Positions 1 through 39,658 of a stretch of 39,658 nt of DNA are shown one piece after another. The notes under the pieces were generated by a model. That model was not told the origin of the DNA. It did not search any database and saw only the letters and a program-made list of their open reading frames with translations. Numbering within the stretch: position 1 is the first letter of the stretch; the number at the start of each line of letters is the position of its first letter. Where the stretch lies: the IMG/VR virus record IMGVR_UViG_3300027797_000056, positions 1 through 39,658 of that record; one strand, written 5' to 3'. The translations under genes and the position numbers were made by a program. The stretch comes from a virus.

Positions 1-182
1 ACATTCCCGGAGAAGTACCCACCCCCAGTGACTTGGAGGGGTTGGGACGCCGTCCCGGTTAGAGACCCAGCTCCAACGGATATGTTGCGGACGGTGACAT
101 TGCCCGGGTCCTGGTACGCCATTCCGCCGAGCATGCCATTGGTAGGGACCTGATCGATTTCGTAACCAACTAATCTACTCAT
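1..182 (-). CDS. Tail fibre protein, partial (5' end only)
   Basis: The ATG at 180-182 on the minus strand opens a frame that runs off the left edge, giving about 60 residues. It begins MSRLVGYEIDQVPTNGMLGG, an opening seen in cyanophage fibre and structural proteins. It then enters the GTASQPLQVTGG...SGNV repeat found several times in the next gene upstream on this strand (240-5081). The function is inferred to be host recognition or tail-fibre structure. The gene lies 57 bp downstream of that fibre gene, with a GTTTAAGG-type motif in the gap. The window breaks inside a 32-bp sequence that recurs exactly at 2155-2186, so the edge may be a repeat-induced assembly end. The C-terminal part and full length cannot be seen. 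Confidence 0.8.
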   Translation of the reverse strand, partial: MSRLVGYEIDQVPTNGMLGGMAYQDPGNVTVRNISVGAGSLTGTASQPLQVTGGGYFSGN

Positions 183-228
183 CGTTGATAATCTGCGGGT
201 GCTCTGTGAGACTCTTTCATTACTAGTA

Positions 229-237
229 CCTTAAACT
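229..237 (-). promoter_or_regulatory. GTTTAAAG-type motif before partial fibre gene
   Basis: Minus strand reads AGTTTAAGG, the same nine bases as the plus-strand site at 13985-13993. It lies in the 57-bp gap about 47 nt before the ATG of the partial fibre gene. A promoter role is inferred from recurrence and orientation. Confidence 0.45.
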
Positions 238-239
238 GC

Positions 240-3200
240 TCACAGTGTGATTGTCTGGAGTTGGGCGTTGGTGAGCCGGACGGGCCAGTAGGTGAGGCGG
301 CGGATGGTGCCGTTTAGAAACTGAGAATTGTTGTTTACGGAGCCGATGGACATTGATGAAACTGCGGGTACAGAGCCAACTGCGTCAGTAAGTACAACGC
401 CGCCATTAGCAGCCGCAGCAAAGTTATTACTGGCAAATGCGCTAGCGATTTTGCGCCTTCTTGCTCCTGCTATGACAACTGGGTACAATTCCGATTGAGT
501 AACGCCGCTAACGGAAATAAATGTTCCAGCTATTGCTTCGGTGACATAGCTAAATTGATTGATGTTACTTCCTGTTCGGCAATCAACAATAACCGGAAAT
601 GCGCTTGCTGGCACGGCAAGCTCTCTGAACACATCTCCGTAAAACGTCCCCTCATCCTGCCGATACCACGAACTAAACGCACTGCCCGTAATGCTGGCCA
701 CATCAGCGGCGCGGGTGGCGGCTGCGGTGGTGGTGGGGATGTAGGAGGTGGGGAAAGCGCCTGCTTCGCCTTGACATCCCCATAGATAAAAAGTTGACGA
801 AACCGAGTCGGCGTACAAATAATAATAATAAGAATCCCTTGAAGATGTTGTTGCTGAAATACGATACCAACCGTTTGGATATCTTACGACGGAAGCGTTG
901 AACCACGCTCCAGCAACAACAAGTGATTGAGTGGAGAAGGTAAACGTCCAATCAATTCCGCCATATCCAGCCCAGATCAGTCTGACAGTCGAAGATGTCC
1001 CTTGCTTTACAAAAAAAGAATAGGTAAGTGTTCCCGCTCCCAATGAATACCTGAAACCCGCGTTATCGGTTGCAAGCATTGCAGTATTGGTTCCGTCTGG
1101 TGCGATGCCAGCGTTGTCCAGCATTGTTGTTGCAAGCCATCCAGCGCTTGCCTGGCTATACGTCAGAGAGTTTATTCTCGCCTCCTCCACTAGCAGCCCA
1201 AGGCTTTCTCCAGTGGCCGGGTTGTGGTCGAAGCGTGGCTCGTTCACCGCTGCCGTCTTTATCAGGCCATCAGCCCCAACGTACGTCGCGGTGGAGGCGC
1301 GGGTGAACGTAACCCGGCTATCCAGGACTTTTGTCTGGGCGAATGCCAGGTCGAGTGTCGGCCGGACAGTGGGGTATGAGGAGGTGTTGTAGAAGTCGGT
1401 GGCGGTGACGATCCCGGAGACGCTGGAGTCGCCGATGACGTGTAATTTGCTCGTGGGGTTGGTGGTTCCGATGCCAACGTTACCAGAGATATAGGCCCCG
1501 CCGGTAACTTGGAGAGGTTGTGATGCCGTCCCTGTTGTTGTTCCAGTTCCTATAAGGACATTACCAGAATTAGTAATTCTTACTCCAGCAGCACTACTGC
1601 TCCAAGGAGCAATTATAAAATTCCCAGTTCCTGCTGTGCCATCAGTAAAAATTATTGCTTTATCATCAGATTGAGTTATTGGATTGTAAGCACCAGCACC
1701 CAGTCTATTGTGAATATCAATATATCCATAACCACTAACTCTGAGTTCTGGATTTGCGTCTGCGGCTGAACCATTATTGATTTCCAGTTTTGCTTGAGGA
1801 TTTGTAATACCAACTCCAACAGAACCAGAAACATAAGCACCACCAGTAACTTGAAGTGCTTGTGATGCTGTCCCTGTCGCTGTCGTGGTTGCTACAAGGA
1901 GGTTTCCAGAAGTATCAATTGTTGCTCTAGCTACTGGTCCACTTGTAGTATTTCCAAGCGCGGGCATTTGTAGAAAAACTAAACTTCCAGCATTATTTCC
2001 TATTGCCCAAGGATTGCTATTATTAAAATCAAGAATACCGATAGCATTGTTCCTTACACCGCCGATTACAAGATTTGTACCATAATTAGATGAAGACCAC
2101 TGCGAAGAAGCGCGAATATCAAGTGCTCCCTGTGGGTTTGTGGTTCCAATACCCACATTCCCGGAGAAGTACCCACCCCCAGTGACCTGAAGGGGCTGGG
2201 ATGCTGTCCCTGTCGCCGATGCGGAACCAATAATAAAGTTTCCAGAACTATCGACTCTACCTCGATCTAGATTGGTTCCCGAGGAATTCGCAGTAACGAA
2301 TCTTAAGACACCACCGGTAGCTTTGTATGCTACTATATCCAGCAATCCGGCATTGCTGATAGCAAAACTTCCTACCGATGTTATGTCCGCAGAATACGCT
2401 GCGATAGTACCAAGAACTTCTAATTTATTTGATGGGTTGGTTCTGCCAATGCCGACGTTACCAGTGGAAGTAAGTCTTACTAGTTCGGTTGAACCGGATC
2501 CAAATGCCATTCCCTGCAGAGAACCATTCGGATTGAACTCAATATAACCCATCTCAGTTGTATCAATTACCTGAAGTAATTTTGTTGATGCAGTAGTCCA
2601 ATCAGCTCCCGCGATATTTCTTGTTGCCTTAATCCTCAAATACGAGTTATTGCCATTCGAATGAAAGAACTGTGCTACTGTGGCCGTGGCGTTGGCAGTT
2701 GTACCAAAATTGCTGGCATTTAAATTGGAAATGCTAGCATTTGGAGAGAGTTGTAGCGCAACAGCCGGGTTTGTGGTGCCAATACCAACATTACCACTTG
2801 AATTTATAAACTGCCGAATATTCCCCGATCCGTCGGAAATGATGATATTATTGCTCGAGGTAGCAATGCTGGATCCAGTATTTGACCCGATCACAACGTT
2901 TGAGCTTCCGGAGGTTATTGCTGAACCTGCACCGGATCCTAAACCGGTATTACTCGATCCTGTTCCCACAGTGCCTAGCGCCGCGTAGCCTACTGCTGTA
3001 TTATTTGAGGATCCGTCGATGTACCTGAGACTATGGCCTCCTACCGCTACGTTATTCCCTCCGCCGATCTCGGTAACCGATGCGATAGTCAGCTCCATCC
3101 CCGCAAATGATGAGTTTGTGGTAGACATCACGTCGTTTACCGCGGGAAGGTTCGTCGGCAGGAACGGAGGTGAAACAACGATAGAAGTTATTGCCCCGCC

Positions 3201-5081
3201 AGACACCGTGATGTTCACAAAATACGAGTACAATTTTGATACCGCTTTATCCACAAAGACTACGTTCGTGTACGTGGCGTTCGCGGGCATGACGGTTGGC
3301 TGGGCGGTAACCGTGTAAGTAAGCTCCGCTGTTCCTCTTGGGGCGGTCTCTCCTAGGCATTCGTGACCAATCCCAACATCGAGGAGAGAGTTTCTATACA
3401 GTGAGACCTGGTAGCCTATATTAGTGCTCGCGTTACTGTACTGGCTAAACCCTGCTATCTGGTGCCCTATCGCAACGGACCTATCCACTGACCTTGCGTA
3501 GCTATAATTACTACTTCCAACACTCACTGATAGTTCAACTGCTCCGCTTGTAAACTTACCCTGAAATGAGTCGAATCCTACAGAGACTATGTTGAAGGGA
3601 TTTACTGATGTTGCGTTAAGGTTATTAAACGCCGTACCAATTTTTAGTAAGCCTGGCTTTGTGCTTATGTCCGTAGGGGTATTATCGTCGCCTACTGATA
3701 GATAATTATTTATGGGCCTCTTAAAGGCACTTTTTAGTATCTTGAATCTCAGGTTCTGTGTTCCTCCTCCGAGGGCCGATGTAGGAATCTCAAATACCGT
3801 GGTGCTATCGTAATCGTTTACACCTGTTTTTCTAACAGCGAGATTGTCTATAACGTTATTAGTGATTCTTATCTGTACTATTACGTTTCCGCTGGGCTGA
3901 GTCCCGCTGACGTAGGTCAGTGTCTGAGACGATATGAGTATACTACTGGGGTAATTATTACTGCTCTGTGTGATCTCGAATGGATTGGGTGTTCCATCAA
4001 AGGACAGGAGCCAGGTGTAGTAAAAATTTACATTACCAAAAATTACCGCGTTGTAAACGCTTCTGTTTACGCCAGTCCCGAAGTAGATCCTGCTACTGTC
4101 CCCTATGGTTAGGTCTCCACGAACATCGAGTTTTGATATCGGGTTATTTGTTCCGATGCCCACATTACCAGTGGAGGTGATTCTGAGCCTTTCAGTGTTA
4201 TTGGTAGAGATAAGTAACGGCGCGTTTGTCGTGGTGCCTAGGATCGCGTACGCGTCCCCTGCGCGAAAAATCGCCGATGTTGGTGTTCCACCACCACCCC
4301 CGGTGTAGTCAGCGAGGAATCCGCCGATGGTGGAGCCGGACGTATCCGTGGTTCTGGCCCTGATCTGAACGCTGCCGGAGTTAACAACGTCTAGATTTAC
4401 GGACGGATTGGTGATGCCAATGCCCACATTACCGCTAAAACTACCACCACCGGCCACAGCGAGGTTCGACACTCCGTTCGCTGTCGGAGTTAGTGTCATC
4501 GCGTTGTAAACCGTGCCCCCCGTCGGAGAGAATCTCCACCTCCAGAGATCGTTGTTATTATCGTCGGCTAAGTTAAAATCAAAAGCTGTCTGGCTGGAGG
4601 TAATCGTAGGACCGATTGAGGCAGCGTCTGACGCCTCCGCGGTAAACGTTATGGTGCTGACCGAGCTTAGTGCCCCGGTGACGTTCGCCCCGCCATTAAA
4701 ACTCTGGCCCCACAACGTCCTCGTGGTCGCCAGCGTAGTAGCCGTGGCGGCATTGCCTGTAACCCCGATCCCCCACGTCCCGCTCGCGTTTGCTCCCGTG
4801 GTGCTTGGCGCCCCGATGGAGTTATACGAGATGGTGAGGGCCGCGCTTCCATTAAACGTAGAGCCACTCCCCCCTCCGCTTCCGCCATTATTAAACGTCA
4901 GTGAGTTAGCAGTGGATACGGCTACTGCGCCGATCTGCACGACGGAGTTTGCGCCGTCATTCTTTAGAGTATATAGCTTTCCGTCGTAGGTGTTGAGGGC
5001 CAGCTCACCCAGCGAGAGGTCCCCCACCGCGGGCACTCTGCCCTGAACAGCGGACCTCTTAATCTTTATCGTGTTTGCCAT
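240..5081 (-). CDS. Large tail fibre protein with GNVGIG repeats and YadA-like segment
   Basis: A 1613-residue virion fibre, probably involved in host recognition. The N-terminus (MANTIKIKR... then LGELALNTYDGKLY, residues 1-40) matches the attachment-domain style of cyanophage fibre proteins and resembles the start of the gene at 5201-7039. The long shaft holds about ten copies of a GNVGIGTTNP-type repeat. A stretch near residues 675-745 (NTAVGYAAL-type, SNVVIGSNTG) resembles YadA/Hep_Hag trimeric beta-roll repeats. From about residue 1237 to the end there is a separate domain (VTFTRASTATYVG, LGLLVEEARIN) found at the ends of other phage fibres. Stretches at plus coordinates about 1540-2110 are clearly more AT-rich than the flanks, suggesting recombination. 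Only a weak ribosome site (AGGGAA) precedes the ATG. The fibre call is firm; receptor and oligomeric state are inferred. Confidence 0.9.
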   Translation of the reverse strand: MANTIKIKRSAVQGRVPAVGDLSLGELALNTYDGKLYTLKNDGANSVVQIGAVAVSTANSLTFNNGGSGGGSGSTFNGSAALTISYNSIGAPSTTGANASGTWGIGVTGNAATATTLATTRTLWGQSFNGGANVTGALSSVSTITFTAEASDAASIGPTITSSQTAFDFNLADDNNNDLWRWRFSPTGGTVYNAMTLTPTANGVSNLAVAGGGSFSGNVGIGITNPSVNLDVVNSGSVQIRARTTDTSGSTIGGFLADYTGGGGGTPTSAIFRAGDAYAILGTTTNAPLLISTNNTERLRITSTGNVGIGTNNPISKLDVRGDLTIGDSSRIYFGTGVNRSVYNAVIFGNVNFYYTWLLSFDGTPNPFEITQSSNNYPSSILISSQTLTYVSGTQPSGNVIVQIRITNNVIDNLAVRKTGVNDYDSTTVFEIPTSALGGGTQNLRFKILKSAFKRPINNYLSVGDDNTPTDISTKPGLLKIGTAFNNLNATSVNPFNIVSVGFDSFQGKFTSGAVELSVSVGSSNYSYARSVDRSVAIGHQIAGFSQYSNASTNIGYQVSLYRNSLLDVGIGHECLGETAPRGTAELTYTVTAQPTVMPANATYTNVVFVDKAVSKLYSYFVNITVSGGAITSIVVSPPFLPTNLPAVNDVMSTTNSSFAGMELTIASVTEIGGGNNVAVGGHSLRYIDGSSNNTAVGYAALGTVGTGSSNTGLGSGAGSAITSGSSNVVIGSNTGSSIATSSNNIIISDGSGNIRQFINSSGNVGIGTTNPAVALQLSPNASISNLNASNFGTTANATATVAQFFHSNGNNSYLRIKATRNIAGADWTTASTKLLQVIDTTEMGYIEFNPNGSLQGMAFGSGSTELVRLTSTGNVGIGRTNPSNKLEVLGTIAAYSADITSVGSFAISNAGLLDIVAYKATGGVLRFVTANSSGTNLDRGRVDSSGNFIIGSASATGTASQPLQVTGGGYFSGNVGIGTTNPQGALDIRASSQWSSSNYGTNLVIGGVRNNAIGILDFNNSNPWAIGNNAGSLVFLQMPALGNTTSGPVARATIDTSGNLLVATTTATGTASQALQVTGGAYVSGSVGVGITNPQAKLEINNGSAADANPELRVSGYGYIDIHNRLGAGAYNPITQSDDKAIIFTDGTAGTGNFIIAPWSSSAAGVRITNSGNVLIGTGTTTGTASQPLQVTGGAYISGNVGIGTTNPTSKLHVIGDSSVSGIVTATDFYNTSSYPTVRPTLDLAFAQTKVLDSRVTFTRASTATYVGADGLIKTAAVNEPRFDHNPATGESLGLLVEEARINSLTYSQASAGWLATTMLDNAGIAPDGTNTAMLATDNAGFRYSLGAGTLTYSFFVKQGTSSTVRLIWAGYGGIDWTFTFSTQSLVVAGAWFNASVVRYPNGWYRISATTSSRDSYYYYLYADSVSSTFYLWGCQGEAGAFPTSYIPTTTAAATRAADVASITGSAFSSWYRQDEGTFYGDVFRELAVPASAFPVIVDCRTGSNINQFSYVTEAIAGTFISVSGVTQSELYPVVIAGARRRKIASAFASNNFAAAANGGVVLTDAVGSVPAVSSMSIGSVNNNSQFLNGTIRRLTYWPVRLTNAQLQTITL

Positions 5082-5118
5082 GTGGCTTCCCTGTGAATGC
5101 TATTTAGCAAGGATGGAA

Positions 5119-5136
5119 CTTCGTTATATAACGAAG
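5119..5136. repeat. Perfect 18-bp palindrome upstream of large fibre gene
   Basis: CTTCGTTATATAACGAAG equals its own reverse complement. It lies 38 bp before the ATG of the fibre gene at 240-5081, in the only sizeable gap between the two fibre genes. It could be an operator, a processing site or a weak bidirectional hairpin. No T-run follows on either side, so a classical terminator is unlikely. Confidence 0.7.
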
Positions 5137-5173
5137 GGAGGTACTTACGTCTCTATTAGTACTTCAACTAGTT

Positions 5174-5198
5174 CTACTCTACTCTACTCTACTCTACT
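5174..5198. repeat. Pentanucleotide tandem repeat (CTACT)x5
   Basis: Five perfect copies of CTACT (AGTAG on the minus strand) begin 2 bp after the stop codon of the fibre gene at 5201-7039. Because the unit contains TAG and its length is not a multiple of three, the array puts stop codons in every minus-strand frame. Copy number could vary by replication slippage. Confidence 0.9.
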
Positions 5199-5200
5199 GG

Positions 5201-7039
5201 CTAGAAAGTTCCGCCGTCGAAGGTTATATTGTCGATCGCGCCGCCAGTGATGTTCACGTTACTCGACGCCTGAGTCGCCATTGTTCCCAGCCCTAGCGTC
5301 GTGCGACCAGCAGCGGCATCAACGTCGTCGATAAGGCTCCGGCCAAATGCTGTCAGGGAAGTCAACGAAGCTGCCGAGGCTCCTGTGTAGTAAGCAATAT
5401 TGTCAGCAGCGGGAGTAAGCCCACCCACGGTCGACAGAGCGGCCGATAGTGCCAGAGTCGGGTTCCCCGCTACTCCATCTCCGTTACTGACGCTTATGCC
5501 CGTTCCGCTTGTCGCAACCGATCTAGCGGCAATGGTATCCGCCGCAGTCCTAACAAATATTCCGTTGGTTCCCAGGCTATGAAGGGCGAGTGCTTGGCCC
5601 GTAAGGCCTACAGTGTCGGTTCCAACAGCAATGCCCGTTCCCGCTCCGACATCGAGCGTATTGCCCGACTTCGTCAGACCACTTCCAGCGGTGATCTGTC
5701 CAGCACCCGAGAACTGTGTAAACGAGAGCGTATCTCCGGTAAACGTTGCGTAACCGGCACCCGACCTACCCATCCGAATCGGCGGAGGTGAAGTCTGAAT
5801 GAAACCGTTGCTACCATTTACGGTACCACCGGCAACAAAGACGTAGTCGCCTGAAGTAATCTCACCTGTCGGACCGTTGTCAAAGTCAGCTGCTCTTGTC
5901 CAGACACCGTTCGCGCCCGCACCGACAGTTGTTACGGTGTATACGCCGTTATAAGCAGCGGTTGTGTGATCTTTTACAAGAATACGCTTACCAAGGGTTA
6001 AAGTAGCCCCACTGTCAACACTGTTTGGGCATCCGCTGAGAGTGGCGCCAACACCGGGGTCGCCAGTTACACCGATGCTGAGGCCAGTGCCGTTGGTCAG
6101 CACGGCATTAGAACCGCCAAATGTAGCGGACAGCTTGACCTGGTTAAGCGCCGGCTCGGCGGTTACGTAGTAAGTAGTATTGGCAGTTAGTCCCGTGCCA
6201 GTTACAGTATCACCTGTGCGAATCTGGGAGTTGATATGTAGTCCATGATCGGCACTAAATGTAATAGTATCGGTGCCGGTGATGGTGGCGATAGTTAGTA
6301 GAGTGCCTCCAGAAGTGTACGCGTACGAGACAGAGGAGGTAGTCGCAAAGTCAGCAGCACCGTGGACGTTTAAGCTTTGCGCGATCGAGTCGGCGTACTG
6401 TTTGTTTACAGCGTCGGTAGGGAGTTCCGGCGGTGCAACGTTCAGGATTCGTTGGCTGTTAAAATTAACAGCGGTCGTAGGCGCCGCCATCTGATCAAGA
6501 CGACTCGTTCTTACCTGAGTGTCGAAGTCACTAATCTTGGCCGCCGTGAGGGTCGGGATATCAGCGGCAACTAGACTCGTACCGGATGTAACCAGGCCCT
6601 TACTGTTAAACGTTACCTTGGTAGCCGTACCCGCCGTCGCAACGTCATTCTTGAGAGTTACGGTGATCGATGTTGTGCCCGAACCAGTAGCGTCACCGCT
6701 TAGCGTGATTGTTTGGTTGCCAGTTATATAGTTTTGGTTCTTTACAAACGCTGTTGTTGCTACCTTAGTGCTGCTATCAGAAGCTATCTGGGTAGCAGCA
6801 ATCACATCACCGCTGAAAGTTTTGTTTCCGGATACGGTTTGAACGCCGGTTAGCGTTACAAACGCTCCTGGGCCTCCTATCGAGAGGATCGATGAAGCAG
6901 TACCTCCTGCCCCTCCGGTACCCTTACCGTAGTAGAGTACTTCATCTACCTCGTTAAAGGCTAGTTCCGCATTGGCCAGCGAACCTGGCGCGCCAGTAGC
7001 TCCAGATGCTCTGCGCTTGATTCTAATAGTATTAGCCAT
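5201..7039 (-). CDS. Tail fibre / baseplate-associated structural protein
   Basis: A 612-residue virion protein. The N-terminus (MANTIRIKRR, then NAELAFNEVDEVLYYG) parallels the neighbouring fibre at 240-5081. The sequence is rich in Gly, Thr, Ser and Ala and low in Cys, as in beta-structured phage fibres. Near residues 256-320 is a module (TITF...GL...GDTVTGTGL..NTTYYV...VKLSATFGG) also present in the tail sheath here. The C-terminus ends NITGGAIDNITFDGGTF, a terminal motif common in cyanophage fibre proteins. It is part of a run of minus-strand fibre and adaptor genes. No strong ribosome-binding site precedes the ATG. Its exact place in the tail is unknown. Confidence 0.8.
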   Translation of the reverse strand: MANTIRIKRRASGATGAPGSLANAELAFNEVDEVLYYGKGTGGAGGTASSILSIGGPGAFVTLTGVQTVSGNKTFSGDVIAATQIASDSSTKVATTAFVKNQNYITGNQTITLSGDATGSGTTSITVTLKNDVATAGTATKVTFNSKGLVTSGTSLVAADIPTLTAAKISDFDTQVRTSRLDQMAAPTTAVNFNSQRILNVAPPELPTDAVNKQYADSIAQSLNVHGAADFATTSSVSYAYTSGGTLLTIATITGTDTITFSADHGLHINSQIRTGDTVTGTGLTANTTYYVTAEPALNQVKLSATFGGSNAVLTNGTGLSIGVTGDPGVGATLSGCPNSVDSGATLTLGKRILVKDHTTAAYNGVYTVTTVGAGANGVWTRAADFDNGPTGEITSGDYVFVAGGTVNGSNGFIQTSPPPIRMGRSGAGYATFTGDTLSFTQFSGAGQITAGSGLTKSGNTLDVGAGTGIAVGTDTVGLTGQALALHSLGTNGIFVRTAADTIAARSVATSGTGISVSNGDGVAGNPTLALSAALSTVGGLTPAADNIAYYTGASAASLTSLTAFGRSLIDDVDAAAGRTTLGLGTMATQASSNVNITGGAIDNITFDGGTF

Positions 7040-7099
7040 TTAAAGACAGGAGATAGGAAGAGCTAAACAGCGTGTTAATCTTCTCGTCTTTCAACTAAG

Positions 7100-7858
7100 T
7101 CAGAAATTGCCGCCATCGGTTATCGTTAGGAGCGTATTTACGTCGTTCACTGTGTATTTTGCTTGTGACTGATTATACACCACCACACTCTTATCAACTT
7201 TGCTCGTATCGATTACGTTCGCCAAATCTCCCAGCGATGGCTTATTACCAGCGTGCCACACCTCGCTGGAGTTGACCTTTAGAGACTCCGCGTTAACTCC
7301 GCCCTGTACCGCAACATCTCCAACTATCTCGGTGCCGTTGGCAAATTGCTCGTCCTCGTTGATAACGAGTTTGTTTCCGTTCGCTGTGGAAAATCCCGCA
7401 AGAGCAACTTTATTATTGATTTTTAGTCTGATCCCGTCCGTGTGAACGCGGTTATCTCCGTCCGCGCCGTTCTTGAACTGGTCGAGGTAATCGTCAGTTC
7501 TGCCATACACATCCCCCACCTCAACCCACACCGAGGCCGCTTGGTTCCATACCTTGAGCAGGTACTTATCCACTCCGGCGGACGTATCCACCCAAGCTTC
7601 TCCGTTGGACAGCTCCACAGGGAACCCGTAGGTGGAAGCCGTGGAGTTTGGCGCGGAAGCCCCGAAGTGAATCGGACCAATCTTCCTGATCCGCCTATTT
7701 CCTCCGGAGTCCAGATCACAGACAAAAAGCCCGGGCTCACTGCTATTAAAGTTTACAGCTAGCTCACCGTCCTCAAGATCCTGTACTTGAGGCCTTTTGG
7801 AGAAGACGGGAGAGCGTCTTAGAAGGACCTTATCACGTGAGGAGGGTGTCTGAGTCAT
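7100..7858 (-). CDS. Tail fibre-related structural protein
   Basis: A protein of about 252 residues starting at the ATG at 7856-7858 (MTQTPSS...); the frame extends two codons upstream only through a TTG. The N-terminal segment (RRSPVFSKRPQVQDLEDGELAVNFNSSEPGLF) resembles the L..GELA.N....L attachment module of the two fibre genes downstream. The middle contains a WVEVGDVYG-type segment, and the C-terminus ends LLTITDGGNF, echoing the TIDGGTF-type ends of fibre proteins. A near-consensus GTTTAAAG motif sits just before the start. A fibre, adaptor or fibre-network protein is likely; the exact role is unknown. Confidence 0.7.
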   Translation of the reverse strand: MTQTPSSRDKVLLRRSPVFSKRPQVQDLEDGELAVNFNSSEPGLFVCDLDSGGNRRIRKIGPIHFGASAPNSTASTYGFPVELSNGEAWVDTSAGVDKYLLKVWNQAASVWVEVGDVYGRTDDYLDQFKNGADGDNRVHTDGIRLKINNKVALAGFSTANGNKLVINEDEQFANGTEIVGDVAVQGGVNAESLKVNSSEVWHAGNKPSLGDLANVIDTSKVDKSVVVYNQSQAKYTVNDVNTLLTITDGGNF

Positions 7859-7862
7859 ATAC

Positions 7863-7873
7863 AACTTTAATCT
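7863..7873 (-). promoter_or_regulatory. GTTTAAAG-type motif (one mismatch)
   Basis: Minus strand reads AGATTAAAGTT, one base from AGTTTAAAGTT, 4 nt before the ATG at 7858. If it is a promoter, the transcript would be almost leaderless, or it serves a start further downstream. Confidence 0.3.
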
Positions 7874-7882
7874 TAGTTAGGT

Positions 7883-8872
7883 TTAGTACGTGAGGCAGTC
7901 AATGACGTAAATGTCAGTTTCGCCCTGCTGGATATTATCGACGACCTCGACAACATAGTCCTCCATATACTTCTTGTTAACGGCGTCCAGAATGTGAACC
8001 GGATCGGCCACACCACTAATCCTTCTCTGGTTAGTGTCTAGAGCCGGGCTCCAGGCCTCGACGTTCTGCCCAAGCACCATGTGCCCGTAGAACTCCACCC
8101 GGCCAGAGGTTCTTACTCGTCCTACGGAATTGGACTGAGCATCCACCCAGCGCTGGATGGTTGTGATGTCCGGGTCGGTTGAAGCGACCAAGGTGAGAGG
8201 AACCGCCTCATTGCTCCCTGGAGAGATGGTGTTGTCGGCTGTGGTGACGGGCTGCTTCATAACAAAACCGTCTCCGACTTCTATCGCGGCCAGGAGCGAG
8301 TCAACCTGCCCCTTGGAGTAGGTCTGCGTTTTGGTGTAGTAGTTCTGCGATAGGTACAGCAGCGTGCTGTTGTAAGACGCTGAAATCTTACCATCTACTT
8401 CTCCTTCTGTTATAAAGGATAGCAGGGATACATTGATCTGCTCCTCAAGCGCTGTTAAAGCGTCGTCGACCTCAGCCTTAGCGTACACCGAGGAGATATC
8501 GGCCTTATTTCTCAGGAGCTTCTGTACCTGGGTCTTGGTATAGAAATCCTTTAGATCAGCACCTCCCATTGCCGATTGGGTCTTCGAGTAGACGTTGGGA
8601 GCCGACTCAAATACCTGAGCTTGGTCGCCGCGCAGGGCCTCGGATGACGTAGGTAAGACGCTATTGACTCCGGTGTCATTGCACGAGGGGCCGGCTTTGC
8701 CTCCGAGAAACGCCTGAACCTCAGGCTGCGTTCTAGAGTAGACGTTGGGCGATGACGTAAACGCCTGAGTCGATCCGCCTCTCGGCGCTCTTGGCTGAGA
8801 CGGCACAGCTCTGCTGCCACTAGTGTCGCCGTATGACGAGGAGTTTCCTCCTCCTCCAAATACCTTTGCCAT
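7883..8872 (-). CDS. Tail fibre-like protein with YTKTQ repeats
   Basis: A 329-residue virion protein. The N-terminal half carries repeated segments of the form VYSRTQ, VYSKTQ, FYTKTQVQKLL and YYTKTQTYSKGQVDSLL (residues about 45-185). These YTKTQVD-type repeats are common in phage tail fibres and likely form trimeric coils. The C-terminal half (RRISGVADPVHILDAVNKKYMEDYV) is also typical of fibre proteins (sAnKkYVDd-like). A good AGGAGG lies about 13 nt before the ATG, inside the end of the upstream gene, whose stop is only 3 bp away, so the two are probably co-transcribed. The call as a fibre-type protein is good; partner and position are not known. Confidence 0.75.
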   Translation of the reverse strand: MAKVFGGGGNSSSYGDTSGSRAVPSQPRAPRGGSTQAFTSSPNVYSRTQPEVQAFLGGKAGPSCNDTGVNSVLPTSSEALRGDQAQVFESAPNVYSKTQSAMGGADLKDFYTKTQVQKLLRNKADISSVYAKAEVDDALTALEEQINVSLLSFITEGEVDGKISASYNSTLLYLSQNYYTKTQTYSKGQVDSLLAAIEVGDGFVMKQPVTTADNTISPGSNEAVPLTLVASTDPDITTIQRWVDAQSNSVGRVRTSGRVEFYGHMVLGQNVEAWSPALDTNQRRISGVADPVHILDAVNKKYMEDYVVEVVDNIQQGETDIYVIDCLTY

Positions 8873-8875
8873 GGC

Positions 8876-9868
8876 CTACTCTTCCTCCTGAGGTTGATTG
8901 AGAGCGTCGATCTCGTCCTGTGTCAGAACACGAGGCGGAACGCGAAGCTCCACCACCTCGTCTAGAGTCGGGGCGTTCGGTCTTAGCCTGTAGGGCACAG
9001 GCATCTCTACGAAGTGGCCTTTAGACCCGATCTCCACAACATCGTAACCTAGCTCCGGCTCCTTACGTCTTTGGTACTCGAGGCATTTATTGCGGCTGGT
9101 GGGCACGCAGTAGATCCTTTGCCAGAGAGGGTCACGAGGGTTGAAAACAGCCTGGGCCTCGAACGCTTCGTCGGTGGCCGGGATGTCCTGCTTCGCGATG
9201 TAAACGCAGATCACGTCCTCGCATTGCCCACCAACCAGGACAATGTCACCGGCTCTGTAGAAGAAGTCCCTGCGAATCCGCGCGCTATCCCACCTGCTTA
9301 AGGTGCCCTGGTCCCAGGTTCCATCGTACCTCCCCCACTCTGTATCGTAGAGCTTTAGCTCGTAGAACTCGTAGAGGGCCAGTAGCTCCTCTACTGAGAG
9401 CACTCCCGCCGGCTTGGTTGTCTCAACGTAGCATATCCTATTCCACTTGGAGCTGTCAAACGCTCCGGGAATTGTCGGGATGTCATTCTTAGCCTTGTGC
9501 AGGCTTATAGTGTACCCATTGTCCTCGATGAGCAGAACCATCGAGTCCTTCTCGTAGGCAATTATGGCTGTGTACTGAGCCACCCCGCCCATGTCGTCTG
9601 TCTCCGACAGCAGGAGGTTGGGGGTGGAACTACTGATCTCCCAGGGAAACTCTACGTCCCCCCATGACCTATATACTCCTTTCTTGGGGTCGTATAGAGG
9701 GTACTCGTCGAAAAGCTGCTCTATGCTTTTTCCGCAGGAATTAGTATCACCAGTAGAGCAGCTTTTATCAACTACGTCGCCGATCCCACCGGCCTCCTCT
9801 ATGGCCTCCTTCTGATCATCAGAAGGTTGCTCAAAGCAGCCCCTAAAATAGAGGTTAGAGAGACTCAT
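8876..9868 (-). CDS. Structural protein with duplicated CBM5/12-like segment
   Basis: A 330-residue protein with no close family that I can name. Two segments, near residues 97-150 and 203-258, share the pattern (Y..)aaII/DIVL..., then I..Y/V..Y.A/KA..DIP......F....W.RI.YV/CV.T. This resembles the Y..GD.V...Y.A..D.....W pattern of CBM5/12-type carbohydrate-binding folds. The resemblance is by eye only. The gene sits between fibre genes and the tube candidate and is tightly coupled to the downstream gene (3-bp gap). A role at the tail tip or in glycan contact is plausible. The N-terminus has several Cys, and the C-terminus is Pro/Glu-rich. Confidence 0.6.
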   Translation of the reverse strand: MSLSNLYFRGCFEQPSDDQKEAIEEAGGIGDVVDKSCSTGDTNSCGKSIEQLFDEYPLYDPKKGVYRSWGDVEFPWEISSSTPNLLLSETDDMGGVAQYTAIIAYEKDSMVLLIEDNGYTISLHKAKNDIPTIPGAFDSSKWNRICYVETTKPAGVLSVEELLALYEFYELKLYDTEWGRYDGTWDQGTLSRWDSARIRRDFFYRAGDIVLVGGQCEDVICVYIAKQDIPATDEAFEAQAVFNPRDPLWQRIYCVPTSRNKCLEYQRRKEPELGYDVVEIGSKGHFVEMPVPYRLRPNAPTLDEVVELRVPPRVLTQDEIDALNQPQEEE

Positions 9869-9891
9869 ACCTCGACCTCAGGGGATTACGA

Positions 9892-10320
9892 TTAGTTGTA
9901 AGTGAAGGTATCCATCACGAACGTTAGTTCGAGGGTGGAGACGTTAGCGGAAGTGCGATCAGCGGCGCCAAAGTTCAGACTTGTCATCTGAGCGTCGGGA
10001 ATCGTGATTGTGCGCTGGCCAACGGGCTGAGGGTCCTCTCCGCAGGAGACAGGAGTCACTGTGAGTGTTACGAATTCGCAACCGTACGACTTCCAGAAGT
10101 CGACGATGTCGGCGTGCTTCTCAGGGTCGAAGGGCACGGACACCGTGACCTCGGAGAGGGTGCGGGGGCCTTTAAGATTGAAGATGCGTCCTCTCACGCC
10201 ATCGGCGTACTGTGAAGTGCCGGCTGTGTCGCGGATTCCACTAAAGTTAGTGAAGTAGTGCTGGAAGGGGGACGCCTGAATCCAGAACTGGCTCTGCGTT
10301 ACGGGCTTGTATGATAGCAT
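9892..10320 (-). CDS. Putative tail tube protein
   Basis: A compact 142-residue protein with alternating beta-type segments. It begins MLSYKPVTQSQFWIQASPF and ends LELTFVMDTFTYN. The segment PFDPEKHADIVDFWKSYG followed by beta strands resembles tube-type proteins, which suits its size and its place between the portal and tail genes. It is about 58 bp from the portal gene upstream, with a GTTTAAAT motif in that gap. The identification is by length and context, not by a diagnostic motif. Alternatives are a head-tail connector or a small tail-completion protein. Confidence 0.45.
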   Translation of the reverse strand: MLSYKPVTQSQFWIQASPFQHYFTNFSGIRDTAGTSQYADGVRGRIFNLKGPRTLSEVTVSVPFDPEKHADIVDFWKSYGCEFVTLTVTPVSCGEDPQPVGQRTITIPDAQMTSLNFGAADRTSANVSTLELTFVMDTFTYN

Positions 10321-10352
10321 GGTGGGATGAGCTTATACAACTGTCTAACAAT

Positions 10353-10362
10353 ATTTAAACTA
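10353..10362 (-). promoter_or_regulatory. GTTTAAAG-type motif before tube-candidate gene
   Basis: Minus strand reads CCTAGTTTAAATATT in the gap between the portal stop and the next ATG (10320), about 33 nt before that start. The CCTAGTTTAAA core is shared with the site at 20731-20740. A TATAAG lies further downstream, so an ordinary -10 box there is possible too. Confidence 0.5.
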
Positions 10363-10378
10363 GGCTTACATTGCCGAA

Positions 10379-12310
10379 TCACATAAAATACGGGGCAAAG
10401 TACTTCCAGTAGCCGCTAGCCCTGCAGTCTATAACAACACATTCCTTATGCACCACAGACCTGTTAAGTCTGTATATCGACTTGTACAACTCGAGCAGCT
10501 TCGCCGTATCGCACCCGTCGATCTCGTCGACTCTCAGCGAGTTCTCTATGGAATGCAGATCGGTGTCCAGAGAGCCGAGCGCCATGGACTGCTCGGGGCG
10601 AATATACGGAGCCTTCTTAACCTCCTCCAGGAGCCTACGGCAGCCATGGGCAACTTCGCCAGGAGACGTGTACTCGTCGATATTGACTCTGGACGTGGAG
10701 GCTTCGGAGTCTCCATTATCAGAGACGATGCGCTGGAACCCAACATCGTCCAGCGTTCCATCGAATTTGGAGGCGATGATCTTAGCGATCTTGTCCTTCT
10801 TGGTTTTGTCTGGCTGATCTCCCATCTCGTCGTACTCTTCGTCACCTTCGGCAAAGTCGAATAGCTTGAGCAGGTCAGACTGATCTGCTCCGAAAGCTCC
10901 CTGGGCACCGTTGGAGGCGTCGGCCATCTGCTCCGGGGTTTTTGCCTCGGACATAGGAGCGGCTCCTGGAGCACCTCCTCCCATCGCGCTCATATCCATC
11001 TTACCCAGAGAAGGAATCTCCAGCTTGTCCCTCATCCAGTCAAGGTCCTTGACCTCGAAGCCGATGGCCTGCAGTTGTGTTAGCATCTGCACTATCTTAA
11101 CAGGATCCTCACGCTGCTCTAGATCATCAAAGTTTCTACGAAGTCTAGGAACAGCTGCGCCCGGGTAGTTGAGCTCAACAATCCAGCGAATAAGCGTAGC
11201 GTTAATCGTCTCGTCGAGTTCCTCAGAAAACGCTTTAGCCTTACGCATACGCACCGAGTCGGAGACCTGGTCTCTCGCGTACGATCCAACATTTCCCGTC
11301 TCCTGACCTACTGTGTTCTCGCCGTTCAGAACGAAGCTGATCTGCTGATCAACGTACTCGATAAGCTTCTCGTAGACGTCCGCTCGGCCCTGACTCTCCA
11401 GCCAGGAGATGTCCATCTCGTCGGGGATGACAATCGCGGTCTCCTGGCCAAGGCGCTGCAGAGCGGTGAATAGCGACGCAACCTCCTCATCTGGGGTGCC
11501 GAGTGAGAACTTGCCGACCGCGGTGGGGGTCGTGTGCTTGTCCGCGTACTGGAGCCAGAAGGACATGAGAGTTCTCCTGAACTCTACCAGGCTATATAGC
11601 TGTCTACCAAGACCCGATCCGTACGGATCCATAAAATTACTGTACGCCCAGTGCCTATGGATAACCATAGAACGCAGAGGCAACGAGATCCCCTCCACTG
11701 GGGAGGTCACAGTCATCAACCTAGGCGAGATAGTCCCGTCCTCGTTGAGAACAAACTGGAAACGCCTGGGGTCTCTGATCTTGACTTCTGACGGCACAAT
11801 ATAGTTCCCCTGGCGCATCCAGCAGATCTCGCCGATGGATATGCCAAGTATGATCGACTCGCACATTCCCCTGATGAAGGTGTCAAACGCCGAGTTAGAT
11901 GTGACGAGCATCTCCTTGCCGTAGGACTGCCGGGTGTTGGTGCCCATTCGCTTCATCACCTGGCGAACAAACTCCGCTACCTCCTCATCACGGTCGGATG
12001 GCGAAGCCGGATCAACTTCCCACTTACGCTGGATGATCTCACCCGTGATCTTCTCCCAGGCGGCGATGATATGGCTGTCGTTGAACAGCCGCATGTACTT
12101 CTCGATCGCGCGAGGGCCACCACCACCCTCCTCGATGAGGATGTCGTCGCGGCGGGGAAGGATCGAGCCGGAGTTTAGGTACGGGGTAGCTGTGTAAGCG
12201 TACGGGTCAGCTTTGTAGCCCGCAAGACTGCCCTGAGCCACTCCTAAGCTGAAGTAGCGATCAAAATAACCCGTGCGTGGGCCTAGACTCCTCTTCGAAC
12301 TATCTGACAT
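10379..12310 (-). CDS. Portal protein (Mu gp29 / DUF935-like)
   Basis: A 643-residue portal, forming the dodecameric ring through which DNA enters and leaves the head. The core (residues about 60-400) shows the DUF935/Mu gp29-like pattern: AAWEKITGEIIQRKWEVDP near the N-terminus, a GISIGEICW segment, RRFQF, HRHWAYSNFMDPYGSGLGRQ, FSLGTPDEE and the VLNGENTVGQETGNVGSYA segment. The C-terminal 200 residues are a variable acidic extension (FAEGDEEYDEMGDQPDKTKKDK). This fits the Mu-like capsid genes at 25.3-31 kb. The terminase that would normally accompany a portal is not in the window. Start: ATG at 12310; no clear ribosome site is seen. Confidence 0.88.
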   Translation of the reverse strand: MSDSSKRSLGPRTGYFDRYFSLGVAQGSLAGYKADPYAYTATPYLNSGSILPRRDDILIEEGGGGPRAIEKYMRLFNDSHIIAAWEKITGEIIQRKWEVDPASPSDRDEEVAEFVRQVMKRMGTNTRQSYGKEMLVTSNSAFDTFIRGMCESIILGISIGEICWMRQGNYIVPSEVKIRDPRRFQFVLNEDGTISPRLMTVTSPVEGISLPLRSMVIHRHWAYSNFMDPYGSGLGRQLYSLVEFRRTLMSFWLQYADKHTTPTAVGKFSLGTPDEEVASLFTALQRLGQETAIVIPDEMDISWLESQGRADVYEKLIEYVDQQISFVLNGENTVGQETGNVGSYARDQVSDSVRMRKAKAFSEELDETINATLIRWIVELNYPGAAVPRLRRNFDDLEQREDPVKIVQMLTQLQAIGFEVKDLDWMRDKLEIPSLGKMDMSAMGGGAPGAAPMSEAKTPEQMADASNGAQGAFGADQSDLLKLFDFAEGDEEYDEMGDQPDKTKKDKIAKIIASKFDGTLDDVGFQRIVSDNGDSEASTSRVNIDEYTSPGEVAHGCRRLLEEVKKAPYIRPEQSMALGSLDTDLHSIENSLRVDEIDGCDTAKLLELYKSIYRLNRSVVHKECVVIDCRASGYWKYFAPYFM

Positions 12311-12363
12311 AACGTTAACTACCCAGTCCTGTCAGGTTAACGTAGACTTTCAGATAATTCATC

Positions 12364-12564
12364 TTACTTTACCGAGTCACTGTCTTTTGATTCTTTAAAC
12401 TCGGAAGCTTCGGACCGATCCACGTACACAACCTGAGCGTCAAGGATTATGTCGTATAGTTCCTGGGAGGAGATCTCTCCTCTGTTGTACCTGTCAATGG
12501 CCTCATCGGCTCCATCGACGATCACAGGCTGGGAGTTGGTGAGAACGTTTATGCCCCTTTCCAT
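12364..12564 (-). CDS. Small hypothetical protein
   Basis: About 66 residues from the ATG at 12562-12564 (MERGINVLTNSQPVIVDGADEAIDRYNRG...), which overlaps the end of the upstream gene by 16 bp. An AGGAGG lies very close to this ATG. A longer frame opens with ATG at about 12619 (MAETTHSD...) but lacks a ribosome site. The segment AIDRYNRGEISSQELYDIIL looks like a short helical motif. No family is recognised. Its place between an unknown gene and the portal suggests a small head or packaging-linked protein, but that is inference. Confidence 0.55.
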   Translation of the reverse strand: MERGINVLTNSQPVIVDGADEAIDRYNRGEISSQELYDIILDAQVVYVDRSEASEFKESKDSDSVK

Positions 12565-13523
12565 TCCTCCTGTGCTCCCCTGATCTCCTGCTGAATCGCT
12601 GTGAGTTGTTTCTGCCATTTTGGTTCGTAGGAATTGAGGTAGATGTGCCACTTCTTTGGCCACTCGTTGCTCGAGAATTTATGCTCGAGCTCCGGCGGGC
12701 AGACCGTGGTAAACGCTTTGCGAAGAGCGCTGACTCCGGCCGAGACGAAATTATACCGAGTCTTGTGGTAGTATCGCTCGAGCAGATCCAGAGACACGTG
12801 AGGAAAATTCTTCTCGAATTCGGCGAAAAGAGGCGAGTTTTTCACATCAACTTTGGACTCCTCCTCGGCTTTTTGAGATACGTACTGGTAGGACTCGTCA
12901 AGGATGTCCGCGATAAGGCTCGAGTTGAACGGGTAGGATTCGTAGTCATTTATCTCCTTCCAGAAGACCTTCAGAGACTCGTACGCCGCAGTGATGCTGT
13001 GCTTTGAGAACTTGGAGAACCTCTCCCTCAGATCCTTGCGAAGAGTCTCGACGAGATGGGAATCGGCCGCTTCCGGCCATTTAGCGGCTCGGTGAGCGCA
13101 TCCGTTGGCCCACAGAAAAGCCAGGAGAAGGGTCTTTATCCGCCCTTCCTTCAGGTCTTTCAGCGGGACGATATTGTTCTCCTGGAGATGGGCGTACCAC
13201 TCCTCGAAGAGTTTTGATGATCTGTCATTCGCCCCCTCCCAGACCTTGGTTTTTGAGATGAGGCCTATATGCTTGTCGGTGCAGGCTCCGTAGGAGGTTA
13301 GTTCGTTGAACTTTCTGTCCTCGTCGGAGGAGCCACTGGGGACGGAGTCATGGGACCTAGCAGCACCTCCCCCTCCACCCTTACGCGAGGAGATTCTCAG
13401 TTCCTCAAGCTTTATCTCGTGGGAGAAAGTCGCCTCGAGCTTCCACCGATCGTGGTCTAGCAGCAGCTGGAGCTGCTCGTCACTTAGTCGCGGAGCTAGT
13501 GTCAGAAGTTGATTGAGTTCCAA
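12549..13523 (-). CDS. Hypothetical protein upstream of portal
   Basis: A 324-residue, mainly helical, charged protein that I cannot assign. After an acidic/Leu-rich start (LLTLAPRLSDEQLQLLLDHDRWKLEA) there is a Gly/Ser-rich linker near residues 48-70 and then a helical body with many Trp, Tyr and Lys. It overlaps the gene at 13480-13950 by 44 bp. A textbook sigma70-type promoter (TTGACA, 16-bp spacer, TATAAT) lies inside that upstream gene, 30 bp before this start. Position next to the portal could suit a packaging or head-assembly factor, but no motif supports a specific role. Confidence 0.75.
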   Translation of the reverse strand: MELNQLLTLAPRLSDEQLQLLLDHDRWKLEATFSHEIKLEELRISSRKGGGGGAARSHDSVPSGSSDEDRKFNELTSYGACTDKHIGLISKTKVWEGANDRSSKLFEEWYAHLQENNIVPLKDLKEGRIKTLLLAFLWANGCAHRAAKWPEAADSHLVETLRKDLRERFSKFSKHSITAAYESLKVFWKEINDYESYPFNSSLIADILDESYQYVSQKAEEESKVDVKNSPLFAEFEKNFPHVSLDLLERYYHKTRYNFVSAGVSALRKAFTTVCPPELEHKFSSNEWPKKWHIYLNSYEPKWQKQLTAIQQEIRGAQEEWKGA

Positions 13524-13950
13524 GCCGGCGCAGACTTACATCTATAGTACTAATTATATCACGATATGACCAAGTGTCAATCACTCTGTTAAAGATCTTA
13601 GGATCCATGCGGCCCAGATCCACGCCGTCCCTGAGGATGTAGTTGATCCTCTCCCAGATCGACTGGCCGGCCTCCTCGTATAGAAAGATCATCGGACCAT
13701 CGGAACCCTCGCAGGCCTCGATCGCCGATAGGGCCTTGAAGAACTCGCCTAAGGACCCGCAGTCGTACCCGCAGAAGATGATAAATGACGCGGACTTCAT
13801 AGAAGCTTCTGTCAGACCCTGCCTGACTTTCAGCTCTACGCCCTCCTTTTCCGTGAGCACCTGCTCGAGATGCACGGCCATCTTATTCAGGTCGGACGAG
13901 TTATCTACCGCCTTACTTTTGATTAAAACTGCTGAGATCTTAGCCTGCAT
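13480..13950 (-). CDS. Hypothetical protein, possible Rossmann-like (LOG-like) fold
   Basis: A 156-residue protein. Residues about 52-95 read as strand, Gly-rich turn, helix, strand (ASFIIFCGYDCGSLGEFF, then GPMIFLYEEAG). This recalls the GG.GT..E pattern of LOG-type nucleotide-processing Rossmann folds, but the family's PGGxGTxxE signature is not intact. The first 50 residues and a later segment (DTWSYRDIISTID) look alpha/beta. It is the first gene of a minus-strand unit, divergent from the 1269-residue gene, with a TAGGTTTAAAGTT motif just before it. The C-terminal Ser/Thr-rich tail overlaps the next gene. The function is unknown, and the fold guess is weak. Confidence 0.65.
   Translation of the reverse strand: MQAKISAVLIKSKAVDNSSDLNKMAVHLEQVLTEKEGVELKVRQGLTEASMKSASFIIFCGYDCGSLGEFFKALSAIEACEGSDGPMIFLYEEAGQSIWERINYILRDGVDLGRMDPKIFNRVIDTWSYRDIISTIDVSLRRLGTQSTSDTSSATK
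13553..13580 (-). promoter_or_regulatory. Sigma70-type promoter inside gene 13480-13950
   Basis: Minus strand has TTGACA at 13575-13580, a 16-bp spacer and TATAAT at 13553-13558, with an upstream TG (GTGATATAAT). This is nearly perfect host-type consensus. It would start transcripts about 20 nt before the gene at 12549-13523. Confidence 0.75.
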
Positions 13951-13970
13951 AATCCCTTTTACATTCTGAT

Positions 13971-13983
13971 AACTTTAAACCTA
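13971..13983 (-). promoter_or_regulatory. GTTTAAAG-type motif, divergent gap (minus side)
   Basis: Minus strand reads TAGGTTTAAAGTT, about 20 nt before the ATG at 13950. It is half of a head-to-head pair with the plus-strand site at 13985-13999 in the gap between two divergent units. Confidence 0.55.
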
Positions 13984-13984
13984 A

Positions 13985-13999
13985 AGTTTAAGGTTTAAG
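13985..13999 (+). promoter_or_regulatory. GTTTAAAG-type motif, divergent gap (plus side)
   Basis: Plus strand reads AGTTTAAGGTTTAAG, two overlapping cores, 17 nt before the ATG at 14016. Having the motif on both strands of a divergent gap supports a promoter role. Confidence 0.5.
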
Positions 14000-14015
14000 T
14001 AGATACGTCGTGTAC

Positions 14016-17000
14016 ATGAATCCCGAGCTTTTCGAAGACATTCGTATAAACGCACAGAGATTCGTCTCCGAGAGCCTTGCTGCTTACGAGCGTGACTTCG
14101 GAAAGCTCAGCACCGACCTATCAAGGCGAAAGTTTCTGGATTCGGGTCTCGAGCTGCTGGTAAGGATTCTAGACCGCGCAGAGAGCAACGAGGAGATCTC
14201 CATCCTGCCATTTAAGCAGGTTCTTCTCTCGGTTCTGTTTGATCTGGACTTTGATACAGATGCCGTAAAGAATCTACTACCGTTCATCAACACGCAGTTA
14301 GTAGAGTATATCAAAACAAGGCCTAACTACGACGCCGGCCTGACACGGGTATTTAACACCTACTTTGCCCTGTTCGTCGAGAATATAGGCAACTACTCAT
14401 TCTACTCGTCGTCGAGCGCCGTAGATATACTTCAGGCTCAGCCTGAGTACCAGTATTCGGAGTCGTTGTACTCCATCGTGCCTGACGAGATCAACCTTGG
14501 CGAGAGTCGGATCTACACCGTATTTTCCGAGGAACGTTACTGGGAGAACTTCTCCTCTGGGAACAGCGTAACTCAGTACGATGCGCTCATCATCTACGAC
14601 GGCGAGCTGTACAAGCTCCGTCCTGATGTCTCCGCTCCAACAACGACCTACTTCGAGCCAGATGAGTGGATCAAGTACGTACCGAAAAAGTTCGATAAGA
14701 GCAGATCCTTTAAAACAGTTTTTCTCTCCAATGTAAGGTCCGCGTTCGGTAAATTCACCGAGGTCGGATTTGACGTCAACGAGATCACCTCCGACTCCGA
14801 GGTGGCGGAGTACTCCGAACCCACCGTGGTGGACAGGGCGCTTCTAACCTCCACTTTTGGCGGTGTAGGGGCTCAAGTCCTTGACTCCGTGAAGGACCTG
14901 AAGCTTCTGTCGGACTCCTTCGGAGCGTACGAGGGCTCTCCTGTGGGAGGCATAGAGTTTATCACCTCGTTCTCCGAGTACCTCCTCGCGGCGGGCTTAG
15001 GGCGGAATACGACGGCCATCTTCGACGTCAATGACGGGGACTCCGTATTCGGAAAGTTCAACGTCCTCTACAAGTCAGCCACCACCACCAATAGAATACC
15101 AGGACTCAAGTTCCTGAATGGGTTCGGGTCGTTGAAGTCTTTCGTGCACTCGCAGAAACTTCCCGAAGGCACTCCTATAAGCTCGGGGAGAATCATCTAT
15201 AATCCGGTGTACTCGCAGTTCGAGAGCGGGCTCCAGGACCGCTTTACCTCGTTGAAAAAATCAACTTCCTACGCCGAACCGGCAAAAACCGATCTTCTAC
15301 TGTTTGCGATTGAAAACGCTTACGGAAAATCCCTGGCTATAGGAGACACCGTAAAGGCCACACTTAACACCGTAGATAGTAAGGGTAGGGTACCTGGGTT
15401 CGAAGGGTTAGGATCCATCAAGGTTCAACTGGACGAGCTTCAGAGAGTATTTCCTCCGACGTTATATTTTACAGAGTTGTCCTACGAGTCCAAAGTATCC
15501 GCTGGTCTGACAGGATCGCTGAGATACATGCTAAATAATTACTCTAGGTTTTTAACCGCGATGGTGGAACCGATCCTACCTGGCAAATCGCTGGAGTTTT
15601 TTGGTCCCTGGCTCGAGAGAATATCGGGTAAGCTGGAGGAGTTGGGTGACGTCATTAAGGGAGTGGGTGTATCTACATCGGAGTTTATTCCTAACATCTC
15701 ATTCAAGGCGTTCGAGGCCACCGACATAAAGCTGATTGACTTTCTCCGTTCGCTAGGGTTTAGAGACTCGGAGGTGAATAAACTGCTGAAGGTGGAGTCG
15801 TTCTCCCAGCTGGTGAGCAATTTTGCCCCTCTGACCGACTCATCCGACCTCAAGTCCTTTTTCAAAGCCTACGAGCTTACGCAACTCATCTACGAATTTG
15901 GTGGCCAGCAGGCCATAGACTCGTACCTGTCCTTTCTCTACTCTAGTAGCTCGGTAGATTCCCTGCTGAATATCCTGAGCATCTCCCAGAAGGACAAATC
16001 CAGGCTCACCTACGTTAATATCAATAAGTACCCGAAGCTAATAGGGCTGCTTATCGGACTCACCTACGCGATCGACCCCGCTCAACTCGTGAGATTCGAG
16101 AAGATCCTAGGAAAAAACAACCTCAGCCTGCTGGAATCCATCTCGTACCTGTACCAGAACGGGGAAAGCACGGTAATCAAGAGCCTTCAGGACGTAGAAC
16201 TGCTCAGGCCTATGGTGGAGCAGATCATAACTGGGACTTACACCCAAGATCCATTTGCCGCACCGTCACTGAACTACGACCAGGCTAATAGCACCGTTCC
16301 TATCGCTCTCAAGCAGTGGACTGATGTCATAGACCGCAACCTGGGAAGTGTAGGAGGATCCGCGATAATCGAGGGGTTGTACGATAAGGCCAAAGGCCTA
16401 ACGCCCAAGGAGCTGATGTCCGTTCTAGGAGGACCTAGCTCAGCAACTGGCCTTGGGCAGGTTTTGGACGGATTCTCCGGAGGAACACTTACTTCCTTCC
16501 TGAAGTACGCCAGTCTGGCCGGGTTGGGTGTGAAGTTAGGGAACTATAAAAACTCCTACCAGACAGATAATTTTTACGTTGACGCCTCCTACGAGTTCTA
16601 CACGCTCCCTCTGATCATAGAAGAGATAGACTCTCTAGTCAATTCTATCTCCATAATTAAGACGATATTTGGCTCGGAACTCGACTACAACTTCCAGGTG
16701 AATTCGGGATTTGCGAGTAACCTAGAACCTCTAGTGCTCTCCCAGAATAAGACGTACGAAACTATCCCGCAACTGGTATCGGCTGGAGTGTCCGGAGATA
16801 GTCTCGCTGGCCTCAAGCTAACGGCCGGATCGGCGCAGATCGCCGAGTCGCCAGGTGTAGGTAACTCCAGACTACCTAACCGTGTCCCAGTTAAAAACTC
16901 CGTTACTCCAGAGCAGGCAAAGCAACTGTACTCCTACTCGTCTAATATAGCGCAGCTGGGACTCGTTGACAAGATTCCGGTAAATCTCATCAGCAAGTAC

Positions 17001-17819
17001 GTGAAGTTCTCCGACGATAACCTATTCGCGAATGGAGTGGTTCTTACCGACGAAACGGCGCCTCTTGAGATCTTAAAGTCAACTGTCAAAAAGTTCTCTC
17101 CCGCTACCAAGTACGAGGTGGATGGCAGCGTTAAGAGAGTGCCCTCTAAACCCTACTCCGTCGCCGAACTGTACCTAAAAGAGGAGGGAAGCCCAGAGAT
17201 AAAATCCCAGTCCTTAGGAACAAATTACGTGTCAGACACTACCGACCCTGGCACCGATCCATTCGATCCGGTGGCCTCCTGCAGGAAATTCGGAGGAGCT
17301 GACTGCGAGACTCTTTACTCCGAGTCCCAGGAAAGATGTGTCAAGGGCTTTAGTAAGTCACTCTTTCCCGAAACCTACTCTGAAGTCCCCGGAGTATCCT
17401 CGTCCTCTGTGGTGATTGACAGACCACTGGGAACTTTCTCTCAGTACGTGCCTAGCAAAACGCTCACGCCGGCATCCTCGTTCAACGAGCCACCCTCATT
17501 TATGAGTCTGCTGCCGCAGAACGCGTCTATTGGCAATAAGGGTGAACCTCTACTAGATACCATATTCTCCGACCCACTAGTCTACGAGAGCGGAGGACCG
17601 GAGCTTAGCGAGTACGGAAACACCGAGTTTGGAGCAGTCGAGTTTATTAAAGCAAAACTCGAGAGAAACAGCGAATTCAACTGCGCTGGATTCGACTCTC
17701 CGTTCTACTACCAGATCTGCATGAACTTAATGAAATGCAAAAGGTTCTCTCCGCCCTACAACAGCGAGTATTACTTGGATTTTTGTCCTCAAACATTATC
17801 AGGAGGTAGACTAAAATGA
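14016..17819 (+). CDS. Large structural protein candidate, no recognised family
   Basis: About 1267 residues from the ATG at 14016 (MNPELFEDIRINAQRF); a GTG two codons earlier is also possible. I see no signal peptide, membrane segment or catalytic motif. The composition is rich in Ser, Tyr, Leu and Phe, with many short beta/helix segments. Cysteines appear confined to the last 180 or so residues (from VASCRKFGGADC, near residue 1090), suggesting a distinct C-terminal domain. It opens a three-gene plus-strand unit and is joined to the next gene by an ATGA overlap. With sheath, fibres and portal around it, a baseplate or tail-hub role is the best guess, but only from size and context. Confidence 0.8.
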   Translation: MNPELFEDIRINAQRFVSESLAAYERDFGKLSTDLSRRKFLDSGLELLVRILDRAESNEEISILPFKQVLLSVLFDLDFDTDAVKNLLPFINTQLVEYIKTRPNYDAGLTRVFNTYFALFVENIGNYSFYSSSSAVDILQAQPEYQYSESLYSIVPDEINLGESRIYTVFSEERYWENFSSGNSVTQYDALIIYDGELYKLRPDVSAPTTTYFEPDEWIKYVPKKFDKSRSFKTVFLSNVRSAFGKFTEVGFDVNEITSDSEVAEYSEPTVVDRALLTSTFGGVGAQVLDSVKDLKLLSDSFGAYEGSPVGGIEFITSFSEYLLAAGLGRNTTAIFDVNDGDSVFGKFNVLYKSATTTNRIPGLKFLNGFGSLKSFVHSQKLPEGTPISSGRIIYNPVYSQFESGLQDRFTSLKKSTSYAEPAKTDLLLFAIENAYGKSLAIGDTVKATLNTVDSKGRVPGFEGLGSIKVQLDELQRVFPPTLYFTELSYESKVSAGLTGSLRYMLNNYSRFLTAMVEPILPGKSLEFFGPWLERISGKLEELGDVIKGVGVSTSEFIPNISFKAFEATDIKLIDFLRSLGFRDSEVNKLLKVESFSQLVSNFAPLTDSSDLKSFFKAYELTQLIYEFGGQQAIDSYLSFLYSSSSVDSLLNILSISQKDKSRLTYVNINKYPKLIGLLIGLTYAIDPAQLVRFEKILGKNNLSLLESISYLYQNGESTVIKSLQDVELLRPMVEQIITGTYTQDPFAAPSLNYDQANSTVPIALKQWTDVIDRNLGSVGGSAIIEGLYDKAKGLTPKELMSVLGGPSSATGLGQVLDGFSGGTLTSFLKYASLAGLGVKLGNYKNSYQTDNFYVDASYEFYTLPLIIEEIDSLVNSISIIKTIFGSELDYNFQVNSGFASNLEPLVLSQNKTYETIPQLVSAGVSGDSLAGLKLTAGSAQIAESPGVGNSRLPNRVPVKNSVTPEQAKQLYSYSSNIAQLGLVDKIPVNLISKYVKFSDDNLFANGVVLTDETAPLEILKSTVKKFSPATKYEVDGSVKRVPSKPYSVAELYLKEEGSPEIKSQSLGTNYVSDTTDPGTDPFDPVASCRKFGGADCETLYSESQERCVKGFSKSLFPETYSEVPGVSSSSVVIDRPLGTFSQYVPSKTLTPASSFNEPPSFMSLLPQNASIGNKGEPLLDTIFSDPLVYESGGPELSEYGNTEFGAVEFIKAKLERNSEFNCAGFDSPFYYQICMNLMKCKRFSPPYNSEYYLDFCPQTLSGGRLK

Positions 17820-18634
17820 GCCTAAAAATGCAGGCCTTCTTTAAAACTGTGAAGGAGGCAAGGACACTTTCCTTTGGCATTAGAGCCCCGTACAATTTTA
17901 ACTACGTGGAGTTCGCCGCGCAGAAGGACGGGTACGATGATAATCTCGCGGCGCTCCTCAAGCAGATGAACGACTCTTACGTCATAGACCTGAAAAAAGA
18001 TGTGAGAGACCCATCGGATATTTTAGAGCTTAAGCTCACGAACCAGGACATACTAACTTGGGAGGATCACTGGATAGACCCAGAGTCCGGGGTTATCGTG
18101 GATCCCATGATAAAAAGGATGAACTTGCAGAAAAACAAGCTAGTCCACGCTAACTTCAACGTAGCTAGGTCGAAATTAGAGCACCTCAACCTAGAAGGCA
18201 ACGTTAATATGCGCGCGGTGTTCGTCAACAACGCCCCCAAACTCGAGGTGCTAAATATCTCCAATTGCCCGGCTTTAGGAGTTATTAACTTGGGCAATAA
18301 CGGCTCCATAAAAGCTCTTCTGGCAAGAAACTGCTCTCTAACCTCACTAGCGCAGGAGAGACTGCTTAGGGACTTTCGCCCCGTAATCACATCATCCTCG
18401 AACATGAAGTTCAATATGTTCAGAAAAGCTCACGAGACTCTGCTTGATATGAGAGGGACGGAGATCGACTGGTCGAATAGGAGAGTGGCGTCTAAGATCA
18501 GAATGCTTCTATGTAATAACTGGCTGGTGCTTTGGGACAATGTCCCGCCCGCCACCGTGGTTCCTCCGCACATGTACGCGTTCTTTACCAGTAGTCTTGA
18601 AGATTCCCTGATTAAAGACTACTATAGTAGCTAA
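17816..18634 (+). CDS. Leucine-rich-repeat protein
   Basis: A 272-residue protein with a clear AGGAGG 10 nt before its ATG and an ATGA overlap with the upstream stop, so translation is probably coupled. Residues about 115-180 hold consecutive LRR-like units of the form L..L.L..N (KLEHLNLEGNVNMRAVF, KLEVLNISNCPALGVINLGN, IKALLARNCSLTSL). The C-terminal third is less repetitive and ends at IKDYYSS. LRRs usually form curved solenoids for protein contact. A role in virion assembly or host contact is plausible; I cannot name a family. LRR proteins are uncommon in phage structural clusters. Confidence 0.75.
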   Translation: MSLKMQAFFKTVKEARTLSFGIRAPYNFNYVEFAAQKDGYDDNLAALLKQMNDSYVIDLKKDVRDPSDILELKLTNQDILTWEDHWIDPESGVIVDPMIKRMNLQKNKLVHANFNVARSKLEHLNLEGNVNMRAVFVNNAPKLEVLNISNCPALGVINLGNNGSIKALLARNCSLTSLAQERLLRDFRPVITSSSNMKFNMFRKAHETLLDMRGTEIDWSNRRVASKIRMLLCNNWLVLWDNVPPATVVPPHMYAFFTSSLEDSLIKDYYSS

Positions 18635-18648
18635 CTGACGGAAGAGCA

Positions 18649-19524
18649 ATGGCGGATCTACGCAGTCGATTTATAGAGGACTACGCCGGTGGTCTGCTTA
18701 ATGTGGCAAGGCAGGAACTCTCCACGACCGGAGAGGTACTGGCACAGGACGGACTTACCCCCAACGCCACTCTCTTTGTCGAGGATGGTAGCGGGACCAA
18801 AAGCGGACTGAAGCTCGGAGTCAGCCTCGCGGAGGCCATTGACCCGACCACTGAGACAGGAATCGTAAATGTTCGATTTGCCGATAGAACCTACGCTAAG
18901 ATCCGCGATCTGAAGATATTCTCGACGGCCATCGCCTCGGCCCAAGCGGCTCTTTCGGAGGCGGCATCGACATCTATCTCTAACATCGAGACAACGCTCC
19001 AGCTTCTGGAGGACGACATCGCGTCCGTTTCGCAAAGCTTCCAGCAGAATCTTACCACGAGTCAGGAGCAGATTCAGACGATATCCCTCTCCCAGAAATC
19101 ACTGGAGGAGAAGGTAAATACAAACGACGTTGCTGTACAGAATCTAAGCTCCAGAGTCGAAGCGTTAGAAGTCCCCACAACTACGATTCCGCAAGTCTCT
19201 CCGCTTGCGTCCTCGCTTAACTCGTTTTACTACAGAGGAACTATCACTGTAGGAAATAACGGAGTTGTAACGGGGGTAAGTACCGAGTTCGACTCCCAAC
19301 TCGATATTGGCGATTCGTTTATTGCGATCTCTTCGGCTGGAGAGGAGATAGAGTTTAGTGTTACTGCGTTCGATACGGTAAGCCCGGCCACAGTAATGAC
19401 TGTAACACCCTCAAATAAAACTGTTACCGTTGGATCAAGGTTTAAACGTAATCAGAACCTTGATTTAAAGCTGAAAATCAATGAGATAATCGCAGCGCTT
19501 AAGAGCTCAAACATCGTTGTATAG
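18649..19524 (+). CDS. Coiled-coil / beta-domain structural protein
   Basis: A 291-residue protein of likely virion origin. Residues about 100-175 form a long heptad-rich helix (ISNIETTLQLLEDDIASVSQ, EKVNTNDVAVQNLSSRVEAL). A beta module follows at about 195-260 (GTITV..G.VTGVST.F...L.IGDSFIA). The same module type occurs in the tail sheath near residue 560 (GTVAI..GTVTGTGTAF..QIAPGDTIV). The C-terminus (DLKLKINEIIAALKSS) is helical. It lies 14 bp after the LRR gene in the same unit, and its end overlaps the convergent minus-strand gene by 18 bp. It probably works at the baseplate or fibre base. Confidence 0.7.
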   Translation: MADLRSRFIEDYAGGLLNVARQELSTTGEVLAQDGLTPNATLFVEDGSGTKSGLKLGVSLAEAIDPTTETGIVNVRFADRTYAKIRDLKIFSTAIASAQAALSEAASTSISNIETTLQLLEDDIASVSQSFQQNLTTSQEQIQTISLSQKSLEEKVNTNDVAVQNLSSRVEALEVPTTTIPQVSPLASSLNSFYYRGTITVGNNGVVTGVSTEFDSQLDIGDSFIAISSAGEEIEFSVTAFDTVSPATVMTVTPSNKTVTVGSRFKRNQNLDLKLKINEIIAALKSSNIVV

Positions 19525-19869
19525 ATCGTTAATAATCTCGTCTATCATATCGATATCCACACGTATAGAGTACAGAGGCCCTACTTTTTTAAATATAAAA
19601 AAGATTATTCCCACGGACTTATCCTCCTCTGTGAGAAACAGCGAGTCAAAAATAACTCTGTACTTATCTTCTCCCCCGACCATCCCGTAGACTGTTTCTG
19701 GGTCGAAGATCCAGGCGCAATCCGTTCTATCCGCCGTGGCAACATACAGGGCAAAAGGAGTCCTGTGAATTAGGATCCTCTCTAAGCATTTCAGTGTCTC
19801 CTGAAGGTTCTCCGTGTTTCTCAGAGAGTCCCTAAGCGACTTTTTTTCCTGTTCCGAGTTAAGGCTCAT
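19507..19869 (-). CDS. Hypothetical protein
   Basis: A 120-residue protein with a charged helical start (SEQEKKSLRDSLRNTENLQETLKCLERIL) and an alpha/beta-looking remainder (FALYVATADRTDCAWIFDPE, SVGIIFFIFKKVGPLYSIRV). It overlaps the dCMP deaminase stop by 4 bp (ATGA-type coupling), so both are one unit. No family is recognised. It may serve nucleotide metabolism by association only. Confidence 0.7.
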   Translation of the reverse strand: MSLNSEQEKKSLRDSLRNTENLQETLKCLERILIHRTPFALYVATADRTDCAWIFDPETVYGMVGGEDKYRVIFDSLFLTEEDKSVGIIFFIFKKVGPLYSIRVDIDMIDEIINDLYNDV

Positions 19870-20276
19870 TGCACCTGCTCTATCTCTACACCGAGTTGCT
19901 GAAGAACGTCCAGTCCTTCCGTGATTCTGTACTTATGCTTGAAATAGACTTTTTTGACTCCGCTTTGCGCCAGAAGCTTGGAGCAGTCAGGGCAGGGGGA
20001 GTGGGTGCAGAAAAGCTCAGCACCTTCGATAGATTCCGTCGATTTGGCCATTTTCACCAGCGCGTTCTGCTCTGCGTGAAGCACAAATGGAGAGGTGGTG
20101 CCATCTTCCAGCTCGCAGCTGTTAGTCTTGAATCCACTTGGAGTTCCGTTCCAGCCGTGGGCTAGTATGGAACCGTTTTTGACGACTATCGCACCGACCT
20201 TAAGCCTTTCGCACTCGGAGACTTGGGCAAAGCGCTCAGCGATATCCATGTACGCTCTTACTAGTCTAGGCTTCAT
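19866..20276 (-). CDS. Deoxycytidylate (dCMP) deaminase
   Basis: Converts dCMP to dUMP, feeding dTTP synthesis during phage replication. From the ATG at 20276 there are about 136 residues; a GTG two codons upstream (20282) is an alternative start. The zinc/catalytic signature is intact: HAEQNAL (His and catalytic Glu), then CPDC with its two Cys. GWNGTPSGF earlier is the substrate-loop motif typical of dCMP deaminases. The length fits the family. A TGATAGAAT -10-like box and a TTTAAAG motif lie just upstream. It is coupled downstream to the small gene at 19507-19869. No nearby thymidylate synthase is visible, so dUMP use depends on genes elsewhere. Confidence 0.93.
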   Translation of the reverse strand: MKPRLVRAYMDIAERFAQVSECERLKVGAIVVKNGSILAHGWNGTPSGFKTNSCELEDGTTSPFVLHAEQNALVKMAKSTESIEGAELFCTHSPCPDCSKLLAQSGVKKVYFKHKYRITEGLDVLQQLGVEIEQVQ

Positions 20277-20297
20277 GACCACAGTGCATCTAGGTCT

Positions 20298-20317
20298 ATT
20301 CTATCACACTTTAAAGG
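20298..20317 (-). promoter_or_regulatory. Promoter region of dCMP deaminase: TTTAAAG plus TGATAGAAT
   Basis: Minus strand reads CCTTTAAAGTG at 20307-20317, directly followed by TGATAGAAT (20298-20306), 22 nt before the ATG at 20276. No good -35 box is seen. This is one place where the two motif types meet. Confidence 0.45.
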
Positions 20318-20516
20318 ACCTGTTGCCACTCAGACCTAATTTATTCACGATATGCTTGTTGAATTTTTTTAGTAGTCTTTTGTCCTCCTCGCCAAGAAAG
20401 ATCTTGCCGGTAGGAACCGCGGGCTGGGGAGATTCCTCAGCAACCACCTGCTCTACTTCGGCCACTGATTCATGAGATGGAGACTGCTGCTCGCTCTTGC
20501 GTTTTGAGGTTGTCAT
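20304..20516 (-). CDS. Small hypothetical protein
   Basis: 70 residues, rich in Ser, Glu and Lys, low complexity at the N-terminus and ending in a basic helical segment (EEDKRLLKKFNKHIVNKLGL). Its ATG overlaps the stop of the gene at 20513-20710 (ATGA), supporting translation. The 3' end overlaps the promoter region of the dCMP deaminase. No family is recognised. Confidence 0.55.
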   Translation of the reverse strand: MTTSKRKSEQQSPSHESVAEVEQVVAEESPQPAVPTGKIFLGEEDKRLLKKFNKHIVNKLGLSGNRSFKV

Positions 20517-20710
20517 CGGTTACGGATTCTGCGACATGAACTGCACGATTGATACGGGCTACGATCCTGAGTGTTAGGTATCTGTTCCCACTCTGCTGGA
20601 GTAAGTCCAGTAGCCAACTCCGACTGCTTACGAGGAGTCGAGGACTTTTCCGCCCACTTTCTCCAGCTGGAAAGTTCTGACTGACTAGCAGAGCTAGGTA
20701 GGTTGTCCAT
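20513..20710 (-). CDS. Small hypothetical protein
   Basis: 65 residues (MDNLPSSASQSELSSWRKWA...), Ser-rich with two Cys and an Arg-rich end (SCSSCRRIRNR). It is preceded by a strong CCTAGTTTAAAGG motif at 20731-20740, 21 nt before the ATG, and coupled by ATGA to the next small gene. No family is recognised; the ordered motif and coupling make it a likely real gene. Confidence 0.55.
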   Translation of the reverse strand: MDNLPSSASQSELSSWRKWAEKSSTPRKQSELATGLTPAEWEQIPNTQDRSPYQSCSSCRRIRNR

Positions 20711-20730
20711 GGAAGTTAGGCTTCGGTTTC

Positions 20731-20740
20731 CTTTAAACTA
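20731..20740 (-). promoter_or_regulatory. GTTTAAAG-type motif
   Basis: Minus strand reads CCTAGTTTAAAGG. The TAG of the motif is also the stop codon of the gene at 20738-21109, so the two elements overlap exactly. It lies 21 nt before the ATG at 20710. Confidence 0.55.
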
Positions 20741-21109
20741 GGATGAGGCCCCTCCGACCTCGCCCAGAGGGTCGTAAGTTTTACCCTGTATATCTCCGTC
20801 TCTAACAACTTCGAGAAGGTCTTCCGCTTCGGGCGGTTCCACAAGATCCGAAGGGTTAACTTGCGTCCACTGCTGCCATCCCCACATATCCTCTGAGCCC
20901 ACGGGATGCGGGATCTGCGCTTTGGAGTCGGCTACACCAGCTCTGTAGTTTCTACGTGGGCCTGGATTGACTCTGTTGGAATTTCTTAAGTACTCGGATT
21001 GAGAGAGCTGCTGGCGGACCAGCGAGTTTATCTGAGTATCCGTGCTTCTGTAGTCTGAGTCGGCCTTGAGCTCCTGCCAGCTTTCGTAGGGGTTCTCGTT
21101 TACTGCCAC
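20738..21109 (-). CDS. Hypothetical protein
   Basis: 123 residues, hydrophilic and Gln/Asn/Pro-rich (MAVNENPYESWQELKADSDY, RNYRAGVADSKAQIPHP, EDMWGWQQWTQVNPSDLVEPP). Low Cys and many aromatics suggest a small virion or accessory protein. It is divergent from the tail-chaperone unit, with a 67-bp gap containing GTTTAAA motifs. No family is recognised. Confidence 0.6.
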   Translation of the reverse strand: MAVNENPYESWQELKADSDYRSTDTQINSLVRQQLSQSEYLRNSNRVNPGPRRNYRAGVADSKAQIPHPVGSEDMWGWQQWTQVNPSDLVEPPEAEDLLEVVRDGDIQGKTYDPLGEVGGASS

Positions 21110-21143
21110 AGGGCACCTCAGCCTCTAGATAAATTTAAACAAA

Positions 21144-21158
21144 GGGGTTTAAAGAATT
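21144..21158 (+). promoter_or_regulatory. GTTTAAAG-type motif before tail-assembly unit
   Basis: Plus strand reads GGGGTTTAAAGAATT, 18 nt before the ATG at 21177. A second, oppositely oriented ATTTAAAC lies at 21132-21140 and could serve the divergent gene. Confidence 0.5.
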
Positions 21159-21176
21159 GGACACATCATAAACACT

Positions 21177-21545
21177 ATGGCGATAAGCAAAATGGCGCGA
21201 GATGCTTCGCCAACGATCTCACGAATCGAGGAAGAGGACGACCTTTTTGACTTTGGTGAGCCTGAAGTTATCTCCGTCGAGATCTCACCTGGCAAATTTC
21301 TCACTCTCAAAGAGCCCTCAGCCAACGACCTTATCGAGATCTCGAAGGTTTCGGATAACAAGAACATCTCCGAGGTAGAAGCTACGCTCCAGACGATCTG
21401 TATCCTCCACGCTCCGGACGCTGGAAAGAGACGCCTCTCTCTGAAAGATGCTAAGAGGCTTACTGCCCGCCAGCTGAGAAAACTCGGAGAGGCGATCAAT
21501 GATCTGCTTGGGCTAAACTCTGACCCGGACTTAGCCGACGAGTAA
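21177..21545 (+). CDS. Tail assembly chaperone-like protein (gp41/gpE type)
   Basis: 122 residues. The segment near residues 34-70 (ISVEISPGKFLTLKEPSANDLIEISKVS...) resembles Mu gp41/P2 gpE-type tail-assembly chaperones, which hold the tape measure during tail building. The remainder is helical, ending DPDLADE. It is first in a unit of three overlapping genes leading to the tail sheath. The stop TAA overlaps the next ATG by one base (TAATG). In many phages this position uses a programmed frameshift; I see no clear slippery site here. The assignment is by resemblance and position. Confidence 0.6.
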   Translation: MAISKMARDASPTISRIEEEDDLFDFGEPEVISVEISPGKFLTLKEPSANDLIEISKVSDNKNISEVEATLQTICILHAPDAGKRRLSLKDAKRLTARQLRKLGEAINDLLGLNSDPDLADE

Positions 21546-21979
21546 TGTCCTTATCCGTCAGGATAAATCATGATTACACGGTGAGTGTAATCGACTCCAA
21601 AAACCGCGAGCTCTCGTTCCGCGACTTGAAAGGATCAGACTTAGAGTTCATCGACTCTATGCTAAAGAGCGGGGAGGATGAGAGTAAAGCCAGAGAGTTA
21701 GATCTAGATCATATAGTTAGCATTTTGTCCGCTCTTTGCTTAAAGAGGGTGAATTTTAAATCCCTGCCCAGAAGAGTGATACTTGAGATCTTTGATAAAG
21801 TGAGAGAGCATATACTATGCAATTACGTTCCTAAGTACGACTGGCTCAGGCAGTGCTACAGTATACAAAACGGATCTTTTGCTGAAGTATCCGCCATGGA
21901 AGAGGTGCCTATGAGCAAGTTCATAGCTATGATACAGATACACAACGCAGCTGTAGAAGCCGTGAACAATCCTACCTGA
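21545..21979 (+). CDS. Tail assembly-related protein
   Basis: 144 residues with a beta-like start (SVRINHDYTVSVIDSKNRELSFRDLKGSDLEFIDSML) followed by a helical body (DHIVSILSALCLKRVNFKSLP). It follows the chaperone candidate with a one-base overlap and is joined to the next gene by TGATG. T4-like phages carry small baseplate-hub assembly proteins at comparable positions; a chaperone-pair partner is the other option. No diagnostic motif is visible. Confidence 0.55.
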   Translation: MSLSVRINHDYTVSVIDSKNRELSFRDLKGSDLEFIDSMLKSGEDESKARELDLDHIVSILSALCLKRVNFKSLPRRVILEIFDKVREHILCNYVPKYDWLRQCYSIQNGSFAEVSAMEEVPMSKFIAMIQIHNAAVEAVNNPT

Positions 21980-22221
21980 TGACAGATTCTCAAAGACTAA
22001 AACTTATCCTCATACTCTGCTCGATATGTCTTAGGAAAGACGTATTCGAGCTAAAAGCATTTATCAGCGTTAATTCGAGGTACGTAGATACCAACGATTT
22101 CAATAAGATACTCAGGAAGTCCATGAAAATCCTGGAGTTCAAGAGGTGCGGAACCGCCTCCTGCCCCGATTGGCTCATGAACGAGCTCTTTCAGCTGTAC
22201 AAAGTAGACGCTGTCGACTAA
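21979..22221 (+). CDS. Small hypothetical protein of tail-assembly unit
   Basis: 80 residues, helical, with four Cys (ILCSICLRKD, KRCGTASCPDW). The ATG overlaps the previous stop, indicating coupled translation. It ends 63 bp before the tail sheath. The paired Cys could bind a metal, but the spacing does not match a known finger. No family is recognised. Confidence 0.6.
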   Translation: MTDSQRLKLILILCSICLRKDVFELKAFISVNSRYVDTNDFNKILRKSMKILEFKRCGTASCPDWLMNELFQLYKVDAVD

Positions 22222-22240
22222 ACGATTATAAATTGGCCGC

Positions 22241-22250
22241 TTGTTTAAGG
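22241..22250 (+). promoter_or_regulatory. GTTTAAGG motif before tail sheath
   Basis: Plus strand reads TTGTTTAAGG, 34 nt before the sheath ATG. A TTATAAAT (22227-22234) just upstream resembles a T4-type late promoter, so either element could be the active one. Confidence 0.45.
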
Positions 22251-22284
22251 ATAGTAGTGAAAGATTTAGTGTCTTCAAATCCCT

Positions 22285-25200
22285 ATGGCCAATCCAATCA
22301 GAATCAATGCTGCGACATTGAATCGGCCCGGCGTCTTCGTAACCCAAGCTTCTACAGGTGGTCTGCCTCAACCTCTGGCCACACATGCTGTTGGGTACAT
22401 CTTCGGTACGACTCCTACCGAAGATTACTACGGAGATAGCGCTCTTGACGCTTACTCACTCCTAGAGCCCTACAAGCCGACTCAGATCGGTTCCGTAGCT
22501 GACTTTGTGGAGAAGGTAGGCGGAGACGTTCCCGTCGGAAACAAAGGAGCCCTGGCGTCCTTTGACGCTGTAAATGCTTTTTTCGATAACGTCGGCGTAA
22601 ACGGTATTCTTTACTTTACCCGCGTATCACCCACTCCTGAGACCGTGATCGATCTCGGAGTCTCTTCCGCAGGCGCTGGGTATAATGCCTTCGCCATCAA
22701 AGTCAATGGCCGTTACTTCGGAACTCCTATCGGAGTGAATGACTCCACAGGCGCTGCGGTTCGTGTGATCACGACCACTGCCCTCGACCAGGTAGATAAT
22801 GCTCGTGACCTCTACACCTTCCTAGCTGGAAATGGTGATGGATTCTCCGACTACTATAAGATCGAGCAGGACGCCGACGAGGCTACGGCCGGTAAGTTTA
22901 GAATCTTCTCAAAGGATACAAGAAGCCTTCCCAAAGTGGATCGGTTTGTTGCTTATCAGTTCAGCGATACTAACTACGCCTCTCCTGTAGATCTTAACAG
23001 CCAGACTGTTGTTAAACTCTACACATCTGTGAAGGAGATGAACTTCCGTTGCGTGTCTAGAGACATCGCCACCGGAGAACCCGTTCTTCACGTGTCCGGA
23101 AGCTCGATCAGTGCTTTCCTCAAAGAGAGTTCTACTGCTTACACAGCAACTGTCGCTAACGTTAACTCGACGGCTGACACTATTACGCTCAGCTCCTCGG
23201 CAGGTCTTGTTAACACGGACCGAGTTATCCTCGAAGGCACTTCGATTGGAACTCTCGGTAACTTGAGTTTTAACACCATCTACTACGTCGTAAACAAGAC
23301 CGGTGACTCGATCCAGCTTGCTACGTCGTCTGGTGGTACTTTCATCAACTTTACCGGAGCCCCCGGCGCTGACGTAACTGTTCGTAAGATCGCCTACGAC
23401 CCAGCGACTCAGAAGTCCAATATTGTTAAGGCTTTTCTTGTAGACCAGGAAGTGTACGCTTCCGCCTCTGTCATTCCTAACAGCAAGATCGTTGCTATTT
23501 CCAAGGATCTGACATCTGGCGCAGCCGCTCCTCTTAAGTGGGCCGATGCTGATGCCGCGTACTGGAAGTATGATCTAGCAACTACCACTTTCGCTGAGAT
23601 TCAGAGTGGTGGGGTTGATGTTCTTCCGAGCGGAACCGTCTCTACAACTGGTGGAGTTACAACCCGTGCCGGATTCCTTCCTGACTCGGTCCAAGTCTTC
23701 TATGTCAATGTTGCTGGTGAAGACCGTGCAATCATCGTCAACGGAGCTACTCCTGACGCACTGACTTCCGGACTAGTATCCGAGATCAACAGCATCCTTG
23801 CTGAGAAGGAGCTCGACGGTTACTACACCGTAGAGGCCGTGGCTTCTGGCACTAACGTTACGGGAAATACTCATGTCCCCAACAACGGTCACAAAGTTGC
23901 TCTTCTGATGTCCGATGCGGGCGCTCCTTACATTCGCCCCGAACTCGCCGATATTGCCCTGACCGGTACCGTGGCTATTTCAGCCGGTACGGTTACAGGA
24001 ACAGGAACCGCGTTCCTTACCCAGATCGCTCCTGGAGACACTATTGTTGCCAACGGCGTTAGATTCAGTGTGGTAACTGTTTCCAGCGACGGCTCGGCTA
24101 CAGTGACTCCTAACAACGTAACAGTAGCGGCCGGTGCTACCGCATCCCTGGATAAGTCCGTTCCCAACGGGTTCTACTCTCACGACTACGTTCTTAGAGT
24201 GAAGATCACCTCAAACAACGGTGTTTCTTCCCCCGTGAATCCTGGCCAGAACAGATTCGGTGTGGCTGACGGAAACGTCATCAAGCTGGTATCTACGGGC
24301 CAAAACCCCGGTTACGACTCCTACAAGCTAACCGCCACCGCCAAGGCTAATGACTTCGTGTACGCCATCGAGCAGGGTATGGATTCGGGAGCTCTTGCCC
24401 CCGGCTTCCTCCTAGCCCCCGAAGCCTATACAGTTCTCGCCTACGAAGTGGGTGCCGGTGACTTCGCTAATAAAGCCGAGGCTCGCCAGGAGCGTCTCAA
24501 GATCACCCAGACCCTGGTTAAAGCTGCTGAAGGTAAGCTCGGACCCACCGAGGGTATTGTCGGAACACAGCATATCGCTCTGATCGACTGCGGTTTCGAC
24601 GAAACCTCCCTCACCCAGGTCCAAGACGAACTCGACGGTATTAAATCCACTGTCGGAGTTCCTTTCGGCCACGCGGCATACTACGCTCCATACATCAAGA
24701 ACCTGAATGACCGTTACATCGCTCCTTCGAGCTACGTAGCTGGCATCGCATGTTCTAGATACGTTAACGAAGGCTTCCAACAGCCTCCTGCGGGATCACG
24801 TTACCCGCTCCGCGGAGCACTCGGACTCAAATTCGAGATCTCTGCTCAGCAACAGGAAGTAACCTACGCTCTGGGTCTTAACCCGATCCGTTCGCTTCCT
24901 AACAGAGGAATCGTGGCATGGGGTGCTAGAACACTCTCCCCCAACCCGCTCTTCAAGTTCGTGAATACACGGGCAATCCTTAACGTTCTCATCGACGTTA
25001 TGGGTCGTAGCTTTGACGACATTCTGTTCGAGCAGATCGATTCCGCCGGAACGGTCTACGCCAGAGTGAAGTCCATCGCTTCCCAGGTTCTTGGCCAGTT
25101 CTTCCGTCAGGGAGCGCTCTTTGGCTCCAGACCCGAACAGGCCTACCTAGTTGTTTGCTCCTCTGCCAACAACAACCCAACGGACCTGGAAAATGGTTCC

Positions 25201-25359
25201 GTAAGACTTGACGTTTACGTGGCTACAAGCCCAACTCTCGAGCGCCTGCTCGTGACGATCGTCAGAACACCAGCGGGTCAAGTTGCCCAGCTGAGTGACT
25301 CTTTCTCCAGAAATGAGGAAAGATTCAGTGCCCTTCTAAATGCGACAAACGTATTCTGA
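22285..25359 (+). CDS. Tail sheath protein
   Basis: A 1024-residue contractile sheath, much longer than the 400-700 residues usual for the family. The N-terminus (NRPGVFVTQASTGG...) and the C-terminal half carry sheath signatures: IALIDCGF, AAYYAPYI, APSSYVAGIACSRYVNEGFQQPPAGSR, NPIRSLPNRGIVAWGARTL and the final VATSPTLERLLVTIVRTPAGQ. The extra length comes from inserted beta modules. One near residues 298-355 (TITLSSSAGLVNTD...YYVVNKTGDSIQLA) is shared with the fibre at 5201-7039. Another near 560-615 is shared with the protein at 18649-19524. The insertions probably decorate the outside of the tail. A GTTTAAGG motif lies just upstream, and the next gene starts 3 bp after its stop. Confidence 0.95.
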   Translation: MANPIRINAATLNRPGVFVTQASTGGLPQPLATHAVGYIFGTTPTEDYYGDSALDAYSLLEPYKPTQIGSVADFVEKVGGDVPVGNKGALASFDAVNAFFDNVGVNGILYFTRVSPTPETVIDLGVSSAGAGYNAFAIKVNGRYFGTPIGVNDSTGAAVRVITTTALDQVDNARDLYTFLAGNGDGFSDYYKIEQDADEATAGKFRIFSKDTRSLPKVDRFVAYQFSDTNYASPVDLNSQTVVKLYTSVKEMNFRCVSRDIATGEPVLHVSGSSISAFLKESSTAYTATVANVNSTADTITLSSSAGLVNTDRVILEGTSIGTLGNLSFNTIYYVVNKTGDSIQLATSSGGTFINFTGAPGADVTVRKIAYDPATQKSNIVKAFLVDQEVYASASVIPNSKIVAISKDLTSGAAAPLKWADADAAYWKYDLATTTFAEIQSGGVDVLPSGTVSTTGGVTTRAGFLPDSVQVFYVNVAGEDRAIIVNGATPDALTSGLVSEINSILAEKELDGYYTVEAVASGTNVTGNTHVPNNGHKVALLMSDAGAPYIRPELADIALTGTVAISAGTVTGTGTAFLTQIAPGDTIVANGVRFSVVTVSSDGSATVTPNNVTVAAGATASLDKSVPNGFYSHDYVLRVKITSNNGVSSPVNPGQNRFGVADGNVIKLVSTGQNPGYDSYKLTATAKANDFVYAIEQGMDSGALAPGFLLAPEAYTVLAYEVGAGDFANKAEARQERLKITQTLVKAAEGKLGPTEGIVGTQHIALIDCGFDETSLTQVQDELDGIKSTVGVPFGHAAYYAPYIKNLNDRYIAPSSYVAGIACSRYVNEGFQQPPAGSRYPLRGALGLKFEISAQQQEVTYALGLNPIRSLPNRGIVAWGARTLSPNPLFKFVNTRAILNVLIDVMGRSFDDILFEQIDSAGTVYARVKSIASQVLGQFFRQGALFGSRPEQAYLVVCSSANNNPTDLENGSVRLDVYVATSPTLERLLVTIVRTPAGQVAQLSDSFSRNEERFSALLNATNVF

Positions 25360-25362
25360 TAA

Positions 25363-27336
25363 ATGAAAGACCCCGTGCTCAACTCTAAAGAGGCCCTCTC
25401 ATCTCAGCAGCCCAAAAGGGTTGTATTTATTGAGATGTTCAGGGCCGGCCCGCAGATCTCCTCTACGGGACAGAAGTTGGTATTCACGGAGACTGACTTG
25501 GATCAAGTGGCAGGGTCTTACGACCCTGTCCTCCACGAGGCTCCTCTGATTATCGGCCATGACCAGCAGGATGATACTCCGGCTCTAGGTTGGGTACGTA
25601 AAGTCTGGAGAAAAGGCAAAGAACTTTGGGGTAAGGTAGAACTTACCCCTAAAGCCGAACAGCTCATCAAAGATGGGGTGTTTAAAAAAGTAAGTAGTTC
25701 ATTCTACCTGCCCGAGGCTGAAACGAATCCTACACCCGGTAAGTTATCCCTACGCCATCTTGGTTTGGTTTCTATTCCGGCGGTGAAAGGACTCACTGCT
25801 TTCTCGGAGTCATCCGAGCAAGAAACGATAACAATCACCCCCTCCGAAGGGGAGTCTTCCATTTCGTTTAAAGAACACTTAGGAAAAAATCAAACTATGG
25901 CTAGGAAGAAAACCAAACCAGAAACCTCCACTTCGGTTGCCTCGGTCGTCGAGCACACTGAAGGCGGGGGAATGACCGTCAATATCAATATTGGTGGTGG
26001 CGAAAAGGCTAAGGCCAACGTATACGATGATAACGGAAACCAGATTTCCGAGACCGGTGCTCCTGCCGAGTACGACATGGACTACGGCACCGAATCCGAT
26101 ATGGAGATGGATCCGGCCATGAGCATGGCTGACGACCCCAACTCCTCAGACGACCTAGGTCTAGAGGATGACATGGGTGGAGATCCTACAGCGGATCCTT
26201 CGGCAGATCCCTCAGAGGACCCTTCAGCGGCTCCCTCAGGTGAAGGCGAAGACGGCTCAGCAGATCCTATGGAGGCTGGTGGAAACGGTTCGGCAGATCC
26301 TATGGCGGATCCTTCAGAAGAAGGCCCGCAAGATCCCGGTATGGAAACCGACGATATTTCGGGAGATATGGAGGGTAGTGATCAGAAGATCGCTAAACTT
26401 GCCTCCGAGTACGAAATCGAAGACCTAATTAAAGCCCTAGCTTTAAAAACTGATGCTACTTCCATGATGGAAGGTGAAGGAATGTCTTACGGCGAAATGC
26501 CTGAAGGACTCAAAAAAGCCATCGAGGCTAAAAAGGAAGGCAAAAAGCCCGAAGAAGAGAGCACTGAAGACGAGGAGAAGGACTCCGAGGACATGGGAGA
26601 GACCGTTAAGGAAGGCGAGAAGCCATCCGATGCTGGTGCTCCTCCTTCCGAGGATGTGAGCGGAGCTGAAGAGCCTAAAGCCGAGGCCGTCTACTCAGAA
26701 GAGGAGACAGAAGAAGATGAAGAAGAAGTCGCTGACAATGGCGAAGGCTGCAAGAGCTACGAGGAAGAGACCGACGAAGAGAAGAAAAAGAAAGAGATGA
26801 TGATGAAGAGCAACATGTCAGAAGAGACCACTCCAGAAGAGGCTACAGGAACTCTGGATCATAGCGAGTCCGCTATGGGAGTTCAGGGACAGAATAACCT
26901 TCATGCCCGGGTAGCCGAATTGGAAGAGGAACTTGCCAGGCAGAAAAAGCTGATGAGAGAGAAGGAAATCTCTGATTTCTGCGAGACTCTCTACGGCGAG
27001 GGCAAACTCACTCAGCAGATCGTGTCTAAGACCGACCTGGTGAGATTCATGGAAACCCTCAATAACAAGAACTCGGTGAACTTCTCCGAGACCGGCAAAG
27101 CCTCGCAATTCGACTTCTTCAGAGGCATCCTGGGTAACCTACCCTCGATGGTAAGCTTTGAAGAGTTTGCGACACCAGCCTCTGCCCCTAAGGGCAGAAA
27201 GACCCCAACATCTTCAGTCGATGGGTACGTATACGATCCTTCCACCACCGAACTTCACGCTCAGGCGCTGGAGTACTCGGAGGAAAAGGGCGTCGAATAC
27301 ACCGTTGCTCTGAAGGCTATTCTATCCAACTCATAA
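25363..27336 (+). CDS. Prohead protease fused to acidic scaffold (Mu I-like)
   Basis: A 657-residue protein. Residues about 18-150 match Mu gpI-type prohead proteases: RVVFIEMFRAGPQ, the APLIIGHDQQDDTPALGWV block with the conserved GH, and KVSSSFYLP. Proteases of this type mature the capsid by cleaving scaffold. From about residue 230 the chain becomes a long, highly acidic Asp/Glu/Pro-rich segment with ADPSADPSEDPSA-type repeats, then a helical C-terminus, as expected of a scaffold. An in-frame ATG at residue 179 (25897, MARKKTKPE) follows a GGAAAAAA stretch and could give a separate scaffold protein, as in Mu I/Z. It lies 3 bp after the sheath gene and 12 bp before the decoration candidate. 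Confidence 0.85.
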   Translation: MKDPVLNSKEALSSQQPKRVVFIEMFRAGPQISSTGQKLVFTETDLDQVAGSYDPVLHEAPLIIGHDQQDDTPALGWVRKVWRKGKELWGKVELTPKAEQLIKDGVFKKVSSSFYLPEAETNPTPGKLSLRHLGLVSIPAVKGLTAFSESSEQETITITPSEGESSISFKEHLGKNQTMARKKTKPETSTSVASVVEHTEGGGMTVNINIGGGEKAKANVYDDNGNQISETGAPAEYDMDYGTESDMEMDPAMSMADDPNSSDDLGLEDDMGGDPTADPSADPSEDPSAAPSGEGEDGSADPMEAGGNGSADPMADPSEEGPQDPGMETDDISGDMEGSDQKIAKLASEYEIEDLIKALALKTDATSMMEGEGMSYGEMPEGLKKAIEAKKEGKKPEEESTEDEEKDSEDMGETVKEGEKPSDAGAPPSEDVSGAEEPKAEAVYSEEETEEDEEEVADNGEGCKSYEEETDEEKKKKEMMMKSNMSEETTPEEATGTLDHSESAMGVQGQNNLHARVAELEEELARQKKLMREKEISDFCETLYGEGKLTQQIVSKTDLVRFMETLNNKNSVNFSETGKASQFDFFRGILGNLPSMVSFEEFATPASAPKGRKTPTSSVDGYVYDPSTTELHAQALEYSEEKGVEYTVALKAILSNS

Positions 27337-27348
27337 GGAGATTAACAC

Positions 27349-27873
27349 ATGGCTAACGATCCACGTTACATGTCTTTCGATCACCAGTATGTTGAGACCG
27401 TGACCGTTACTAACGGCACAGCTCTTACCAGCGGTATCGAAGGCGCTCGCTTCATCACGCGCACTGGCGCTTATCCAGCCGCTAACGGTTACGCCGCTGG
27501 CGTTAACATCTACCGTATCTACGGTCAAGGACAGCTCAACGCTAACGGTTACCAGGTAAACGACGGCTCTACCCTGGTGTACGAAGGTCAACTAAATCCT
27601 TCCACCACACCTTACAAGCCTGGCGTGTTCCCCTACCAGGGTCTCGCTACTCTCGTAACCACAGGTATCGTTATCGTACAGGTAGCTGCCTCTCAGACCA
27701 TCACCCTTGACTCGCCCATCTTCTCTAACGCTTCAGGTCAGGCCGTAACCGGCGCTGCTGGAACCGGCAAAGTTGTTCTGGGTCGTGCACTCGACGCCGT
27801 TACAACCGGCGCTGGAGAGACCTCTTATGTTCGCGTGAAGCTCGGAAACGAAGCTGGCGCGGCTCTTGCTTGA
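27349..27873 (+). CDS. Head decoration-like protein
   Basis: A 174-residue small beta-rich, Gly/Ala/Thr-rich protein without Cys, placed between protease/scaffold and major capsid, where decoration proteins (DUF2190-type) usually sit. A strong AAGGAG lies just before the ATG. The C-terminal segment (GTGKVVLGRALDAVTTGAGETSYVRVKL) is typical of capsid-stabilising proteins that carry a parameter-like beta fold. The call rests on position and composition; no sharp motif was seen. Confidence 0.65.
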   Translation: MANDPRYMSFDHQYVETVTVTNGTALTSGIEGARFITRTGAYPAANGYAAGVNIYRIYGQGQLNANGYQVNDGSTLVYEGQLNPSTTPYKPGVFPYQGLATLVTTGIVIVQVAASQTITLDSPIFSNASGQAVTGAAGTGKVVLGRALDAVTTGAGETSYVRVKLGNEAGAALA

Positions 27874-27902
27874 TAACAGATACCTAAAGGAGAAAAACTA
27901 TC

Positions 27903-28889
27903 ATGATGAATCTTGATCAGGTCCGCGTAATTGACCCAATTCTTACGCAACTAGCTCAGGGCTATAAGAACGCTGAGGGTGTAGCCACCTTCTTCGCTCC
28001 CGCGGTATCTATGAATACTCGCGCTGGCCGTACTCTGGTATTTGGCAAGGAGGCTTTTGCGGCTCAGTCGTTCCTCCGTGCTCCTGGAACTAACATCCAG
28101 AAGATCCAGAATCAATTCGGAACTCGCTCGTTCGCTCTCCGTCAGGAAGCGATTAGCTGGGAGATCGCCGAAGAGATCGCTGCTGAAGCCAAGAACGGCG
28201 CCGCTCAGATTGACCTCCGTCAGTTTGCTGCTAAGGACGCCGCCAACCGCCTCATGCAGTCCTGGGAAGTTCAAGTTGCCGCTCAGGTGACCGACACTGC
28301 CCAGTACGAGACGAACAACGTGCTGAACCTCGCCACCTATAATGGCGGTGCTGACCAGTTCAACAGCCCTACCGCTGACGTGGAAGTGCTGATGGACGAC
28401 GCCAAGGAGCAGGTACGTAGCCAGATCGGTGTGTATCCCAACAAGTTGGTGCTTTCACCCGACGCTTTCAACGCTATGAAGCGTAACAAGCGCATCCGCG
28501 ACTTCATGCAGCGCGGTGTACTTGTCGACGAGAAGACTCTGGCTCAGATCTTCGGCCTCGACGAGATCCGCGTGGCTCGCAGACTGAAGCTCAACCAAGA
28601 TACCGGTGCTCTAGAGAACATCTACAACAACGCCGCTATCCTCTTCTACCATCCTTCAGCTTCCACTGACGGCTTCATGCCTGCTCTGGACGCCAACTAT
28701 GGTAACCCCGCCTTCGCTTACACCTACACTCTGAGTGGTTATCCTATCTCCACTCCTGAGCGCTTCAACATCGAGCGCAGAGTGTTCACCGGAGACATCC
28801 TCGTCGAGCGTAGCTTCGAGCTCGTCGGCATGGGTGAGAACGGTAAGTGCGGTTCCGGTTTCATCTTCCAGAACCCTGTCGCAGCTTGA
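27903..28889 (+). CDS. Major capsid protein (HK97-like fold, Mu-type)
   Basis: A 328-residue major head protein. It has AGRTLVFGKEAFA..., RQEAISWEIAEEIAAEAKNGAAQIDLRQFAAKDAANRLMQSWE, VLSPDAFNAMKRNKRIRDFM, then AILFYHPSA and a C-terminal FNIERRVFTGDILVERSFELVGMG, the layout of Mu-type capsid proteins. A strong AAAGGAG precedes ATG ATG (27903 and 27906). It follows the decoration gene by 29 bp. After the stop, CTTAGCTTAGCTAA adds further stop codons, then a very strong intrinsic terminator. The neat codon use (few rare codons by eye) suits high expression. Confidence 0.9.
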   Translation: MMNLDQVRVIDPILTQLAQGYKNAEGVATFFAPAVSMNTRAGRTLVFGKEAFAAQSFLRAPGTNIQKIQNQFGTRSFALRQEAISWEIAEEIAAEAKNGAAQIDLRQFAAKDAANRLMQSWEVQVAAQVTDTAQYETNNVLNLATYNGGADQFNSPTADVEVLMDDAKEQVRSQIGVYPNKLVLSPDAFNAMKRNKRIRDFMQRGVLVDEKTLAQIFGLDEIRVARRLKLNQDTGALENIYNNAAILFYHPSASTDGFMPALDANYGNPAFAYTYTLSGYPISTPERFNIERRVFTGDILVERSFELVGMGENGKCGSGFIFQNPVAA

Positions 28890-28915
28890 GCTTAGCTTAG
28901 CTAACTACAAAACTG

Positions 28916-28940
28916 GAGGCCTTCGGGCCTCTTTTTTTTT
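28916..28940 (+). terminator. Strong intrinsic terminator after major capsid gene
   Basis: GAGGCC, loop TTCG, GGCCTC, then nine T. It is a perfect 6-bp GC-rich stem with a UUCG tetraloop. It closes the sheath-to-capsid unit; a GTTTAAAG motif 22 bp on restarts transcription. Confidence 0.95.
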
Positions 28941-28961
28941 GCCCGCTGCCAAACACCCATA

Positions 28962-28971
28962 AGGTTTAAAG
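28962..28971 (+). promoter_or_regulatory. GTTTAAAG motif after capsid terminator
   Basis: Plus strand AGGTTTAAAG, 24 nt before the ATG at 28996 and just after a strong terminator. This is the clearest case where a promoter must lie in a short gap, and no sigma70-like boxes are visible there. Confidence 0.6.
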
Positions 28972-28995
28972 CTAGAAAGAAGAATTTGTAAGAAA

Positions 28996-29787
28996 ATGCC
29001 CGAACCGTTACCAGATAAGTTTGGCATAGCAGACAACTGTAATCCGGCAACAGTGGACTACTTTGTCGAGGTTTTTGGCTACCAGGAAGCAGTAGAACTC
29101 TCCAACATCGACAACCCCACGGGAAATAGCATAAATACCGATAAGATCCAGATAGCCCTTAATGACGCTGCCACACTAATCAATAACTACATTCTTACCG
29201 CTCCGCCTCAGGGTAAGATCCTGATCGCTGGGTCATATCGCCGCACTCAGGCCATTCTGGCCAGATGGTACCTGGACATCCTGCGCCCAAGGCAGCAGGT
29301 TATCGACGCGGCAGAGAAAGCTCTTGAGCAGCTCGAACTGTGGGCCTCCAAAGCCTCTCCGTCCAGTGGGCTTAAGTGGCAGGAAGCTTACCGCTACTGG
29401 ATGAGCGGTTGCACAATGACGAAGAGCTCCTACAACCGTGGCAGGAGCTTCACCGAGCCCTCTACCGCCAGGTGGGTGCTACGAGACGGAGGAAACAACC
29501 GCTGGTGGCAGTTCCCACGCAAGGAGGCAAACTCGGTACAACGTAACAACTCCGAAGCGCTATCAGATGCGGCTCTTCAGGTATCCTCAATCATGCCTGA
29601 ATCGGCACTGGAGGTCAATGAGCTATTCGACGCTCTGGAAACCACCCGTGGAATGGCGTCTTTCACCAATACGCAGAACGCTGTGGATCCAGAAGATGGC
29701 GATACCGTCATTGCCACCAACCCCACAGAAAACGCTACTGGCACTTTTGACAACTACAATGGCCTCCAAGAAGGCAATACTTTCTAA
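28996..29787 (+). CDS. Head-tail connector, Mu gp36-like (DUF1320)
   Basis: 263 residues. The N-terminal half matches DUF1320/Mu gp36-type connectors: DKIQIALNDAATLINNYI, RRTQAILARWYLDILRPRQQVIDAAEKALEQLE. These proteins join portal and tail at the neck. The C-terminal half (after residue 145) is an added Arg/Asn/Trp-rich extension ending in a flexible Asn/Thr-rich tail. It begins a new unit after the capsid terminator and precedes a gp37-like gene, as in Mu order. Confidence 0.75.
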   Translation: MPEPLPDKFGIADNCNPATVDYFVEVFGYQEAVELSNIDNPTGNSINTDKIQIALNDAATLINNYILTAPPQGKILIAGSYRRTQAILARWYLDILRPRQQVIDAAEKALEQLELWASKASPSSGLKWQEAYRYWMSGCTMTKSSYNRGRSFTEPSTARWVLRDGGNNRWWQFPRKEANSVQRNNSEALSDAALQVSSIMPESALEVNELFDALETTRGMASFTNTQNAVDPEDGDTVIATNPTENATGTFDNYNGLQEGNTF

Positions 29788-29789
29788 CC

Positions 29790-30128
29790 ATGAGTAACCA
29801 AACCTACGGATACGACCCATTTAACGCTGGCCCAGCCGACGGATCGGCATTCCTTCTCTCAAGCGGAGCCGGAGGAACCGACTGCTACTACGGTTCATCC
29901 TATGGCCCTCTGGGAGGGAGAGTGGGCGTGTTCCCTGACGGATCCGAATACAAGCAGGACGCAGCGGCCCTCAGACAGTACGTTATGAGCCTAGAAGCCA
30001 CTAGAAAGCTCCAGGATCTCGCCGACGTAAACTTTACCAGAAACGTAAAGCCCGGAGACGCCCTTCTCTACAACTTCACTACCGGCAATTGGGAGCTTCA
30101 AGCGTTTATTAGTGGCGGGAGCTGGTGA
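29790..30128 (+). CDS. Small structural protein with LADVN motif
   Basis: 112 residues. The N-terminal half is rich in Gly, Ser and Tyr. Residues 73-107 carry the phage-structural pattern L.DL.DVN....PGD.L.YN..TG.WEL, found in many fibre and neck proteins. The start is 2 bp after the upstream stop, and the next gene starts 3 bp after its end. The role is probably virion-associated; no specific name can be given. Confidence 0.65.
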   Translation: MSNQTYGYDPFNAGPADGSAFLLSSGAGGTDCYYGSSYGPLGGRVGVFPDGSEYKQDAAALRQYVMSLEATRKLQDLADVNFTRNVKPGDALLYNFTTGNWELQAFISGGSW

Positions 30129-30131
30129 CAG

Positions 30132-31067
30132 ATGCTCTTAGAAATTGAGAACCAGCTTCACCGAAGAGTACATGGAGTGCTTGGGCAGAGCGCGGTGGTG
30201 CTACGCCTTGCCGAGGAGCTTGATGAGTCGGGAAGAGTTGCCGAGCAGGCGATGATTATCATCAGCTACTCTAGCGAGAACTCTATCAACTCGAATAAGG
30301 GCGCTTACGTACCCACTGTGAGGACTAGGTCACTCACGTACAATATCACAATTATTCAGAAGCAGACACAGAGAGAAGGGCACAGTTTCGCCCTTCCGCT
30401 CATGGATATGATCTACGACTCCGTGACCGGCTGGGTGCCCGCGGTTCCCGGACTGGAGTTCCAGACGGGGTTCGAGCCAGGAGGCGGTCGCTTTATCCAG
30501 GTGACGGAAGCATCTCAGTTTATCTACGAGATGAGTTTTACGGTGCAGGTGAACCTTGCCGACGGTCGATTCTACTCGCAGCCATGCGCGGCGTTCGATC
30601 CTATCTCGCTGGGAGATTTTCTTCCCCAACGCAGTTGCCTACTCACACCAGATGGTAAGAACACCGGTATCGCTATCTGGAGGAGGAAGACGGGAGTGGA
30701 TGTTACCGAGGAGTATCTTGTCGAGGATCCCAGGTGCAAGGTGGAGATATCGGATAATCTGGAAGTTACTTGCAATTCGGCTTTTGATGGCACGGCTACT
30801 TACACCTTTACTCCTCGCATAGCCCTCTCATTTAACAGTAATGGCGAGAGGGTCGTAGACGCCTCAAAAACGCTCACTGGATCCCTGCAGAAGGTATGGA
30901 AATGCTATAAGGACAACACCCAGCCCTACCCACCTTGGTTTAAGTTAAATATAGACTCTTCGCTGTGGAGAAATAGTGCGGGAACGGTTCCCAACTCCAA
31001 GCCTGGAACCTCCTCCAGACAGGACCTCTACCTTAGCACAAATCCATCCTACGACAAACTAACATGA
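30132..31067 (+). CDS. Neck/tail-completion protein, Mu gp37-like
   Basis: 311 residues. Residues about 40-190 match Mu gp37-like proteins: IIISYSSENS, TRSLTYNITIIQKQTQREGHSFALPLMDMIYD, then GGRFIQVTEASQFIYEMSFTVQV. It follows the gp36-like gene after one small gene, the order seen in Mu-type neck modules. The C-terminal half (DPISLGDFLPQRSCLLTPDGKN onward) is an added domain without a recognised match. It is coupled to the Dps-like gene by an ATGA overlap. Confidence 0.7.
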   Translation: MLLEIENQLHRRVHGVLGQSAVVLRLAEELDESGRVAEQAMIIISYSSENSINSNKGAYVPTVRTRSLTYNITIIQKQTQREGHSFALPLMDMIYDSVTGWVPAVPGLEFQTGFEPGGGRFIQVTEASQFIYEMSFTVQVNLADGRFYSQPCAAFDPISLGDFLPQRSCLLTPDGKNTGIAIWRRKTGVDVTEEYLVEDPRCKVEISDNLEVTCNSAFDGTATYTFTPRIALSFNSNGERVVDASKTLTGSLQKVWKCYKDNTQPYPPWFKLNIDSSLWRNSAGTVPNSKPGTSSRQDLYLSTNPSYDKLT

Positions 31068-31471
31068 ACTCTCTATTCCACTCGGTTTTTTCCTCCCTTC
31101 TCAGCTTCAAGGGAGCAGCTCAGTTAGCGCACTGGAACGTCGTAGGAAGAGACTTCTACCAGCTGCACCTGCTCTTCGAGAAAGTATACGAGACTCTCGA
31201 TGCCCAAGTCGATACGTTTGCCGAGCAGGGAAGAAGCCTTGGCATAGAGATTCCAGGTAGCGTATTCAATCAGGTTCCTGACGTTGAGTGGTTTACCGGT
31301 TATGATCTTGCTGAGTGGTTGCTGATGCTGTGTGCTAGATACAAATCCGATCTGGAACTTATCAGAGAGCTCGCGGAACAGGAGAAACAGTTTGGGTTTG
31401 TCAATGTGATCGAAGGGTTTCTCACCGACAGTAATACTCTGTGCTACCTTCTAAAATCAACTCTTGAGTAA
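31064..31471 (+). CDS. Dps-like ferritin (mini-ferritin)
   Basis: A 135-residue protein of the Dps/ferritin-like family, which oxidises and stores iron and may bind DNA. All four ferroxidase ligands of Dps are present with exact family spacing: His23 (HWNVVG), His35, Asp50 and Glu54 (VDTFAEQGRSLG). In Listeria Dps these are H31, H43, D58 and E62, the same 12/15/4 intervals. The chain is shorter than typical Dps (150-170) and lacks a Lys-rich N-terminal tail. It overlaps the gp37-like gene by 4 bp, so it is expected to be made with late virion proteins. Iron handling or protection of DNA from peroxide are inferences; packaging into the virion is possible. Confidence 0.85.
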   Translation: MNSLFHSVFSSLLSFKGAAQLAHWNVVGRDFYQLHLLFEKVYETLDAQVDTFAEQGRSLGIEIPGSVFNQVPDVEWFTGYDLAEWLLMLCARYKSDLELIRELAEQEKQFGFVNVIEGFLTDSNTLCYLLKSTLE

Positions 31472-31479
31472 TACGTAAT

Positions 31480-31507
31480 AAAAAAGCCCCAGCGCTAAGC
31501 TCGGGGC
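31480..31507 (-). terminator. Intrinsic terminator between Dps-like and RlpA-like genes
   Basis: On the minus strand GCCCCGAGCTTAGCGCTGGGGC is followed by six T, after the end of the RlpA-like gene. The stem is GCCCC/GGGGC with an inner AGC/GCT. The plus-strand reading has only a weak T-run (CATCTTT), so it may act in both directions for these convergent genes. Confidence 0.8.
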
Positions 31508-31533
31508 CATCTTTGTATTCAGTTGTTAAGTTC

Positions 31534-31887
31534 TCAGTTCCAGCTGATGCACACGTCGTGCACGCCTCTAGACAGAGGGCCCAGGGCGCTAAAAGACTTA
31601 GCCGATAAATCTATGACCCTTCCGCCGACAAAAGGTCCGCGGTCTGTGATCACTGCTTTAGTGCTTTGGCCATTAGCAGTCACTGTAACAACCGTTCCAA
31701 AAGGTAGCCACTTATGCGCTGCTTGATTCGACCAGGTGTCAAACTTTCGACCTGATGCAGTAGTTCCTCCTTGGTATCCGTCCCCCAGGCCGTAGTAACT
31801 AGCTCCTCCGCATTGTCTTCCAGCGTATGCAGACATTGGAATAGAGGAAAGAATGGCGAGGCCTAGGCAAACAATAGTTTTCTTCAT
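31534..31887 (-). CDS. RlpA-like double-psi beta-barrel protein, secreted
   Basis: 117 residues from the ATG at 31887, preceded by CAGGAG. A cleavable signal peptide is clear: MKKTIVCLGLAILSSIPMSA, likely cut after AYA (residue 22). The mature part is an RlpA-type double-psi beta-barrel: ASYYG, TASG, HKWLPFGTVVTV, then TDRGPFVGGRVIDLS and LG. RlpA family members can cleave glycan strands of peptidoglycan. In active enzymes a Glu lies in the TANGE motif; here the corresponding residue is Arg (TASGRKFD, residue 47), while the Asp of DRGPF is kept. A host-wall or lysis-linked role is plausible; loss of activity is possible. It is convergent with the Dps gene. Confidence 0.85.
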   Translation of the reverse strand: MKKTIVCLGLAILSSIPMSAYAGRQCGGASYYGLGDGYQGGTTASGRKFDTWSNQAAHKWLPFGTVVTVTANGQSTKAVITDRGPFVGGRVIDLSAKSFSALGPLSRGVHDVCISWN

Positions 31888-32020
31888 GAAGCTCCTGTGT
31901 AGTGGACATGACATTCCAGGGTCATCTTTGCAATCTGCAATTGTTTATAGATGAATTAGATATGTTATGACGAGCGCCCGGCGATACACGAGAGGACTCG
32001 GATCGAAAAACGCTCGAGTT

Positions 32021-32034
32021 TAACTTTAAACTAA
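32021..32034 (-). promoter_or_regulatory. GTTTAAAG motif before RlpA-like gene
   Basis: Minus strand TTAGTTTAAAGTTA, 134 nt before the RlpA ATG and 10 nt after the stop of the gene at 32044-32325. The imperfect hairpin formed around that stop (GGCGATTA/TAATCCGCC) may end the upstream transcript. Confidence 0.5.
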
Positions 32035-32043
32035 GAAGGCGGA

Positions 32044-32325
32044 TTACTGTAATCGCCTAAATAGCTCTTTACCCTCCTTTATATTGGAGAGAAGGGTGGA
32101 CATAGAGACTGGCCTATGCCCCCCATTACTAATTATACCACGGCATCTGGGGTACTTGGTCGGGGGGTAGCCAGTTCGGCGAAGTAGCACAACGTCAGAG
32201 GCATCCGCTCCCACCCATCGAGTGGGTTTTTTGGCCTTTGACATCAGAGTGGGTTCCTCCCGGACGTAGAGGGAGAAACCGTAAGTGGATCTGAAGTAGT
32301 CGTTTATGTCGTCAAAAGACTTCAT
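32044..32325 (-). CDS. Small hypothetical protein
   Basis: 93 residues, basic (MKSFDDINDYFRSTYGFSLYV, then LMSKAKKPTRWVGADASDVVLLRRTGYP). It may be a nucleic-acid-linked protein by its charge, but no motif supports this. A TGGTATAAT extended -10 box lies 27 nt before the ATG. A second CGTGGTATAAT occurs inside the gene (32132-32142). It is downstream of the polymerase gene on the same strand. Confidence 0.6.
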   Translation of the reverse strand: MKSFDDINDYFRSTYGFSLYVREEPTLMSKAKKPTRWVGADASDVVLLRRTGYPPTKYPRCRGIISNGGHRPVSMSTLLSNIKEGKELFRRLQ

Positions 32326-32351
32326 TCTTATACCCTCAATACTATCTGCCC

Positions 32352-32360
32352 ATTATACCA
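32352..32360 (-). promoter_or_regulatory. Extended -10 element (TGGTATAAT)
   Basis: Minus strand TGGTATAAT, 27 nt before the ATG at 32325 and overlapping the end of the polymerase gene region. No good -35 box is seen. Confidence 0.5.
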
Positions 32361-35084
32361 TTACTTCTCGTCTTTGAACATCGAGTCGAGAACAGGGATG
32401 AGGTCCTGGATGGTGACGGATCGCCCATCCTCCTCGTCCTTCTGCTGGGAGACGGTCTTGGTGCTGGAGTCGGCCGACTTCCTAAAGATCCTGTCAACCT
32501 CAATAGAGGAGAGCCAGGCGTTCGCCACTGGAAGCTCGTAGATGCCGTAATTGTACCTCATCAAGGCCCAGCACCAGGCATGGGCTACCTGAAACAGAGC
32601 GGCAACCTTCTCGGCCTGGGCCTCCGGGCACAGATACAGGATGCTGTCATGAACACTCATGCAGAACTCCGCCTCCAGTCCGTACTTATCGATAAGCCAT
32701 TCCATCGCGGTCATGAAGGCATGGAGCATGGCACTTCCAGTGGATTGGATGCACCAGTTGTTCCTCATGGTCCAGAAATCGGTCCCCACGCTCGAGGGGC
32801 GGAATGCCGTGGACATCTTGGTGCCACTGAGAGGGTTGATGGGGCAGGGCATGTTGGCGATCTTCGCCATCTCGTTGTAGGCGTAGGAGTCGGATCCGCC
32901 GATGAGGGTCTGTGAGAGCCTGGAGGCCTTCTCTCCCTTCTTGATCTTGATGAGCTTTCGTCCCATCTCCATGGCCTCCTTCATCGGGATGGATTTGTTA
33001 CCCTTGCGGATGGTGTTGGCCAGGGTCTTCGCCCCGCAGCCATAGAGCATGCCGTAGTTGCAGCCCTTGGCAATAGCCCGAGTGATTCCAATGGCTTTGG
33101 CGGTCATGGAGTGCATGTCGGTCCCGTCGTCCTTAGACCCAGCGAGGATCGAGTGGGAGAACTGCGTGCTTCCAGCGATCTTGTGGTATGAGTCGGCGAA
33201 GATGGAGGCGACCACGGCCTCCTGTGCGTCAAAGTCGGACTGGACGAACACGTAGCCTTCGGGTGCTTGGACACGGGTCTTGATCTCGCTGCCGATCTTA
33301 TCGTACTTAGGGTCGGGAACGGTGAGCCAGAGGTTCTCTCCGGCTCGATTGGTGGAGGTGTTGTGGGGTACGGAGGCGGGCACGATAAGCTTGAACTTAT
33401 TCCCCTCAGGAGTCTCGACGGTCTCTATGTTCTGCTCTCGAACGCGGGAACGGACAGATGTCCAGTAGGCGACATTAACTGCGAGCGAGATGAGCTCCTT
33501 GGCCTGAGAAAGGTCGGAGTTCAGAATCCCGGACTCAAAGTCCTCGACGTAATCCTTGGTCAGAACACCTCCAACGTTGACACCCTCCCCGTCTTTGTGG
33601 GGAATGCGAAGGTAGGAGCCGCTATCCTCGTCCATGTAACACCAGCCCTTATCCGCGAGGAACTTGATGGGCTGATCGCCCCACTTGAGGCGGAGAAGAA
33701 GGTGGGAGAGGCGGTTCTTTGTGGAGATGCCCTGGATAACGGGTTTGCCGTCGACGAGGTCCTTCGCGGAGACGGTCCTCACCCACTTGGGCACTCCGTA
33801 CCACTTCGAGCTGGGTTTACCGGCCTTGGTGACTTTGAAATTGGCCTCCCAGTCAAGCTGGGACAGCCATGGATCCGCAGCCACCTCCTCGTCAGTGATC
33901 TCTCCCTCGTTCCAGGCCTGGTAGATCTCGGTGGCCATCTCGCCTAGGATGTCCTCCTGACGGGCGATGGAATCCTCCCACTGCTTCTCGCAGTCAGCGA
34001 ACCACTCATCCCAGTCGGATACCACGGGGAGTTTCGCGGAGGAGATGCCGAAGTGGCCGGCAAGGGTGGTTAGGGACGGGTTATTCTGAAGGTACTTGAG
34101 AGCAAGGATAGAGTACAGCTCGAAGGTGATCTTAACGTCATTCAGGGCGTACTGGATGAGTTCGTCCTGCTGCGGCACGAAATCCTCCATGGAGGTGGCG
34201 TCGACGAAGGTGTTACGGATCTTCTTCTCGTCCTGCTCGAGCGGGATGGATGGGCGGCAGTGGAAGTTATAGCAGTCGATGAGGTTATTCATGGAGCCCC
34301 TATCGGCCCAGATCGGGTCGGCTTTGTACGTGGCTTTCTTAGACTGCTTCTGAATATACCACCACCTCTGCCCGGATGCCAGACCGGAGACGTTGATGTG
34401 GGCGGACATAGTGTCAAACCACGCGTTGGTCTTTCCGAGAGCATAGGCTTCCGTGGTCCGGGAGCGGTCGTAGGCTACGTTGTGGGCGATAAACACCCCA
34501 TCCTTGCACCCTAGGGGCACGAGCATTGGCTCGTAGGGGATTTTGGGGTTGACAAAGCTAGGGTGCATCCAGATATAGTACGCTTTCTCCGTTACAGCGG
34601 TGGCGAGAATCGGGTGGGCGAAGTCGCTTCCCTTCACGAAAGTCTCGCAGTCGAAGACACCGATCTGCTCCTCGATGCCATCTACGATCTCCGCACTCCC
34701 CTCAAAGGGGTACTTGACCCAGCCGGCGTAGAGAAAGAACTCTGTCTTATCCGGAGCGTCAGGAATCTCCGTGTAGGCAAAGTCCTTCATGAGCTGGACG
34801 CGGGTCTCAGTGACTTCCCTGGATATCGAGTCAAAGTGATTCTTGATATTATCCGCTTGGAGCCCAGGCAGGCTGAAGTCATCGATGAAGAAGTTGTCCG
34901 GGTTGTTTACAGGGAAATTAACGCCGAAGTTCTCCATCTCCTCAAACACCTCGGTGACTTTCTTCTTGCCGGGGTCCTCAGCCTGGATACCGTCCCCAAA
35001 CACCTTCGAGTTCATCGAGTCGGAGAGGACAACGTAACCTAGGGAGTTGAGTTTGGACATATGGCGCTGAGTTGATACTACCAT
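32361..35084 (-). CDS. Family A DNA polymerase, mitochondrial Pol gamma-like
   Basis: 907-residue replicative polymerase with 3'-5' proofreading. Exonuclease motifs: FDCE (Asp145/Glu147), HN..YDR (His201, Asp206), Y312-Asp316. Polymerase motif A is SDFDAQE (Asp617), motif B is R669...K673...Y677-G, motif C is VHDS (His812, Asp813, Ser814). The flanking text tracks human POLG closely (DTMS.H...SGL, PHKDG..NVG, GSE.K..VQAP.GY, GTD.HS.TA...GI, then the final SIEVDRIFRK), more than bacterial Pol I. The Glu of the usual HDE is replaced by Ser. A C-terminal tail after residue 870 (about 37 residues) is extra. Pol gamma-like polymerases are known from S-TIM5-type cyanophages. An internal ATG at 35060 (MSKLNSLGY) is the likelier start. 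A terminator lies directly upstream. Confidence 0.95.
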   Translation of the reverse strand: MVVSTQRHMSKLNSLGYVVLSDSMNSKVFGDGIQAEDPGKKKVTEVFEEMENFGVNFPVNNPDNFFIDDFSLPGLQADNIKNHFDSISREVTETRVQLMKDFAYTEIPDAPDKTEFFLYAGWVKYPFEGSAEIVDGIEEQIGVFDCETFVKGSDFAHPILATAVTEKAYYIWMHPSFVNPKIPYEPMLVPLGCKDGVFIAHNVAYDRSRTTEAYALGKTNAWFDTMSAHINVSGLASGQRWWYIQKQSKKATYKADPIWADRGSMNNLIDCYNFHCRPSIPLEQDEKKIRNTFVDATSMEDFVPQQDELIQYALNDVKITFELYSILALKYLQNNPSLTTLAGHFGISSAKLPVVSDWDEWFADCEKQWEDSIARQEDILGEMATEIYQAWNEGEITDEEVAADPWLSQLDWEANFKVTKAGKPSSKWYGVPKWVRTVSAKDLVDGKPVIQGISTKNRLSHLLLRLKWGDQPIKFLADKGWCYMDEDSGSYLRIPHKDGEGVNVGGVLTKDYVEDFESGILNSDLSQAKELISLAVNVAYWTSVRSRVREQNIETVETPEGNKFKLIVPASVPHNTSTNRAGENLWLTVPDPKYDKIGSEIKTRVQAPEGYVFVQSDFDAQEAVVASIFADSYHKIAGSTQFSHSILAGSKDDGTDMHSMTAKAIGITRAIAKGCNYGMLYGCGAKTLANTIRKGNKSIPMKEAMEMGRKLIKIKKGEKASRLSQTLIGGSDSYAYNEMAKIANMPCPINPLSGTKMSTAFRPSSVGTDFWTMRNNWCIQSTGSAMLHAFMTAMEWLIDKYGLEAEFCMSVHDSILYLCPEAQAEKVAALFQVAHAWCWALMRYNYGIYELPVANAWLSSIEVDRIFRKSADSSTKTVSQQKDEEDGRSVTIQDLIPVLDSMFKDEK

Positions 35085-35092
35085 CTTATCAC

Positions 35093-35118
35093 AAAAAAGC
35101 CACCCTGGTCAAGGGTGG
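35093..35118 (-). terminator. Intrinsic terminator directly before polymerase gene
   Basis: On the minus strand CCACCCT, TGACC loop, AGGGTGG, then C and six T. It lies between the phosphoesterase stop and the first polymerase ATG (35084), 8 nt from it. It ends the phosphoesterase transcript and may set polymerase expression by read-through. Confidence 0.9.
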
Positions 35119-35120
35119 TG

Positions 35121-35138
35121 GCCACTTGGCCAAGTGGC
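35121..35138. repeat. Perfect 18-bp palindrome after phosphoesterase stop
   Basis: GCCACTTGGCCAAGTGGC is self-complementary and starts at the base after the stop codon on the minus strand, only 2 bp from the terminator stem. It forms a second hairpin in the transcript or a protein-binding site. Confidence 0.8.
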
Positions 35139-35786
35139 TTAGTAGTGGATCAGAAACTCCTCTCGGTCCGTGTAGTACACCCCCACCCCCTCGAAGTTAG
35201 TCGCGTCGATGATGTGAAGGTTCTTCCGCGAGTAGGGAAAACCGTAGTGCCCGAAGAAGTACTCGGCGTCCGGCTTGATGTGGTCCTCGAGCCGGTCGTT
35301 CTTAAACCACGGATACCCTATGCCTGTGAGAACGTGGTTTCTGTTCTTGTCCGTGTAGTTCGGATTGTAGTAAGCGTGGGCACAGCGGTAGGTCTTTTCG
35401 TACGACTCGAGTTCTAGGGTGAGCGGGGACGTGGCTAGCCAGTGGAGAAGGCTAAGTCTCTCCTCGAGCGGTAGTTCTTTCAGGCACTCAAGAGTGTACT
35501 TGACCTCCTTCTGCCTGATCTGCACTTTGGGAAGTATTAAGTTGCTAAGTATGTAGTTCTCGTTATTGCCTATGATAAAGGTCGCTTTTCCCGCGTCCAC
35601 CAGCTCCTTTATTATTAGGAGCATTCTTATGGGCGAGGTTCTTTTTGCCCTGCGAAAGAACGACTTGTGGTGGATAGCGTCACCCAGGATAACGTAGTGG
35701 TACCCCTCGGACTTCTGCAGTATTCTCTCTAGAGCATCGACTCGGCCATGGAGATCTCCTATAAGGCAGTATTTCTCAGTACTCAT
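35139..35786 (-). CDS. Metallophosphoesterase-like protein, degenerate motifs
   Basis: 215 residues of the PPP-type metallophosphoesterase fold. GDLHGR (residues 10-15) is intact, but the second and third motifs are altered: GDAIHHK in place of GDxxDRG and GNNE (73-76) in place of GNHE, losing the usual catalytic His. A later AHAYYNPN (His137) and FFGHYGFP (His180) supply other metal-ligand positions. Substrate specificity is not visible; phage relatives include protein phosphatases and nucleotide-clearing enzymes. Activity may be lost or changed. Its start overlaps the upstream gene by 11 bp, and a terminator follows. Confidence 0.8.
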   Translation of the reverse strand: MSTEKYCLIGDLHGRVDALERILQKSEGYHYVILGDAIHHKSFFRRAKRTSPIRMLLIIKELVDAGKATFIIGNNENYILSNLILPKVQIRQKEVKYTLECLKELPLEERLSLLHWLATSPLTLELESYEKTYRCAHAYYNPNYTDKNRNHVLTGIGYPWFKNDRLEDHIKPDAEYFFGHYGFPYSRKNLHIIDATNFEGVGVYYTDREEFLIHY

Positions 35787-36300
35787 CTTTGCCCTCCAGG
35801 CAGCAGCCAGGTGCCCACCAGTCCGGAATATCTGTTTTCCACGATGCGAATCTCCACTTCATCCAGTTGTAGTAGTTGCGGTAGGCTTTTACAGGGTTCT
35901 CGGAAACCTTGCAGAAGTCCGGCATAGCTTGAGCGGGTTGTGTATGCCCTAATCTTGGAAAGGCGTTCTTTACCCCGTTCCCATCTATGGACTTAAGACT
36001 TTCCCTGCCGGAGTGCTCTTTACCGTATCTATCCTTGAACTCGTCGCAGAGGTGCCATGTGAGGCTCCACGTCCACTCGAAATTATCCATAGACTCCTTA
36101 ACCCACTTAGTACAGGGGTGGTTTTTGTACGCTCTCACGGAATAGAACTCGCCGTCTTTCTTTCGAGCGGGATCCAGGTCGTAGTGAGCTAACGCTACGC
36201 TCATCATCTGGAGATGCTCCACGATCATCTTGTTGACGTGCTTGTCGCAATGGGCTTTTGCCGCGGTTTTGGGATCAAGGTCAAGGACAAAGATGTTCAC
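35776..36300 (-). CDS. Conserved phage protein, CDKHV family
   Basis: 174 residues with a GTG start at 36298-36300. It matches a family seen across marine phages: MNIFVLDLDPKTAAKAHCDKHVNKMIVEHLQMM near the N-terminus, then a HPCTKWVKESMDNFEWTW block and DEFKDRYGKEHSGRESL. The conserved Cys, Asp, Lys and His in CDKHV suggest an active or metal site, but no function is established to my knowledge. It overlaps the phosphoesterase by 11 bp and starts 6 nt after a terminator T-run. Confidence 0.75.
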   Translation of the reverse strand: MNIFVLDLDPKTAAKAHCDKHVNKMIVEHLQMMSVALAHYDLDPARKKDGEFYSVRAYKNHPCTKWVKESMDNFEWTWSLTWHLCDEFKDRYGKEHSGRESLKSIDGNGVKNAFPRLGHTQPAQAMPDFCKVSENPVKAYRNYYNWMKWRFASWKTDIPDWWAPGCCLEGKDEY

Positions 36301-36305
36301 TTACT

Positions 36306-36341
36306 AAAAAACCTTCGGATAGAGATATTCTATCACGAAGG
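36306..36341 (-). terminator. Intrinsic terminator directly before GTG start at 36300
   Basis: On the minus strand CCTTCG, bulged T, GATAGA, short loop, TCTATC, CGAAGG, then six T. The stem is 12 bp with one bulge. The T-run ends 6 nt before the GTG start of the CDKHV-family gene. The left arm contains TGATAGAAT (36327-36335), identical to the -10-like box of dCMP deaminase. Confidence 0.85.
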
Positions 36342-36370
36342 CGGGAGGGGTGTCTGGGCCGTTGTGACAG

Positions 36371-36544
36371 TTAGACGTCGTACTCTCTGCACTCCAGGGC
36401 GCTGGGGTTCTTCTTGCAGTAATCGTCTAGGGAGAGGGTGTGGGTCTCGTTGTCTAGAGTCAGTGTTGCTTTAGCATCTCCAGTAATGCTGATACCGCCC
36501 CCGGGCTTAAATGTGATGGAGTCGGAGAATGTGATGTTTTCCAT
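36371..36544 (-). CDS. Small hypothetical protein
   Basis: 57 residues, ATG at 36542-36544 and TAA at 36371-36373. It starts MENITFSDSITFKPGGGISI and ends with a Cys-bearing segment (DDYCKKNPSALECREYDV). A beta-type start with a short helical, acidic end suggests a small compact protein. A GTTTAAAG motif (36551-36560) lies only 6 nt before the ATG, and a terminator follows the stop, so it can form its own short unit. No family is recognised. Confidence 0.65.
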   Translation of the reverse strand: MENITFSDSITFKPGGGISITGDAKATLTLDNETHTLSLDDYCKKNPSALECREYDV

Positions 36545-36550
36545 AACGTA

Positions 36551-36560
36551 CTTTAAACTT
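36551..36560 (-). promoter_or_regulatory. GTTTAAAG motif before small gene
   Basis: Minus strand AAGTTTAAAGTACG, 6 nt from the ATG. If this is a single-element promoter, the mRNA would be leaderless or nearly so. Confidence 0.5.
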
Positions 36561-36588
36561 TAAGTTCTGATGTTAGGGTTGTGTAACA

Positions 36589-36660
36589 TGGGAAATACCG
36601 GATTCGAACCAGTGACCGTCTCCGTGTAAAGGAGCTGCGCTACCGCTGCGCCAATTTCCC
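36589..36660 (-). tRNA. tRNA-Val (TAC)
   Basis: Full cloverleaf: acceptor GGGAAAT/ATTTCCC, anticodon loop TTTACAC with anticodon TAC, and T loop TTCGAAT. One mismatch at the top of the anticodon stem (G/A). No CCA is encoded. Confidence 0.92.
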
Positions 36661-36662
36661 AG

Positions 36663-36745
36663 TGCACGAGAGAGGACTTGAACCTCCACACCGCTAGGGT
36701 ACGGGTACCTAAAACCCGGGCGTCTACCAATTCCGCCACTCGTGC
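36663..36745 (-). tRNA. tRNA-Leu (TAG)
   Basis: Class II tRNA with long variable arm. Acceptor GCACGAG/CTCGTGC, anticodon loop TTTAGGT (TAG), T loop TCAAGTC. Only 2 bp separate it from the tRNA-Val gene. Confidence 0.93.
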
Positions 36746-36748
36746 AAA

Positions 36749-36820
36749 TAGGACCGCGGGGAATTGAACCCCGTTCACACCGTTATAAGCAGTGGGCCTT
36801 AACCTATAGGCGACGGTCCC
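36749..36820 (-). tRNA. tRNA-Ile (TAT)
   Basis: Anticodon loop CTTATAA, anticodon TAT, which reads AUA directly. Acceptor GGGACCG with a G-T end pair, T loop TCAATTC. A sigma70-like promoter lies just upstream. Confidence 0.93.
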
Positions 36821-36831
36821 GATCTGTAGAT

Positions 36832-36860
36832 ATTATACCACGGATTCTGGGAGGTGTCTA
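36832..36860 (-). promoter_or_regulatory. Sigma70-type promoter of first tRNA array
   Basis: Minus strand TAGACA (36855-36860), 17-bp spacer, TATAAT (36832-36837) with an extended TGG. It is 12 bp before the tRNA-Ile(TAT) 5' end and should drive Ile-Leu-Val. Confidence 0.75.
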
Positions 36861-36864
36861 CTGC

Positions 36865-37302
36865 TCAGAGTGACCGAGGCTGGTTGATGGCGCCGGGTCT
36901 GTTATTGTAGTTGAATACCTCGCTCATAGGCCTCATCTCACCTAACACGAACCCGACTACGAGAACAGCACCCACAAGTATCCACCTGAACTTCGCGAGA
37001 TCCGTGATTCTCTTCTCGTGGTCTTTTAGGGCCTCGTCCATAGCCTTGAGGCTGTCCGCGTTCTGCTTCTTCGTCTCATCGAGAAGCTTTATGATAGCCG
37101 CGTCGGATTGCAGCGTTTGGTCTATTCTTTCCTCGTGGCGGACTAGGATCTTCGAGATATTCTGATTGGTCTCGGATATCTTGTCTACGGCGTTCTCAAG
37201 CTTTGCAAGCATCTCTCTGGAGAGATCTTCGTACACGCTCAGCTTTTCCTCTAGAACGGCCATTTTTACGTCTGTATTTTTCGTGAAAAATAGGTCGGCC
37301 AT
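36865..37302 (-). CDS. Coiled-coil protein with C-terminal membrane segment
   Basis: About 145 residues from the ATG at 37302 (MADLFFTKNTDVKMAVLEEKL); the frame extends further upstream but without conserved sequence. Residues about 12-100 form a long heptad coiled coil (DLSREMLAKLENAVDKISE, LVRHEERIDQTLQSDAAIIKLLDET). A single hydrophobic segment follows (FRWILVGAVLVVGFVLGEM, about 108-127), then a short polar tail. Proteins of this layout are common in cyanophage genomes and unassigned. Membrane anchoring suggests a host-envelope role (perhaps lysis or superinfection control), but that is inference. It lies between two tRNA arrays and has a GTTTAAAG motif upstream. Confidence 0.8.
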   Translation of the reverse strand: MADLFFTKNTDVKMAVLEEKLSVYEDLSREMLAKLENAVDKISETNQNISKILVRHEERIDQTLQSDAAIIKLLDETKKQNADSLKAMDEALKDHEKRITDLAKFRWILVGAVLVVGFVLGEMRPMSEVFNYNNRPGAINQPRSL

Positions 37303-37370
37303 TGGATAGATACGGTATCGTTTATAACTACTTGTATCTTTCAACAGAAGCCTCTGTTTCACTGGAAGAA

Positions 37371-37380
37371 CTTTAAACTA
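37371..37380 (-). promoter_or_regulatory. GTTTAAAG motif before coiled-coil membrane gene
   Basis: Minus strand TAGTTTAAAGTTC between the tRNA-Ser(TGA) 3' end and the gene at 36865-37302, about 69 nt before its ATG. Confidence 0.5.
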
Positions 37381-37385
37381 AAAAA

Positions 37386-37472
37386 CGGAAGGTGGGAGAG
37401 TCGAACTCCCAAGGGTTTTAACACCTCGACGATTTTCAAGATCGCTGCGGTCGCCAGTCTGCTTGACCTTCC
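37386..37472 (-). tRNA. tRNA-Ser (TGA)
   Basis: Class II tRNA: acceptor GGAAGGT/ACCTTCC, anticodon loop CTTGAAA (TGA), long variable arm, T loop TCGACTC region. The D-arm is atypical, with C in place of U at position 8 and a weak D-stem. Confidence 0.82.
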
Positions 37473-37475
37473 AGA

Positions 37476-37548
37476 CTGGGGTAGTAGGACTCGAACCTAC
37501 GACAGGTCGGTTAACAGCCGACTGCTCTACCAACTGAGCTATACCCCA
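37476..37548 (-). tRNA. tRNA-Asn (GTT)
   Basis: Acceptor TGGGGTA/TACCCCA, D-arm GCTC/GAGC, anticodon loop CTGTTAA (GTT), T loop TTCGAGT. No CCA encoded. Confidence 0.95.
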
Positions 37549-37620
37549 AGCCCCCGACTGGATTTGAACCAGCAATCTTCGCTTTACAAGAGCGCTGCAT
37601 TACCATTATGCTACAGGGGC
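37549..37620 (-). tRNA. tRNA-Thr (TGT)
   Basis: Acceptor GCCCCTG paired with CGGGGGC (one T-G pair), anticodon loop CTTGTAA (TGT), T loop TTCAAAT. It abuts the tRNA-Asn gene. Confidence 0.94.
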
Positions 37621-37623
37621 GAA

Positions 37624-37714
37624 CGGAAGATGTTGGATTCGAACCAACGGAGCCGGATCGTGCCGACTCGGCGGTTTAGCAAACCGCTGCCTTAAGCCTC
37701 TTGGCCAATCTTCC
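37624..37714 (-). tRNA. tRNA-Ser (GCT)
   Basis: Class II tRNA: acceptor GGAAGAT/ATCTTCC, anticodon loop TTGCTAA (GCT), long variable arm, T loop TTCGAAT. Confidence 0.95.
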
Positions 37715-37717
37715 ATT

Positions 37718-37731
37718 TTGCCTTTCGGCAA
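37718..37731 (-). other. Spacer hairpin with GAAA tetraloop
   Basis: Minus strand TTGCC GAAA GGCAA between tRNA-Arg(ACG) and tRNA-Ser(GCT). 5-bp stem, GNRA loop; a likely processing or stability element. Confidence 0.7.
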
Positions 37732-37732
37732 G

Positions 37733-37806
37733 CGCTCTCTGAGAGATTTGAACTCCCGACATCCTGGTTCGTAGCCAGGTGCTCTGGTCCGCTGAGCTAA
37801 GAGAGC
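37733..37806 (-). tRNA. tRNA-Arg (ACG)
   Basis: Acceptor GCTCTCT/AGAGAGC, D-arm GCTC/GAGC, anticodon loop CTACGAA (ACG, read as ICG after host deamination), T loop TTCAAAT. Confidence 0.95.
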
Positions 37807-37811
37807 AATTT

Positions 37812-37821
37812 GCCCGAAGGC
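37812..37821 (-). other. Spacer hairpin with UUCG tetraloop
   Basis: Minus strand GCC TTCG GGC between tRNA-Gln and tRNA-Arg(ACG). A short but very stable C(UUCG)G hairpin. Confidence 0.6.
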
Positions 37822-37823
37822 GA

Positions 37824-37894
37824 TTCCGAGACTAGGACTCGAACCTAGGATAGCGGGACCAAAACCCGCTGCCTTACCACTTGGCTATCTCGGA
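37824..37894 (-). tRNA. tRNA-Gln (TTG)
   Basis: Acceptor TCCGAGA/TCTCGGA, anticodon loop TTTTGGT (TTG), T loop TTCGAGT. Confidence 0.95.
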
Positions 37895-37901
37895 GAAGTT
37901 T

Positions 37902-37914
37902 GCCTCACTGAGGC
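37902..37914 (-). other. Spacer hairpin between tRNA-Ile and tRNA-Gln
   Basis: Minus strand GCCTC AGT GAGGC, a perfect 5-bp stem in the tRNA spacer. Confidence 0.6.
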
Positions 37915-37916
37915 GA

Positions 37917-37989
37917 TTGGAACGACGAGACTTGAACTCGTGACCGCACGGTTATCAGCCGTGTGCTCTACCAACTGAGCTACGTTCCA
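37917..37989 (-). tRNA. tRNA-Ile (GAT)
   Basis: Acceptor TGGAACG/CGTTCCA, D-arm GCTC/GAGC, anticodon loop CTGATAA (GAT), T loop TTCAAGT. Confidence 0.95.
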
Positions 37990-37993
37990 TTGA

Positions 37994-38068
37994 TGGGACA
38001 TCTCGGATTTGAACCGAGGACTAACCGGTTAAAAGCCGGATACTCTGACCGGGCTGAGTTAATGTCCC
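37994..38068 (-). tRNA. tRNA-Lys (TTT)
   Basis: Acceptor GGGACAT/ATGTCCC, D-arm ACTC/GAGT, anticodon loop CTTTTAA (TTT), T loop TTCAAAT. Confidence 0.95.
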
Positions 38069-38072
38069 GAAG

Positions 38073-38146
38073 CGCCTCAGGCTGGATTCGAACCAGCGAC
38101 TTACGCTTTAGAAGAGCGCTACTCTAATCCGCTGAGTTACTGAGGC
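38073..38146 (-). tRNA. tRNA-Arg (TCT)
   Basis: Acceptor GCCTCAG/CTGAGGC, D-arm ACTC/GAGT, anticodon loop CTTCTAA (TCT), T loop TTCGAAT. Confidence 0.95.
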
Positions 38147-38149
38147 AGG

Positions 38150-38165
38150 TGGCGCTTTCGCGCCA
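38150..38165 (-). other. Spacer hairpin with GAAA tetraloop
   Basis: Minus strand TGGCGC GAAA GCGCCA, a perfect 6-bp stem just upstream of tRNA-Arg(TCT). The rest of the gap to 38297 holds no tRNA or open frame that I can support. Confidence 0.75.
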
Positions 38166-38297
38166 GGGCGAGAGTGTCTGCCTACGATGAGCGACCTTGC
38201 GACTTATGCTGAAGCCGGTTTCGCCATTCTACGATGCAGCGCATGGGACTCTGCGTTTAAGCCTCCGTTCCTAGGAAACCCCACACCCGAAAGGGCA

Positions 38298-38371
38298 AGG
38301 GAACAGTCGGATTTGAACCGACAACACCCTGATCTTCAATCAGGTGCTCTACCAGTTGGAGCTATGTTCCC
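38298..38371 (-). tRNA. tRNA-Phe (GAA)
   Basis: Acceptor GGGAACA/TGTTCCC, D-arm GCTC/GAGC with a slightly long D-loop, anticodon loop TTGAAGA (GAA), T loop TTCAAAT. Confidence 0.94.
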
Positions 38372-38409
38372 AACTTCCAGCGGGACTCGCAAATTGGCCG
38401 GTTCGGTCC

Positions 38410-38437
38410 AGTATAATCGGCGTCGTACCAACGGCAA
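38410..38437 (-). promoter_or_regulatory. Possible sigma70-type promoter before tRNA-Phe
   Basis: Minus strand TTGCCG, 16-bp spacer, TATACT, about 40 nt before the tRNA-Phe 5' end, in a 166-bp gap otherwise without features. It could start the main tRNA array. Confidence 0.4.
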
Positions 38438-38537
38438 GACAGTCCCCAAGAAAGTACCACACTTTAACGACTGGGTGTGTGGCCGTGTCGTGCACTTAAC
38501 GAAAGGGCAAAACGTCTCCGGAGTCTAGAACGGAGAA

Positions 38538-38610
38538 TGGAGAGTAGGAGACTCGAACTCCTGACAGCCTGCTTGCAAAGCAGGTGCTCTACCAGCTGAG
38601 CTAACCCCCC
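38538..38610 (-). tRNA. tRNA-Ala (TGC)
   Basis: Acceptor GGGGGGT paired with ACTCTCC, including the G3-U70 identity pair. Anticodon loop TTTGCAA (TGC), T loop TTCGAGT. Confidence 0.95.
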
Positions 38611-38678
38611 TGGCGGCCCTTTTGTTAAAGCGGTAGAGCCGAACCGCATCAACGGAGAACGTTTGGACCGTTCTCGAG

Positions 38679-38750
38679 TCGGGGTGAGAGGGATCGAACC
38701 TCCGACATCCTGCTCCCAAAGCAGGCGCGCTACCGCTGCGCTACACCCCG
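38679..38750 (-). tRNA. tRNA-Pro (TGG)
   Basis: Acceptor CGGGGTG/CACCCCG, D-arm GCGC/GCGC, anticodon loop TTTGGGA (TGG), T loop TTCGATC. It is the first gene of the array in the direction of transcription. Confidence 0.95.
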
Positions 38751-38772
38751 AGAATGCCCCAATTTACCACGT

Positions 38773-38855
38773 GCTATGCCTCATATGGGCATAGCAGAGG
38801 TGGGGGCTAGTGGGAAGAGCAGAAATCTTCCCAGAAAGACCGGCTTATGCCGGTC
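38773..38855 (-). other. Three consecutive hairpins between HbpS-like gene and tRNA-Pro
   Basis: Three perfect stems follow each other: GACCGGC/GCCGGTC with an ATAA loop (38838-38855), TGGGAAG/CTTCCCA (38811-38833) and GCTATGCC/GGCATAGC (38773-38795). The first is 8 bp after the HbpS-like stop and is followed by TTTCT on the minus strand, so it may be a weak terminator. The others may shape or process the tRNA precursor. Confidence 0.65.
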
Positions 38856-38862
38856 AGTAAAC

Positions 38863-39285
38863 TCACTCCGCGGGAGCTTCCGCAAAAGCGGAAAGGAACC
38901 CTTCCACCGCGGCCTCGGCGACTAACTTGTCATTCTCAACAGACGAGCCGGAAACACCGACTCCGCCGAGAATAACGCCATCAGGGGCGACCAGAGGAAT
39001 CCCGCCGGGGAATGTAATCAGTCCATCGTTGGAGTGCTCAATACCATACAGGCTTCCGCCCGGCTGGGAGAGCACTCCGATCTTCTGCGTTTCCATATCG
39101 AAGTAAGTAGCGGTGCACGCTTTCTTAATGGAGATGTCAACACTTCCTGACCAGGCCCGGTCTTCACGGGCAAAAGCAACAAGCTTTCCTCCTCGATCAA
39201 CCACCGCGATGTTCATTCGAGTATCGATCTCATTGCTTTTTCTGAGACCGGCGTTTACTGCTTGGATTGCTGCTGCGAAATACAT
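38863..39285 (-). CDS. HbpS/GlcG-family (heme-binding-like) protein
   Basis: 140 residues from the ATG at 39285. It matches the GlcG/HbpS family across its length: [22 protein letters not shown]...KA.TA..F near residues 28-60, then [17 protein letters not shown], and the signature [14 protein letters not shown]. Family members bind heme or are linked to glycolate use. The phage copy lacks a signal peptide, so it is probably cytoplasmic. A TGGTATAAT extended -10 lies 24 nt before the start, pointing to early, host-type transcription. The function in infection is unknown; iron or heme handling is an inference. Confidence 0.88.
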
Positions 39286-39308
39286 AGACGTTAGTGTTTG
39301 TTTACTTG

Positions 39309-39317
39309 ATTATACCA
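39309..39317 (-). promoter_or_regulatory. Extended -10 promoter element of HbpS-like gene
   Basis: Minus strand CGTGGTATAAT, identical over 11 bases to the element before tRNA-Ile(TAT). The -35 position (AATAGT) is poor, so it relies on the extended -10. Confidence 0.55.
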
Positions 39318-39478
39318 CGGTTACGCCAGCTACTATTGCCGGTGTAACCGAAGTACTTTGGACGTTTAAATTTTCAAGGTTCCGGGTGGACTTCCGTCCT
39401 TTCCCATGAGACTAATATATCAGAGTTGGGGTGGCTTGTAAATGGCCTAGTAGCCAGTTGTCGAGCCGTCCACCAAGC

Positions 39479-39517
39479 AAAAAGAAAGAGGGGAAAGATC
39501 AGTGATCTCGCCCCTCT
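39479..39517 (-). terminator. Intrinsic terminator for an upstream minus-strand gene
   Basis: On the minus strand AGAGGGG, an inner AGATC/GATCT stem, CCCCTCT, then TTTCTTTTT. It ends a transcript that starts to the right of the window. Confidence 0.8.
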
Positions 39518-39658
39518 CGTAGTTTGCTTTAGGAATCCTAATTAGCAGACAAGAGGGACCGTCACCCGATTTCTGGGTGAAAAGGCCTTTGTTGTAATAT
39601 AGGACAAATTAGTCATACTAATCTATAAACACTTTACCAAACGCCGGGGATTAGCTGC

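Follow-up and report, generated by a model that had tools for sequence, protein, structure and literature searches.

I found that a short motif with the consensus RGTTTAAAGWW marks the starts of gene units in a viral DNA of 39,658 bases, which is the whole of its virus record and is called the window below. The motif is best read as a single -10-like element that serves as the late promoter in the S-TIM5 (Aurunvirus) lineage of cyanophages, in a cascade that would lead from host sigma to phage sigma to the late genes; I put the probability of this reading at roughly 0.8. That the motif is a promoter core is highly probable. An earlier note, made from the letters of the window, had proposed a class of phage-specific promoters with one element each, which a sigma-like factor of the phage, encoded elsewhere, could read; this is still the best-supported reading. 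The motif itself is confirmed as real, and the evidence for it is stronger than that note had claimed.

Judged from its proteins, the window comes from an S-TIM5-like cyanophage (Aurunvirus), of whose genome it is a fragment. Its tail sheath and DNA polymerase are 50% and 71% identical to those of S-TIM5, and PHROG matches were found for portal, tail tube, sheath, head maturation protease, major head protein, connector, dCMP deaminase, and DNA polymerase. In addition, 15 tRNA genes lie at 36.6-38.8 kb (array 36588-38750, minus strand). When its first 25 kb were compared with phages by megablast, no match was found. Relatives were collected from IMG/VR via the sheath protein, and the motif was compared among the window, S-TIM5, and three long relatives (G001, G002, and G004); these genomes range from 40 to 56% GC, G002 being GC-rich.

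The most frequent 8-mer in the 80 nucleotides upstream of the called genes, read in gene direction, is GTTTAAAG (6 of 3,139 positions in the window), and the same word ranks first in S-TIM5 and the three long relatives, that is, in five of five genomes. The window has nine exact copies of it, against about one expected (an estimate from base composition). EM from random seeds gave AGTTTAAAGnT as the best motif of the window alone and recovered AGTTTAAAG in S-TIM5, G001, and G004; with the genome's own background, AGTTTAAAG was recovered in the window and in G002. Allowing up to one mismatch, AGTTTAAAG occurs 16 times in the window, while 8.3 occurrences are expected and none of 100 shuffles reached 16. 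A PWM trained on the four other genomes, with the window left out, gave 19 window matches scoring 12 bits or more, where 3.0 ± 1.7 are expected. The 11 best of these matches are at gene heads and all 11 face the downstream gene; ten are located in gaps and one within the last part of the small ORF 12364-12663. The comparison with shuffled sequence and the search in S-TIM5 and its relatives, both named as checks in the earlier note, came out positive.

As shown in Table 1, the elements are distributed over both strands of the window. Twelve of the 13 sites listed previously (229, 7863, 10353, 13971, 13985, 20731, 21144, 22241, 28962, 32021, 36551, and 37371; 13.5-18.6 bits) were recovered. The site at 20307 was rejected, being a CTTTAAAG palindrome next to a host-type TGATAGAAT. 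Two elements were absent from the previous list, namely 12393-12401 and 21133-21141, the latter being the partner of the element at 21146. The presence of the motif on both strands of the divergent gap at 13.97 kb and directly behind a terminator was claimed correctly.

Table 1. Putative late promoter elements, host-type promoters, and terminator in the window
Feature	Sequence	Position	Strand	PWM (bits)	Context
Putative late promoter element	AGTTTAAGG	229-237	-	13.5	ORF 3-182 (-) starts ~44 nt downstream
Putative late promoter element, weaker variant	AGATTAAAG	7865-7873	-	13.7	Ahead of 7100-7864
Putative late promoter element	AGTTTAAAT	10353-10361	-	15.3	Ahead of tail-tube-like gene 9892-10320 (tail tube PHROG match)
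Putative late promoter element	AGTTTAAAG	12393-12401	-	18.1	Ahead of portal gene 10379-12310
Putative late promoter element	GGTTTAAAG	13973-13981	-	17.5	Minus half of first divergent pair; kept in 17/18 relatives
Putative late promoter element	AGTTTAAGG	13985-13993	+	15.2	Plus half of first divergent pair; ahead of 14010-17819
Host-type extended -10	TGATAGAAT	20298-20306	-		Ahead of dCMP deaminase gene
Putative late promoter element	AGTTTAAAG	20731-20739	-	15.7	Ahead of 20513-20710; kept in 3/10 relatives
Putative late promoter element	TGTTTAAAT	21133-21141	-	14.0	Minus half of second divergent pair; kept in 27/48 relatives
Putative late promoter element	GGTTTAAAG	21146-21154	+	17.0	Plus half of second divergent pair; ahead of 21177-21545
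Putative late promoter element	TGTTTAAGG	22242-22250	+	14.2	Ahead of sheath-protease-capsid unit
Intrinsic terminator		28915-28932	+		Ends capsid unit, just before 28963 element
Putative late promoter element	GGTTTAAAG	28963-28971	+	15.2	Ahead of connector gene 28996-29787
Putative late promoter element	AGTTTAAAG	32024-32032	-	18.6	Window maximum; next called ORF 31534-31914 (-), a putative gene, ~110 nt away
Host-type extended -10	TGGTATAAT	32352-32360	-		Ahead of 32044-32325
Host-type extended -10	TGATAGAAT	36327-36335	-		Ahead of 35776-36300
Element	AGTTTAAAG	36551-36559	-	16.6	6 nt before called ATG of 36371-36544
Host-type extended -10	TGGTATAAT	36832-36840	-		Ahead of tRNA-Ile/Leu/Val group
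Putative late promoter element	AGTTTAAAG	37371-37379	-	16.9	Between tRNA-Ser and 36865-37362; first ATG 68 nt downstream
Host-type extended -10	TGGTATAAT	39309-39317	-		Ahead of 38863-39285

Some of the sites have a particular context. The element at 12393-12401 (PWM match 12390-12401) lies inside the last ~40 nucleotides, at the 3′ end, of ORF 12364-12663; this ORF was absent from the gene list used for the PWM scoring, which took the site as noncoding. The portal-side element of S-TIM5 likewise overlaps gp137. The element at 7865-7873 adjoins the called TTG start of its gene, and the first ATG is 6 nt downstream; the orthologue comparison at this site had a single relative and is hence uninformative. 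Another TGGTATAAT of the host type was found at 32132-32140 (minus strand) within ORF 32044-32325, ~100 nt upstream of the 32024 element. Finally, a perfect TTGACA-N16-TATAAT with a TG extension is located at 13553-13580 (minus strand), inside gene 13480-13950 and ahead of 12549-13523.

Is the element conserved at the same gene starts in the relatives? Orthologous start codons were located by tblastn in the IMG/VR relatives, and the 100 nt upstream were scored. At six orthologous unit starts, the element exists in at least 90% of the related contigs: the portal gene (exact GTTTAAAG in 9/9), 13950 (17/18), 14010 (17/17), 21177 (43/47, all exact GTTTAAAG), the sheath unit (47/51), and the connector unit (35/35). 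A seventh unit start, 21109, is weaker (27/48). In contrast, no element was found at the internal junctions of the protease (0/60), the capsid (0/44), 21545 (0/48), 21979 (0/50), and 30132 (0/29), and it is nearly absent from 27349 (2/51) and 29790 (1/28). Junction 18649 is intermediate, with a GATTAAAG-type match in 9 of 27 relatives, mostly 6 nt from the start; these matches are possibly due to chance. Since the relatives share ancestry, the counts are not independent and the weight rests on the contrast from junction to junction.

The gene classes of S-TIM5 differ in how often they have the element. The element precedes 18 of 47 virion genes but only 4 of 42 metabolic or replication genes (p=0.003), while the host-type -10 has the opposite bias (1/47 versus 8/42). 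Among the 98 S-TIM5 genes with a same-strand upstream gap shorter than 15 nt, a single one has the element; together with the gene-head positions of the top PWM matches, this upholds the claimed preference for gaps over gene interiors. The motif is also present at some metabolic genes, and several S-TIM5 unit heads labelled virion have no match of at least 12 bits (e.g. 13705, 27083, and 60584).

A phage sigma factor encoded elsewhere, which the earlier note had thought possible, is present in S-TIM5 and its longer relatives. In S-TIM5, gp108 carries a sigma-factor annotation, and orthologues with 62-67% identity were found in all five contigs of at least 89 kb among the nine relatives searched; a gene for it exists in 56 contigs of the viral collection. 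No known sigma gene was found in the window fragment itself. The proteins are ~250 residues in length, have sigma regions 2 and 3, and are nearest to the SigF/SigB family. In two relatives, the match to Pfam sigma region 2 exceeds the cut-off, which S-TIM5 narrowly misses, and the NCBIfam SigF model, the closest one, aligns over residues 26-172 with a score far below the model cut-off. Beyond residue ~172, no profile matched (region 4), and this C-terminal part is conserved and helical. AlphaFold runs with 12 and 24 sequences were both poor (pLDDT 55-56). A TGRTATAAT sequence precedes the sigma mini-operon at 25 of 25 distinct loci, ~350-410 nt before the sigma gene, against a background of 15%; in S-TIM5, it directly precedes a thioredoxin-like gene, which is followed by the sigma gene. 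Late-type words upstream of sigma were rare (4 of the 25 loci), all of them GATTAA variants at a distance of over 700 nt. The SigF-like sigma probably reads RGTTTAAAG, and the element is probably late, as suggested by their co-occurrence, by the classes of the genes concerned, and by the promoter in front of the sigma operon.

It is conceivable, though unlikely, that the host RNA polymerase reads the motif with a host sigma and a phage activator, or with a modified core, and that the phage sigma does not. The link between the phage sigma and the motif is indeed one of co-occurrence, TTTAAA looks like a -10 in degenerate form, and the same genomes also have host-type promoters. Nevertheless, the motif departs from the TGRTATAAT class of these very genomes and has the opposite gene-class bias, and a lineage-specific sigma is conserved in them. 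In the cyanophage Ma-LMM01, where gp55 and gp33 are missing, the late genes have sigma-A-like sites instead (PMC5780444). Ma-LMM01 has temporal classes, as proposed for the S-TIM5 lineage, but all its promoter classes are SigA-like, without a phage sigma or a phage-specific motif (PMC5780444).

The layout of the element favours a -10-like box. The aligned sites have a single isolated element, RGTTTAAAGWWW, and neither a conserved upstream hexamer (-35) nor a downstream partner was found in them. The distance from the element to the start codon, claimed as 4-134 nt, is tighter, mostly 17-45 nt with a mode of 20-24. The median distance is 25-27 nt for GTTTAAAG, 25 nt for ATAAATA, the established T4-type -10 of S-PM2, and 24 nt for the host-type TGNTANAAT of S-TIM5. 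Purines peak 7-9 nt downstream of the element (67-76%), which corresponds to the position of +1 under a -10 model. Back-to-back copies across the relatives are spaced mostly 5, 6, or 17 nt, and the 5-nt spacing of the 13973-13993 pair is conserved. With 5-6 nt between divergent copies, there is little room for separate -35 elements. These results are best explained by a -10-like single-element promoter. The copies in the pairs 13973-13993 and 21133-21154 are roughly one helical turn apart. The element at 36551-36559 (minus strand) and one G004 site (35,314, its reverse strand) are placed 6 nt before the called ATG, which indicates either a leaderless message or a wrong start call.

The same measurements make it very improbable that GTTTAAAG serves as the -35 of a SigB/SigF-type promoter (GTTTAA-N14-GGGTAT) whose -10 would follow downstream. 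In favour of the idea, SigF/SigB is the family nearest to the phage sigma, the SigB promoter is GTTTAA-N15-GGGTAT with the -35 consensus GTTTAA (PMC9847131), and cyanobacterial SigF groups with SigB (PMC2758279). However, 49 of 90 sites are less than 28 nt from the start codon, so that a -35 role would put the transcription start there at or past the start codon. Unlike the promoters of Bacillus SigB and cyanobacterial SigF, the element of the S-TIM5 lineage has no GGGTAT partner or other conserved element downstream; GGNWA at the SigB spacing (12-17 nt downstream) occurs at 3 of 91 sites, versus 2 of 91 in a control window. The start-codon distances equal those of known -10 elements, and the closely spaced divergent copies also speak against the idea.

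There is equally little to be said for a regulator binding site, an RNA-processing site, or a translation element in place of a promoter core. Sequence conservation as such is compatible with any of these, but the tight start-codon distance shared with known -10 elements, the downstream purine peak, and the site directly behind a terminator argue against them, and the limitation of the motif to unit starts with near absence from internal junctions argues against a translation element in particular. Chance or a composition artefact, for which the higher frequency of AT-rich words in gaps might be cited, is practically refuted by the base-exact conservation at orthologous sites over 40-56% GC, by the excess of matches to the externally trained matrix, and by the controls, since the same 8-mer procedure recovered in S-PM2 the T4-type late word that was to be expected there, AATAAATA, and gave GGGTAAAA in S-CBWM1, while GTTTAAAG is absent from the sense upstream regions of both.

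How does the proposed -10-like late promoter compare with known systems? T4 late promoters have no upstream or -35 element and need gp55, gp33, and gp45 (PMC2988020), and TATAAAT has been used for searching T4-like cyanophages (PMC3037559). The likeness to T4 late promoters that had been claimed holds only for the layout. T4 late promoters (TATAAATA) and their versions in T4-like cyanophages are also single elements with -10 spacing and no -35 ahead of virion units, a sigma is encoded by the phage, and the start-codon distance equals that of the S-PM2 word. On the other hand, the word here is RGTTTAAAG, a difference already claimed, and the sigma of S-TIM5 is SigF-like and not detectably gp55: phrog_234 (gp55) matches S-PM2 but not S-TIM5 or its relatives, and hhalign gave a probability of 0.1% between the phage sigma and gp55. 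As for a gp45-type clamp, phrog_223 matches S-PM2 only and nothing in S-TIM5 or two relatives, in a search that a very diverged clamp would escape. The Pfam models PF02916 (gp45) and PF00940 (RNA polymerase) are uninformative, having no match even in S-PM2 or the control genomes; with PF00940 silent in the controls too, a phage single-subunit RNA polymerase is formally possible. In the literature searched, to which the S-TIM5 genome paper (PNAS 2012) did not belong, neither RGTTTAAAG nor GTTTAAAG was found as a cyanophage promoter, and no transcript data for the S-TIM5 group were found in the literature searched.

The Synechococcus phage S-CBWM1 (NC_048106) may have a late promoter class of its own. 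Its GGGTAAAA word has 33 copies on the plus strand but a single one on the minus strand, mostly 20-29 nt before start codons, and the genome has two annotated sigma factors. A single strand-biased word, a related DNA polymerase, and sigma factors of its own are traits shared with the S-TIM5 lineage, while the word and the sigma factors themselves are different. No description of the GGGTAAAA motif was found in the literature searched.

Under the favoured reading, host sigma-A would first read the TGRTATAAT promoters, one of which precedes the thioredoxin-sigma mini-operon. The phage SigF-like sigma would then redirect the host RNA polymerase core to RGTTTAAAG, transcription would start ~7-9 nt downstream of it, and the virion-gene units would be expressed, divergent ones from back-to-back copies 5-6 nt apart. 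This reading also suggests an origin of -10-only late promoters with a sigma that in its details is not related to T4 gp55. More tentatively, and with somewhat less than even odds, a SigF-like sigma captured from cyanobacteria may have become a late sigma that needs only a -10 and has a word of its own, by an evolution independent of T4 gp55, and may have done so separately in each cyanophage lineage with a gamma-type DNA polymerase (RGTTTAAAG in Aurunvirus and GGGTAAAA in Aokuangvirus), giving late switches free of a replication clamp. RGTTTAAAG would be a readable control code for a marine cyanophage lineage, by which late units may be assigned from sequence alone, and the S-TIM5 group would have a testable cascade from host sigma through phage sigma to the late genes.
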